From NCBI GenBank assembly GCA_019828595.1, contig JAHQRK010000008.1, positions 1,860,001 to 1,924,000 on the forward strand: a stretch of 64,000 nucleotides of DNA. The letters are read 5' to 3'. This stretch comes from Aphanomyces cochlioides (taxonomy: Eukaryota > Oomycota > Saprolegniomycetes > Saprolegniales > Verrucalvaceae). This document shows, piece by piece, positions 1-64,000 of the stretch. The notes under the pieces were generated by a model. That model saw only the letters and a list, made by a program, of their open reading frames with translations. It ran no database searches and was not told where the DNA came from. The position numbers were made by a program, and so were the translations under genes. How positions within the stretch are numbered: position 1 is the stretch's first letter; each line of letters starts with the position of its first letter.

Positions 1-142
1 CTCGCATTGCACTAGAGCCCAGACAATTAGCCAATAAGTTAGTCTGATGCTCCTACCTTGAGTAGATTGTCATGCCAAAGCAGATATCGCAAGTTATCGG
101 TGGCCCATTCGCCGTGGCATGGTCATCCGAGTTGGACTTCAT
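1..142 (-). CDS. 5' end of spliced orphan gene (partial, paralogue of 5611-6603)
   Basis: Function not recognised. The ATG is at 142-140. Exon 1 (57-142, 86 nt) encodes 28 residues ending in CDICFGMTIYS. An AG|GTAGGA donor follows, then a 45-nt intron (12-56) ending in TAG, and exon 2 starts at 11 with codons for S-A-M-R before the window ends. The gene at 5611-6603 has an exon 1 of exactly the same length (86 nt), the same 45-nt first intron in the same phase, and the peptide CDICIGMTMYT then SAMRD. Conservation of peptide, intron phase and lengths makes this a real gene rather than chance. The CxxC pair (residues 18 and 21) could bind metal, but nothing else supports that. The remainder lies left of the window. 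Confidence 0.72.
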
Positions 143-1103
143 TCTCAGCAGCCAATTTACCTCTGGAAATAGATATATTTACATTAGCAAAAACCGTAAT
201 ACATATCTTTATATTGGGTAAAATTAGGTCATCATACTGTTGGAGATGCCCTGACATATCTTTTTCGAGATACAAATTATATTTTCCCAAAAATTATATT
301 TAGGCATTCGATTTTAATTATATTGATTTTTGTATGTCGTAATTTTATTTTTCGATTTTCACAAAATACATGGCAAATCGTATTTCGGTCGAGATATGAT
401 CGACAGAGCCAATCAAAGCATGAAGAAATAGTATGAGTGAGCTGACAAGATTGACTCCAAAGAGGGCATAAAGCTTATTGCAGAGTCAATCTACTACTTA
501 GAGAGTAACTACAAGGAGAAGCATTTATATCTAAATTCTTGGGAGGAAGCACGTGTGGAAAAGTGCTCCAATTTTTTATATAATCACTCAACGTTCATGA
601 ATTATTGACCCAGGCGTGAAACTTGTAGAGCATCGATGATTTATTAAGTGATTCTAGGAGCCACAGAAGTCCCGGATTTTCCACACCAGCTGCACTACGA
701 TGATAAAAAGCATGTGAGGGAAATGCGGATATGATCCATCGAGAAAGACGAAACAATGTCTCTAGATATATAAGTCTTAGGATAAGATAATTAACTTTTT
801 AACATGGAATTGAGCTCGTGGTATGAAAATATGCTTCCAGACTATACATGCAGAACGTGATACCATAATATGGGGAACGAAAATCGACGAAGTGGTGATT
901 TGTCACATGGCATGGAACGTGTACGATTTCCGATGACAAGTCATGCAAGCCTAAATGTCCTCAAATTACGACGACAAAAGATTGGCTAAAATTAACACTA
1001 CACAAAGGGAAAATCTTTGTTCATTCAATAAAAACTTGTTTTTTGTATGGTAGTTGTTCGATTCGAATATAAATTTGTGTTGTGTCGATCGATCGCCAAG
1101 CTT
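143..1103. other. Intergenic, AT-rich; one unexplained open stretch
   Basis: No gene is recognised between the left-edge gene and the protease. The only notable item is an open plus-strand frame of 55 codons at 441-608 (ending ATG AAT TAT TGA) with a charged, helix-like composition (many E, K, Y). It has no in-frame start of its own and could be an exon or a decayed gene piece. Confidence 0.4.
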
Positions 1104-1119
1104 GCCCATTTGAAAATTT
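1104..1119 (+). promoter_or_regulatory. Oomycete Inr/FPR-like core promoter
   Basis: The 16-mer gcccatttgaaaattt matches the published oomycete core promoter consensus (GCTCATTYYNCAWTTT, from memory) at 13 of 16 positions. It lies 17 nt before the ATG at 1136, which fits the short 5' leaders of oomycete genes and supports that start. Confidence 0.55.
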
Positions 1120-1135
1120 CTCCTCAACCACTGCA

Positions 1136-1969
1136 ATGATTGTGATCTTCGTGGTTGTCGTGGTCAATCTCATCCTGGCGGCAGTCGACGGCGCGATTCA
1201 TCCTCGAGCTGAAGGAATCCTTGAGCACCATCGAGTCTTTGGCGGAAGTAAAGCTTCAATCGATGCGTTTCCTTGGATTGCCGGCATTCGCTTCCAACCA
1301 AACACGAGCGCATTCTGCGGTGGATCTCTCATCGCACCTCAATACGTCATCACAGCAGCACACTGCGTCAACTTTCGCTTTGTCGCTCCAAGCATTCTGT
1401 ACGTCTCAATTGGCTCGAATTATGCCAATGGCACGGACCCTGAAGGTGAAATTCGATCTGTAACCACCTACTGGTTGGCTCCAAGTTTCCAGAGCGCACA
1501 GCGCGGATCTGACTTTGCGATCCTCAAGCTCGATCAACCATCTACAAAACCCACCATTCCGTTGGGCGATTGCTGGGTAGGCGCCAACACTAGCACGACG
1601 CTGTTGGGATGGGGCCAAACGACGAACGACGCAGACTCTGCATCGTTCAACCTGCTTCAAGCCAATCTGACTGTCATTGACAGCGCTGTTTGTCAAGCGC
1701 GTGTTCGTGCCTCCAACGATACGATGTATGCGACTTGGTCTGTGAACGAAACACAGATGTGTGCTGGTGGTGTGAATGGTACTGGAAGCTGCTATGGTGA
1801 TTCTGGTGGCCCTCTTTTGGCTCGCAAAACCAACGGCGGTACATTGGCTCTTGTTGGAGGTGTGAGCTTTGGTGTCAATTGTGCGAAAGGTGTTCCTGAT
1901 GTCTTTGGTCGGATCACCGCTGCAAAAGACTTCATCGATTCACATGTCCAAGGCCATAAGTGGATTTAG
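1136..1969 (+). CDS. Secreted S1-family serine protease
   Basis: A 277-residue chymotrypsin-fold (S1) protease predicted to be secreted. Residues 1-20 are a strongly hydrophobic signal peptide. The zymogen cleavage site is HHR33|VFGG. The triad is intact: His76 in TAAHC, Asp126 in SDFAIL and Ser223 in GDSGGP. CGG (61-63) and paired cysteines fit the family. The residue six before the catalytic Ser (chymotrypsin 189) is Gly217, not Asp, so classical Arg/Lys trypsin specificity is not expected. The frame opens upstream with a GTG at 1082, but the ATG at 1136 begins the signal peptide and sits just behind an Inr-like element, so it is chosen. The closest relative in the window is the inactive homologue at 3767-4593. 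Oomycete S1 proteins serve as extracellular proteases or, when inactive, as inhibitors of host glucanases. Confidence 0.93.
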   Translation: MIVIFVVVVVNLILAAVDGAIHPRAEGILEHHRVFGGSKASIDAFPWIAGIRFQPNTSAFCGGSLIAPQYVITAAHCVNFRFVAPSILYVSIGSNYANGTDPEGEIRSVTTYWLAPSFQSAQRGSDFAILKLDQPSTKPTIPLGDCWVGANTSTTLLGWGQTTNDADSASFNLLQANLTVIDSAVCQARVRASNDTMYATWSVNETQMCAGGVNGTGSCYGDSGGPLLARKTNGGTLALVGGVSFGVNCAKGVPDVFGRITAAKDFIDSHVQGHKWI

Positions 1970-2169
1970 GCTACCACTGCGTAGAACTTACTCTACCCTC
2001 GTAACCTTAAGACATAATGCACTCGGTCAAACAAAAGCGGCTGAAAATCGTCGGTGATGTGCATGTACTGGTTTGAATGAAGACGTAAGGGCTTCAGATT
2101 AATGACAACAAGAGCCTCTAGAGTTGAATTAAATCCACTTTAGCCTATGGATCAACTCATGAGTATTAT

Positions 2170-3120
2170 CTACACGCGGATTAGTTGACGGCGCTCTTCT
2201 GTGTCCTTGGTGGACTTAGAGCGTATCTTCAAGGTGAACAATGCCGCAGCTACAGCCACGATGAGCCCAGCGACCCCAAAGAACTGCATAATTAAATTGG
2301 CGTGTGTCGTCTTGATGGCCAACTTGGCTGTGTTTTGCACACTCCAGTCTTCGTCAAGGTCAGTGTCGGGAAGGACAGTCGTCGGCAAGGATGAGCTGCC
2401 AGAGGGCGTAAATGTGCCAGGAATATCATACCGCTTGACCAAAACACACGAAACACGGTCACCCAATTCGCGGCGATCGCCTTGGAAGCTCTTGAGATAG
2501 CACTGGCCTTGCCACCAGACAAACAATTTGCAATTGGGAGTATTTTGACAGTCAGAAATGCAATCTTTGGCATCCGAGCGACTGGTCGACGAGATATCAA
2601 AGCCTGCGTAATCCACGTTGGGCTCCAATTCACAAGTCGACGTTTGCGGCAACACGCCTGCCACAGCGCCATTGACACTCGATTGCTCTCCTTGGCTATT
2701 CTTCAACCAACATTGGCCTTGGTACCATACAAACAACTTGCATCCAGATGTGGCTTGGCAGTCAGCAATACAGTCACTAGGAAGTGCGCGGTTGGTAAAT
2801 GTAATGTCATTGCCATGGTAATCAACTCCAGGCTGCAATGCGATCGGCAAGGATGGCAGAATGCACGCGTACGTCTCACTCGCACCGGTTTGAGGGCTTT
2901 GAGAACGCTTGAGCCAGCATTGGCCTTGGTGCCACACGAACAATTTGCACTCTGCCGTCGCTTTGCAGTCTGCAATACAGTCGTTGGCACTGTCGCGATA
3001 GGTGAACGTGATATCGTTGCCAGGATAGTCTACATTGGACTCGAATGAGCAAAACGACGAGCTGATTTCCGCAGAAACCAAAGCAGCGGATGCCGCGACG
3101 ACAAATCCGAGCCACTTCAT
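2170..3120 (-). CDS. Three-PAN/Apple-domain type I membrane protein
   Basis: A 316-residue protein. The signal peptide is residues 1-17 (MKWLGFVVAASAALVSA). Three PAN/Apple-like repeats follow, each with the frame NVDYxGxDI, a DCIxDC motif, CKLFVW, and QGQC(W/Y)LK; the repeats share cysteine spacing and so are internal duplications. A Ser/Thr/Pro-rich stalk leads to one membrane segment near the C-terminus (MQFFGVAGLIVAVAAALFTL) and a short charged tail. PAN/Apple modules bind carbohydrate or protein, and oomycete examples include cellulose-binding elicitor lectins; a wall- or host-surface adhesion role is inference. The reading frame opens with a GTG at 3156, but the first ATG (3120) starts the signal peptide and follows an Inr-like TCACTTT. 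It lies convergent to the protease at 1136-1969 and is transcribed in the same direction as 3767-4593. Confidence 0.88.
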   Translation of the reverse strand: MKWLGFVVAASAALVSAEISSSFCSFESNVDYPGNDITFTYRDSANDCIADCKATAECKLFVWHQGQCWLKRSQSPQTGASETYACILPSLPIALQPGVDYHGNDITFTNRALPSDCIADCQATSGCKLFVWYQGQCWLKNSQGEQSSVNGAVAGVLPQTSTCELEPNVDYAGFDISSTSRSDAKDCISDCQNTPNCKLFVWWQGQCYLKSFQGDRRELGDRVSCVLVKRYDIPGTFTPSGSSSLPTTVLPDTDLDEDWSVQNTAKLAIKTTHANLIMQFFGVAGLIVAVAAALFTLKIRSKSTKDTEERRQLIRV

Positions 3121-3125
3121 CTTGA

Positions 3126-3132
3126 AAAGTGA
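3126..3132 (-). promoter_or_regulatory. Inr-like element of PAN gene
   Basis: On the minus strand TCACTTT fits YCAYTYY and is followed by TCAAG and the ATG at 3120. The implied leader is very short (about 10 nt), so the true start site may differ. Confidence 0.4.
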
Positions 3133-3766
3133 AGTTTTCGTGTTCGTACAGGACACTAGTAAGGGTTTAATATGACTACTTTATAGAAAGTTTTCAAATT
3201 TGACCCATGCAAATCATCTTTAAATTTGAGTTTCCTAATCAAGGACAAGAATTTTAATCAATATGGATAGATGGGGAGGTAGAGAGGAAAGGAAACTCTA
3301 AACATATCAGCTTCAAAAAGAGATGGTTGTTGGTCTCGGCTAAAGGTGATCTTCAGAACTCAATCCACTTTATATATTAATATACTTTGTTCCTGTCATT
3401 CATTCTGAATATAGATTCTATAATCCTCATAATCTATATTCAATTTAGTATAATATCTGTTGGTTTCCGCCACTTAGCAACTACAGAGAATAAGAAGACC
3501 AGATAAATTGACACCGCCAACCTTTTTGACTCCACATTTGTCTAACCACTGTCTTTGAGTTAATGAAATAGAAGTCATAAAGGCTGGCGTCCTCGGCATA
3601 TCTTTCTCATTTCGCAACGAAGGTTAGAGTGAAAATATGCACTTTATTCCCTTGATAATTTCGAGTGATATAAATGCATGTCACGAACCCAATCCACCCC
3701 CTATCACCCCATGTTGATTCCCCGTTCATGGGTCGCAGCAGATCACGCGATGGACGTGACCTCAGG
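3133..3766. other. Intergenic, AT-rich
   Basis: No gene, RNA or repeat is recognised between the PAN gene promoter and the 3' end of the inactive protease homologue. The frame of the homologue runs on to 3607 in the wrong phase after its frameshift; this is not counted as coding. Confidence 0.5.
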
Positions 3767-4593
3767 CTAATTGGTGGCCCAAGTATGACCGACACTGAAC
3801 TTATCGATGAAGTCCTTGGCAGCTGAAATTCGAGCAAAGACGTAAGGATACCCGGCGCCACATTTGTCTGGGTATACAATGTAGCTGTGTGGAATGCTCG
3901 TAGTTGGGGCGTTGATGCGTGCCATGTCACGAGGGATAATCCTTCGGGGTCGCACATCGTCGAACCGGGGGGATACGGGGCGTCCGTGGCACAAATATTA
4001 GTTTCGCCAAGGTCCCATTGTGCCATCCACGGTGGAATAAATGGACCGACATCTCGATAAATTCTCATGCATTCACCAGTGTTGAACCTTGATGTATTGC
4101 TCACATAAAGCGAAGTTTGCTCCGAAAAGCGACCGATCCACGAGACTTTCACTCCACCTTCGAGCCAGGTGGGATCAAGCACAATTGGAGTTTTCGTCGA
4201 CGGCGAGGTGAGTTGAATAATTGCGATATCGTTTTCAATACGTCGGATTGGTCTCGGTGGGGCTACATAGCTTGGGTGGAGGTAAATTGCCGACGCTGTG
4301 TCGGTTTCGTGGCCGTAAGGTGCTCCAATTGAAAACTGCAATGCCGTTTCATTGTTGGTGACGCAATAAGCAGTCGTGAGCACGTACTGTGGAGCAATCA
4401 TATCTTTCTTCTTCCGAATGCCAACAACCCATGGATAAGTACTTGGATCCCGCGTTGGCACTGGAGTCGTTGGAGGTGTTGTCACTGTTGTCGTGGGTGG
4501 CGCTGTCGATGGAAAGATGCAACGCACTCGGGCGGACGGATCAAAGCAAGCCACGCTACTCAAACACATTGCAAGTATCAAGGTACCTAGCAT
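3767..4593 (-). pseudogene. Catalytically dead S1 protease homologue, one frame break
   Basis: A secreted S1 homologue that cannot be a protease. A signal peptide (about 1-16) is followed by a Thr/Pro-rich linker and an S1 domain. The His motif TAAHC is TTAYC (His to Tyr), Asp is kept in ENDIAII, and GDSGGP is replaced by CDPEGLSL, so Ser is lost. Loss of His and Ser recalls oomycete glucanase-inhibitor proteins, which are inactive S1 folds that bind host glucanases; such a role is inference. The C-terminus (VFARISAAKDFIDKF, matching VFGRITAAKDFID of the protease at 1136-1969) lies in another frame. One missing base in the G4 run at 3906-3909 (C4 on the coding strand) would restore continuity, so this is either an assembly indel or a young pseudogene. 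The ATG at 4593 follows an Inr-like CCATTTT. Confidence 0.78.
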
Positions 4594-4605
4594 GGCTCCA
4601 GGAGA

Positions 4606-4612
4606 AAAATGG
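4606..4612 (-). promoter_or_regulatory. Inr-like element of S1 homologue
   Basis: The minus-strand sequence GCCCATTTTTCTCC contains CCATTTT (YCAYTYY) about 13 nt before the ATG at 4593. It resembles the element in front of the active protease (GCCCATTTG), consistent with common descent of the two genes. Confidence 0.45.
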
Positions 4613-5213
4613 GCCCGGAAGATGGCAACATTGCAGCTTGTGTAGAAAGAGACGAATTGAACATTGATTGAGCTATTAATAGCTTATGTGTACTGAATCT
4701 TGTCAAATTGCAGTTCGTAATATCACAAGTTTGAATTGTCTTGTCGATGGGTTGCAGTCTCAATTTGTGGTTCAGTCACAGAGTTGAGGCGACTGACAGT
4801 TCATACAGTGTCGTCAATTCTCAACTTTGAAAATGCTTGCTCGCTTCGCCTCATGCTCCATATATGTATCCTGAGCTCTTACTTGGTTTCTGGTTTAGTC
4901 TGACTATTGTAGTAACTTCACAACTATGAAATGTCCTACTATTAATAGTATGGCTTTGAATAGCCAATTTTGCTGTGTGGATCAAAACGCGCAAATAATA
5001 CCACCTACTTCATGCTTACAGCAAAATAAGCCCCACGCAAAGCCTAAGTGAGCCTGGAAGCAACCTGATAAACCATTGTGAATGTTAGCAAGACAGTCAA
5101 ATTAATAACTCTGGTCATTAATTCATGCAGGAACACGAAAAACATGAACTGTACACTAAAATGAGAGCCCGACTGGCAGCTTTGTTCAATCCGAACTGGA
5201 GAAAATCCACTCT
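4613..5213. other. Intergenic
   Basis: Nothing recognisable: no long frame, RNA gene or repeat was seen on either strand. Confidence 0.45.
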
Positions 5214-5432
5214 CTATTTGCTGTCGACGATAAAGTAGATGTCAGCTAGCGCGTGTTGAATATGAAAGGCTAGGATTGCCGCAAGACCGAGTAAACTCAA
5301 TGTGATGTTGTGTTTGTTTGACCATGAAGACGTGTGACAGGAGGTCACACAGGAAGTTGAAGCCCTTGGACTCTTGTTGTAGGGGTCAACAGGGTGGAGC
5401 TCATGGCATTCGAGAAAGACTTTGAGAAAGAG
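5214..5432 (-). CDS. Candidate terminal exon, C-terminally anchored protein
   Basis: Function not recognised. After a plausible acceptor (CATAG, 5435-5433) the frame is open for 72 codons to a TAG at 5216-5214. It encodes a Cys/His/Ser-rich stretch (ECHELHPVDPYNK, then SCVTSCHTSS) and then a hydrophobic segment (LSLLGLAAILAF) close to the C-terminus. This layout suits a membrane-anchored or GPI-type C-terminus. The upstream exon is not resolved: a donor at GTAGTG (intron of about 58 nt, branch CTCAAC) is possible. It could be the last exon of a small gene starting between 5433 and 5600, or an alternative 3' end of the gene at 5611-6603. Confidence 0.4.
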   Translation of the reverse strand, partial: LFLKVFLECHELHPVDPYNKSPRASTSCVTSCHTSSWSNKHNITLSLLGLAAILAFHIQHALADIYFIVDSK

Positions 5433-5610
5433 CTATGACGTTGAGAGAAGATGTGAATGCACAAGCCGTGGGCGTGATAGCATGCACTACGATAGTCCGT
5501 CCAATCACATTTTACAGCAAAGGCGTTCTAACATGAATGCGTAAACAAGCCAAATCGTCAATTTATATATTTCACATATTCACCCTTCCATGGAATGAAA
5601 AAACACGACC

Positions 5611-6603
5611 TCAAGATTCCTTCTTGCCACCCAATGTAACAATACGGTATGCTAACTTAGACATATTGCCCCACTGGACATGCATATTGTCGACCAGACG
5701 CTCCATCGACTACAAAAGTAAGGATGATGAGGGGCGATGCAGAGGGCAAGTGGAATACCTCAACGTATCGTTCGGGAAAATTCGTCGCTTGACGATCAGC
5801 GTACTTGTACATAGCGTGGAGAGTAAACAGGCATGCGGCTTGAGCTTTTTGGAACACACCATTCCTAGGCTCATGATAAGACACCAGAATACTACAGAAA
5901 AAGTACGGAGTGATAGGCTCTACAACAGGCGGCAATGGAGTGACAGGTTGCACGGTTGTAGGCTGCTTGGGACGTTGCAAATAACTCACACCGACGCATA
6001 GGGGGAGAACCATCTTAGTTTCACCTTGCAACGTGGATGGAGGTGTGGAGTATAAGGTGACGCCCCAGTAGATGAATCTTCATGCCACGAGCACAGATTA
6101 GAAGCCATGGAATGCACGAGATCCTACCGAAAGGGTTCTTTTTCAGGAGCGTAAATGAGATCTTGGTTGGTTGAATCACAATTCGGTTGGGGTTTCTAGG
6201 AATGACGTCAATCAGCGCGGTTTTGTTATTGAGTTTCACTTACGTCAGTCAACGAGGCCAAGAACGCTTCCATGTGCTGAAGTCGAAGAGTCTGATTGTC
6301 GCGCACGTTGTCTTTTCCCTCCCGCTGTCGTTTTTCCACAAGCTATACACTTCATTTCAGCCTCGGTAAGCTAGAAACATCATATACCTCCTCAAATCCT
6401 TGCTGGTTGATTTCAATCTTGGAACTCTTGAGGCCAATACACGACGGCTTCTTTCGCGCATCCCGCATCGCGCTAGCGTGGGAGATTTAATGTGATGGGA
6501 ACTTACGACTTAATTACCTTGTGTACATCGTCATGCCGATGCAGATATCGCATTCGACGGTCTTTTGCTTTGCGGTCGAGCTTCCAGTTGTCGTCGAGCT
6601 CAT
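5611..6603 (-). CDS. Seven-exon orphan gene, 237 residues
   Basis: Function not recognised. The gene is visible only after splicing. Exons (minus strand): 6518-6603, 6388-6472, 6244-6342, 6128-6195, 5907-6077, 5759-5864, 5611-5709. The introns are 45, 45, 48, 50, 42 and 49 nt; all are GT..AG and all phases join without a stop, giving 714 nt of CDS ending in TGA. Exon 1 encodes CDICIGMTMYT; exon 2 a basic segment (RDARKKPSCIGLKSS); exon 3 a charged helix (EKRQREGKDN, then RLQHMEAFLASL); exon 5 is Pro/Thr-rich in its second half; exons 6-7 look helical and end in TLGGKKES. No signal peptide or membrane segment is seen. CxxC at 18/21 and Cys40 could bind metal. The left-edge gene is a paralogue. 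Exon 5 is the least certain and may hide another intron. Confidence 0.7.
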
Positions 6604-6610
6604 GGATTTG

Positions 6611-6617
6611 GGAATGG
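6611..6617 (-). promoter_or_regulatory. Inr-like element of seven-exon gene
   Basis: On the minus strand CCATTCC (YCAYTYY) is followed by CAAATCC and the ATG at 6603, in keeping with the oomycete Inr plus flanking region. It supports the chosen start. Confidence 0.5.
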
Positions 6618-6833
6618 TGGCATAGACCAGTTTCAGTAAATTTTGAATAGATAATCGAAATTTATCGAATTTTTTCTATCATTTCAATGTTTTATATGAA
6701 ATAAAGTATGCAAATATATTTCAGAATTCATTTAATTTTCAATTATTTGTTCTAAGCTGGTGAAAACAAGGAAAACACAGATTAATATGGATAAAACACT
6801 GTATATTCGAGGCGGCTTTCTTAGTCGTTCTCG

Positions 6834-7152
6834 TCAATCCTCTGTGGGCAAAAGCGAGATAGAAATGCTCGGCGTGACCGTCTCGGATCGTTGGATTTCT
6901 TCCTGAGGGGCCATGTCGAACTCACGCAACCTCACAGCGTGAATAGAGGAATCAGCATATTGATAGGATATTCGGAACATTCGAAGGAGAATATCTAAAA
7001 AAAGAACGATACTGAAGACGTTTCACCGAACTTTAAATTATCAAGAATAACTGGAGTGGGCAAATGATATTTGCACTCCTCGACGTGGGTATGGTGGAAT
7101 AAGATAGGTGTTCTCAACACATTTGCTGTTCATTTCAGGCTGGGCGTTATTG
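6834..7152 (-). CDS. Candidate 3' exons of an unrecognised spliced gene
   Basis: Function not recognised. The terminal exon 6834-6994 follows a strong acceptor (TTTTTTTAG) and is open for 53 codons to TGA; it includes RISYQYADSS and REFDMAPQEE. A donor GTTATT at 7051 gives a 57-nt intron (6995-7051) that joins in phase to an upstream frame containing NTYLIPPYPRRG and VQISFAHS. The upstream limit near 7152 is an assumed acceptor. A separate frame at 7147-7296 (ending SAGPSVKKQ) holds a hydrophobic stretch (LTIAAAFGLTLGSVYCI) and may belong to the same gene with different splicing. Exon structure is provisional. Confidence 0.38.
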
Positions 7153-8041
7153 CTTTTTCACTGATGGACCAGCTGAAGCAAGACATCCTTGCATAATTGA
7201 GGTTATGCAATAGACTGACCCCAGTGTTAACCCAAAGGCTGCGGCTATTGTCAGTGGAATTTCGTAGGTTCGAGAGTTTGGTCTCGTATTGACGCTAGGC
7301 AGTTGATGGAGATGAAGTATTCCAAGATGCAAACAGGATGCTTGACGTCGTAGGCTAGGCTCAACGACGACCCGAAAACGAGTCGTCCTCGCTGCACATG
7401 AATGGCTCTCTGTCAGCTTTCCTTTTCACTTGGAGTTTTGAAGGGACTTGAGAGATTTTGCAACGCAATTAAATAAACAACTAACGGTTCAGGACGCCAT
7501 TACCCCCAACATCCCTCTAAAAATGCAAATGTTCTTGTGCAGGCAGTTTTCTAGTTGTGTGCTCCGAAGTCCAGTGTTATGAAACAAAATAATAACTCAT
7601 CGCCTTGCCATTTTAGCAGCATATAAGCTTGGTTTTGTGTGGAGGAACTGCATACATGAGCCCTGCGTTGAAAGTGAATGTGCTCGGTTGTTGAGTTTCC
7701 TGATCAAAAGTCAACGATTGGTTATAAATTAAATGTGTTATCCAATCAAAACCCATTATTAGACGGCTTTTCATTCTTTCAGTGTAAGTTCTTACGAGGA
7801 ATATTGTCTTTTTCGTCCAAATTTACAGTTTTGATCAAAATCGACGAGATTTGTGTGATCAATCTGGCAATAGTGAATTCAAGTATAATCGGAATATACA
7901 TGAATTAATGTGTGTGTGTTGGTGTGTTTTGTGTGTGTTTAAACAAATTCTGAACGCTGATTGGCTGGTTTGATTTGGTGATTGATTCAAAGTTTGATCG
8001 ATTTTAGCCAGGTTCGGAAATTTTAAGTCAATCAGACAATA
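7153..8041. other. Mostly unassigned; GT-rich tract
   Basis: No gene is assigned apart from the possible membrane-segment frame at 7147-7296. A GT-rich low-complexity tract lies at 7909-7940. The border with the LINE remnant near 8042 is not sharp, and no target-site duplication is seen on this side. Confidence 0.45.
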
Positions 8042-10256
8042 CTATGCCAAGATCGTCTTGTTTGCGCTTGGCAGTCTTCTTCGGTTTTTCGAAAGCCGTC
8101 GTCGCGCTTTTGGTCGTGCCGATAGTTGGTGGGAGAACATTAGTTGGTCCTTGATGTAGCAGTTCCGGTGGCATACCCATGTCTTCGTCTTGTTTTGGAG
8201 ACTGAACTTGGGAGATACTTTGAGCACCACCAGGAAGGACTTTAGTGAGGTCGATGACCTTGCCTTGTTTGGGTCGCTTGGCTTCAGGTTGAGGTTCACC
8301 AACTGGTTGTTCAGGAGGTGCTTGAACAGGATTTTCAAGCCAATCCAAGTCCAGGCAATGTGCCGAACGGTTGTTTTCGCGTGGCACGGTGGACTTGACA
8401 TAATCCTTCACAAAGACAGCATAGTAGACCCCATCGAGCGATCGGGTGGACATTGATTTTGAGTGGCGAAGGCAGCTCGTTCTGTCGGAAATATACTCGC
8501 CAGATATTTCCATGACACGCTCCGCCTTGGACAGTCGATTTGTAGCCTTGTAAAATTGGACTCGTCTTGCTTCGTCGGAGTAAGCGTATCAACTTTTTCG
8601 AGTCAAAGTCGACGCGCACTCCAATGATGTCGACGAAGTAGTGGTCGTGGATCGAAATAGAGGAATCCCGTTGACCTCGTTGACTTTGTTGTCATGGTGC
8701 CGAAACCGGATATGGATTTCCAAGAATGGTAATCGTCTGACCAAACATGGCGGTCTTCGTGTCTTCACTCGCCACGTGAGTAACAAGGTCACCATCCCGG
8801 GCCTTGTTCACTTGGACAAATTCGGGCAACTGTGCCGCCCATGGAGCAGAGTCATTCTCGGAAAAGATCGACGAGATAATCTTGTCGTTGGAGTGTTACG
8901 AGAGCGCAGAGCCAGTCGTCACCCAAAAGTGGGTCACTGCTTGCTTCTGCGGGTAAGGTATGGCCTCTTGCATGGCTTCCAACATGGCTTCATCGGTCAT
9001 GATCGTCGTCGGCCATTTGGATAAGCTTGAGTAATTGCTCGCGAGAGGGTCGGGCAAACACCATTGGGACCTTTGGCTTGCCATTCGCAGCCTTGGCATT
9101 CTTGACAGCAGCAGCAAAGCTTAAAGGAGGTGCTGGAGATGGTGACGAATCGGTCGCATCATTTTGACTCCGTCGAGGTGGTTGATCGGCATCAGCGGGG
9201 GCATGTTGTTCTTGAGATGTTTCGTTTTTGTTTTCATCTTGAGATAGACGTGATGAGTCAGTGGCCATCTCGACGAAAGGAGTCTCACTGGTGCCAACCC
9301 CAACGAAGGCATGGGGGGTGATGTTCACCGGGCTTTGCCGATCAACTAGTCCCTCTCCAGATGATACTCCTTCGACGAGACGGCCGGGATGTTCGCAGTT
9401 GTTGGAGTCGTCGTTTTCTTGTTGAGACAAAGAGGTTTGACTGCTGGTGGAGGGCGTGCTTAAGCCGCCGCTGAGATCAGCGACTGCTGTTTGACCGTCT
9501 CCGGTAGCAGGGTCTTCAGTGCGTTCGGCATGGTAATTTGACAAAGGAGGCCCTTCGTGGATACGATCCTCATCCACCAACACCATATCGGACTGATCCA
9601 AAGTGTTCTTGGGACTTCGTGGCAAGAAATCGTCGCAGAATTGAGGCGGGCATTTGCTTGCCCGCTCATCTCTTGCATCTTCCAGAACCTTCTCGACAGT
9701 TCCAGGCAAGCCTTCACTTGACTGAAGCGAGTTGTTCTTGGGACTTCGTGGCAAGATATCATCCGATAAATGAGACGGGTGCATGCTTGCCCGCTCATCT
9801 CTTGCATCTTCGAGAACATTCTCGAAATTTCCAGGCCTTCAGTCGAAAAAGCTTGAGGACCTTCACTCCCAGAGGTGCTTCGAGAAACTTCCAGAATGTT
9901 CGACGGGTCTTCGGGCAAGAAGAGCGACGGGGCGGGTCAGATTTTGCCTGGCGCATGTGGGACGATACGCGAGGAATCGGAGAGAACATGCGAGAGGAGG
10001 TCGCAGTTCAAGAACGTTGAGCTTGGGGCAAAGGGACGCGGCCAGAGGCAGAGCGACCACCCGAGCGTTGAGCGCTCGGGGCAGTTGCCTTGGCGATCGG
10101 AGGCGCTGCATTCACAAGGTCTTCCATGTCAATGTCGATGGCATTGTCTTGGATGGACTGGCCCGTGTTGGTATCCGTCAGGTCAACGGTGCCTTGGGCT
10201 GACGAAGGAGCAGCAGGGCGAGGTTTGTCTTGGCGTGTAGCGCGGGTAGCAACCAT
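8042..10256 (-). pseudogene. Decayed LINE ORF1
   Basis: It starts with ATG at 10256 (MVATRATRQDK, like MVATRSTNPR of family B). The frame breaks repeatedly. A middle piece (8990-9784) carries PLSFAAAVKNAK and FARPSREQLLKLIQ, which parallel the region before LTRPTTEYLDKLMQL in family C. The 3' pieces hold VYYAVFVKDYVKS and AHCLDLDWLENP, parallel to TYNVFVKDYEKSS and PHCLDLDQLVES of C. A stop near 10008 and at least four frame changes make it non-coding now. Confidence 0.75.
9604..9863 (-). repeat. Imperfect 130-bp tandem duplication inside ORF1 remnant
   Basis: The segments beginning at 9604 and 9734 both start gttcttgggacttcgtggca and both contain gcccgctcatctcttgcatc. In protein this repeats the motif DDxLPRSPKN plus DARDERASK. 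The N-terminal half of the family B ORF1 also has repeated short modules (around FSKN), so expansion in this region recurs. Confidence 0.7.
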
Positions 10257-10310
10257 GTTGTCAGAGCGAGAGTACAGTGGTACTGCGAGGTAGCTGGCAA
10301 TTTGGAAACT

Positions 10311-10324
10311 GCTCCTATGGCTCA
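10311..10324 (+). repeat. tRNA-Met 14-nt half-site
   Basis: gctcctatggctca equals nt 1-14 of the tRNA. Here it is wedged between the 5' end of the old remnant and the 3' end of the family C LINE, so the C element inserted into the tRNA regenerated by the earlier one. Confidence 0.9.
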
Positions 10325-10334
10325 GTGTACAATC

Positions 10335-10359
10335 GCGTATATTAAATTTAATTATACGC
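10335..10359 (-). other. 3'-terminal hairpin, family C
   Basis: GCGTATA and TATACGC form a perfect 7-bp stem around an AT-rich, itself nearly palindromic centre, 10 nt from the element 3' end. It occupies the same place as the hairpins of families A and B but is unrelated in sequence, which suggests a structure read by the reverse transcriptase. Confidence 0.6.
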
Positions 10360-10611
10360 TAAATAGTAATGACCGTCATTAATCACTCTTGAGTGAATAA
10401 TAATGGTGCTTGTGAGATTTAAACTCAAGAAGTTTTACCTCTTGAAACTTGATTTCTGTTGTATCAGTTGATACAGTGCAATGTTGACACTTGACACGTC
10501 GAATCTTGGACTTGGGTGAGGGTCATCATGTTTCGTGACAAGGTGACTGATCTTGGGTGGTGTAGACATGGGACAGAAGTGTCTGGTCTTCGTCATCAGA
10601 TGGCTGTGGAA

Positions 10612-10730
10612 TAATCTTGGACGGGGCCATCATCTGGAGAACTCCCAAATGTTGGCTTGACTAATCTTGGACGGGACCAGTGCCATAGGAAATATCCACA
10701 TGTTGGTTGGACTCATCTTGGACGGAGCAG
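10612..10730 (-). repeat. Degenerate 50-51 bp tandem repeats in 3' UTR, family C
   Basis: The motif t(a/c)atcttggacgg recurs at 10612, 10662 and 10713, with further shared words (atgttgg before each). A looser relative, atcttggac, appears near 10503. These are LINE 3' UTR minisatellite-type repeats. Confidence 0.6.
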
Positions 10731-12216
10731 ATTTCTTGTCTCAATGGCGCGTCATTGTCGGAACATAGGTGCGCTGTGTCCAAATGTTTCTTCGGCCACA
10801 TCTTGTATCTTGATTTTTGTATAGGGCGTCTTGGAGTCCACTCGTTGGGTAGTGTGAAATTCTTGAGGATGAGATTGGAGAACTTCCTTGTGGATTTAAT
10901 GGCTGCGGCTTCATTTTCCGATTTGCCTGCTGCCCAACACACCGTCAGGCTGCCTCTCCGTCCGTTGCCTCGCTTTGGTTGCTTGCCTCTCGTTTGCGTT
11001 CCTTCTCGTCCGTGGTTTGGCCTTGCTTGTCCGACGTTGTTCCCTCTGCATTGAAGCTCGTTGTTGCCGTCGCTGTTGTCTCTGCCGTGTGGCTGCTCGC
11101 TTGTCTCTGTTTTGGCCGTGTCGCTGTCGCTTTCGTCTCTACGCTCATGGTGCTTTGGCTGCTTCCTCTCCATGTTCGTGGTGCTGCTGCTACGATGGGC
11201 GTTTCCAAGGAAGAATTTCAAGGCGTTGAAGACATCAAGGCGTTCAAGACTTGGTTTTTTGAAGCTATGGCTCCGAATGGCGACCATCCTGTGTACTTCG
11301 CTCGTCGGAGGAAGGGGTGGTAGAAGGAGTCTGAACTGCCAGCGATGGGGGCCTTCCTGGAGGGCTCTCTACACATATGGACGTCTTCTCGCAATGACCC
11401 CGGTCTGAGGGTAGCGGTTGACTTGCTTCGACATTTTTTGGCCTCAATTCATGGAGCCGGACAGTTCTGCGGAAGTGTATGTTGGCTGACTCCCTTCATG
11501 CATGGATGCAGGGCTAAGAACCTGGTCAGTTCGTGTCCGTGGAAGTGGATTGAGTGCTTTGGGTTTGCCTCTTTTTGGGTTTGTCTCTTTATGGCTTTAT
11601 GCCTTTCGGCCTTTGGCCTTGATTTTGGGTGTCCCTTTCTTTTTACTCCTTTGTTGGAGCCCCCGGGGGTAGCGGTCAAGTCAAGACTTCGTCGGAAAAG
11701 GAGGTTTGGCGACTTTGGCTTTGATGACTTGTTTGTGTAGGGTGGCGAGCGCGCGCGATATTTGCTTTTTGTGTTTGTTGGCGATCAAGTTTGGCGATTT
11801 TCGACTTCAAGAAAGCGCGAAGAAACGTGGGGGTTAGCACACGAGCGCAGCTATGGGCGGCCCGTTCACCAACTTTCGGTAAGTTTCTTCTTTGTCTTTG
11901 TGGCTTGACTTTTGCTTAGTTTGCTTTTGGTTTGCGACGAAACCTTCTGAAAATCGCTAAGTCTTCAAGAAATTTCTCGCCGATTTCACGCGAAGCGCTG
12001 CCCAAATTCTTAATTTTGTAATTCAGCCTTGAATTACCAATTTTTCTTGTGCTTTTTGGTTTGATTTCAAGTTTGCCTTGGCTGCAAGTAAGTTGGGCAG
12101 CTAGAATCACTTCTAACTTGAAAATTTAGTTTGAATTTGCATTGGATCGATCAAGTTCAAATCCACTCTTGAAATTTGGAGCGGCTTTATGTTGGCTGAA
12201 GAAGGCGAGTCGATTT
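10731..12216 (-). other. Long 3' region of family C, no recognised ORF
   Basis: About 1.5 kb between the ORF2 stop and the repeats. A 208-codon frame (10661-11287, ATG at 11287) encodes a hydrophilic, low-complexity sequence without chromodomain or peptidase-like motifs. A short very basic frame lies at 11449-11679. Neither resembles ORF3 of family A. It may be decayed coding sequence or UTR. Confidence 0.4.
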
Positions 12217-15200
12217 TTATGAAGTTGATCCTCCGCGTCCATGACTTGCAAACGCCTTGGTATGTCGTTTGAAATATTCCTTGTTTTGAGTTTGTCGTTT
12301 TAGGACAACAAGAATGCGGTTGACGGTTTGGAGCGTCTGCTCATCGTTATTTTGACGAAGCCATCGGCGGACGTTTGAACTCCAAAACGTGAACGCGATA
12401 TCATTGAGAGCAGGTATGTATGGTGTTGGAGCATTGTCGAATTTGACTCGGTTGCGGTGTGTCCATAGGAGATGAAGGATGGTGCACATCAACATGAACC
12501 ATAACTGGTGCAACAAGTCCTTGTGCGGAGACCAACGCCTTGCGACTTGAAAGGAGTCAAGATTTTCAATCCAATCCCAACTGAAGCGTAATCCGAATGG
12601 ACCCCAAGCTTCTCTGTGAGGTAACCAAACACTGCGGATCCGTCGGCAATCCATGAATAAATGCTGCTTAGTCTCGCGTTCGTAGCACTGGGGATAGCAG
12701 CATTGTACAGCATTGGGGTGAGCAGATTCCATGAATCGAAACTTGTCGCTAACGGGAAGAATGTCATAGATAGCACGAAACCAAACGTCCGCCTGAACTG
12801 GTGTAACAATCTTGGACAATAGCTTGACGTATCTCGACAGGTAAACGCTGATCGTTTTCTTGTCTGGTCTCATTGATGTTTCTAGGGGATGCTTCTTCGT
12901 CATTGGCGGTGCATGGAAGGTTATCTGCTTCAGTATCTTGGCTGTCCAGGAACAGAAAGGTATGTCTTGTTCATTGTGTCGAAAGACAATGAAGCTTTGT
13001 TGTTCAGGACTACGTGGAACTGCACCTGCAACCGGCACGTCAGCCTGAGTCCAAACATCGGTTGCCATTGAGGTCAAGAGCTTGTAGAAGTGTTGGAAAC
13101 TCGTTGGAATTGGTGAGTCATCGACAAAGTCGTCTTCGAGTGCGGTCATCATGGCTTTGAATTCGTCGTAGGTTGGCCATGTCCTTGTTGGAGTCAAGAA
13201 ATCTTGCAAGCTTTGAAAGCCACTGCGGGCCAAGTGACGATACCAATCGCGATGATTTTTCAACTTGATCGCCAAGGAAGACGTCCCCTCTCGACCGAAC
13301 ACTTGGAACAGTGGGTGCGACGACAACCAAATCGGCATTTGGATCATCTGATGAATTGTAGGTTCATGTGGCGTTTTGGCAGTCATTGGAATTTTTGCCC
13401 AATGCTTCCAAATGTCTTGCCACAATGGCGACAGCAAATTGCGTTGGACAAGCTTGTTGTTGAGCGATGGATGGTATACCAAGAAATCCCACCGATCATT
13501 ACGAGAATATGGGCTCATACATCGGCGCAATCGATCTGAAGGTAAAATTGCCCACAATTGCGATGTATCATGCTCCTCTTTGACTAGAAGCTGGAGCCGT
13601 ATGAGTCGTTGTTTGCGAATAGTTGAGGCTATGTGAGGCACTTTCAAGCCAATTTTTGGGTCGTGCACAAGGCCACCAGCAGCAAGAGCCAGATATTTTT
13701 CTGTCGTTTGAGTCCTGCGACTGAGAACAAATTTGTTCACCATGGATTGCCACTGCTGAATGGTACTGTCTTGAATTGGTAAAACCATGGTGTAATGCCA
13801 CAACTGTGATAGGAGCATGGTGTTTACGAGTAATCTTCGACCTTTGATCGTTCTCGCTCGACACGCCCAAGTGGTGAAGGATTTGTAGAACTTGTCGGTG
13901 ATGGTTTTGATTTGTAGGTTTGGATCCAAGTTATGACCTAGGTGGATGCCCAGATACTTGACTGGAATTCCACTGGGAACCATATTCAATCTCGGGTGGT
14001 GGACAACGGGCTGTTTGCTGTCGAGAGTGAGTACTTTGCTTTTGCTCCTGTTTAACTCGGCGCCAGAGTGACGACAAAACTTGTCGACAAGTTGCAATTG
14101 CGCTTCAAGGTCTACCAGAGATCCAGAAACAAGGGTTGTGTCGTCTGCGAACAAGAGGACCGAAGCGATCCCTCCTTCTGCGTTGGAAAAGGCGAAGCCG
14201 CGCTCCGGGTGGTTGCGTAACAATTGTGCAAGTGGCTCGATCGTCATCACAAACAACATTGAAGACAAAGGGTCACCTTGCTTGACTCCCCGCGTTGGAT
14301 GGAACGGCTGTGTAAGTTCTCCATTGATGTTCAAACTTACTTTGGTGTCTTTGTAGAGGAGTTTGATCCAGTTAATAAAGTTGTCTCCCACATTAAACTT
14401 TTGGAGTACTTGATACATGAAGTTGTGGTTCACGCGGTCATAAGCTTTCTCGAAATCCAAGAACATGGCGTAAGCTTCTTCACTGAATGTTGTGCAATAA
14501 TGCTGAAGATCTTGAAGGAAAATGACGTGATCATGAATACGTCTGCCTTTGACGAATCCATTTTGCTCTGGTTGGATGATACTTGGCAATACATGCGATA
14601 GCCTGTAGGCCAAAGCTCTCGACAAGACCTTCACCTCCACTGGAATCAATGCAATGGGACGATAGTTGGCGGGATTCCGACGTCGCCGCCCTTGAAGAGC
14701 AATGAGATTGCTGACCATCGCTGGAAGTCAAGTAAGCTTCCCTTGCGACTTCGATCTTGAAACACAATTCGTAGAATTTCGCCGAAGAGAAGTGAGTCCA
14801 CTTGGTAAAAACAAGCTGGGAATCCATCGATGCCAGGCGACTTGTGTGGATTCATTGTTCTTATGGATTGAGCGAGTTCCGCCGCTGTCATTGGTATATC
14901 TAGCGAAGCGGACTCGTCCTCTGACAGTTCGCGTTCCAGGACTTCAAGGAAGGAGTTGAGCTCTTCAGTGTTTCTGTTTGACACGACGTCATCGTCAGTC
15001 ATGACTGCAGACCAATGGTTATTGAATGCTTGGTGGATTTCTTCAGGTATGTCTGTGATGTTCCCTTCACTGTCATAACATTCCACGATAGGAACTGCGT
15101 AACGACTTGATTGGGGCTTTCGAAAGAAGTGAGATGTAGCCGCTTCGTTGTGCGTGGCATGGAAGTCAAAGCTGAGGTCGGCGCGACGTTGTTTTATCTC

Positions 15201-16367
15201 TTGTTTACGTTCTTCATAGTTGGCTTTTGCGACCTCGAGCGCGTCATCGTTGATCCGTCGTTGTCGATGTTTCAATTGAGCTTGAAGCCACTGAATTTGA
15301 GCCGCTTGAAGTTCATTGCGCTGGTCGGTTATCAATCGAGCATGATACTTCTGCAGGAACTTCTTCGTCCGATGTTTCCAACGGGACCACAGTGATCCTG
15401 GCTCCTGAGATGCTCTCAACTCATTGAGGAGTGCATTTTTGATGGCTTCTCTTACTTCTGAGATGGTCATCAATTCTTTTGGTAATTTCCAATAGCTCTT
15501 CTGGCGCTTAATTTGGATAGGCTGAAGCTCCACGAAGTGCCAAAGGTGGTCGGTGTCTGCTGTGGGTTCGAAGTATTCCGTTGTACGAACCCAGCTAGAT
15601 AAGATTGGATCCAGCAGAATGTAATCCAGCCGATTGAGTCTTTGAGGTGACGAATAAACTCTTCGTGTAGGATTGTAGCTGCGCCAAGCGTCCACGACAT
15701 TGAGCTCTTGGATCCAAGCAAAGCAAGATTGTCGGTGAGTGTGATGATTTGAAACTTCTGACCCCCTGGAATCAAGGTCTCTGTCCATTGGAAGGTTGAA
15801 GTCACCCAAGACGACATGCCTCGAGTTGAGCGGAAAATTTCGCGGCAAGGAATTGAAGAACGCGTCACGTTCATTGTCTTGCACTGGCGCGTATATATTG
15901 TGGTAATAAATCGGATCATCACCCCACATAGAGCTAACCACCATGTAGCGATCCTCGATGTCGTATTGAGTTTCGTGATGAAGATGTTCGAAACCCGGCG
16001 CTGTGGCTTGGAAGACCATCGCAACACCACCTGAGCGGTATTGCTCGACTTGGTCGGAATTTTGTCGATGGTCGTTTGAAGCAAGGAAGTACTGGTCTTT
16101 GCCAAGAGCATGCGTCAAGTGGAATTGGAACTTGTCGAATTGCACGATACCAGCAAATTTGGTCTCTTGTAAGCCGACAATGTTGTACCTCGAGATCATG
16201 GAATTTACAAGTAAGTTTCCACTATCTCTCGATACACCATTGATATTGGCTGTGGCGATAGATAACTTGGATAGCGAAGAGTTTGGAAAGGATGGTTGCG
16301 TTGAGTTTGTTGGTGGATTGTTTGGGTATGTTTGTGGTTGACCTTGCACAACAGCCGCGAGGACTTT
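12217..16367 (-). pseudogene. ORF2 of family C (EN-RT-CCHC), one frameshift
   Basis: AP-type endonuclease then reverse transcriptase. EN motifs: TANINGV, GLQETKF, NIYAPV, LGDFNLP, NRLDYILLD and DTDHLWHF. RT motifs: NYRPIALIPVEV, NGFVKGRRIHDHV, FLDFEKAYDRVNH, GVKQGDPLSS, FADDTTLV and YLGIHLG. Near the C-terminus is CX3CX7HX4C (CCYPQCYERETKQHLFMDC). The frame breaks between the two halves at about 14674-14678, where one base is missing in GGAA just before the codons for NPANYRP. No ATG precedes the EN catalytic Asn; the frame emerges from the ORF1 stop at 16366-16368 in the +1 frame. With one base restored the protein would be about 1380 residues. Confidence 0.88.
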
Positions 16368-16368
16368 A
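16352..16368 (-). promoter_or_regulatory. ORF1 stop / ORF2 entry, family C
   Basis: The sense sequence TAAAGTCCTCGCGGCTG combines the ORF1 stop with the first ORF2 codons in the +1 frame. It matches family A at 15 of 17 positions, though the flanks have diverged. See the entry at 38804-38820. Confidence 0.55.
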
Positions 16369-19054
16369 GTACAAGAGGATGTGTCGGCGCTGCAGACGGG
16401 TATTGTCCTGGCCGACGAATGCCGTTGACGAGTTGTTTGTAGGTTGATATGCGTCCAGGCTGAGTTGCCAGATCCACGAAGTCATTTCCGTTTTGCACAA
16501 GTAGTGCAATTCCTCTGCGAATTGTTGTCCAAACGGCGATTTCAACAGCGCCCAGAGCGTATTCGATGCAAGCATCCTTACATGCTTGGTTGGGAGCCAC
16601 TCAACGGGTTGGCGTGTGAGGTAAAGTAGCCAAATGTCATTCTTGAAGACTAACGGTGCTTGGACAGAGAGCCATAACTCGAATGCTGAGAGGGCGTCTT
16701 CGACGTGCTCAGATGAAAAGGCTGGATGGTTTGCGGCGTCCTTGAAGAACTCGGGAGAGTTTGAGATTTCTTCAAGTCGTGACCACCGTGGGTGTTCCTG
16801 GAACATAAATTTGAACCCGTTGGTGAATGAATCCACTAAAGGAAGTTGAGTCGCGGCAATCCATCGATGCCAGGTATGCATTCGGACGACTTTGGAGTAT
16901 TCATGGTACGAATTGATAGCGAGTTTGGTGAGCACGACGTTCATGCTTTGAGGTTGCGTGTGGATTATCTTCCACAAAGAGTCCACATTGCACCGTCGGA
17001 TCGAATCGACTACATCAAGTTCTGTTCCTGAGTAGTCTGTGGTTGCGATGACTTGAGTGTGTTGCTCGAAGGAGGTTCCGTCTTCAGCACTTTGTTGCAG
17101 GACATTCATGAACTCTTCCATGGTAAGGTTGTCTGGATGCCAGTCGAGTTTGTTGCTAACGACGTGTTGCTTCTTGACGTAGGCAGACTTCATGGCCGCT
17201 ACGTCGGTGGGGAGTTTGTTGACTTTTGGTATGTACACTCGAGTTGAAACATCTTGATGTATTTCAAGTGTGCGTGTGCTGGCCTCGATTTGATTGAGGA
17301 CATCGAAGAAGTTGTCGGATGCCCACGACTTGACAGTCGGCGATGACTGCTGAACTGCCGTTCTCTTCTTGCGTCGTGGTGCTTCAAATCCGTCTTCTTC
17401 GCCGGTCTGACTTGTGTTTCTCTTGGTAGATTTGGCATCGACTTCCATCTCTTCTCCCTTATCAGCGTTGCGGCCATCAAGGGAGGAGGTGCTGTCGTTC
17501 GTTTGTTGATTGGGATCATTATTGGATTCCTCGACTTCCATTTCCTCGGCTTGTTCCTCCTGCTGAGGTTCTTCCGTTTGGTTGGAGCCTTATTGCAACT
17601 CCTCGACTTCCATTTCCTCGCCTTGTTCCTCCTGCTGAGGCTTAGCTGCTTCGCGGGGTGGCTGGTCGTCGGTCTTTGGACGCTTGGGTTGTTGTTGCGA
17701 TTCTGATTCTTCTTCCTTGTGGGGACTTGACGGCTGTGAAGCCATAGACTCCACGAGTTGGTCAAGATCCAAGCAATGAGGAGAACGCGCGCCCGTACGT
17801 TGGCTTGACTTTTCGTAGTCTTTGACGAAGACATTGTAGGTTACTCCGTCCATGCGCAATTGATCGGTGGCGTGTCCGTTAACAATGAGTTGATTAGGAG
17901 CGGTTGACTCCAAGAAGTAAACCCTCCACACATTCGACTGGCACGTGATATTGGGTAAATGTTGACGGTACGCTTGAAAGACTGGTTTTGTCTTGAGTCG
18001 CTTCAATAGGCGAAACAGTTTGTCCGTATCAAAGTTGAAACGGATACCAACAATATCCATGAAGTAAAGTGCATCCATTGGGTCTTTTGGCGCTTTTGAT
18101 CCTCCCGAGAAGTGACGCGGCGTCTTGTTGGTTGTGGCTGTCGAGAATGGGTACGACTTGCCATAGATGGAGATCTCTTGACCTTCCAATTCAGAGCGAA
18201 CGAATGGCGACGTGATAGACACCACGATATCACCATCGCGTGCCTTGTTGAGTTGAACAAACTCGAGCAAGAGGTGAGCCCAAGAAGCCTGGGCGTTCTC
18301 CTTGAAGATTGCGGCAATGAGTTTCTCATTGGAGAACTCGCGGTCTTTGAAAGCGTCGCCCGTTATGATCCACACTGTGGCGGTAGCTGTTTTTGGTTTC
18401 GAAGGTGTGGCGTCTGAAATGACTTGTAGGACTTCATCCTCGTCAGCTTCTTCGTTGCGAGCAAGTTGCATCAACTTGTCGAGATACTCGGTCGTCGGGC
18501 GGGTCAAGACGGTCTTCACCCGCTCCGTAGTAGGTTTCCCTACCCCTTTGCGTAACAAATCCGCATAGGTCAATTTTTGAGGTGCTGGTTGCACGTGGCG
18601 GAGTTCCTTCGGGGTCCGAGAGGTCGACATGGAGTCGAGTGCCAGGTGCGTTGTTCGAAGGAGTTGGTGGTGATGTTTCTTCATTAGGTGGCGAGTCATT
18701 TGAGCCAGGAGCGCTCATTGCGGCTTCAGCAGCGCGAGCGAGCGGCGCATCGTCTCGGTTGTGAGACTCGGCGGTTGGCTCGGGACTTGGAACGTTTCGA
18801 GCGTTCGAGTCGGTGGAAGGTTCCAGTGATTCACGACACTCGTTTGGAGGCTGCGACAAGTGATCAGCATCCTCACGAGAGTCCAAAGAGGTGCTCGCGA
18901 CGAGCAGTGGTTCGGTCATCGGCGCATCGACAAGAGGTGCAAAGGACGAGGTTTCATCGTGGTGGTTGTTTTCATTAGGCATGCGACCATAAGAGTCTTC
19001 AAAGGCGCGAGCGCTGGGAGCATTGGCGGTAGCTGACATGGCGGTGGACGACAT
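16366..19054 (-). pseudogene. ORF1 of family C, one frameshift and one nonsense codon
   Basis: LINE ORF1 product, presumed RNA-binding. It starts at ATG 19054 (MSSTAMSATANAP) with a low-complexity acidic N-terminus. A frame change occurs at the T5 run 18574-18578, where one extra base fits. An in-frame TAA follows at 17592-17590 between two acidic Q/E-rich modules (QQEEQGEEMEVEE and QQEEQAEEMEVEE), which are duplicated. The middle part (FFDTDK-like region with NVWRVYFLES, YNVFVKDYEKSS) resembles an RRM-like fold, by analogy only. No CCHC knuckle is seen. It ends at TAA 16366-16368, overlapping the ORF2 entry. Confidence 0.8.
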
Positions 19055-19136
19055 ACTTCACTTCACTTGGGAGGCGGGAGGGGTACCTTACTTGAACTGA
19101 CTACTGATTTGAGTGGATGACGGAAAAAGTAAAAGT

Positions 19137-19209
19137 GCTCCTATGGCTCAGTTGGTAGAGCGTCAGTCTCATAATCTGAAGGTCGCCAGTTCGATCCTGG
19201 CTGGGAGCA
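19137..19209 (+). tRNA. tRNA-Met: tRNA-Met(CAU), elongator
   Basis: A 73-nt gene without intron or encoded CCA. Acceptor stem 1-7/66-72 (GCTCCTA/TGGGAGC), D-stem GCTC/GAGC, anticodon loop CTCATAA (anticodon CAT), T-stem GCCAG/CTGGC with loop TTCGATC, discriminator A. The anticodon stem closes with a T31-T39 mismatch. G1-C72 and a normal T-loop mark it as elongator, not initiator. The A box is TGGCTCAGTTGG and the B box GGTCGCCAGTTCGATCC-like. It abuts the 5' end of the family C LINE, so its 5' flank is LINE sequence. Confidence 0.96.
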
Positions 19210-19223
19210 GCCTCTTTCATCCC

Positions 19224-19228
19224 TTTTT
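19224..19228 (+). terminator. Pol III terminator of tRNA-Met
   Basis: A T5 run starts 15 nt after the tRNA 3' end (catcccTTTTTcttg). The same run follows every complete tRNA in the array at the same distance. Confidence 0.75.
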
Positions 19229-20189
19229 CTTGCCGCACTTGAACCGACATTCTCACAAAATCAAGCACACTACCATCGACACACAACAAGTATCACTCTG
19301 TCCCCTCGTCGTCCAAATAGCACCACCAGTCAACTAACACACACATTCCATTTGCCACACAAGGCCAGACGCATCGAAATGTTGTACCAACACACTACTC
19401 AATATACCTGCACCGACATATGCGCAAGTCTGTGAACGCGGCCAAAAACATCGCTCGTTCAGTCCTCCTGAGATCTCTTCTTTGCATGCACTCATGCCAC
19501 TTTGTGTCGTGACAACAAGAACACTACTAAACACCGCGGTCCCAATCACTGATCACATGTATTACCTCGTTAGACGCAGAGGCTTAATATTGAATCCCCA
19601 CGTTGCTTGATAAACGAAAGGTTGACAATACGACAGGAAAAACTCACGAACGTCTCACTCTTAGCTCTCAAAAGCAGTTCAATAGTGCCAGTGATTTCGA
19701 TAGTAGTGTCTACAGTCGAAATGAACCAGGGATCGTAGAGTCTCCATATTGCGAATACTTTTACACAAATGAATGCCGCTGTGGCTACAGTGGTAAAGTG
19801 TCAATGGGTTTGTTTTGAATGGAATGAGAAGTGTGTTTACGCAAGGACTCGATGTGTTTGTGCGCATCCTTCCAGCAAGCATACATCAAGAAAAGTGTAG
19901 CGTCGGTCACCGGGGTAAACGCCATGCATTTGTATATGTTTCTAAGGTTCAAGAATACATGAGAAAGGATCCGTCGATGAGTTCCAGCATTTTTAGTCGT
20001 TGGTGGCATGTATGAAGTCTTGTAGACGTCAGTATCTCTATTTTTGAGGTGGTTTCAAGTGGAAGAAATGTTTGAATTTTTGGTAAGGCGAAAGATGGAG
20101 TGCGAGTAGTTTGAGACGAGAGTGGGGTATGAATAGGAAGGTGTTTGAATGGTGGATTTAGAATTTGAAGTGTCTAATCAAGGCATGCC

Positions 20190-20262
20190 GCTCCTATGGC
20201 TCAGTTGGTAGAGCGTCAGTCTCATAATCTGAAGGTCGCCAGTTCGATTCTGGCTGGGAGCA
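20190..20262 (+). tRNA. tRNA-Met: tRNA-Met(CAU), T-loop variant
   Basis: Identical to the first copy except C60 to T in the T loop (ttcgatT), which does not affect any stem. Confidence 0.95.
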
Positions 20263-21242
20263 GCCTCTTTCATCCCTTTTTCTTGCCGCACTTGAACCGA
20301 CATTCTCACAAAATCAAGCACACTACCATCGACACACAACAAGTATCACTCTGTCCCCTCGTCGTCCAAATAGCACCACCAGTCAACTAACACACACATT
20401 CCATTTGCCACACAAGGCCAGACGCATCGAAATGTTGTACCAACACACTACTCAATATACCTGCACCGACATATGCGCAAGTCTGTGAACGCGGCCAAAA
20501 ACATCGCTCGTTCAGTCCTCCTGAGATCTCGTCTTTGCATGCACTCATGCCACTTTGTGTCGTGACAACAAGAACACTACTAAACACCGCGGTCCCAATC
20601 ACTGATCACATGTATTACCTCGTTAGACGCAGAGGCTTAATATTGAATCCCCACGTTGCTTGATAAACGAAAGGTTGACAATACGACAGGAAAAACTCAC
20701 GAACGTCTCACTCTTAGCTCTCAAAAGCAGTTCAATAGTGCCAGTGATTTCGATAGTAGTGTCTACAGTCGAAATGAACCAGGGATCGTAGAGTCTCCAT
20801 ATTGCGAATACTTTTACACAAATGAATGCCGCTGTGGCTACAGTGGTAAAGTGTCAATGGGTTTGTTTTGAATGGAATGAGAAGTGTGTTTACGCAAGGA
20901 CTCGATGTGTTTGTGCGCATCCTTCCAGCAAGCATACATCAAGAAAAGTGTAGCGTCGGTCACCGGGGTAAACGCCATGCATTTGTATATGTTTCTAAGG
21001 TTCAAGAATACATGAGAAAGGATCCGTCGATGAGTTCCAGCATTTTTAGTCGTTGGTGGCATGTATGAAGTCTTGTAGACGTCAGTATCTCTATTTTTGA
21101 GGTGGTTTCAAGTGGAAGAAATGTTTGAATTTTTGGTAAGGCGAAAGATGGAGTGCGAGTAGTTTGAGACGAGAGTGGGGTATGAATAGGAAGGTGTTTG
21201 AATGGTGGATTTAGAATTTGAAGTGTCTAATCAAGGCATGCC

Positions 21243-21315
21243 GCTCCTATGGCTCAGTTGGTAGAGCGTCAGTCTCATAATCTGAAGGTCGCCAGTTCGA
21301 TCCTGGCTGGGAGCA
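21243..21315 (+). tRNA. tRNA-Met: tRNA-Met(CAU)
   Basis: Reference sequence; 5' flank is native spacer (aaggcatgcc). Confidence 0.96.
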
Positions 21316-22295
21316 GCCTCTTTCATCCCTTTTTCTTGCCGCACTTGAACCGACATTCTCACAAAATCAAGCACACTACCATCGACACACAACAAGTATC
21401 ACTCTGTCCCCTCGTCGTCCAAATAGCACCACCAGTCAACTAACACACACATTCCATTTGCCACACAAGGCCAGACGCATCGAAATGTTGTACCAACACA
21501 CTACTCAATATACCTGCACCGACATATGCGCAAGTCTGTGAACGCGGCCAAAAACATCGCTCGTTCAGTCCTCCTGAGATCTCTTCTTTGCATGCACTCA
21601 TGCCACTTTGTGTCGTGACAACAAGAACACTACTAAACACCGCGGTCCCAATCACTGATCACATGTATTACCTCGTTAGACGCAGAGGCTTAATATTGAA
21701 TCCCCACGTTGCTTGATAAACGAAAGGTTGACAATACGACAGGAAAAACTCACGAACATCTCACTCTTAGCTCTCAAAAGCAGTTCAATAGTGCCAGTGA
21801 TTTCGATAGTAGTGTCTACAGTCGAAATGAACCAGGGATCGTAGAGTCTCCATATTGCGAATACTTTTACACAAATGAATGCCGCTGTGGCTACAGTGGT
21901 AAAGTGTCAATGGGTTTGTTTTGAATGGAATGAGAAGTGTGTTTACGCAAGGACTCGATGTGTTTGTGCGCATCCTTCCAGCAAGCATACATCAAGAAAA
22001 GTGTAGCGTCGGTCACCGGGGTAAACGCCATGCATTTGTATATGTTTCTAAGGTTCAAGAATACATGAGAAAGGATCCGTCGATGAGTTCCAGCATTTTT
22101 AGTCGTTGGTGGCATGTATGAAGTCTTGTAGACGTCAGTATCTCTATTTTTGAGGTGGTTTCAAGTGGAAGAAATGTTTGAATTTTTGGTAAGGCGAAAG
22201 ATGGAGTGCGAGTAGTTTGAGACGAGAGTGGGGTATGAATAGGAAGGTGTTTGAATGGTGGATTTAGAATTTGAAGTGTCTAATCAAGGCATGCC

Positions 22296-22368
22296 GCTCC
22301 TATGGCTCAGTAGGTAGAGCGTCAGTCTCATAATCTGAAGGTCGCCAGTTCGATCCTGGCTGGGAGCA
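22296..22368 (+). tRNA. tRNA-Met: tRNA-Met(CAU), D-loop variant
   Basis: T16 to A in the D loop (ctcagtAggtag), two nt past the LINE nick position. Stems are intact. The same variant recurs at 32136. Confidence 0.94.
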
Positions 22369-23348
22369 GCCTCTTTCATCCCTTTTTCTTGCCGCACTTG
22401 AACCGACATTCTCACAAAATCAAGCACACTACCATCGACACACAACAAGTATCACTCTGTCCCCTCGTCGTCCAAATAGCACCACCAGTCAACTAACACA
22501 CACATTCCATTTGCCACACAAGGCCAGACGCATCGAAATGTTGTACCAACACACTACTCAATATACCTGCACCGACATATGCGCAAGTCTGTGAACGCGG
22601 CCAAAAACATCGCTCGTTCAGTCCTCCTGAGATCTCTTCTTTGCATGCACTCATGCCACTTTGTGTCGTGACAACAAGAACACTACTAAACACCGCGGTC
22701 CCAATCACTGATCACATGTATTACCTCGTTAGACGCAGAGGCTTAATATTGAATCCCCACGTTGCTTGATAAACGAAAGGTTGACAATACGACAGGAAAA
22801 ACTCACGAACATCTCACTCTTAGCTCTCAAAAGCAGTTCAATAGTGCCAGTGATTTCGATAGTAGTGTCTACAGTCGAAATGAACCAGGGATCGTAGAGT
22901 CTCCATATTGCGAATACTTTTACACAAATGAATGCCGCTGTGGCTACAGTGGTAAAGTGTCAATGGGTTTGTTTTGAATGGAATGAGAAGTGTGTTTACG
23001 CAAGGACTCGATGTGTTTGTGCGCATCCTTCCAGCAAGCATACATCAAGAAAAGTGTAGCGTCGGTCACCGGGGTAAACGCCATGCATTTGTATATGTTT
23101 CTAAGGTTCAAGAATACATGAGAAAGGATCCGTCGATGAGTTCCAGCATTTTTAGTCGTTGGTGGCATGTATGAAGTCTTGTAGACGTCAGTATCTCTAT
23201 TTTTGAGGTGGTTTCAAGTGGAAGAAATGTTTGAATTTTTGGTAAGGCGAAAGATGGAGTGCGAGTAGTTTGAGACGAGAGTGGGGTATGAATAGGAAGG
23301 TGTTTGAATGGTGGATTTAGAATTTGAAGTGTCTAATCAAGGCATGCC

Positions 23349-23421
23349 GCTCCTATGGCTCAGTTGGTAGAGCGTCAGTCTCATAATCTGAAGGTCGCCA
23401 GTTCGATCCTGGCTGGGAGCA
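23349..23421 (+). tRNA. tRNA-Met: tRNA-Met(CAU)
   Basis: Reference sequence; the last complete unit before the 5'-truncated family A LINE. Confidence 0.96.
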
Positions 23422-24401
23422 GCCTCTTTCATCCCTTTTTCTTGCCGCACTTGAACCGACATTCTCACAAAATCAAGCACACTACCATCGACACACAACA
23501 AGTATCACTCTGTCCCCTCGTCGTCCAAATAGCACCACCAGTCAACTAACACACACATTCCATTTGCCACACAAGGCCAGACGCATCGAAATGTTGTACC
23601 AACACACTACTCAATATACCTGCACCGACATATGCGCAAGTCTGTGAACGCGGCCAAAAACATCGCTCGTTCAGTCCTCCTGAGATCTCTTCTTTGCATG
23701 CACTCATGCCACTTTGTGTCGTGACAACAAGAACACTACTAAACACCGCGGTCCCAATCACTGATCACATGTATTACCTCGTTAGACGCAGAGGCTTAAT
23801 ATTGAATCCCCACGTTGCTTGATAAACGAAAGGTTGACAATACGACAGGAAAAACTCACGAACATCTCACTCTTAGCTCTCAAAAGCAGTTCAATAGTGC
23901 CAGTGATTTCGATAGTAGTGTCTACAGTCGAAATGAACCAGGGATCGTAGAGTCTCCATATTGCGAATACTTTTACACAAATGAATGCCGCTGTGGCTAC
24001 AGTGGTAAAGTGTCAATGGGTTTGTTTTGAATGGAATGAGAAGTGTGTTTACGCAAGGACTCGATGTGTTTGTGCGCATCCTTCCAGCAAGCATACATCA
24101 AGAAAAGTGTAGCGTCGGTCACCGGGGTAAACGCCATGCATTTGTATATGTTTCTAAGGTTCAAGAATACATGAGAAAGGATCCGTCGATGAGTTCCAGC
24201 ATTTTTAGTCGTTGGTGGCATGTATGAAGTCTTGTAGACGTCAGTATCTCTATTTTTGAGGTGGTTTCAAGTGGAAGAAATGTTTGAATTTTTGGTAAGG
24301 CGAAAGATGGAGTGCGAGTAGTTTGAGACGAGAGTGGGGTATGAATAGGAAGGTGTTTGAATGGTGGATTTAGAATTTGAAGTGTCTAATCAAGGCATGC
24401 C

Positions 24402-24415
24402 GCTCCTATGGCTCA
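24402..24415 (+). repeat. tRNA-Met 14-nt half-site
   Basis: Exactly one unit length (1053) after 23349. It holds nt 1-14 only and lacks the B box, so it cannot be transcribed as a tRNA. LINE 3' end follows at 24416. Confidence 0.93.
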
Positions 24416-24433
24416 ATGTCAATGGGGAGTCTA

Positions 24434-24457
24434 TTTGTAGTTAATGTAAACTACAAA
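24434..24457 (-). other. 3'-terminal hairpin, family A
   Basis: TTTGTAGTT / AACTACAAA, a perfect 9-bp stem with a 6-nt loop, 18 nt from the element 3' end. The same structure is at 33221-33244 and 42420-42443. Family B keeps the stem at the same place with different bases. Confidence 0.65.
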
Positions 24458-24493
24458 CTAATATTGCCCGAAGGCTCATCCCATTTCCAACTG

Positions 24494-25708
24494 CTAGGCT
24501 GAATTGGAAATCAATTTGGCTTTTCGTTTTCTTGATTCGCTGCGACGTTGGGACTTCGATTTCTTCGGTGTTTGTAAGCTAACACGGCGAATATGTCGGA
24601 TAAAACTGACTCTTGGCATCTGACCCAGGGGGTATACATTTTCATTGTCTTGGATCATACATAGACTTCGGTCTATGCAGCGCTTGTATCGCTTGGCGAG
24701 GACCCAGCAATGGGATGTTGAATCAGTGACAGAAACAACCAAGAATTCTCCGTCAGGCTCATCCAATATCGCTCTACAGATATCACGAATTGGATCACCC
24801 ACCGATTGCTTGAGCAGTTGACGGGAGAATATGGCGTCGTTGTAGTGGAATCCATGTGTGTATGCCAGCTTGAGAAAATCATGCATCTTGGAAGGGGGAA
24901 TGCCCGCGTCTTGAGGAACTCCATGGGCCTCTTTGAAACCCGAAATGACTTCTTCGCTGAGCTCAAAATTGGAGACATTCAAATTGGTAGCAACGATTCG
25001 GATTGCAGCCGCAAGACAAGATTTGTCACTGTTGTTGCCAATTTCTAGCCACAGAGGATCCATCGCTCGAAATTCAGCAAGCGTTGGGGCGAGACCAGTG
25101 TTCGTGAGGAAGTGGGCTCCAGCTTGTCGCCATCGTTGGTACATCGCCACGGCTTCTTGACACCCGCTGAGGTCTTTTTCGTCGAACCAGTCTTTGTCGA
25201 GTCCATCCGGGCGTTGAAACTTCCAGTTGACTTGGTATTGAATAGTTGAAATTCGATTTCGCATTGATGCCACTTCGCGGTGGTCATCGATAAACAACAC
25301 TTCATCGATGTCATCATCGTCGGTTGGAATTCGCAGAGTGCGTGGGCGGTTGGTTGGGGCATCAGCCGTTGTCGCATTCGTTTGTGGCCTGGCTGGAACA
25401 GAAACATCGTCCAATAGATCCATGAGGGATGGTAGCGGAGATCCATTGTCATTGCCCAAGGGGTCAAATTCGCGGGTGCTCGAGTTCAAAATGGACATAT
25501 CAGGAGTAAATTGGTGTTCTTCAGTTGTAACTGGACTTGAAGGACGAGTGTCGGATGATTGCGTCATAGGTACAGAAATCTCAACTCCATCCACTCCCTC
25601 AAGAGTAATCCCTGGAGACATCGAGCTCCCCACACCTCGTGTAGTTATGGGTCTCGACGTCTGCGCGGGGAGTACGCTATCGGCAGTGAAAATCGTTGAA
25701 GCTTCCAT
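24494..25708 (-). CDS. ORF3: chromodomain-like plus Cys-peptidase-like protein
   Basis: 404 residues from the ATG at 25708. See the fuller entry at 33281-34495; the part from the ATG onward is the same here, so ORF3 remains open even though ORF2 of this copy is truncated and has a stop. If ORF3 acts in trans, this copy could still supply it, provided some transcript reaches it. Confidence 0.75.
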   Translation of the reverse strand: MEASTIFTADSVLPAQTSRPITTRGVGSSMSPGITLEGVDGVEISVPMTQSSDTRPSSPVTTEEHQFTPDMSILNSSTREFDPLGNDNGSPLPSLMDLLDDVSVPARPQTNATTADAPTNRPRTLRIPTDDDDIDEVLFIDDHREVASMRNRISTIQYQVNWKFQRPDGLDKDWFDEKDLSGCQEAVAMYQRWRQAGAHFLTNTGLAPTLAEFRAMDPLWLEIGNNSDKSCLAAAIRIVATNLNVSNFELSEEVISGFKEAHGVPQDAGIPPSKMHDFLKLAYTHGFHYNDAIFSRQLLKQSVGDPIRDICRAILDEPDGEFLVVSVTDSTSHCWVLAKRYKRCIDRSLCMIQDNENVYPLGQMPRVSFIRHIRRVSLQTPKKSKSQRRSESRKRKAKLISNSA

Positions 25709-25922
25709 TGTTGTTGTCTTGGGTAAAATCAAAAGTGAGTCTTGGAGAATTGTTTTGAGATTCTCACTGAACTTATTCTCAGTTGCGACACTTGAGTCAG
25801 GCACGATTTGATTGGGCAGTGAAATGTTTTGCGCGGATCGTGAGTGATGGTCGCCAGGATTCCCAATCAAAAAATTCAGCTGGGATACCAAGTCAAGAAT
25901 ACAGCTGGGGCTTGTAATCAAA

Positions 25923-28900
25923 TTACTGGTGTTCAACTCGAAAAGACATGGGATATTTTTCGAATAGCTCGTTGTATCCAGCTTGAGAGAAAAGGACTGA
26001 GACCGCTTCGATGATGTTTCGATAGTCGAAGTCGTCAGGCGAGAGCAAACGAATTGTTCGCCTGATGGAAGCTGTCCAACTGACAAATATAATCTCGTTC
26101 CATAGTAAAATCGGTAGAGGCTTTTTGCCATCGAACTTGGTTGCATTTCTTTGAGTCCATAAGGAGTACGTGATGGAAGCTTAAAGGAGGGACCATAATT
26201 TGAATAATGCGTCATGCAGGTGTTTTCCTCGCGTATTGGTCTTGAAGCGACTGATATTCGTGGTGGTTGCCCAATCAAACTTAACACCATAAGCTCTCCA
26301 TGCTCGCTCTTGGAACATCCAAACTTGATGTACATGATGACATGTATGGAAGGCATGATGAAAAGTCTCAACATCCGAGCAATCTTCATAGACACAACAA
26401 ATAGCGTCAGGGTTTTGGATCTGCATATAGGAAAACCTCGAGTTGACGGGTAACATCTTCATGTGCAATCGAAACCATACATCGCCTTGAACAGGTGGAG
26501 GTAGATTACACACAGTACGAATGAGACGGATATACTTTGCTATGTCTTTGTCAGTTCTTGTCGTAGTCTTCATAGGATGTATAGCTTCAGTCTGGGGGGC
26601 GTGGTAAGCTAAATGCACCACGTTTTTCTTGGGCCACGACTCGAAAGGTAAATCAGCATCCTTGATTCTGGCTGTAAACGGATGTTGACAAGTCGGGACA
26701 TTAGGCAGTGGCGGCCCTTGCCGAATGTCAAACGATCGAACAACTTTGTCGAAGATTCGTGTGAGTTGATTGTAAATGTCGGTTGTGCGGGGCAATGTGG
26801 CAAAGTCCATGACTCCGTCCTGGTTTAGACAAACTTGGGCAGCTGGATTGTTCGACGACATTCGGTTCACGAACATGGTCTCTGTTGGCCAAGCGCCATG
26901 TGGGGTCAGGAAATCCTTCAGGCATCTGAGACCATTTTTGGCCCCGTGGCGGCACCAGAGACGCATGTCTTCATCTTTCACGACATTTGCTAACATCTTA
27001 GCAGAGCCGAAGTGCATTGCGTCGTAGGCTGTGAGCCATACCGGGAGGTTCAGTACCGTGTCGAGATTTGGAGGCACGCCGATTCGCTTACTCATGTCTG
27101 TGGCTGACCAATGTTTCCAAGTATCAAGCCACAGTGGATGGAGCTCGCGAAGCAAAAGCCACTTGGAGCTTGCATTTGGGTAGTATGAAAGAAAATCGAA
27201 TGGGTGACTGTCTCGGAATAACTGATGTATTGTGCGGCTAAATTGTCGCTGTACAAGTTTCTTCCACACCAGGATTTCACCAGGAGAATCGGCAGACATA
27301 AAGAGCTGTAAACGAATAAGGCGTTGTGTTCGCAGCCTCGATGCAATGTGGGGGATTCCCAAGCCTAAAGGCTTGTCGTACTGCCACCTTCTATGGATTG
27401 AGGGACGGTAACTCTCATCGAGCTGGGTCTTGCGGCAAAGTATGAACTTGTTTAACATTTGTTGCCACGTAACGACCATAGCAGGAGGCACAGGTACAAC
27501 GGCTGTTACATGCCACAACATAGATAGCAACATCGTGGAGGCAATAAGCTTTCGGCCCTGCAATGTCCTTGCTCGTTTACCCCATAGTTGAAAGGACGAG
27601 ATGAATTTGTCGTTGAGTTTTTGAAGTTGGGAGTCAGCCGAAAGTCGATGGCCAAAGAGAATACCAAGATATTTCGTACACTGACCAGTTGGTACGATAT
27701 TGAGCAAACCATCTGCTTCGATGTCTTCTTGATCGAGATGGTCGTTGAGAACCAAGGTCATGCACTTGGAACGATTCAGACGGGCCCCTGAAGCCGTGCA
27801 AAACTCTTCCACAATTGCCATTTGCTCCACAGCAGATTGCAGCGAGTTTGATAACAACGTCGAGTCGTCGGCAAAGAATATACTCGTAATAACTGAGTCG
27901 TGGGGGAGAGCGATTCCAAGATGTGGGGACGCTCGGAGCATCTCACCAAGAGGTTCTAGGTATAGGACGAACAGTAGGCATGATAAAGGACAGCCTTGTT
28001 TGACGCCTCGGGTAGGTCGGATCTTAGGGCCAAGCTCGCCATTGAAGATGATCTGGACCAAAGGTGAGTCGTACAAAAGAGCTACCCACGCAATGAAACC
28101 ATCACCAGTGTTGACTTCTCTCAGCACATCAAGCATGAATTCTCGATCCACCATGTCGTACGCTTTCGAAAAGTCAAGGAATGTTGCATAGTAGTCGTGA
28201 TCTTCGTTGGTGCAAAACGTTTGCAAAGTTTGCACAAGCAGGACGTGGTCATGCAGCCGTCGTCCTGGGACAAAGCCAGCTTGACTTGGGTGAATGAGAT
28301 GAGGAGCTACTGTAGCCAGGCGATAAGCGAGGGCACGGGATAGTATCTTCACCTCCACTGACATGAGTGCAATAGGTCGGTAGTTTCCAGGATCGCCTCG
28401 ATCACCAGCTTTGAAGAGCAGAGCCACAGCACTACGCCTTTGTTGAAGGAGTAGTTTACCGTGGTGGTGAAGTTGGTAGTTGAAGACCCTGACCAGGATT
28501 TCGGAGAAAGCCTCGGGTGCTACTTGGAAGAAGGCCGCTGGCCATCCATCAGGACCAGGAGACTTGTTTGGACTCATTGTCTTGAGAGCACTACACAGCT
28601 CGGCTGCTGTGATAGGTCTGTCTAGCTCCTCGCGTTGCTCATCATTGAGTTTGCGGGAGATAAACCGTATGACAGCCCTCCGCCTCGCCCGGTTTAGCCG
28701 AGGTTGTTCGCCACGAGTGGTAGTCATTATTGCCTTCCAATGGGCAGTGAATCTCTCTTTGATAGTGGTAGGATCAGACACGGGAATGCCATCGACGTTG
28801 ACCGTCGTGATAGGAACCTTGAGTCCTTGTGGCCTTCGAAAGAAGTGGCTCGTACCGCGTTCGTTGATATTTGCATGAAAATCGAATTGCTGATCCATGC

Positions 28901-29522
28901 GGTATTGGCGATATTCGATTCTTGCGTTTTCCAGCGCCAACCGAGTAGCATCAACGGCAGCCTCGTCGAGCAAGCCAGCTTCGTATGATCGTTGTGCAGA
29001 TATATGTCTCAGTTTTAGGCTTTTGAGCTCGTGTTGCATGGATTGGAGGTGGTGGCGATGACATTGTTGTAAACGTCGTTTGATTCGCTTAAGCCACCCA
29101 TACCAGACGGCTCCCATGTTTGTCGATTCGTCCGCACGCATCTCAGAGAGGAGGTGTGATGCCTCTTCTCGTATGGCTTTGATGACGAGCGGGTCTTTGA
29201 GTAGCTCTCTCGGCAGCCTCCAGTAGCCACGGGTCGTGGGTGTATGACTTGTAGAGAGAACGACAGTGTGCTCCAAGTGATCTCCGGCAAAGCTGTTAGT
29301 GGCATATTTTGAGCTTTGGTAGGATTGGGCAACTAAATCTTGGTCAATGAACCAGTAGTCCAGACGATTGCTTCGTCCTGGACCGCTTGCCAGTCTTTCG
29401 TGAGGGTGGTGTAGGCGCCACGCGTCGATGACTCCTAGTTGTGACAGCCAGGCAAGACATTCGACTTTTCCAAAGGTGTGATCTTGCCGTGGTTTGGAAG
29501 CATCGAGGTGTTCGTTGACAGG
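25923..29522 (-). pseudogene. ORF2 fragment, family A (5'-truncated, nonsense)
   Basis: Lacks the first part of the endonuclease. RT motifs are intact (NYRPIALMSVEV, FLDFSKAYDMVD, GVKQGCPLS, FFADDSTLL). A two-base change relative to the other A copies (gaagcTTaaagg for gaagcACaaagg) turns a Cys codon into TAA at 26181-26183, removing the last 86 residues. Confidence 0.9.
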
Positions 29523-29536
29523 GCTCCTATGGCTCA
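29523..29536 (+). repeat. tRNA-Met 14-nt half-site between two LINEs
   Basis: Separates the 5' end of the truncated A copy from the 3' end of a truncated B copy. It records a second insertion into the tRNA regenerated by the first. Confidence 0.92.
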
Positions 29537-30029
29537 CTGCAATGGGGAGGTATATTAATAGACTTTCAATATCTACTAATACTAATATTGCCTACTAACG
29601 GCTCATCCCACTTCCAAATGCTTCAGCAGATTTTCTACTTTGGGCTTTGGAGTACAGCGATTTTTGACTTGTTGAATAAATACTTGGGGCTTGTTAATTT
29701 GGGGCTGAAGGTTGGAGCGCGAGCAAAGTCGGGTACGTGGCTACCAGTGGGCGATAGACAGGTTGTCTATGCAAAGTATTGATTGCTGAAATTGCTTCCA
29801 CTCGTTGAGGGCTGTCAACTTCTTGGAGGCGAAGCCATCTGCGGATCGATGCATGCCATCGGATGAAGCTGACTTCTTGCCAAATTTCTGGCGGAGGCGG
29901 CTCCTTCGATTCGAACTTGGCGGCGTTGTGCGTTGTCCAAATATAGTGAAGGTTGGAAGCACACAGAAGAGCCCAGAGCACAAACAGTATGTCTTGAAGC
30001 TGGCTACCGCGTTCGTTGACTTGAAAGCG
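29537..30029 (-). mobile_element. Family B LINE, short 5'-truncated copy
   Basis: 493 bp nearly identical to 51600-52092: 3' UTR with hairpin (29554-29580) and the C-terminal 112 codons of ORF2 (29694-30029, stop at 29694; contains NERGSQLQDILFVLWALL and IWTTHNAAKFESK). The 5' joint falls at gaaagcgg, sharing g with the tRNA start. Confidence 0.92.
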
Positions 30030-30102
30030 GCTCCTATGGCTCAGTTGGTAGAGCGTCAGTCTCATAATCTGAAGGTCGCCAGTTCGATCCTGGCTGGGAG
30101 CA
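30030..30102 (+). tRNA. tRNA-Met: tRNA-Met(CAU)
   Basis: Reference sequence. Its 5' flank is ORF2 coding sequence of the truncated family B LINE, so this tRNA has lost the native leader and tests whether internal promoter elements suffice. Confidence 0.96.
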
Positions 30103-31082
30103 GCCTCTTTCATCCCTTTTTCTTGCCGCACTTGAACCGACATTCTCACAAAATCAAGCACACTACCATCGACACACAACAAGTATCACTCTGTCCCCTC
30201 GTCGTCCAAATAGCACCACCAGTCAACTAACACACACATTCCATTTGCCACACAAGGCCAGACGCATCGAAATGTTGTACCAACACACTACTCAATATAC
30301 CTGCACCGACATATGCGCAAGTCTGTGAACGCGGCCAAAAACATCGCTCGTTCAGTCCTCCTGAGATCTCGTCTTTGCATGCACTCATGCCACTTTGTGT
30401 CGTGACAACAAGAACACTACTAAACACCGCGGTCCCAATCACTGATCACATGTATTACCTCGTTAGACGCAGAGGCTTAATATTGAATCCCCACGTTGCT
30501 TGATAAACGAAAGGTTGACAATACGACAGGAAAAACTCACGAACGTCTCACTCTTAGCTCTCAAAAGCAGTTCAATAGTGCCAGTGATTTCGATAGTAGT
30601 GTCTACAGTCGAAATGAACCAGGGATCGTAGAGTCTCCATATTGCGAATACTTTTACACAAATGAATGCCGCTGTGGCTACAGTGGTAAAGTGTCAATGG
30701 GTTTGTTTTGAATGGAATGAGAAGTGTGTTTACGCAAGGACTCGATGTGTTTGTGCGCATCCTTCCAGCAAGCATACATCAAGAAAAGTGTAGCGTCGGT
30801 CACCGGGGTAAACGCCATGCATTTGTATATGTTTCTAAGGTTCAAGAATACATGAGAAAGGATCCGTCGATGAGTTCCAGCATTTTTAGTCGTTGGTGGC
30901 ATGTATGAAGTCTTGTAGACGTCAGTATCTCTATTTTTGAGGTGGTTTCAAGTGGAAGAAATGTTTGAATTTTTGGTAAGGCGAAAGATGGAGTGCGAGT
31001 AGTTTGAGACGAGAGTGGGGTATGAATAGGAAGGTGTTTGAATGGCGGATTTAGAATTTGAAGTGTCCAATCAAGGCATGCC

Positions 31083-31155
31083 GCTCCTATGGCTCAGTTG
31101 GTAGAGCGTCAGTCTCATAATCTGAAGGTCGCCAGTTCGATCCTGGCTGGGAGCA
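31083..31155 (+). tRNA. tRNA-Met: tRNA-Met(CAU)
   Basis: Reference sequence with native 5' spacer. Confidence 0.96.
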
Positions 31156-32135
31156 GCCTCTTTCATCCCTTTTTCTTGCCGCACTTGAACCGACATTCTC
31201 ACAAAATCAAGCACACTACCATCGACACACAACAAGTATCACTCTGTCCCCTCGTCGTCCAAATAGCACCACCAGTCAACTAACACACACATTCCATTTG
31301 CCACACAAGGCCAGACGCATCGAAATGTTGTACCAACACACTACTCAATATACCTGCACCGACATATGCGCAAGTCTGTGAACGCGGCCAAAAACATCGC
31401 TCGTTCAGTCCTCCTGAGATCTCGTCTTTGCATGCACTCATGCCACTTTGTGTCGTGACAACAAGAACACTACTAAACACCGCGGTCCCAATCACTGATC
31501 ACATGTATTACCTCGTTAGACGCAGAGGCTTAATATTGAATCCCCACGTTGCTTGATAAACGAAAGGTTGACAATACGACAGGAAAAACTCACGAACGTC
31601 TCACTCTTAGCTCTCAAAAGCAGTTCAATAGTGCCAGTGATTTCGATAGTAGTGTCTACAGTCGAAATGAACCAGGGATCGTAGAGTCTCCATATTGCGA
31701 ATACTTTTACACAAATGAATGCCGCTGTGGCTACAGTGGTAAAGTGTCAATGGGTTTGTTTTGAATGGAATGAGAAGTGTGTTTACGCAAGGACTCGATG
31801 TGTTTGTGCGCATCCTTCCAGCAAGCATACATCAAGAAAAGTGTAGCGTCGGTCACCGGGGTAAACGCCATGCATTTGTATATGTTTCTAAGGTTCAAGA
31901 ATACATGAGAAAGGATCCGTCGATGAGTTCCAGCATTTTTAGTCGTTGGTGGCATGTATGAAGTCTTGTAGACGTCAGTATCTCTATTTTTGAGGTGGTT
32001 TCAAGTGGAAGAAATGTTTGAATTTTTGGTAAGGCGAAAGATGGAGTGCGAGTAGTTTGAGACGAGAGTGGGGTATGAATAGGAAGGTGTTTGAATGGTG
32101 GATTTAGAATTTGAAGTGTCCAATCAAGGCATGCC

Positions 32136-32208
32136 GCTCCTATGGCTCAGTAGGTAGAGCGTCAGTCTCATAATCTGAAGGTCGCCAGTTCGATCCTGGC
32201 TGGGAGCA
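32136..32208 (+). tRNA. tRNA-Met: tRNA-Met(CAU), D-loop variant
   Basis: Carries T16 to A as at 22296. Two array blocks thus share the variant, which points to exchange between units on either side of LINE insertions. Confidence 0.94.
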
Positions 32209-33188
32209 GCCTCTTTCATCCCTTTTTCTTGCCGCACTTGAACCGACATTCTCACAAAATCAAGCACACTACCATCGACACACAACAAGTATCACTCTGT
32301 CCCCTCGTCGTCAAAATAGCACCACCAGTCAACTAACACACACATTCCATTTGCCACACAAGGCCAGACGCATCGAAATGTTGTACCAACACACTACTCA
32401 ATATACCTGCACCGACATATGCGCAAGTCTGTGAACGCGGCCAAAAACATCGCTCGTTCAGTCCTCCTGAGATCTCTTCTTTGCATGCACTCATGCCACT
32501 TTGTGTCGTGACAACAAGAACACTACTAAACACCGCGGTCCCAATCACTGATCACATGTATTACCTCGTTAGACGCAGAGGCTTAATATTGAATCCCCAC
32601 GTTGCTTGATAAACGAAAGGTTGACAATACGACAGGAAAAACTCACGAATGTCTCACTCTTAGCTCTCAAAAGCAGTTCAATAGTGCCAGTGATTTCGAT
32701 AGTAGTGTCTACAGTCGAAATGAACCAGGGATCGTAGAGTCTCCATATTGCGAATACTTTTACACAAATGAATGCCGCTGTGGCTACAGTGGTAAAGTGT
32801 CAATGGGTTTGTTTTGAATGGAATGAGAAGTGTGTTTACGCAAGGACTCGATGTGTTTGTGCGCATCCTTCCAGCAAGCATACATCAAGAAAAGTGTAGC
32901 GTCGGTCACCGGGGTAAACGCCATGCATTTGTATATGTTTCTAAGGTTCAAGAATACATGAGAAAGGATCCGTCGATGAGTTCCAGCATTTTTAGTCGTT
33001 GGTGGCATGTATGAAGTCTTGTAGACGTCAGTATCTCTATTTTTGAGGTGGTTTCAAGTGGAAGAAATGTTTGAATTTTTGGTAAGGCGAAAGATGGAGT
33101 GCGAGTAGTTTGAGACGAGAGTGGGGTATGAATAGGAAGGTGTTTGAATGGCGGATTTAGAATTTGAAGTGTCCAATCAAGGCATGCC

Positions 33189-33202
33189 GCTCCTATGGCT
33201 CA
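33189..33202 (+). repeat. tRNA-Met 14-nt half-site
   Basis: Left copy of the target-site duplication of the intact family A LINE; the right copy is nt 1-14 of the tRNA at 41335. Confidence 0.94.
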
Positions 33203-33220
33203 ATGTCAATGGGGAGTCTA

Positions 33221-33244
33221 TTTGTAGTTAATGTAAACTACAAA
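33221..33244 (-). other. 3'-terminal hairpin, family A (intact copy)
   Basis: Same 9-bp stem as at 24434-24457. Confidence 0.65.
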
Positions 33245-33280
33245 CTAATATTGCCCGAAGGCTCATCCCATTTCCAACTG

Positions 33281-34495
33281 CTAGGCTGAATTGGAAATCA
33301 ATTTGGCTTTTCGTTTTCTTGATTCGCTGCGACGTTGGGACTTCGATTTCTTCGGTGTTTGTAAGCTAACACGGCGAATATGTCGGATAAAACTGACTCT
33401 TGGCATCTGACCCAGGGGGTATACATTTTCATTGTCTTGGATCATACATAGACTTCGGTCTATGCAGCGCTTGTATCGCTTGGCGAGGACCCAGCAATGG
33501 GATGTTGAATCAGTGACAGAAACAACCAAGAATTCTCCGTCAGGCTCATCCAATATCGCTCTACAGATATCACGAATTGGATCACCCACCGATTGCTTGA
33601 GCAGTTGACGGGAGAATATGGCGTCGTTGTAGTGGAATCCATGTGTGTATGCCAGCTTGAGAAAATCATGCATCTTGGAAGGGGGAATGCCCGCGTCTTG
33701 AGGAACTCCATGGGCCTCTTTGAAACCCGAAATGACTTCTTCGCTGAGCTCAAAATTGGAGACATTCAAATTGGTAGCAACGATTCGGATTGCAGCCGCA
33801 AGACAAGATTTGTCACTGTTGTTGCCAATTTCTAGCCACAGAGGATCCATCGCTCGAAATTCAGCAAGCGTTGGGGCGAGACCAGTGTTCGTGAGGAAGT
33901 GGGCTCCAGCTTGTCGCCATCGTTGGTACATCGCCACGGCTTCTTGACACCCGCTGAGGTCTTTTTCGTCGAACCAGTCTTTGTCGAGTCCATCCGGGCG
34001 TTGAAACTTCCAGTTGACTTGGTATTGAATAGTTGAAATTCGATTTCGCATTGATGCCACTTCGCGGTGGTCATCGATAAACAACACTTCATCGATGTCA
34101 TCATCGTCGGTTGGAATTCGCAGAGTGCGTGGGCGGTTGGTTGGGGCATCAGCCGTTGTCGCATTCGTTTGTGGCCTGGCTGGAACAGAAACATCGTCCA
34201 ATAGATCCATGAGGGATGGTAGCGGAGATCCATTGTCATTGCCCAAGGGGTCAAATTCGCGGGTGCTCGAGTTCAAAATGGACATATCAGGAGTAAATTG
34301 GTGTTCTTCAGTTGTAACTGGACTTGAAGGACGAGTGTCGGATGATTGCGTCATAGGTACAGAAATCTCAACTCCATCCACTCCCTCAAGAGTAATCCCT
34401 GGAGACATCGAGCTCCCCACACCTCGTGTAGTTATGGGTCTCGACGTCTGCGCGGGGAGTACGCTATCGGCAGTGAAAATCGTTGAAGCTTCCAT
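33281..34495 (-). CDS. ORF3: chromodomain-like plus Cys-peptidase-like protein
   Basis: 404 residues from the ATG at 34495, 214 nt after the ORF2 stop. Residues 1-130 are Ser/Thr/Pro- and Asp-rich. Residues about 135-192 read like a chromodomain: EVLFIDDHRE, then YQVNWKF, then DWFDEKDLSGCQEAVAMYQRW, matching the YxVxWKG ... W(E)xxxxLxxCxExIxxY pattern, with aromatic residues where the methyl-lysine cage lies. Residues 225-372 carry a papain/C39-like order: Cys231 in SDKSCLAAAIRI, a helical middle, GEFLVVSV, His333 in TSHCWVL and Asp354 in IQDNEN. Residues 380-398 are a basic nuclear-localisation-like tail. The frame is also open without ATG back to 35182, overlapping the ORF2 end by 157 codons. 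A chromatin-tethering and processing role is inference; neither domain has been tested by profile search. Absent from family B. Confidence 0.75.
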   Translation of the reverse strand: MEASTIFTADSVLPAQTSRPITTRGVGSSMSPGITLEGVDGVEISVPMTQSSDTRPSSPVTTEEHQFTPDMSILNSSTREFDPLGNDNGSPLPSLMDLLDDVSVPARPQTNATTADAPTNRPRTLRIPTDDDDIDEVLFIDDHREVASMRNRISTIQYQVNWKFQRPDGLDKDWFDEKDLSGCQEAVAMYQRWRQAGAHFLTNTGLAPTLAEFRAMDPLWLEIGNNSDKSCLAAAIRIVATNLNVSNFELSEEVISGFKEAHGVPQDAGIPPSKMHDFLKLAYTHGFHYNDAIFSRQLLKQSVGDPIRDICRAILDEPDGEFLVVSVTDSTSHCWVLAKRYKRCIDRSLCMIQDNENVYPLGQMPRVSFIRHIRRVSLQTPKKSKSQRRSESRKRKAKLISNSA

Positions 34496-34709
34496 TGTTG
34501 TTGTCTTGGGTAAAATCAAAAGTGAGTCTTGGAGAATTGTTTTGAGATTCTCACTGAACTTATTCTCAGTTGCGACACTTGAGTCAGGCACGATTTGATT
34601 GGGCAGTGAAATGTTTTGCGCGGATCGTGAGTGATGGTCGCCAGGATTCCCAATCAAAAAATTCAGCTGGGATACCAAGTCAAGAATACAGCTGGGGCTT
34701 GTAATCAAA

Positions 34710-37700
34710 TTACTGGTGTTCAACTCGAAAAGACATGGGATATTTTTCGAATAGCTCGTTGTATCCAGCTTGAGAGAAAAGGACTGAGACCGCTTCGATG
34801 ATGTTTCGATAGTCGAAGTCGTCAGGCGAGAGCAAACGAATTGTTCGCCTGATGGAAGCTGTCCAACTGACAAATATAATCTCGTTCCATAGTAAAATCG
34901 GTAGAGGCCTTTTGCCATCGAACTTGGTTGCATTTCTTTGAGTCCATAAGGAGTACGTGATGGAAGCACAAAGGAGGGACCATAATTTGAATAATGCGTC
35001 ATGCAGGTGTTTTCCTCGCGTATTGGTCTTGAAGCGACTGATATTCGTGGTGGTTGCCCAATCAAACTTAACACCATAAGCTCTCCATGCTCGCTCTTGG
35101 AACATCCAAACTTGATGTACATGATGACATGTATGGAAGGCATGATGAAAAGTCTCAACATCCGAGCAATCTTCATAGACACAACAAATAGCGTCAGGGT
35201 TTTGGATCTGCATATAGGAAAACCTCGAGTTGACGGGTAACATCTTCATGTGCAATCGAAACCATACATCGCCTTGAACAGGTGGAGGTAGATTACACAC
35301 AGTACGAATGAGACGGATATACTTTGCTATGTCTTTGTCAGTTCTTGTCGTAGTCTTCATAGGATGTATAGCTTCAGTCTGGGGGGCGTGGTAAGCTAAA
35401 TGCACCACGTTTTTCTTGGGCCACGACTCGAAAGGTAAATCAGCATCCTTGATTCTGGCTGTAAACGGATGTTGACAAGTCGGGACATTAGGCAGTGGCG
35501 ACCCTTGCCGAATGTCAAACGATCGAACAACTTTGTCGAAGATTCGTGTGAGTTGATTGTAAATGTCGGTTGTGCGGGGCAATGTGGCAAAGTCCATGAC
35601 TCCGTCCTGGTTTAGACAAACTTGGGCAGCTGGATTGTTCGACGACATTCGGTTCACGAACATGGTCTCTGTTGGCCAAGCGCCATGTGGGGTCAGGAAA
35701 TCCTTCAGGCATCTGAGACCATTTTTGGCCCCGTGGCGGCACCAGAGACGCATGTCTTCATCTTTCACGACATTTGCTAACATCTTAGCAGAGCCGAAGT
35801 GCATTGCGTCGTAGGCTGTGAGCCATACCGGGAGGTTCAGTACCGTGTCGAGATTTGGAGGCACGCCGATTCGCTTACTCATGTCTGTGGCTGACCAATG
35901 TTTCCAAGTATCAAGCCACAGTGGATGGAGCTCGCGAAGCAAAAGCCACTTGGAGCTTGCATTTGGGTAGTATGAAAGAAAATCGAATGGGTGACTGTCT
36001 CGGAATAACTGATGTATTGTGCGGCTAAATTGTCGCTGTACAAGTTTCTTCCACACCAGGATTTCACCAGGAGAATCGGCAGACATAAAGAGCTGTAAAC
36101 GAAGAAGGCGTTGTGTTCGCAGCCTCGATGCAATGTGGGGGATTCCCAGGCCTAAAGGCTTGTCGTACTGCCACCTTCTATGGATTGAGGGACGGTAACT
36201 CTCATCGAGCTGGGTCTTGCGGCAAAGTATGAACTTGTTTAACATTTGTTGCCACGTAACGACCATAGCAGGAGGCACAGGTACAACGGCTGTTACATGC
36301 CACAACATAGATAGCAACATCGTGGAGGCAATAAGCTTTCGGCCCTGCAATGTCCTTGCTCGTTTACCCCATAGTTGAAAGGACGAGATGAATTTGTCGT
36401 TGAGTTTTTGAAGTTGGGAGTCAGCCGAAAGTCGATGGCCAAAGAGAATACCAAGATATTTCGTACACTGACCAGTTGGTACGATATTGAGCAAACCATC
36501 TGCTTCGATGTCTTCTTGATCGAGATGGTCGTTGAGAACCAAGGTCATGCACTTGGAACGATTCAGACGGGCCCCTGAAGCCGTGCAAAACTCTTCCACA
36601 ATTGCCATTTGCTCCACAGCAGATTGCAGCGAGTTTGATAACAACGTCGAGTCGTCGGCAAAGAATATACTCGTAATAACTGAGTCGTGGGGGAGAGCGA
36701 TTCCAAGATGTGGGGACGCTCGGAGCATCTCACCAAGAGGTTCTAGGTATAGGACGAACAGTAGGCATGATAAAGGACAGCCTTGTTTGACGCCTCGGGT
36801 AGGTCGGATCTTAGGGCCAAGCTCGCCATTGAAGATGATCTGGACCAAAGGTGAGTCGTACAAAAGAGCTACCCACGCAATGAAACCATCACCAGTGTTG
36901 ACTTCTCTCAGCACATCAAGCATAAATTCTCGATCCACCATGTCGTACGCTTTCGAAAAGTCAAGGAATGTTGCATAGTAGTCGTGATCTTCGTTGGTGC
37001 AAAACGTTTGCAAAGTTTGCACAAGCAGGACGTGGTCATGCAGCCGTCGTCCTGGGACAAAGCCAGCTTGACTTGGGTGAATGAGATGAGGAGCTACTGT
37101 AGCCAGGCGATAAGCGAGGGCACGGGATAGTATCTTCACCTCCACTGACATGAGTGCAATAGGTCGGTAGTTTCCAGGATCGCCTCGATCACCAGCTTTG
37201 AAGAGCAGAGCCACAGCACTACGCCTTTGTTGAAGGAGTAGTTTACCGTGGTGGTGAAGTTGGTAGTTGAAGACCCTGACCAGGATTTCGGAGAAAGCCT
37301 CGGGTGCTACTTGGAAGAAGGCCGCTGGCCATCCATCAGGACCAGGAGACTTGTTTGGACTCATTGTCTTGAGAGCACTACACAGCTCGGCTGCTGTGAT
37401 AGGTCTGTCTAGCTCCTCGCGTTGCTCATCATTGAGTTTGCGGGAGATAAACCGTATGACAGCCCTCCGCCTCGCCCGGTTTAGCCGAGGTTGTTCGCCA
37501 CGAGTGGTAGTCATTATTGCCTTCCAATGGGCAGTGAATCTCTCTTTGATAGTGGTAGGATCAGACACGGGAATGCCATCGACGTTGACCGTCGTGATAG
37601 GAACCTTGAGTCCTTGTGGCCTTCGAAAGAAGTGGCTCGTACCGCGTTCGTTGATATTTGCATGAAAATCGAATTGCTGATCCATGCGGTATTGGCGATA

Positions 37701-38825
37701 TTCGATTCTTGCGTTTTCCAGCGCCAACCGAGTAGCATCAACGGCAGCCTCGTCGAGCAAGCCAGCTTCGTATGATCGTTGTGCAGATATATGTCTCAGT
37801 TTTAGGCTTTTGAGCTCGTGTTGCATGGATTGGAGGTGGTGGCGATGACATTGTTGTAAACGTCGTTTGATTCGCTTAAGCCACCCATACCAGACGGCTC
37901 CCATGTTTGTCGATTCGTCCGCACGCATCTCAGAGAGGAGGTGTGATGCCTCTTCTCGTATGGCTTTGATGACGAGCGGGTCTTTGAGTAGCTCTCTCGG
38001 CAGCCTCCAGTAGCCACGGGTCGTGGGTGTATGACTTGTAGAGAGAACGACAGTGTGCTCCAAGTGATCTCCGGCAAAGCTGTTAGTGGCATATTTTGAG
38101 CTTTGGTAGGATTGGGCAACTAAATCTTGGTCAATGAACCAGTAGTCCAGACGATTGCTTCGTCCTGGACCGCTTGCCAGTCTTTCGTGAGGGTGGTGTA
38201 GGCGCCACGCGTCGATGACTCCTAGTTGTGACAGCCAGGCAAGACATTCGACTTTTCCAAAGGTGTGATCTTGCCGTGGTTTGGAAGCATCGAGGTGTTC
38301 GTTGACAGGAAGGTTAAAATCTCCCCCAACCAGGTGTACACTGTTAGCTTCAAAAGTGCGAGGGAGACTGTCAAAGAAACTAGCCCGATGTTGAGGGGTA
38401 ACTGGCGCGTAAATGTTGTGGATGTAGACTGGGGTTTCATCCCAGTACGTTTTGATCACAATATAACGGCCAGGGATATCGTGTTGTGATAAGTGCACCA
38501 GGCTTGAGAATCCAGGCATCGATTCGTGAAAGTATGATGCAACGCCACATCGACGGTTGTTCAAATTGTCCGTGCGGGTTGTTCGTAAGTCGTTGGTAAA
38601 AAGTTTGTACTTGCTAACACCCACTTCGTTGTCGAGGTGAGTGTGGAAAGTGTCAAGATGTTTTGCGTTGTTGAGTTTCGTTTCTTGAAAGAGAACAGCT
38701 TGTGTCGGTTTCCGAAGACGCCGTGCAACAAGATGTCCGTTTTCTTTCAGCCCATTGAGGTTGCTCGTCGTCACTTCAAGTATGGGGAGCTTGACAAAAT
38801 GACCAGCCGCGACCACTTTAGCCAC
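34710..38825 (-). CDS. ORF2: endonuclease-reverse transcriptase, family A
   Basis: 1371 codons. AP endonuclease (about 1-260): TTSNLNGL, LFQETKL, HNIYAPV, GGDFNLP (~169), NRLDYWFID (~225), AGDHLEH (~252). RT (about 540-830): NYRPIALMSVEV, QAGFVPGRRLHDHV, FLDFSKAYDMVD, GVKQGCPLSC, FFADDSTLL (~722), KYLGILFG. The C-terminal finger CX4CX7HX4C starts near residue 1220 (CVYEDCSDVETFHHAFHTC). The endonuclease should nick the tRNA sense strand after A14; the RT extends from that end. The frame begins at GTG 38825 inside the end of ORF1. The first ATG would remove the catalytic EN Asn and Glu, so expression needs +1 frameshifting, stop-restart or non-AUG initiation. Confidence 0.95.
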   Translation of the reverse strand: MAKVVAAGHFVKLPILEVTTSNLNGLKENGHLVARRLRKPTQAVLFQETKLNNAKHLDTFHTHLDNEVGVSKYKLFTNDLRTTRTDNLNNRRCGVASYFHESMPGFSSLVHLSQHDIPGRYIVIKTYWDETPVYIHNIYAPVTPQHRASFFDSLPRTFEANSVHLVGGDFNLPVNEHLDASKPRQDHTFGKVECLAWLSQLGVIDAWRLHHPHERLASGPGRSNRLDYWFIDQDLVAQSYQSSKYATNSFAGDHLEHTVVLSTSHTPTTRGYWRLPRELLKDPLVIKAIREEASHLLSEMRADESTNMGAVWYGWLKRIKRRLQQCHRHHLQSMQHELKSLKLRHISAQRSYEAGLLDEAAVDATRLALENARIEYRQYRMDQQFDFHANINERGTSHFFRRPQGLKVPITTVNVDGIPVSDPTTIKERFTAHWKAIMTTTRGEQPRLNRARRRAVIRFISRKLNDEQREELDRPITAAELCSALKTMSPNKSPGPDGWPAAFFQVAPEAFSEILVRVFNYQLHHHGKLLLQQRRSAVALLFKAGDRGDPGNYRPIALMSVEVKILSRALAYRLATVAPHLIHPSQAGFVPGRRLHDHVLLVQTLQTFCTNEDHDYYATFLDFSKAYDMVDREFMLDVLREVNTGDGFIAWVALLYDSPLVQIIFNGELGPKIRPTRGVKQGCPLSCLLFVLYLEPLGEMLRASPHLGIALPHDSVITSIFFADDSTLLSNSLQSAVEQMAIVEEFCTASGARLNRSKCMTLVLNDHLDQEDIEADGLLNIVPTGQCTKYLGILFGHRLSADSQLQKLNDKFISSFQLWGKRARTLQGRKLIASTMLLSMLWHVTAVVPVPPAMVVTWQQMLNKFILCRKTQLDESYRPSIHRRWQYDKPLGLGIPHIASRLRTQRLLRLQLFMSADSPGEILVWKKLVQRQFSRTIHQLFRDSHPFDFLSYYPNASSKWLLLRELHPLWLDTWKHWSATDMSKRIGVPPNLDTVLNLPVWLTAYDAMHFGSAKMLANVVKDEDMRLWCRHGAKNGLRCLKDFLTPHGAWPTETMFVNRMSSNNPAAQVCLNQDGVMDFATLPRTTDIYNQLTRIFDKVVRSFDIRQGSPLPNVPTCQHPFTARIKDADLPFESWPKKNVVHLAYHAPQTEAIHPMKTTTRTDKDIAKYIRLIRTVCNLPPPVQGDVWFRLHMKMLPVNSRFSYMQIQNPDAICCVYEDCSDVETFHHAFHTCHHVHQVWMFQERAWRAYGVKFDWATTTNISRFKTNTRGKHLHDALFKLWSLLCASITYSLWTQRNATKFDGKRPLPILLWNEIIFVSWTASIRRTIRLLSPDDFDYRNIIEAVSVLFSQAGYNELFEKYPMSFRVEHQ
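38804..38820 (-). promoter_or_regulatory. ORF1 stop / ORF2 entry, family A
   Basis: The sense sequence TAAAGTGGTCGCGGCTG starts with the ORF1 stop; read +1 it is codons of ORF2 (GCT AAA GTG GTC GCG). The ORF2 frame is closed by TAG 33 nt upstream, leaving a short window for a frameshift. Family B (55861-55876) and family C (16352-16368) keep the same arrangement and nearly the same bases. Confidence 0.6.
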
Positions 38826-41283
38826 GGGAAGCGATCGTTGTGAGATCCGCTAGGTCGCCGTGAATTAAAGTAGGTTCGCTTGGGTGAAACATGACTTGAT
38901 TGTGGAGAGTGATATCCAAATCGTTGCTTTCGTGTAGTTGAAGGATTTTTGTCATGATGTGACACATCGATTCTCCGTCGCCAGTGTACATGAATTCCAT
39001 TCTGTTCCATATGTGGAGGCCAAGGTCGGTGTACATCAGGAGTGACATGAGCGTTTCGGAGGATAGACTGCGTTTACCAAGGCGAGAGGGTAACGCTGTC
39101 ACTGGACTTTTTGTTGAGGCCAAAATTGCCGCATCGCTATTGAAATATAGTGGAGCATGAACTGCCATCAATACTTCTGCAATGGCCAGCACTTCTTCGA
39201 CTTCAACTCTGTTGAGGACGATGTCATCATCGGTGATGATTGCCTCGATGAGTGGGAGGTTGTTGACCATCTTCTGGTCACTGAACACCGAGATCACGTG
39301 GTCGTGAGTGATTGGAGTGCCGAATGTTGCCTCGTAGAGCTGACCAAAAGATTTTGTGCCACCACCAGACGCTCTTAGCCAACGATTAAGCAGTCGAAGA
39401 CGAACAAAGTATTCGAAGCTGTCACGATTGGAGACAAAAATTTGGTGCAGTTGCAGTCCAAATTCGATTGGCGCACGTTCTAGATGGATGCAGATCGTGT
39501 CAACACGCCCGTCCGTAATCAATTTCAATAAGTTGAAGGAATCGTGCGCTAACGCTTCCTTAACTTGGGCCGGGATATGTTGTGGTGCGTTTTGAGCCTT
39601 GGTGTCAAGGTCGTTGAGCTCGGCAAGTATGGCATCGAGAGACTTCTCAAACCTTTGGATTGAGCCCTCGTGGGGTTTGATCCCGCTAATGAACTCTTCA
39701 GCGGCAACGTGCACCTTGTCACCAGATTTGAGTGTCAGCTTTGGAACAATTACTTTGACAGTGGTGTTGCCAACTGTCGTTTCGTGTTCCTCGGGCTCAA
39801 CATTAGCGCGTTCGTCCAGAGCCGCAAACATGTTCGGGGAGATCCAAGGACGATCAGGAGCTGGGATTGAGCCAGCGGAGATTGGGGTTTTCTTTCTTTT
39901 GCCTGTAGTTTGAACTTCAGTCCATTCCTTGTTGCTGTCTCGGGTCGTTTTCTGCCGTTTGGCAGTGGATGTCGAGACAGCGGCGTCTCCCCGTGGGCGG
40001 TGAGGGGTTGCGTGAAGTCCATGTTGGGTGGCGATTACATCGAGGTCAAGGCGCGCGAGCTTCTTGTCACGGTAAAACCATCCTTGACCAAACACGCGGA
40101 GGCACCGACCCTTGAAAATGAATTCTTCAATTGATCGACCGTCATTGTGCATAGATTCGGGTATAGCTGTCCCTTCAAAATACAAGCGATAACGAGAGCT
40201 AGCCAAGCCAGTCGTCGAGGAAACTGTGGAGTATGAGCCCCACAAAAAGCGCGGCTCAAGCTTTGACATGATGCTGAACATGAGACGTTCTTCATCCTGT
40301 CCTTGGAGACCAGATGGGATATCGATGAAATATCCATCAAGTATATGGGGCTCTGTCATGACAAATCTCTGAGAGCTGCCATCCTTTGCCACTTGGATCT
40401 TGAGAGAGACTCCACGCAGCTTTTTAAGAGCATCTTCAGAGGCTATGCCCCACTTGAGAAGACGATTGGAGACATCTTTCTCGCACTTGATGACATCGAC
40501 AAATGCATCGTCCAAATCAAGCGCTTGGTTGTCAAACAATAGAGATGTCATTGCCTTGGAGATGTCGATGTATTTGGTGTATTGGCCAGTGGACATTTGT
40601 AGCCAGCCAACAACATCTCTGGGGGAATGTTTTTGGATGGGCAAAGTGTCGTCAAACGTGAGAGATCCTGTCGCGCGTTTTTGCAACAAGGACGCCAGCT
40701 CGGCCATAGTTGGTCGATAATGGCCGACGTCACTGTTCCGCTGAGCCTTGGCAGATTTAGCTCTCTGCTTGGCTTGGAATTCCCACACGCATTCGTTTGG
40801 CTTTTTGGTCGAGGTGTTCGACTCGGGTGGTATTGGCACGGAGCGTGTTGTAGCAGGAGGCGAGGCATCGATTTGAGCTTCAGGCTCCATTTCCACATCA
40901 ACATTGGTGTCGCGAATCGATTGGTCTTCAGAGCGCGGCTCCAGCTCAGTGGCTTGAGTAATCGGTGGGGTATGTGGTTGGTTGTTGTTGGAGATATCCT
41001 CTATGTCTTCATCAGGCATCGGAGAAACATTATCCTTGTTGACAGTTTTGTCGCTGGTACGAGCGCTTGGTAATGGCACGCGACCACCGAGTGTAGCAAG
41101 ACGTATGGGCGGTTGAGCAGCAGGCGGAGTTTTGTCGATGATTGAGTCAGGTTCATCGTCATCATCATCGTCAACAATCACCTCCATGATACTAGAAGCG
41201 TCCGAGGTATTGCGAAAGGGAGAGGCAGAAAAAGCTGAGGGCTTGTGTGCATGAGCACGGCTGGAAGAGCGGGTAGTCGCCAT
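38818..41283 (-). CDS. ORF1 protein, family A
   Basis: 821 residues from ATG 41283 (MATTRSSSRAHAHK). An acidic, low-complexity N-terminus (DDDDDDEPD near residue 40) is followed by a folded-looking core (WEFQAKQRAKSAKA, TFDDTLPIQKHSPRDVVGWLQ) and a segment SSRYRLYFEG ... KGRCLRVFGQGWFYRDKKLARLDLD that resembles an RNA-binding RRM-like fold by pattern only. A basic linker (KRQKTTRD, GKRKKTP) and a helical C-terminal domain (HIWNRMEFMYTGD) follow. No CCHC knuckle is present. The frame also stays open upstream through the antisense tRNA, but that part is tRNA sequence and is not counted. Presumed role: binding the LINE RNA. Confidence 0.88.
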   Translation of the reverse strand: MATTRSSSRAHAHKPSAFSASPFRNTSDASSIMEVIVDDDDDDEPDSIIDKTPPAAQPPIRLATLGGRVPLPSARTSDKTVNKDNVSPMPDEDIEDISNNNQPHTPPITQATELEPRSEDQSIRDTNVDVEMEPEAQIDASPPATTRSVPIPPESNTSTKKPNECVWEFQAKQRAKSAKAQRNSDVGHYRPTMAELASLLQKRATGSLTFDDTLPIQKHSPRDVVGWLQMSTGQYTKYIDISKAMTSLLFDNQALDLDDAFVDVIKCEKDVSNRLLKWGIASEDALKKLRGVSLKIQVAKDGSSQRFVMTEPHILDGYFIDIPSGLQGQDEERLMFSIMSKLEPRFLWGSYSTVSSTTGLASSRYRLYFEGTAIPESMHNDGRSIEEFIFKGRCLRVFGQGWFYRDKKLARLDLDVIATQHGLHATPHRPRGDAAVSTSTAKRQKTTRDSNKEWTEVQTTGKRKKTPISAGSIPAPDRPWISPNMFAALDERANVEPEEHETTVGNTTVKVIVPKLTLKSGDKVHVAAEEFISGIKPHEGSIQRFEKSLDAILAELNDLDTKAQNAPQHIPAQVKEALAHDSFNLLKLITDGRVDTICIHLERAPIEFGLQLHQIFVSNRDSFEYFVRLRLLNRWLRASGGGTKSFGQLYEATFGTPITHDHVISVFSDQKMVNNLPLIEAIITDDDIVLNRVEVEEVLAIAEVLMAVHAPLYFNSDAAILASTKSPVTALPSRLGKRSLSSETLMSLLMYTDLGLHIWNRMEFMYTGDGESMCHIMTKILQLHESNDLDITLHNQVMFHPSEPTLIHGDLADLTTIASRG

Positions 41284-41334
41284 GTTGTCAGTTTTGGACA
41301 GTGGTACTGCGGGGTAGCTGGCAAATTGGAAACT

Positions 41335-41407
41335 GCTCCTATGGCTCAGTTGGTAGAGCGTCAGTCTCATAATCTGAAGGTCGCCAGTTCGATCCTGGCT
41401 GGGAGCA
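41335..41407 (+). tRNA. tRNA-Met: tRNA-Met(CAU)
   Basis: Reference sequence, regenerated at the 5' end of the intact family A LINE; its leader is LINE 5' UTR (ttggaaact). Confidence 0.96.
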
Positions 41408-42387
41408 GCCTCTTTCATCCCTTTTTCTTGCCGCACTTGAACCGACATTCTCACAAAATCAAGCACACTACCATCGACACACAACAAGTATCACTCTGTC
41501 CCCTCGTCGTCAAAATAGCACCACCAGTCAACTAACACACACATTCCATTTGCCACACAAGGCCAGACGCATCGAAATGTTGTACCAACACACTACTCAA
41601 TATACCTGCACCGACATATGCGCAAGTCTGTGAACGCGGCCAAAAACATCGCTCGTTCAGTCCTCCTGAGATCTCGTCTTTGCATGCACTCATGCCACTT
41701 TGTGTCGTGACAACAAGAACACTACTAAACACCGCGGTCCCAATCACTGATCACATGTATTACCTCGTTAGACGCAGAGGCTTAATATTGAATCCCCACG
41801 TTGCTTGATAAACGAAAGGTTGACAATACGACAGGAAAAACTCACGAATATCTCACTCTTAGCTCTCAAAAGCAGTTCAATAGTGCCAGTGATTTCGATA
41901 GTAGTGTCTACAGTCGAAATGAACCAGGGATCGTAGAGTCTCCATATTGCGAATACTTTTACACAAATGAATGCCGCTGTGGCTACAGTGGTAAAGTGTC
42001 AATGGGTTTGTTTTGAATGGAATGAGAAGTGTGTTTACGCAAGGACTCGATGTGTTTGTGCGCATCCTTCCAGCAAGCATACATCAAGAAAAGTGTAGCG
42101 TCGGTCACCGGGGTAAACGCCATGCATTTGTATATGTTTCTAAGGTTCAAGAATACATGAGAAAGGATCCGTCGATGAGTTCCAGCATTTTTAGTCGTTG
42201 GTGGCATGTATGAAGTCTTGTAGACGTCAGTATCTCTATTTTTGAGGTGGTTTCAAGTGGAAGAAATGTTTGAATTTTTGGTAAGGCGAAAGATGGAGTG
42301 CGAGTAGTTTGAGACGAGAGTGGGGTATGAATAGGAAGGTGTTTGAATGGCGGATTTAGAATTTGAAGTGTCCAATCAAGGCATGCC

Positions 42388-42401
42388 GCTCCTATGGCTC
42401 A
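42388..42401 (+). repeat. tRNA-Met 14-nt half-site
   Basis: Left target-site copy of the second full-length family A LINE. Confidence 0.94.
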
Positions 42402-42419
42402 ATGTCAATGGGGAGTCTA

Positions 42420-42443
42420 TTTGTAGTTAATGTAAACTACAAA
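42420..42443 (-). other. 3'-terminal hairpin, family A (third copy)
   Basis: Same stem and loop as at 24434-24457. Confidence 0.65.
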
Positions 42444-42479
42444 CTAATATTGCCCGAAGGCTCATCCCATTTCCAACTG

Positions 42480-43694
42480 CTAGGCTGAATTGGAAATCAA
42501 TTTGGCTTTTCGTTTTCTTGATTCGCTTCGACGTTGGGACTTCGATTTCTTCGGTGTTTGTAAGCTAACACGGCGAATATGTCGGATAAAACTGACTCTT
42601 GGCATCTGACCCAGGGGGTATACATTTTCATTGTCTTGGATCATACATAGACTTCGGTCTATGCAGCGCTTGTATCGCTTGGCGAGGACCCAGCAATGGG
42701 ATGTTGAATCAGTGACAGAAACAACCAAGAATTCTCCGTCAGGCTCATCCAATATCGCTCTACAGATATCACGAATTGGATCACCCACCGATTGCTTGAG
42801 CAGTTGACGGGAGAATATGGCGTCGTTGTAGTGGAATCCATGTGTGTATGCCAGCTTGAGAAAATCATGCATCTTGGAAGGGGGAATGCCCGCGTCTTGA
42901 GGAACTCCATGGGCCTCTTTGAAACCCGAAATGACTTCTTCGCTGAGCTCAAAATTGGAGACATTCAAATTGGTAGCAACGATTCGGATTGCAGCCGCAA
43001 GACAAGATTTGTCACTGTTGTTGCCAATTTCTAGCCACAGAGGATCCATCGCTCGAAATTCAGCAAGCGTTGGGGCGAGACCAGTGTTCGTGAGGAAGTG
43101 GGCTCCAGCTTGTCGCCATCGTTGGTACATCGCCACGGCTTCTTGACACCCGCTGAGGTCTTTTTCGTCGAACCAGTCTTTGTCGAGTCCATCCGGGCGT
43201 TGAAACTTCCAGTTGACTTGGTATTGAATAGTTGAAATTCGATTTCGCATTGATGCCACTTCGCGGTGGTCATCGATAAACAACACTTCATCGATGTCAT
43301 CATCGTCGGTTGGAATTCGCAGAGTGCGTGGGCGGTTGGTTGGGGCATCAGCCGTTGTCGCATTCGTTTGTGGCCTGGCTGGAACAGAAACATCGTCCAA
43401 TAGATCCATGAGGGATGGTAGCGGAGATCCATTGTCATTGCCCAAGGGGTCAAATTCGCGGGTGCTCGAGTTCAAAATGGACATATCAGGAGTAAATTGG
43501 TGTTCTTCAGTTGTAACTGGACTTGAAGGACGAGTGTCGGATGATTGCGTCATAGGTACAGAAATCTCAACTCCATCCACTCCCTCAAGAGTAATCCCTG
43601 GAGACATCGAGCTCCCCACACCTCGTGTAGTTATGGGTCTCGACGTCTGCGCGGGGAGTACGCTATCGGCAGTGAAAATCGTTGAAGCTTCCAT
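42480..43694 (-). CDS. ORF3: chromodomain-like plus Cys-peptidase-like protein
   Basis: 404 residues from ATG 43694. One base differs near 42525 (gctTcga for gctGcga) in the basic tail. The A-run deletion at 43855-43859 lies upstream of the ATG, between the ORF2 stop and ORF3, so it would abolish any ORF2-ORF3 frameshift fusion but leaves ATG-initiated ORF3 intact. Confidence 0.75.
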   Translation of the reverse strand: MEASTIFTADSVLPAQTSRPITTRGVGSSMSPGITLEGVDGVEISVPMTQSSDTRPSSPVTTEEHQFTPDMSILNSSTREFDPLGNDNGSPLPSLMDLLDDVSVPARPQTNATTADAPTNRPRTLRIPTDDDDIDEVLFIDDHREVASMRNRISTIQYQVNWKFQRPDGLDKDWFDEKDLSGCQEAVAMYQRWRQAGAHFLTNTGLAPTLAEFRAMDPLWLEIGNNSDKSCLAAAIRIVATNLNVSNFELSEEVISGFKEAHGVPQDAGIPPSKMHDFLKLAYTHGFHYNDAIFSRQLLKQSVGDPIRDICRAILDEPDGEFLVVSVTDSTSHCWVLAKRYKRCIDRSLCMIQDNENVYPLGQMPRVSFIRHIRRVSLQTPKKSKSQRRSESRKRKAKLISNSA

Positions 43695-43907
43695 TGTTGT
43701 TGTCTTGGGTAAAATCAAAAGTGAGTCTTGGAGAATTGTTTTGAGATTCTCACTGAACTTATTCTCAGTTGCGACACTTGAGTCAGGCACGATTTGATTG
43801 GGCAGTGAAATGTTTTGCGCGGATCGTGAGTGATGGTCGCCAGGATTCCCAATCAAAAATTCAGCTGGGATACCAAGTCAAGAATACAGCTGGGGCTTGT
43901 AATCAAA

Positions 43908-46900
43908 TTACTGGTGTTCAACTCGAAAAGACATGGGATATTTTTCGAATAGCTCGTTGTATCCAGCTTGAGAGAAAAGGACTGAGACCGCTTCGATGAT
44001 GTTTCGATAGTCGAAGTCGTCAGGCGAGAGCAAACGAATTGTTCGCCTGATGGAAGCTGTCCAACTGACAAATATAATCTCGTTCCATAGTAAAATCGGT
44101 AGAGGCCTTTTGCCATCGAACTTGGTTGCATTTCTTTGAGTCCATAAGGAGTACGTGATGGAAGCACAAAGGAGGGACCATAATTTGAATAATGCGTCAT
44201 GCAGGTGTTTTCCTCGCGTATTGGTCTTGAAGCGACTGATATTCGTGGTGGTTGCCCAATCAAACTTAACACCATAAGCTCTCCATGCTCGCTCTTGGAA
44301 CATCCAAACTTGATGTACATGATGACATGTATGGAAGGCATGATGAAAAGTCTCAACATCCGAGCAATCTTCATAGACACAACAAATAGCGTCAGGGTTT
44401 TGGATCTGCATATAGGAAAACCTCGAGTTGACGGGTAACATCTTCATGTGCAATCGAAACCATACATCGCCTTGAACAGGTGGAGGTAGATTACACACAG
44501 TACGAATGAGACGGATATACTTTGCTATGTCTTTGTCAGTTCTTGTCGTAGTCTTCATAGGATGTATAGCTTCAGTCTGGGGGGCGTGGTAAGCTAAATG
44601 CACCACGTTTTTCTTGGGCCACGACTCGAAAGGTAAATCAGCATCCTTGATTCTGGCTGTAAACGGATGTTGACAAGTCGGGACATTAGGCAGTGGCGAC
44701 CCTTGCCGAATGTCAAACGATCGAACAACTTTGTCGAAGATTCGTGTGAGTTGATTGTAAATGTCGGTTGTGCGGGGCAATGTGGCAAAGTCCATGACTC
44801 CGTCCTGGTTTAGACAAACTTGGGCAGCTGGATTGTTCGACGACATTCGGTTCACGAACATGGTCTCTGTTGGCCAAGCGCCATGTGGGGTCAGGAAATC
44901 CTTCAGGCATCTGAGACCATTTTTGGCCCCGTGGCGGCACCAGAGACGCATGTCTTCATCTTTCACGACATTTGCTAACATCTTAGCAGAGCCGAAGTGC
45001 ATTGCGTCGTAGGCTGTGAGCCATACCGGGAGGTTCAGTACCGTGTCGAGATTTGGAGGCACGCCGATTCGCTTACTCATGTCTGTGGCTGACCAATGTT
45101 TCCAAGTATCAAGCCACAGTGGATGGAGCTCGCGAAGCAAAAGCCACTTGGAGCTTGCATTTGGGTAGTATGAAAGAAAATCGAATGGGTGACTGTCTCG
45201 GAATAACTGATGTATTGTGCGGCTAAATTGTCGCTGTACAAGTTTCTTCCACACCAGGATTTCACCAGGAGAATCGGCAGACATAAAGAGCTGTAAACGA
45301 AGAAGGCGTTGTGTTCGCAGCCTCGATGCAATGTGGGGGATTCCCAGGCCTAAAGGCTTGTCGTACTGCCACCTTCTATGGATTGAGGGACGGTAACTCT
45401 CATCGAGCTGGGTCTTGCGGCAAAGTATGAACTTGTTTAACATTTGTTGCCACGTAACGACCATAGCAGGAGGCACAGGTACAACGGCTGTTACATGCCA
45501 CAACATAGATAGCAACATCGTGGAGGCAATAAGCTTTCGGCCCTGCAATGTCCTTGCTCGTTTACCCCATAGTTGAAAGGACGAGATGAATTTGTCGTTG
45601 AGTTTTTGAAGTTGGGAGTCAGCCGAAAGTCGATGGCCAAAGAGAATACCAAGATATTTCGTACACTGACCAGTTGGTACGATATTGAGCAAACCATCTG
45701 CTTCGATGTCTTCTTGATCGAGATGGTCGTTGAGAACCAAGGTCATGCACTTGGAACGATTCAGACGGGCCCCTGAAGCCGTGCAAAACTCTTCCACAAT
45801 TGCCATTTGCTCCACAGCAGATTGCAGCGAGTTTGATAACAACGTCGAGTCGTCGGCAAAGAATATACTCGTAATAACTGAGTCGTGGGGAGAGCGATTC
45901 CAAGATGTGGGGACGCTCGGAGCATCTCACCAAGAGGTTCTAGGTATAGGACGAACAGTAGGCATGATAAAGGACAGCCTTGTTTGACGCCTCGGGTAGG
46001 TCGGATCTTAGGGCCAAGCTCGCCATTGAAGATGATCTGGACCAAAGGTGAGTCGTACAAAAGAGCTACCCACGCAATGAAACCATCACCAGTGTTGACT
46101 TCTCTCAGCACATCAAGCATAAATTCTCGATCCACCATGTCGTACGCTTTCGAAAAGTCAAGGAATGTTGCATAGTAGTCGTGATCTTCGTTGGTGCAAA
46201 ACGTTTGCAAAGTTTGCACAAGCAGGACGTGGTCATGCAGCCGTCGTCCTGGGACAAAGCCAGCTTGACTTGGGTGAATGAGATGAGGAGCTACTGTAGC
46301 CAGGCGATAAGCGAGGGCACGGGATAGTATCTTCACCTCCACTGACATGAGTGCAATAGGTCGGTAGTTTCCAGGATCGCCTCGATCACCAGCTTTGAAG
46401 AGCAGAGCCACAGCACTACGCCTTTGTTGAAGGAGTAGTTTACCGTGGTGGTGAAGTTGGTAGTTGAAGACCCTGACCAGGATTTCGGAGAAAGCCTCGG
46501 GTGCTACTTGGAAGAAGGCCGCTGGCCATCCATCAGGACCAGGAGACTTGTTTGGACTCATTGTCTTGAGAGCACTACACAGCTCGGCTGCTGTGATAGG
46601 TCTGTCTAGCTCCTCGCGTTGCTCATCATTGAGTTTGCGGGAGATAAACCGTATGACAGCCCTCCGCCTCGCCCGGTTTAGCCGAGGTTGTTCGCCACGA
46701 GTGGTAGTCATTATTGCCTTCCAATGGGCAGTGAATCTCTCTTTGATAGTGGTAGGATCAGACACGGGAATGCCATCGACGTTGACCGTCGTGATAGGAA
46801 CCTTGAGTCCTTGTGGCCTTCGAAAGAAGTGGCTCGTACCGCGTTCGTTGATATTTGCATGAAAATCGAATTGCTGATCCATGCGGTATTGGCGATATTC

Positions 46901-48023
46901 GATTCTTGCGTTTTCCAGCGCCAACCGAGTAGCATCAACGGCAGCCTCGTCGAGCAAGCCAGCTTCGTATGATCGTTGTGCAGATATATGTCTCAGTTTT
47001 AGGCTTTTGAGCTCGTGTTGCATGGATTGGAGGTGGTGGCGATGACATTGTTGTAAACGTCGTTTGATTCGCTTAAGCCACCCATACCAGACGGCTCCCA
47101 TGTTTGTCGATTCGTCCGCACGCATCTCAGAGAGGAGGTGTGATGCCTCTTCTCGTATGGCTTTGATGACGAGCGGGTCTTTGAGTAGCTCTCTCGGCAG
47201 CCTCCAGTAGCCACGGGTCGTGGGTGTATGACTTGTAGAGAGAACGACAGTGTGCTCCAAGTGATCTCCGGCAAAGCTGTTAGTGGCATATTTTGAGCTT
47301 TGGTAGGATTGGGCAACTAAATCTTGGTCAATGAACCAGTAGTCCAGACGATTGCTTCGTCCTGGACCGCTTGCCAGTCTTTCGTGAGGGTGGTGTAGGC
47401 GCCACGCGTCGATGACTCCTAGTTGTGACAGCCAGGCAAGACATTCGACTTTTCCAAAGGTGTGATCTTGCCGTGGTTTGGAAGCATCGAGGTGTTCGTT
47501 GACAGGAAGGTTAAAATCTCCCCCAACCAGGTGTACACTGTTAGCTTCAAAAGCGCGAGGGAGACTGTCAAAGAAACTAGCCCGATGTTGAGGGGTAACT
47601 GGCGCGTAAATGTTGTGGATGTAGACTGGGGTTTTCATCCCAGTACGTTTTGATCACAATATAACGGCCAGGGATATCGTGTTGTGATAAGTGCACCAGG
47701 CTTGAGAATCCAGGCATCGATTCGTGAAAGTATGATGCAACGCCACATCGACGGTTGTTCAAATTGTCCGTGCGGGTTGTTCGTAAGTCGTTGGTAAAAA
47801 GTTTGTACTTGCTAACACCCACTTCGTTGTCGAGGTGAGTGTGGAAAGTGTCAAGATGTTTTGCGTTGTTGAGTTTCGTTTCTTGAAAGAGAACAGCTTG
47901 TGTCGGTTTCCGAAGACGCCGTGCAACAAGATGTCCGTTTTCTTTCAGCCCATTGAGGTTGCTCGTCGTCACTTCAAGTATGGGGAGCTTGACAAAATGA
48001 CCAGCCGCGACCACTTTAGCCAC
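43908..48023 (-). pseudogene. ORF2 of family A, two frameshifts
   Basis: Three consecutive pieces (47577-48023, 45761-47638, 43908-45842) match the intact ORF2. The breaks are an extra T at 47632-47635 (EN domain) and a missing G at 45887-45890 (just before the FADD motif of the RT). Both are homopolymer changes, so the copy may be intact in the organism. Confidence 0.92.
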
Positions 48024-50481
48024 GGGAAGCGATCGTTGTGAGATCCGCTAGGTCGCCGTGAATTAAAGTAGGTTCGCTTGGGTGAAACATGACTTGATTG
48101 TGGAGAGTGATATCCAAATCGTTGCTTTCGTGTAGTTGAAGGATTTTTGTCATGATGTGACACATCGATTCTCCGTCGCCAGTGTACATGAATTCCATTC
48201 TGTTCCATATGTGGAGGCCAAGGTCGGTGTACATCAGGAGTGACATGAGCGTTTCGGAGGATAGACTGCGTTTACCAAGGCGAGAGGGTAACGCTGTCAC
48301 TGGACTTTTTGTTGAGGCCAAAATTGCCGCATCGCTATTGAAATATAGTGGAGCATGAACTGCCATCAATACTTCTGCAATGGCCAGCACTTCTTCGACT
48401 TCAACTCTGTTGAGGACGATGTCATCATCGGTGATGATTGCCTCGATGAGTGGGAGGTTGTTGACCATCTTCTGGTCACTGAACACCGAGATCACGTGGT
48501 CGTGAGTGATTGGAGTGCCGAATGTTGCCTCGTAGAGCTGACCAAAAGATTTTGTGCCACCACCAGACGCTCTTAGCCAACGATTAAGCAGTCGAAGACG
48601 AACAAAGTATTCGAAGCTGTCACGATTGGAGACAAAAATTTGGTGCAGTTGCAGTCCAAATTCGATTGGCGCACGTTCTAGATGGATGCAGATCGTGTCA
48701 ACACGCCCGTCCGTAATCAATTTCAATAAGTTGAAGGAATCGTGCGCTAACGCTTCCTTAACTTGGGCCGGGATATGTTGTGGTGCGTTTTGAGCCTTGG
48801 TGTCAAGGTCGTTGAGCTCGGCAAGTATGGCATCGAGAGACTTCTCAAACCTTTGGATTGAGCCCTCGTGGGGTTTGATCCCGCTAATGAACTCTTCAGC
48901 GGCAACGTGCACCTTGTCACCAGATTTGAGTGTCAGCTTTGGAACAATTACTTTGACAGTGGTGTTGCCAACTGTCGTTTCGTGTTCCTCGGGCTCAACA
49001 TTAGCGCGTTCGTCCAGAGCCGCAAACATGTTCGGGGAGATCCAAGGACGATCAGGAGCTGGGATTGAGCCAGCGGAGATTGGGGTTTTCTTTCTTTTGC
49101 CTGTAGTTTGAACTTCAGTCCATTCCTTGTTGCTGTCTCGGGTCGTTTTCTGCCGTTTGGCAGTGGATGTCGAGACAGCGGCGTCTCCCCGTGGGCGGTG
49201 AGGGGTTGCGTGAAGTCCATGTTGGGTGGCGATTACATCGAGGTCAAGGCGCGCGAGCTTCTTGTCACGGTAAAACCATCCTTGACCAAACACGCGGAGG
49301 CACCGACCCTTGAAAATGAATTCTTCAATTGATCGACCGTCATTGTGCATAGATTCGGGTATAGCTGTCCCTTCAAAATACAAGCGATAACGAGAGCTAG
49401 CCAAGCCAGTCGTCGAGGAAACTGTGGAGTATGAGCCCCACAAAAAGCGCGGCTCAAGCTTTGACATGATGCTGAACATGAGACGTTCTTCATCCTGTCC
49501 TTGGAGACCAGATGGGATATCGATGAAATATCCATCAAGTATATGGGGCTCTGTCATGACAAATCTCTGAGAGCTGCCATCCTTTGCCACTTGGATCTTG
49601 AGAGAGACTCCACGCAGCTTTTTAAGAGCATCTTCAGAGGCTATGCCCCACTTGAGAAGACGATTGGAGACATCTTTCTCGCACTTGATGACATCGACAA
49701 ATGCATCGTCCAAATCAAGCGCTTGGTTGTCAAACAATAGAGATGTCATTGCCTTGGAGATGTCGATGTATTTGGTGTATTGGCCAGTGGACATTTGTAG
49801 CCAGCCAACAACATCTCTGGGGGAATGTTTTTGGATGGGCAAAGTGTCGTCAAACGTGAGAGATCCTGTCGCGCGTTTTTGCAACAAGGACGCCAGCTCG
49901 GCCATAGTTGGTCGATAATGGCCGACGTCACTGTTCCGCTGAGCCTTGGCAGATTTAGCTCTCTGCTTGGCTTGGAATTCCCACACGCATTCGTTTGGCT
50001 TTTTGGTCGAGGTGTTCGACTCGGGTGGTATTGGCACGGAGCGTGTTGTAGCAGGAGGCGAGGCATCGATTTGAGCTTCAGGCTCCATTTCCACATCAAC
50101 ATTGGTGTCGCGAATCGATTGGTCTTCAGAGCGCGGCTCCAGCTCAGTGGCTTGAGTAATCGGTGGGGTATGTGGTTGGTTGTTGTTGGAGATATCCTCT
50201 ATGTCTTCATCAGGCATCGGAGAAACATTATCCTTGTTGACAGTTTTGTCGCTGGTACGAGCGCTTGGTAATGGCACGCGACCACCGAGTGTAGCAAGAC
50301 GTATGGGCGGTTGAGCAGCAGGCGGAGTTTTGTCGATGATTGAGTCAGGTTCATCGTCATCATCATCGTCAACAATCACCTCCATGATACTAGAAGCGTC
50401 CGAGGTATTGCGAAAGGGAGAGGCAGAAAAAGCTGAGGGCTTGTGTGCATGAGCACGGCTGGAAGAGCGGGTAGTCGCCAT
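48016..50481 (-). CDS. ORF1 protein, family A (second full-length copy)
   Basis: 821 residues from ATG 50481; the translation matches the ORF1 of the intact copy. The stop overlaps the ORF2 entry at 48002-48018. Confidence 0.88.
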   Translation of the reverse strand: MATTRSSSRAHAHKPSAFSASPFRNTSDASSIMEVIVDDDDDDEPDSIIDKTPPAAQPPIRLATLGGRVPLPSARTSDKTVNKDNVSPMPDEDIEDISNNNQPHTPPITQATELEPRSEDQSIRDTNVDVEMEPEAQIDASPPATTRSVPIPPESNTSTKKPNECVWEFQAKQRAKSAKAQRNSDVGHYRPTMAELASLLQKRATGSLTFDDTLPIQKHSPRDVVGWLQMSTGQYTKYIDISKAMTSLLFDNQALDLDDAFVDVIKCEKDVSNRLLKWGIASEDALKKLRGVSLKIQVAKDGSSQRFVMTEPHILDGYFIDIPSGLQGQDEERLMFSIMSKLEPRFLWGSYSTVSSTTGLASSRYRLYFEGTAIPESMHNDGRSIEEFIFKGRCLRVFGQGWFYRDKKLARLDLDVIATQHGLHATPHRPRGDAAVSTSTAKRQKTTRDSNKEWTEVQTTGKRKKTPISAGSIPAPDRPWISPNMFAALDERANVEPEEHETTVGNTTVKVIVPKLTLKSGDKVHVAAEEFISGIKPHEGSIQRFEKSLDAILAELNDLDTKAQNAPQHIPAQVKEALAHDSFNLLKLITDGRVDTICIHLERAPIEFGLQLHQIFVSNRDSFEYFVRLRLLNRWLRASGGGTKSFGQLYEATFGTPITHDHVISVFSDQKMVNNLPLIEAIITDDDIVLNRVEVEEVLAIAEVLMAVHAPLYFNSDAAILASTKSPVTALPSRLGKRSLSSETLMSLLMYTDLGLHIWNRMEFMYTGDGESMCHIMTKILQLHESNDLDITLHNQVMFHPSEPTLIHGDLADLTTIASRG

Positions 50482-50532
50482 GTTGTCAGTTTTGGACAGT
50501 GGTACTGCGGGGTAGCTGGCAAATTGGAAACT

Positions 50533-50605
50533 GCTCCTATGGCTCAGTTGGTAGAGCGTCAGTCTCATAATCTGAAGGTCGCCAGTTCGATCCTGGCTGG
50601 GAGCA
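50533..50605 (+). tRNA. tRNA-Met: tRNA-Met(CAU)
   Basis: Reference sequence, flush with the 5' end of the second full-length family A LINE. Confidence 0.96.
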
Positions 50606-51585
50606 GCCTCTTTCATCCCTTTTTCTTGCCGCACTTGAACCGACATTCTCACAAAATCAAGCACACTACCATCGACACACAACAAGTATCACTCTGTCCC
50701 CTCGTCGTCCAAATAGCACCACCAGTCAACTAACACACACATTCCATTTGCCACACAAGGCCAGACGCATCGAAATGTTGTACCAACACACTACTCAATA
50801 TACCTGCACCGACATATGCGCAAGTCTGTGAACGCGGCCAAAAACATCGCTCGTTCAGTCCTCCTGAGATCTCGTCTTTGCATGCACTCATGCCACTTTG
50901 TGTCGTGACAACAAGAACACTACTAAACACCGCGGTCCCAATCACTGATCACATGTATTACCTCGTTAGACGCAGAGGCTTAATATTGAATCCCCACGTT
51001 GCTTGATAAACGAAAGGTTGACAATACGACAGGAAAAACTCACGAATATCTCACTCTTAGCTCTCAAAAGCAGTTCAATAGTGCCAGTGATTTCGATAGT
51101 AGTGTCTACAGTCGAAATGAACCAGGGATCGTAGAGTCTCCATATTGCGAATACTTTTACACAAATGAATGCCGCTGTGGCTACAGTGGTAAAGTGTCAA
51201 TGGGTTTGTTTTGAATGGAATGAGAAGTGTGTTTACGCAAGGACTCGATGTGTTTGTGCGCATCCTTCCAGCAAGCATACATCAAGAAAAGTGTAGCGTC
51301 GGTCACCGGGGTAAACGCCATGCATTTGTATATGTTTCTAAGGTTCAAGAATACATGAGAAAGGATCCGTCGATGAGTTCCAGCATTTTTAGTCGTTGGT
51401 GGCATGTATGAAGTCTTGTAGACGTCAGTATCTCTATTTTTGAGGTGGTTTCAAGTGGAAGAAATGTTTGAATTTTTGGTAAGGCGAAAGATGGAGTGCG
51501 AGTAGTTTGAGACGAGAGTGGGGTATGAATAGGAAGGTGTTTGAATGGCGGATTTAGAATTTGAAGTGTCCAATCAAGGCATGCC

Positions 51586-51599
51586 GCTCCTATGGCTCA
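51586..51599 (+). repeat. tRNA-Met 14-nt half-site
   Basis: Left target-site copy of the full-length family B LINE. With the preceding c the duplication is 15 bp here (cgctcctatggctca on both sides). Confidence 0.93.
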
Positions 51600-51616
51600 C
51601 TGCAATGGGGAGGTAT

Positions 51617-51643
51617 ATTAATAGACTTTCAATATCTACTAAT
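51617..51643 (-). other. 3'-terminal hairpin, family B
   Basis: ATTAATAGA / TCTACTAAT: 8 of 9 positions are Watson-Crick, with one A-C mismatch (plus strand) that reads as G-U in the RNA. The loop is 9 nt and the stem starts 17 nt from the 3' end. The stem position matches family A but the bases differ, which looks like covariation. Confidence 0.6.
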
Positions 51644-51756
51644 ACTAATATTGCCTACTAACGGCTCATCCCACTTCCAAATGCTTCAGCAGATTTTCTA
51701 CTTTGGGCTTTGGAGTACAGCGATTTTTGACTTGTTGAATAAATACTTGGGGCTTG

Positions 51757-54700
51757 TTAATTTGGGGCTGAAGGTTGGAGCGCGAGCAAAGTCGGGTACT
51801 TGGCTACCAGTGGGCGATAGACAGGTTGTCTATGCAAAGTATTGATTGCTGAAATTGCTTCCACTCGTTGAGGGCTGTCAACTTCTTGGAGGCGAAGCCA
51901 TCTGCGGATCGATGCATGCCATCGGATGAAGCTGACTTCTTGCCAAATTTCTGGCGGAGGCGGCTCCTTCGATTCGAACTTGGCGGCGTTGTGCGTTGTC
52001 CAAATATAGTGAAGGTTGGAAGCACACAGAAGAGCCCAGAGCACAAACAGTATGTCTTGAAGCTGGCTACCGCGTTCGTTGACTTGAAAGCGGTCGATGT
52101 TGGTGATGGCAGTCCAATCGAAATTGACACCGAAGCATCGCCAAGCGGTCGCGTGAAAACGCCAAAGGGGATACACGCGAGAGCAGGTGTGGAAGGCGTG
52201 GTGTTGGTTCTCCGGTGCGTCGCAATTGGTATAGACACAGCAAATTACGTCTGGCTGCTGAGGTTGCAAGTAGAACAAGCGCGAGTTGACAGGCAGCATG
52301 TTGAACAACAGTCGAAACCAAACGTCGCCATGGAGGGGAGGCGGCCAACGGCATGTTTTGCGGATGAGTCGCACGTAGGTCGCAATATCTTGTTGCTCGA
52401 CGCGGGACGATGTCGCCACTGGGTGCGGTTTTCCATCCGAAGGGGCGTGATGCGCCAAACGTGATACGAGTCGCTTGGGCCAACGCTCGAAGGATAGCAA
52501 TTGATCTTTGAAAAGTGCCTTGAAAGGGTGACTTGTTGTATCGATATCGGTCAAAGCAGTTCCAGTTCGAACGCCAGACGTGCGGAGGACTTGGTCGAAT
52601 ATCTTGGTGAGGTGGCTATAAACTTGACCAGCACTTCGGGTGCTGCAAATCCCATCGCGCCGTTCGCTTGTAACGTCACTTGTGCCGCACGGTTGTTGGA
52701 TGACAGTCGATCAATAAACGCAGCTCTTGTAGGCCATGTCCCTTGCCGTGTCAAGAAGTCTTTGAGGCAGTGGAAACCGTTTTGAGACGCATGTCTACAC
52801 CATCGACGACACAGAGCAGTCTTCACGACATTTGATGTAGCACCCGCAGGACCAACTTGCAGAGCGGGGTAGGATGTCAGCCACACGGGGAGGTTCAAAA
52901 GTTCTTCGAGGCTTGGTGGCGAAGCGGTTCGCTTGGCCATAGGTGTGGCGGCCCATTGATGCCAAATGTCGTGCCAAAGAGGATGCAGCTCCCACAAAAA
53001 CAACCACTTGGAGCTGTGGTTGGGGAAGTACGTGAGAAAGTCGAACGGGTGGGTGTCGCGATACAGCTTGTTCATGACACGGGAAAATTGTCTCTTGACA
53101 AGCAACTTCCATGGGGCAAATGTGTTGGGTGAATTGGGCTGCATCAAGAGTTGGAGCCGCAGCAGTCGCTGAGTCCGAAGCTTCGAAGCCACATGCGGAA
53201 TACCGAGGCCGAGTTTTTGATCGAACTGCCACTTGCGGCAAATAGTTGAGCGATGATGGTCGGTGATTTGCGTCTTCCGACCAAGGATGTACTTGTTGAC
53301 CATTCTTTGCCAAACGGCAACCATCGTTGGAGGCACATACACTGCAGCCGTGACATGCCATAACAACGACAACAACATGGTCGATACGATGAGTTTGCGG
53401 CCTTGGATGGTTCGCGCACGACTTCCCCACGTTTGAAACGCAGCCAGAAACTTGTCGTTCAGTTGCTGGACTTGAAAATCGCGCGGCAGTCGGTGGCCAA
53501 AGAGAATACCAAGGTATTTCACTGGCTTCTCGCTCGGCAAGACGTTCAAGAGGCCACCATCGTCGATGTCTTCGATATCGAGATTGTTGTTGAGCGCCAA
53601 AGTCATGCACTTGGCAACGTTGAGACGAGCTCCAGACACAGAGCAAAAGTCTTCGACAATTGCCATTTGCTCGACCGCCGCTTGGAGGGATGACGAGAGT
53701 AGAGTCGTGTCGTCGGCAAAGTAGATGCTCGTCAGTGAGTCTCCATTTGGAAGGGGAATACCAAAATCAGGAGATCCGCGTAGCATTTCGCCGAGTGGCT
53801 CGAGGTAAAGTACGAAGAGCATGCACGATAGGGGGCAACCTTGCTTGACTCCGCGGGTAGGCCGTATGGTAGGGCCAAGACCGTCGTTGAAAATGATCTG
53901 GACCAGAGGCGTATTGTAAAGCAACTGAACCCAAGACACAAATGTGGGACCGATGTTCATCTCCTTGAGTACGTCGAAGAGAAAGCCTTGGTCAACCATA
54001 TCGTATGCCTTGGAAAAGTCGAGAAACGTCGCGTAGTAGTCGTGGTCTTCATTGGTACAGAAAGTCTGCAATGCTTGTACCAGCATCACGTGGTCGTGCA
54101 AGCGACGGCCAGGGACAAAACCAGCTTGGCTTTGGGTGAGCGAGGTATGGGGCAACTTGTGCAAGACGGTAGGCCAGCGCCCGCGATAGAATCTTGACTT
54201 CAACCGACATGAGAGTAATCGGCCGATAGTTGCCAGGGTCGCCTCTGTCTCCAGCCTTGAACAAGAGCGCCACTGCACTTCGGCGTTGTTGGAGCAGGAG
54301 GTGACCGTGATGGGTGAGTTGGTAGTTGAACACCTTGAGCAGGATTTGGGCGAATACGTCCGGGGAGACTTGAAAGAAAGCTGCAGGCCAGCCGTCTGAA
54401 CCAGGAGACTTGTTCGGGTTCATAGACTTGAGCGCGCCGCACAGGTCTTCCGCCGTGAGAGGACTTTCCAGAGCGTCGCGCTGTTCTTGAGTGAGACGTC
54501 GAGTAATGGCTCGAATGATAGCTCGGCGACGGGCCCGATTCAACGGTGGTTGGTCTCTTGGAGTGACCATGATGTTTTTCCAATGAGACGTAAAACCAGC
54601 CTTGACTTCAGACGGGTCAGTCGACGTTGCACCGTTGATTGTCACGGACGAGAGCGGCACTTTGATCCCCTTGGGTCGACGAAAAAAGTGACTGGTACCT

Positions 54701-55911
54701 CGCTCGTTGACGTTGGCGTGAAAGTCGAATTGCTGATCCAGGTTGAACTGTCGGTACTCGCTGCGGGCAGTGTCAAGGGCTTGACGGGCGGTATTAACAA
54801 TGGATGTCTCAACGAGTCCCATGTCGAATGCTCGGCGGGAAGTAAGCCACTTCATCTTGAGGCTGTTGAGTGTGTACTTCATCGAGTCAATGTACTGGCG
54901 ATGACTGACTTGGAGACGCTTCTTCATTCTCTTCAACCAGCCGTACCACTTTGCGCCAAAGTTTTGAGTGTCGTCTGCGCGCATCTCGTCCAAAAGTTGA
55001 TTGGCTTCGGCCTTGATCGCTGCGACTACTTGAGGGTTCTTTAAGAGCTCACGGGGGAGGCGCCAGTAACTTCGGTCGGGAGCTCGCTGCTCGCAGGAGA
55101 GGACCACTTTGTGTTCCATGTGGTCGCCTGCAAAACTGCTTGGGGAATAGCTTGAACGTGCGTACGTTTGAGCGACGATATCTTGGTCCACAAACAGGTA
55201 GTCGAGGCGGTTGCTTCGACCAGGGCCGCTGTAAACGCGCTCGTTGGGGTGGTGCATCCTCCACGCATCGGTAACACCAAGTGCTGAAAGCCAGGCAATG
55301 CATTCCGCCTTACCAGCGTTGTGGTCTTGGCGAGGTCGAGTCGCGTCCAGATGCTCCTCCAGGGGTAAGTTGAAATCGCCTCCGACAAAGTGAATGCTGT
55401 CGTCTTCAAAGTCGCGAGGCAGGTCGTCGAAAAACGGTGCTCGAGAGTGAGCGATAACCGGGGCATAGACGTTGTGAAAGTACACAGGAACGCCGTCCCA
55501 CTGAGTTCGAACAACCATGTATCTTCCAGGTCGGTCATGGGTGGTCAAGTGTTGCAGGTCGAGGAATCCAGGCATGGATCCATGGAAATACGATGCCACA
55601 CCGCAGCGCCGATTGTTGAGTGAGTCGACGCGATCAGTGCGGAGATCGTTGGTGAAAAGCTTGTATTTGCCAACGCCTACTTCGTTGTTGAGGTGGAGTT
55701 GGAAGGTTTCGAGATGTTTGATGTTATTGATTTTGGTTTCTTGAAAGAAAACGGCTTGGGTCGGAATTTGGAGTCGCCGCGCCACAAGATGTCCGTTGTC
55801 TTTCAGCCCATTGAGGTTGGCAGTGGTCAGTTCGAGTATGGGGAACTTGGTGAAGAGACCGGCCGCGACCACCTTAGCCACGGAACGCGACAGACGTTGC
55901 GTTCGCAACAT
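51757..55911 (-). pseudogene. ORF2 of family B (EN-RT-CCHC), two frameshifts
   Basis: EN motifs TTANLNGL, FFQETKI, HNVYAPV, GGDFNLP, NRLDYLFVD and AGDHMEH; RT motifs NYRPITLMSVEV, QAGFVPGRRLHDHV, FLDFSKAYDMVD, GVKQGCPLSC, YFADDTTLL and KYLGILFG; finger CX4CX7HX4C (CVYTNCDAPENQHHAFHTC). Breaks: one extra base at the T3 run 54131-54133 (before QAGFVPG) and one missing base at G3 52638-52640. Unlike A and C, an ATG exists at 55911, ten codons before the conserved VAKVVAAG, overlapping the end of ORF1 by 38 nt. With breaks repaired the length would resemble family A. Confidence 0.9.
55861..55876 (-). promoter_or_regulatory. ORF1 stop / ORF2 overlap, family B
   Basis: TAAGGTGGTCGCGGCC in sense: ORF1 TAA at 55876-55874 overlapping ORF2 in the +1 frame, as in families A and C. 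Confidence 0.55.
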
Positions 55912-58872
55912 CTCCCAGCATGAGTGTCTGAGTGTCGGGTTGGAACATCACTTGGTTGTCGAAGGTGGGGTCCAGGGAGCCAGCCTCATGGAATTCCAGG
56001 ATCGTGGTCAAGACGTATCGCGACTTCTCGTCTTCGCCGGCATACAACGTTTCCATGATATTCCAAATCAAGAGGCCGAAGCTCGTGTCAAGCAATATGG
56101 CAGATAGCGATATGCCCGACAAACAGCGGGAGCCCAAATGAGAAGCCAGTGCAGTGACCGGGTACTTGGTAGAGGCCACGATCGCAGCATCACTGTTGTA
56201 GTACGTTGGAGCATGAATGGACAAGAGAACTTCTGCCACAGCCAACACTTCTTCCAGGTCGCCGCGGTGGAGGGAAATCTCGTCGCCGTCAATGGTAGTA
56301 TCGATGAAGTCGATGTTCTTGAATAGCTCGATGTTGCTGAAGATGGCTTGAACGTGCTCGCGGGTCATACGCACACCCCACGTCAATGAGTACAGCTGGG
56401 AGAACGGTTTGTCTCCACCCAAGTCGCTCGAAGCCACCGATGGAGGAGGCGTTGTCTCACAAAGTACTCAAAGCACGCACGGTCTTCATCAAAAAGTCGG
56501 TGCAGTTGCAAGCCAAATTCAATCGGGGAACGCTCGAGATGGCTACACAGCATGTCGACGCGGCCGTCGTTGATGAGTTGGGCAAGGTTGAACGAGCTGT
56601 TGGTCACTGCATCTTCGACTTGGGTTGAGAGATGCAATGGAACTTTGGCTGTCTTGGTGTCGAGGTCTTGTAGTTCGGCGAGAATTTCGTCAAGAGACAT
56701 TTCTATGCGCTTGGGAACGCCATCTTGGATCTTGGTGCCGCCGACAAATTGACCGGACGTAGGGAGGTGGGGAGGGTCATCCGAGACGTCCAGCTTGGGT
56801 ACAATCGTTGAGATCTTGTAATCGCCAAACTGAGCAACGTGTTCCTCGGGGTTGACACACACACGTTCGTCGAGGGCTTCAAACATGTTGGGCGAAATCC
56901 AAGAGCGGCCATGCTCGGGGGAATCCACTTGCTGTTGCGTCTTCTTGCGCTTGCCTCTCGACGCCTTGACGCCAGTCCACTGCGGAGGGTTGGCTTGCGC
57001 AGTTTTCCGACGTTTTGGCGCCTTGGGAGTCGAAGAAGGCGGGTTGGTTGGGCTGGGAGCTGGCTTGTTCAATCCATATTGGCGGGACGTTGCATCAAGG
57101 TCCAAACGAACCAAGTTCTTGTCACGAAAATACCACCCTTGACCGTACACGCGGAGACAACGGCCCTTGAAAAGAATTTCTTCGACGAGACGGCCGTCGC
57201 GCTGTATGGTCGTTGGTACGGAGGTTCCTTCAAAGTAAAGGCGGTACCGAGAGCTCGCCATACCGCTTGAAGAGGAAACGTTGGGGTAGGAGCCCCACAG
57301 GAAGCGTGGCTCCAACTTGGTCATGACGTCGAAGATCAGGCGCTCTTCGTCTTGATCTTGAAGGCCTTGAGGGATGTCCATGAAAAATCCGCCGAGGACG
57401 TGCGGAACGTTCATCGTGAAGTGTTGGGACGAGCCATCTCGAGCGACTTGAATCTTAAACGCGATGCCTCGCAGCTTCGTCATCGCTTCGTGAGAGGCAA
57501 CACCCCACTTGAGCATGCGGTTCGGGATGTCCTTCTCGCATCTCACAATGTCAGCAATCGCAGTGTCGAGGCCGAGGGCTTGGTTGTCGAAAAGGATCGA
57601 TGCCATGGCAGCTGAAACATCGATGGTCTTCGTGTGTGCACCCGTGGGCATCTGCAACCAGCCGACGATGCCGCGCGCCGAGTGCTTCTGGATCGGGAGG
57701 GTGTCTTCAAACGTGAGGGTTCCAGCAGCACGCTTGCGAAGGAGGGGTTCGAGTTCCTCCATCGTGGGCTGGTAAGGAGCAACGTCCTTGGTCTTGATGG
57801 CCTTGGCAGACTGAGACCGCTGTTGCGCTTGGAAGGCCCATACGTCGTTGGGGGCCTGGCGGTTGTTGGGTTGGCCACGGCCAGGTGTCTGGGCTCCGCC
57901 AGATTGAGAAATGTTTTCCAAATGCGATCCGGGTGAAGCCTGAGACGATGGCTGGCGGACTGAGTGAGAGTCCGAGTCGTGCGTCAGACCAACACTCAAG
58001 CGTGCGTCAGAGGCTTGGTCTTGTCCGGACCCTGTCCCATGGTGGACAGAGTCACACGTTTGACCTTCACTCGCGTTGGACTTCGAGAAGCTTCCATGGG
58101 TGACTTGGTCTTGAGTATTCCCATGACCAACACTGGCCACAGGGTTGTTCGCGATTGTTCCAGATCTTGCCCGATGATTCTTCGAGAAGAGACCATCACT
58201 CATGGAGCGACTAGTCTCGATGGGATCTTGACCTGTCGCCAGAGTGGACTTGTCGCTCGGGGGATTCTTTGAGAAGGGACCTTCACTCAGGGATGGACTG
58301 TTCTCGAATCTTCCTTGACCTGTCGTCATGTTGACGTCGGTGCTTGAGCGAGTCTTCAAGAAGCCACTATCACTCGTCGAGAGAACATTCTCGAAAGGAA
58401 CAGAACCCAACGGAGTCTTGCCAGGCAAGCCACCATCACTCACGATGGACGTGGTTGATGGAGATTCTTCGGGCAAGGTCGTTGACGTCATGAGCACATC
58501 TTCCGAGGTTGGAACGCCGTCTTGCCAGGCTTCGTCGCAAGTGTCAGAGGTCGTTGGATCATTCGCGGGATCGCAAGCCTTCGTCGAGCGAGTCACAGGC
58601 AAGGGTTCAAAACGGCGCGGTTTCGAAGGGGTTGCACGTTGACGTGGAAACGGAACGCGCGTTGGAGTAGGGAGCGGATTCGTAGACGCGTCATGATGCG
58701 AAGCGTTGGAAGCATCGTCGACGTCCTCTTCCAACGACGACGCCATGTCGGTATCGCTTGGGGATGGGTCAGCAACGACGATGACGTCCATATCGCTGGG
58801 GCTGGACGCCGAGGGAGAGAACGCGGAGGAGCAAGATGGGGCACGAGGGTTGGTCGAGCGGGTAGCAACCAT
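55874..58872 (-). pseudogene. ORF1 of family B, one frame break
   Basis: Starts at ATG 58872 (MVATRSTNPRAP). The N-terminal half has repeated Ser/Gly-rich modules (FSKN recurs). The core parallels family A: VWAFQAQQRSQSAKAIKTKD, LTFEDTLPIQKHSARGIVGW, SSRYRLYFEG and KGRCLRVYGQGWYFRDKNLV. The frame changes near 56415-56437, between RWLRA and DLGGDKPFSQL; this break is not in a homopolymer. The final piece ends VAFRG then TAA. Confidence 0.87.
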
Positions 58873-58925
58873 ATTGTCAGATAGCGTAGAGTGGTACTGC
58901 GGGGTAGCTGGCAAATTGGAAACTC

Positions 58926-58998
58926 GCTCCTATGGCTCAGTTGGTAGAGCGTCAGTCTCATAATCTGAAGGTCGCCAGTTCGATCCTGGCTGGGAGCA
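58926..58998 (+). tRNA. tRNA-Met: tRNA-Met(CAU)
   Basis: Reference sequence, regenerated at the 5' end of the family B LINE. Confidence 0.96.
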
Positions 58999-59978
58999 GC
59001 CTCTTTCATCCCTTTTTCTTGCCGCACTTGAACCGACATTCTCACAAAATCAAGCACACTACCATCGACACACAACAAGTATCACTCTGTCCCCTCGTCG
59101 TCCAAATAGCACCACCAGTCAACTAACACACACATTCCATTTGCCACACAAGGCCAGACGCATCGAAATGTTGTACCAACACACTACTCAATATACCTGC
59201 ACCGACATATGCGCAAGTCTGTGAACGCGGCCAAAAACATCGCTCGTTCAGTCCTCCTGAGATCTCTTCTTTGCATGCACTCATGCCACTTTGTGTCGTG
59301 ACAACAAGAACACTACTAAACACCGCGGTCCCAATCACTGATCACATGTATTACCTCGTTAGACGCAGAGGCTTAATATTGAATCCCCACGTTGCTTGAT
59401 AAACGAAAGGTTGACAATACGACAGGAAAAACTCACGAATGTCTCACTCTTAGCTCTCAAAAGCAGTTCAATAGTGCCAGTGATTTCGATAGTAGTGTCT
59501 ACAGTCGAAATGAACCAGGGATCGTAGAGTCTCCATATTGCGAATACTTTTACACAAATGAATGCCGCTGTGGCTACAGTGGTAAAGTGTCAATGGGTTT
59601 GTTTTGAATGGAATGAGAAGTGTGTTTACGCAAGGACTCGATGTGTTTGTGCGCATCCTTCCAGCAAGCATACATCAAGAAAAGTGTAGCGTCGGTCACC
59701 GGGGTAAACGCCATGCATTTGTATATGTTTCTAAGGTTCAAGAATACATGAGAAAGGATCCGTCGATGAGTTCCAGCATTTTTAGTCGTTGGTGGCATGT
59801 ATGAAGTCTTGTAGACGTCAGTATCTCTATTTTTGAGGTGGTTTCAAGTGGAAGAAATGTTTGAATTTTTGGTAAGGCGAAAGATGGAGTGCGAGTAGTT
59901 TGAGACGAGAGTGGGGTATGAATAGGAAGGTGTTTGAATGGTGGATTTAGAATTTGAAGTGTCCAATCAAGGCATGCC

Positions 59979-60051
59979 GCTCCTTTGGCTCAGTTGGTAG
60001 AGCGTCAGTCTCATAATCTGAAGGTCGCCAGTTCGATCCTGGCTGGGAGCA
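59979..60051 (+). tRNA. tRNA-Met: tRNA-Met(CAU), A7T acceptor variant
   Basis: gctccttTgg reads gctcctTtgg with T at position 7, giving a T7-T66 mismatch at the base of the acceptor stem. It may still fold. The change also alters the 14-nt LINE target. Confidence 0.9.
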
Positions 60052-61031
60052 GCCTCTTTCATCCCTTTTTCTTGCCGCACTTGAACCGACATTCTCACAA
60101 AATCAAGCACACTACCATCGACACACAACAAGTATCACTCTGTCCCCTCGTCGTCCAAATAGCACCACCAGTCAACTAACACACACATTCCATTTGCCAC
60201 ACAAGGCCAGACGCATCGAAATGTTGTACCAACACACTACTCAATATACCTGCACCGACATATGCGCAAGTCTGTGAACGCGGCCAAAAACATCGCTCGT
60301 TCAGTCCTCCTGAGATCTCTTCTTTGCATGCACTCATGCCACTTTGTGTCGTGACAACAAGAACACTACTAAACACCGCGGTCCCAATCACTGATCACAT
60401 GTATTACCTCGTTAGACGCAGAGGCTTAATATTGAATCCCCACGTTGCTTGATAAACGAAAGGTTGACAATACGACAGGAAAAACTCACGAATGTCTCAC
60501 TCTTAGCTCTCAAAAGCAGTTCAATAGTGCCAGTGATTTCGATAGTAGTGTCTACAGTCGAAATGAACCAGGGATCGTAGAGTCTCCATATTGCGAATAC
60601 TTTTACACAAATGAATGCCGCTGTGGCTACAGTGGTAAAGTGTCAATGGGTTTGTTTTGAATGGAATGAGAAGTGTGTTTACGCAAGGACTCGATGTGTT
60701 TGTGCGCATCCTTCCAGCAAGCATACATCAAGAAAAGTGTAGCGTCGGTCACCGGGGTAAACGCCATGCATTTGTATATGTTTCTAAGGTTCAAGAATAC
60801 ATGAGAAAGGATCCGTCGATGAGTTCCAGCATTTTTAGTCGTTGGTGGCATGTATGAAGTCTTGTAGACGTCAGTATCTCTATTTTTGAGGTGGTTTCAA
60901 GTGGAAGAAATGTTTGAATTTTTGGTAAGGCGAAAGATGGAGTGCGAGTAGTTTGAGACGAGAGTGGGGTATGAATAGGAAGGTGTTTGAATGGTGGATT
61001 TAGAATTTGAAGTGTCCAATCAAGGCATGCC

Positions 61032-61104
61032 GCTCCTTTGGCTCAGTTGGTAGAGCGTCAGTCTCATAATCTGAAGGTCGCCAGTTCGATCCTGGCTGGG
61101 AGCA
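61032..61104 (+). tRNA. tRNA-Met: tRNA-Met(CAU), A7T acceptor variant
   Basis: Same A7T change as at 59979; otherwise reference. Confidence 0.9.
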
Positions 61105-62084
61105 GCCTCTTTCATCCCTTTTTCTTGCCGCACTTGAACCGACATTCTCACAAAATCAAGCACACTACCATCGACACACAACAAGTATCACTCTGTCCCC
61201 TCGTCGTCCAAATAGCACCACCAGTCAACTAACACACACATTCCATTTGCCACACAAGGCCAGACGCATCGAAATGTTGTACCAACACACTACTCAATAT
61301 ACCTGCACCGACATATGCGCAAGTCTGTGAACGCGGCCAAAAACATCGCTCGTTCAGTCCTCCTGAGATCTCTTCTTTGCATGCACTCATGCCACTTTGT
61401 GTCGTGACAACAAGAACACTACTAAACACCGCGGTCCCAATCACTGATCACATGTATTACCTCGTTAGACGCAGAGGCTTAATATTGAATCCCCACGTTG
61501 CTTGATAAACGAAAGGTTGACAATACGACAGGAAAAACTCACGAATGTCTCACTCTTAGCTCTCAAAAGCAGTTCAATAGTGCCAGTGATTTCGATAGTA
61601 GTGTCTACAGTCGAAATGAACCAGGGATCGTAGAGTCTCCATATTGCGAATACTTTTACACAAATGAATGCCGCTGTGGCTACAGTGGTAAAGTGTCAAT
61701 GGGTTTGTTTTGAATGGAATGAGAAGTGTGTTTACGCAAGGACTCGATGTGTTTGTGCGCATCCTTCCAGCAAGCATACATCAAGAAAAGTGTAGCGTCG
61801 GTCACCGGGGTAAACGCCATGCATTTGTATATGTTTCTAAGGTTCAAGAATACATGAGAAAGGATCCGTCGATGAGTTCCAGCATTTTTAGTCGTTGGTG
61901 GCATGTATGAAGTCTTGTAGACGTCAGTATCTCTATTTTTGAGGTGGTTTCAAGTGGAAGAAATGTTTGAATTTTTGGTAAGGCGAAAGATGGAGTGCGA
62001 GTAGTTTGAGACGAGAGTGGGGTATGAATAGGAAGGTGTTTGAATGGTGGATTTAGAATTTGAAGTGTCCAATCAAGGCATGCC

Positions 62085-62157
62085 GCTCCTTTGGCTCAGT
62101 TGGTAGAGCGTCAGTCTCATAATCTGAAGGTCGCCAGTTCGATCCTGGCTGGGAGCA
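62085..62157 (+). tRNA. tRNA-Met: tRNA-Met(CAU), A7T acceptor variant
   Basis: Same A7T change; this unit differs from its neighbours in the spacer (gaacGtctc). Confidence 0.9.
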
Positions 62158-63137
62158 GCCTCTTTCATCCCTTTTTCTTGCCGCACTTGAACCGACATTC
62201 TCACAAAATCAAGCACACTACCATCGACACACAACAAGTATCACTCTGTCCCCTCGTCGTCCAAATAGCACCACCAGTCAACTAACACACACATTCCATT
62301 TGCCACACAAGGCCAGACGCATCGAAATGTTGTACCAACACACTACTCAATATACCTGCACCGACATATGCGCAAGTCTGTGAACGCGGCCAAAAACATC
62401 GCTCGTTCAGTCCTCCTGAGATCTCTTCTTTGCATGCACTCATGCCACTTTGTGTCGTGACAACAAGAACACTACTAAACACCGCGGTCCCAATCACTGA
62501 TCACATGTATTACCTCGTTAGACGCAGAGGCTTAATATTGAATCCCCACGTTGCTTGATAAACGAAAGGTTGACAATACGACAGGAAAAACTCACGAACG
62601 TCTCACTCTTAGCTCTCAAAAGCAGTTCAATAGTGCCAGTGATTTCGATAGTAGTGTCTACAGTCGAAATGAACCAGGGATCGTAGAGTCTCCATATTGC
62701 GAATACTTTTACACAAATGAATGCCGCTGTGGCTACAGTGGTAAAGTGTCAATGGGTTTGTTTTGAATGGAATGAGAAGTGTGTTTACGCAAGGACTCGA
62801 TGTGTTTGTGCGCATCCTTCCAGCAAGCATACATCAAGAAAAGTGTAGCGTCGGTCACCGGGGTAAACGCCATGCATTTGTATATGTTTCTAAGGTTCAA
62901 GAATACATGAGAAAGGATCCGTCGATGAGTTCCAGCATTTTTAGTCGTTGGTGGCATGTATGAAGTCTTGTAGACGTCAGTATCTCTATTTTTGAGGTGG
63001 TTTCAAGTGGAAGAAATGTTTGAATTTTTGGTAAGGCGAAAGATGGAGTGCGAGTAGTTTGAGACGAGAGTGGGGTATGAATAGGAAGGTGTTTGAATGG
63101 TGGATTTAGAATTTGAAGTGTCCAATCAAGGCATGCC

Positions 63138-63210
63138 GCTCCTTTGGCTCAGTTGGTAGAGCGTCAGTCTCATAATCTGAAGGTCGCCAGTTCGATCCTG
63201 GCTGGGAGCA
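63138..63210 (+). tRNA. tRNA-Met: tRNA-Met(CAU), A7T acceptor variant
   Basis: Same A7T change; last tRNA in the window. Confidence 0.9.
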
Positions 63211-64000
63211 GCCTCTTTCATCCCTTTTTCTTGCCGCACTTGAACCGACATTCTCACAAAATCAAGCACACTACCATCGACACACAACAAGTATCACTCT
63301 GTCCCCTCGTCGTCCAAATAGCACCACCAGTCAACTAACACACACATTCCATTTGCCACACAAGGCCAGACGCATCGAAATGTTGTACCAACACACTACT
63401 CAATATACCTGCACCGACATATGCGCAAGTCTGTGAACGCGGCCAAAAACATCGCTCGTTCAGTCCTCCTGAGATCTCTTCTTTGCATGCACTCATGCCA
63501 CTTTGTGTCGTGACAACAAGAACACTACTAAACACCGCGGTCCCAATCACTGATCACATGTATTACCTCGTTAGACGCAGAGGCTTAATATTGAATCCCC
63601 ACGTTGCTTGATAAACGAAAGGTTGACAATACGACAGGAAAAACTCACGAATGTCTCACTCTTAGCTCTCAAAAGCAGTTCAATAGTGCCAGTGATTTCG
63701 ATAGTAGTGTCTACAGTCGAAATGAACCAGGGATCGTAGAGTCTCCATATTGCGAATACTTTTACACAAATGAATGCCGCTGTGGCTACAGTGGTAAAGT
63801 GTCAATGGGTTTGTTTTGAATGGAATGAGAAGTGTGTTTACGCAAGGACTCGATGTGTTTGTGCGCATCCTTCCAGCAAGCATACATCAAGAAAAGTGTA
63901 GCGTCGGTCACCGGGGTAAACGCCATGCATTTGTATATGTTTCTAAGGTTCAAGAATACATGAGAAAGGATCCGTCGATGAGTTCCAGCATTTTTAGTCG

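Follow-up and report, generated by a model that had tools for sequence, protein, structure and literature searches.

LINEs and other transposons that use tRNA genes or their surroundings have been described in several forms. NeSL-1_TV (tRNA-Pro), LIN15_SM (tRNA-Arg) and LIN25_SM (tRNA-Glu) are non-LTR elements of the RLE type that are specific for tRNA genes (PMC4640811), and in this form LINEs inside tRNA genes are already on record. They share that specificity with the families A, B and C described here, and differ in endonuclease class and in using one tRNA kind per family; rebuilding of the gene is not mentioned in the available part of PMC4640811. The dictyostelid elements TRE5, TRE3, NLTR-A and NLTR-B are, like ours, L1-classed LINEs that adjoin tRNA genes and spare them, but they insert beside the gene, and an A-box cut or a 14-nt stub is not described in the available text (PMC5006619, PMC5911963). 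Dp_NLTR-A inserts 2-6 bp upstream of tRNAs (PMC5006619).

Dada elements insert exactly into the A box (tRNA nt 8-13, with TAGCTC in some) of several tRNAs (PMC3706591, PMC8869645). However, they are DNA transposons with 6-7-bp duplications, and PMC8869645, in the part available, calls the tRNA genes disrupted. Dewa uses the spacer of tRNA-Leu (PMC3706591). Utopia is also an oomycete LINE in small RNA gene arrays, but it is of RLE type and targets U2 genes (PMC4640811). The original prediction had named Dictyostelium TRE elements as its example of known tRNA-associated LINEs. Those do insert beside tRNA genes, but the prior art is broader and includes RLE-type LINEs, Dada and Dp_NLTR-A.

Insertions in the tRNA-Met array

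The window, that is the whole stretch of DNA analysed, covers 64,000 nt of Aphanomyces cochlioides (contig JAHQRK010000008.1, 1,860,001 to 1,924,000), and map coordinates are positions within it. ARAGORN found 15 tRNA genes in the window and Rfam independently also found 15. At gathering scores Rfam reported nothing beyond these tRNAs, and the element 5' ends in the window therefore hold no known ribozyme. In the map that follows, all elements lie on the minus strand and all tRNA-Met units, tRNA-Met genes and target-site copies on the plus strand.

At the left edge of the tRNA array lies what appears to be the decayed 5' end of another family (8000..10310, left limit approximate), whose frames are interrupted and whose likeness to families B and C is confined to the first ~70 nt. 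Genes for trypsin and PAN-domain proteins lie further left. Its 5' end at 10310 abuts a 14-nt target-site copy, tRNA-Met nt 1-14 (GCTCCTATGGCTCA, 10311..10324). This copy is followed by a family A LINE of 8812 bp (10325..19136), with an EN piece at 14649-16481 and an RT piece at 12220-14727. At the 5' end of this element stands a rebuilt tRNA-Met gene (19137..19209), identified by tRNA search including Rfam and by junction check. Four 1053-bp tRNA-Met units come next (20190..24401; tRNAs at 20190, 21243, 22296 and 23349).

The next insertion is a stack of two. A left target-site copy (24402..24415) precedes a 5'-truncated family B LINE of 5107 bp (24416..29522), a further copy (29523..29536) separates it from a 5'-truncated family C LINE of 493 bp (29537..30029), and a rebuilt tRNA-Met gene ends the stack (30030..30102). 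The same arrangement of left target-site copy, element and rebuilt gene is seen three more times. The first has its copy at 33189..33202, a full-length family B LINE of 8132 bp at 33203..41334 and its gene at 41335..41407. This element contains ORF1 (38821-41334), ORF2 with EN, RT and zf-RVT (34713-38849) and a further open frame (33284-35245). The second has its copy at 42388..42401, a full-length family B LINE of 8131 bp at 42402..50532 and its gene at 50533..50605. The third has its copy at 51586..51599, a full-length family C LINE of 7326 bp with interrupted frames at 51600..58925, and its gene at 58926..58998, after which further 1053-bp units follow.

All six 3' junctions (10324/10325, 24415/24416, 29536/29537, 33202/33203, 42401/42402 and 51599/51600) follow GCTCCTATGGCTCA exactly, and all 5' ends (10310, 19136, 29522, 30029, 41334, 50532 and 58925) abut exactly a target copy or the tRNA first base, as predicted. 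The predicted antisense orientation was seen in every window copy. Across 264 kb of this tRNA-Met array (C78:1840001-2104000), 42 of 42 element 3' ends come after tRNA A14, all antisense, and all 46 tRNA bodies have the 14-nt start, 13 of them with one substitution there. Over 76.2 Mb, GCTCCTATGGCTCA occurs 136 times forward and 0 times in reverse, with all of the 100 matches listed on C78; in the reversed control of 76.2 Mb the count was 0. Chance placement is ruled out by the genome counts and controls. These observations confirm site-exact LINE insertions with tRNA rebuilding, and the junctions support priming of the first strand after A14 within the A box, where the nick would lie.

The duplication had been given as 14 bp. 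It does reach tRNA nt 1, leaving the right-hand gene whole, but its length is 14 or 15 nt. In copy 51600-58925, base -1 is common to both sides and a 15-nt duplication is possible. Among distinct truncated copies, 15 of 20 also share base -1 (base composition predicts 8, p 0.0017), but among full-length copies only 8 of 19 do. Extra 5' bases, namely the first 2, 4 or 6 nt of the tRNA, occur on some full-length copies.

Element families and their proteins

Judged from sequence likeness, families A, B and C, at least three in number, are L1-type LINEs with an APE-like endonuclease. The non-LTR reverse transcriptase PF00078 was matched at E 1.6e-37 (A), 1.4e-32 (B) and 1.7e-26 (C), and human L1 ORF2p matched family B at E 8.3e-57. 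PF03372 (EN) was above cut-off in family A (7.5e-12), whereas this profile alone scored B and C below cut-off (17.8 and 17.6 vs 24.5 bits). A profile of 20 relatives against human L1 ORF2 gave E 1.3e-109 over EN plus RT, with GDFN, YAP and DH aligned, which we take to be the catalytic motifs of L1 EN. The APE-like domain lies upstream of the RT, as in L1-type LINEs and not as in the NeSL/R2 (RLE) group, which has a restriction-like endonuclease after its RT; the search for an RLE domain was by Pfam. Variable 5' truncation (affecting 22 of the 41 complete copies across 264 kb) and the 14/15-nt target-site duplication are likewise those of an L1-type APE LINE.

Compared with human L1 ORF2p, the solved reference, the families likewise combine an APE-like EN, an RT and a C-terminal zf-RVT-like region in a single ORF2. 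In contrast to L1, they have an exact tRNA target, no poly(A) at the 3' junction and a 14/15-nt duplication at a fixed place. TRE and NLTR elements insert outside the tRNA coding sequence, whereas all 42 3' junctions here are inside the tRNA after nt 14. Assignment to Dada, whose elements encode a DDE transposase, is contradicted by the RT, the EN and the length of the duplication; no transposase match was found in the frames scanned.

The RTs of A and B are 45% identical. For B vs C, dN is 0.29, and dS is saturated and not computable. The tree comprised oomycete and other relatives plus six plant, fungal, algal and animal rows; it places A and B in one clade, and at least across that clade A-box sites would be expected. 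Dewa, which we take to be a member of the Tx1 group, and others of that group are also target-specific LINEs of multicopy RNA loci, but the target named in the available text is a spacer and not an A box. Pfam gave no match on ORF1 and the third frame of B, and two peptide patterns run against IMG/VR found no relative. The 5' UTR of B is about 51 nt. By single-sequence folding prediction, the last 75 nt of A, B and C form hairpins.

Target range and recognition

The prediction of tRNA-Met as the target holds for the Met array but was too narrow: on other arrays the A box of several tRNA kinds is used, and these insertions rule out targeting of Met alone. By ARAGORN there are eight target kinds for seven amino acids (Met, Asn, Lys-TTT, Lys-CTT, Phe, Ala, Trp and Thr); an intron-bearing Tyr gene, read by eye, is a further target. 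There are about 500 element 3' ends in total (79 A, 203 B and 225 C). With up to 3 mismatches permitted, and exactly among the first 100 listed of each, GCTCA precedes all 203 3' ends of family B and 224 of the 225 of family C genome-wide, the remaining C end being without it. Outside the 264 kb, the 33 rows of the B/C junction table include two that are second views of one junction, and 31 of 31 distinct junctions follow TRGCTCA.

Family A was sampled at 41 junctions, several of which are array copies of one another. Thirty-nine are A-box-like (33 exact, 6 variant A boxes) and two are not, one of these copies being a true off-target. Members at unrelated sites, which the original prediction had set against site specificity, are thus not borne out for B and C (427 of 428 ends after GCTCA) but do occur as a small minority in family A (2 of 41 sampled). 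Thirteen stretches placed by guess at family A right-hand ends contained no such end; two held intact tRNA-Trp genes and two held other B or C junctions.

On C15, a 740-bp copy is flanked on both sides by GGGAAATTGGCTCA, and the right flank begins a tRNA-like gene that was not called by ARAGORN and whose acceptor stem does not fold. Longer reading refuted an earlier view of this copy as a 214-bp off-target insertion without duplication. A naming of the gene as tRNA-Arg was also dropped, as in its anticodon loop it agrees with the Thr(CGT) gene of C2; it is counted as tRNA-like only.

TRGCTCAG occurs 5567 times, and recognition would need more than this 8-mer: either a wider stretch of the conserved D arm, or tethering of the enzyme by Pol III factors. 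Direct DNA recognition, with some 16 bp (approximately TRGCTCAGNNGGTNGAGC) in the conserved D-arm region of the targets being read by the endonuclease or by a DNA-binding part, has close to an even chance of being right. Every target whose body was read has TRGCTCAG, then 1-2 bases, then GG(T/G)AGAGC, and there are 438 occurrences of the motif TRGCTCAGTNGGTNGAGC. In the Thr-Val unit, three tRNA-Val genes whose A box differs are preceded by ordinary spacer and carry no element. However, the distance to GGTAGAGC varies by one base among targets (Met vs Thr/Trp), and the off-target family A sites are without the D-arm motif.

Tethering as in Dictyostelium TRE5-A is plausible, though we favour it somewhat less than not. 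An element protein would bind TFIIIB/TFIIIC, and the endonuclease would cut loosely where it is held, which happens to be at A14. Despite the 5567 TRGCTCAG sites, the 14-mers at the 31 distinct sampled B/C junctions are found again in tRNA arrays or stand before tRNA bodies where read, and a TRGCTCAG in the spacer of the single tRNA-Phe unit read is empty. TRE5 ORF1 does interact with TFIIIB, but TRE5 sites scatter across 40-54 bp upstream (PMC5911963, as far as its available text goes), whereas ours are base-exact in 42 of 42 copies. Moreover, by the tracer reading below, a terminal tRNA whose A box carries a mutation at G9 received three further insertions.

Stacks and a proposed mechanism

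Serial re-insertion at the rebuilt tRNA is supported by a mutational tracer in two stacks, because the terminal tRNA has a mutation that is found again only in those target-site copies that lie closest to it. In the first stack the target copies are one wild type and three variant, ending in a variant tRNA; in the second they are five wild type and three variant, again ending in a variant tRNA. Growth of stacks through insertion into the 14-nt left stub, which still has TRGCTCA, is very unlikely. In both informative stacks the tRNA mutation is common to the duplications nearest the tRNA and absent leftmost, and stub insertion would require independent matching changes.

Some copies have multiplied through array exchange rather than insertion. 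The two full-length B copies (33203 and 42402) have flanks that are 99.7% alike, so unequal exchange may have copied these blocks, the second possibly from the first, and the window junctions are not all independent. That unequal exchange of one or few inserted units made the arrays, without repeated insertion at one site, is hardly credible: unit-plus-B blocks are 99.7% identical in the window and the same truncation is seen more than once (two copies each of 214 bp and 684 bp), but the 41 complete copies in 264 kb fall into 28 distinct types (defined by family and by the first 20 nt at the 5' end), which rules out single-event amplification as sole cause, and there are three families, several tRNA kinds across many contigs and variant duplications within stacks.

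We prefer serial insertion at the rebuilt tRNA, and very probably at least three L1-type LINE families insert at one Pol III A-box position, T-R-G-C-T-C-A14 ^ G15, rebuilding the tRNA. The element endonuclease would nick the tRNA sense strand after A14, and the freed 3' end would prime reverse transcription of the element RNA from the RNA 3' end. The other strand would be cut 14-15 nt upstream, at mature tRNA nt 1 or one base before. Fill-in would duplicate nt 1-14, leaving a stub of 14 nt on the left and, on the right, a complete tRNA gene that has both internal promoter boxes. In the targeted tRNAs the distance of A14 from the 5' end is 14 nt, so that a fixed 14-15-nt stagger would rebuild any of them. 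The rebuilt tRNA would be the next target, hence the stacks, with the oldest element left and the newest beside the tRNA.

The expectation that no tRNA gene is destroyed and a fresh target is left was borne out in part. The target is reusable, as the stacks with variant duplications indicate, and the right-hand tRNA is intact in the copies read. However, the two tracer stacks terminate in tRNAs mutated at G1 or G9, so some genes may be harmed. At family A targets beginning RGGGGRATAGCTCA (8 junctions; C4, C8 and C45), a pattern search found no intact right-hand tRNA, and rebuilding may thus not apply at those junctions. At the off-target family A copy, 16 nt of flank are common to both sides, and a stagger of such size therefore looks like a property of the enzyme.

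This is natural site-exact insertion into essential RNA genes, at about 500 element 3' ends, with the gene left whole and reusable. Since insertion is base-exact in tRNAs, yet the stagger is similar (16 nt shared) off target, the system separates two LINE questions, how the nick is placed and how the locus is chosen. The mutated target copies in stacks give insertion order without dating. R2 is under study for 28S-targeted gene delivery, and an APE-type enzyme whose insertions leave tRNA genes unbroken would make an instructive counterpart to it. More tentatively, and with some doubt, an entire clade of oomycete L1-type LINEs may use a universal tRNA-gene address. The A box of any suitable tRNA would be cut at one base, the stagger would equal the distance to mature nt 1, and the host gene would always be rebuilt. 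The head-to-head tRNA at the new 5' end would be the next target and perhaps the promoter region of the element.

Element junctions in the tRNA-Met array

The window (C78:1860001-1924000) holds part of a tandem array with a unit of 1053 bp and one tRNA-Met(CAT) gene per unit, broken up by LINEs on the minus strand. When the sequence was checked, every window junction in the original prediction was exact. The 3′ ends read gtgtacaatc (family A), atgtcaatgg (family B) and ctgcaatgg (family C). The fragment that ends at 10310, on the array's left margin, seems to come from a further family that has decayed. To its left lie a trypsin-like gene (1073-1969, plus strand, E 1.3e-40) and a PAN-domain gene (2173-3180, minus strand).

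The surrounding 264 kb (C78:1840001-2104000) was parsed with tolerant patterns (at most 6 mismatches per 59-nt tRNA body and 3 per 20 nt of element 3′ end). This gave 46 tRNA bodies (nt 15-73) and 42 element 3′ ends (27 B, 13 C and 2 A), with no body or element on the opposite strand. A tRNA-start 14-mer immediately preceded all 42 ends (GCTCCTATGGCTCA 36 times, GCTCCTATTGCTCA and ACTCCTATGGCTCA three times each). The 14-mer start was also present before all 46 bodies, as the reference in 33, with A7>T in 11, G9>T in 1 and G1>A in 1; upstream of it was array spacer in 28 cases and an element 5′ end in 18. Complete groups terminated by a tRNA numbered 18 and took up 39 of the 42 elements, the other three belonging to a group that runs past the end of the stretch. 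Ten groups were single elements, three had two, two had three, and groups of four, five and eight occurred once each.

Among the 41 elements with both ends, 19 were full length (one minus a few bases) and 22 truncated. They represent 28 types, defined by family and first 20 nt, which is close to the minimum number of separate insertions if exchange accounts for every identical type. The two family A types are distinguished by substitutions only; a 214-bp and a 684-bp type each occur twice. At C78:1919979-1931566 (window 59979 to its end and beyond), eleven tRNA-Met units carrying A7>T (GCTCCTTTGGCTCA) have no element before them, and the 18 groups all lie among the other units. The element-free units could reflect recent amplification or poorer targets.

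Targets across the genome

In the genome searched (76.2 Mb, 94 contigs), 203 family B and 225 family C 3′ ends were found with at most 3 mismatches. GCTCA preceded 203/203 and 224/225 of them, and the first 100 listed for each family all matched GCTCA plus the 3′ end exactly. Outside the 264-kb stretch we read 31 distinct B and C junctions (33 rows, L067 and L068 repeating L036 and L042). TRGCTCA stood before all 31, each time within a 14-mer that differs from the tRNA-Met one. The outline of the predicted mechanism stands, and its restriction to tRNA-Met does not: ARAGORN named tRNA-Asn, Lys, Phe(GAA), Ala(AGC), Trp(CCA) and Thr(CGT) as genes at the element's right end or elsewhere in its array.

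Lys targets were of two kinds, TTT and CTT, as judged from the loops. Read by eye, further targets were an intron-bearing Tyr gene, a second Ala-like gene running off the edge of the fetched region (L080), and on C15 a tRNA-like gene with an acceptor stem that fails to fold (L076). The matched tRNA bodies account for some of the 14-mers. The evidence for Trp is a 14-nt stub with its element plus intact genes sharing the stub's left flank, without a right-hand end. Wherever a right-hand end was read, its sequence was complete from nt 1. The Lys genes on C1 and C12 were also hit, though each is the sole motif match of its contig. In the 2002-bp unit of C2 the Thr gene was repeatedly hit, and the three tRNA-Val genes read in units of this kind (start GTCGATGTCGTCTAGTGG) were preceded by ordinary spacer, a small negative control. 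On C15, at ~1.207 Mb (L036/L067) and ~1.146 Mb (L098), a tRNA-like gene (GGGAAATTGGCTCA) has half of a tRNA-Val gene fused to its start, and a LINE later hit the fusion; the two left flanks are similar.

Family A has 79 3′ ends in the genome. We sampled 41 junctions from 40 fetched regions, several being array copies of one another. The contexts were TRGCTCA (33), TAGCTTA (3, one repeated flank), TAGCGCA (2), TAGATCA (1) and sequence unlike an A box (2). At C8:1192062 a 160-bp copy occupies a non-tRNA site with 16 nt (TGGAGATAGAGACTCC) common to both sides, so insertion there was truly off target and its stagger similar in size. For the C19 junction, the other one unlike an A box, the right side was sought and not found. 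For eight junctions with RGGGGRATAGCTCA (C4, C8 and C45), a pattern search gave no intact tRNA of that start; the claim of rebuilding rests on other junctions, and one unoccupied C2 site lies outside the reading. At C1:4342714, C25:458325 and C67:85977, family A ends lie at ACTTCTGTAGCTTA with nearly identical flanks, the target perhaps being a tRNA-like dispersed repeat.

Probable nick positions, duplication and order of insertion

In target-primed reverse transcription, the strand joined to the element 3′ end is the one nicked first. Since that end is joined to A14, the first nick would fall on the tRNA strand, just past this A, and the second on the opposite strand, 14-15 nt upstream. In the tRNAs read, the A is base 14, so a fixed stagger extends to nt 1. 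Judging from the off-target copy, the enzyme may set a stagger of about this length. TRGCTCAG occurs 5567 times in the genome and TRGCTCAGTNGGTNGAGC 438 times. Choice of locus by reading a longer D-arm motif fits, as does tethering through Pol III factors.

Two stacks of elements in the 264-kb stretch end at a tRNA that carries a mutation. In one, of four elements, G9>T is present in the tRNA and the right three target copies, and the leftmost copy is wild type. In the other, of eight, the tRNA and last three copies carry G1>A and the first five are wild type. This is the pattern expected if new elements enter the right-hand, rebuilt tRNA, copying its first 14 nt leftwards. The pattern also shows the 14-mer to be a true target duplication, and mutation of nt 1 or nt 9 to be no bar to insertion.

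Of 20 distinct truncated copies, 15 had the same base before the left 14-mer as before the right, where base make-up alone predicts 8 (p 0.0017). Thus the duplication seems to be 14 nt in some copies and 15 nt in others. In full-length copies this base was common to both sides in 8/19 and differed in 11/19. Some full-length copies carry extra 5′ bases repeating the tRNA start (GC at 1979968, GCTC at 1997313, and TCCTCT beside a tRNA-Asn, L058). A single G before a T-starting tRNA-Lys (L051) and ATA before a tRNA-Asn start (L079) do not fit this repeat. One possible reading is that the element RNA begins a few bases within the upstream tRNA.

Relationships of the elements

ORF2 contains an APE-like endonuclease and a reverse transcriptase (RT), and its end is zf-RVT-like. 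Aphanomyces, Achlya, Thraustotheca and Globisporangium supply the nearest named proteins, which places the genome among the oomycetes, probably close to Aphanomyces. The top solved-structure match was human L1 ORF2p (E 8.3e-57 with one sequence, 1.3e-109 with a profile of 20 relatives), the GDFN, YAP and DH motifs being aligned in the profile match. The RTs of A and B are 45.5% identical, those of B and C 67%. A quick tree of 83 RT rows, with SH-aLRT as its only support measure and several long branches, put A and B/C within a 38-row clade (98) holding Aphanomyces and Thraustotheca proteins; the adjoining clade (29 rows, 91) held Globisporangium, Plasmopara, Peronospora and Phytophthora. Because A and B have the same site, the simplest reading would be that their common ancestor already used it, with convergence as the alternative.

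An open frame of ORF2 size (>1300 codons) was present in 4/10 B, 4/7 C and 1/2 A of the 19 full-length copies in the 264-kb stretch. Between B and C, dN was 0.29 and dS was saturated, hence without a value. Judged from the open frames and from the dN and dS figures, the elements are functional and recent. Family B has a third long frame after the RT (window 33284-35245, minus strand, 654 aa stop to stop), for which a Pfam search gave no match up to E 10; chromodomain-like and cysteine-protease-like stretches were seen by eye, unsupported. Every predicted fold of the last 75 nt of A, B and C (window 10325, 33203 and 51600) had a hairpin near the 3′ end, possibly an RT recognition element.

We found no report of LINEs that cut many tRNAs in their A box and rebuild the genes, a weak negative from a search with most subscription journals outside it. 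NeSL-1_TV, LIN15_SM and LIN25_SM are tRNA-gene-specific, with Utopia treated in the same paper (PMC4640811), and Dada lies at tRNA nt 8-13 and Dewa in a tRNA-Leu spacer (PMC3706591, PMC8869645); the search also covered PMC5911963 and PMC5006619. Phytophthora infestans has large tandem tRNA arrays, according to PMC9584435. Such arrays may be what enables elements of this kind.
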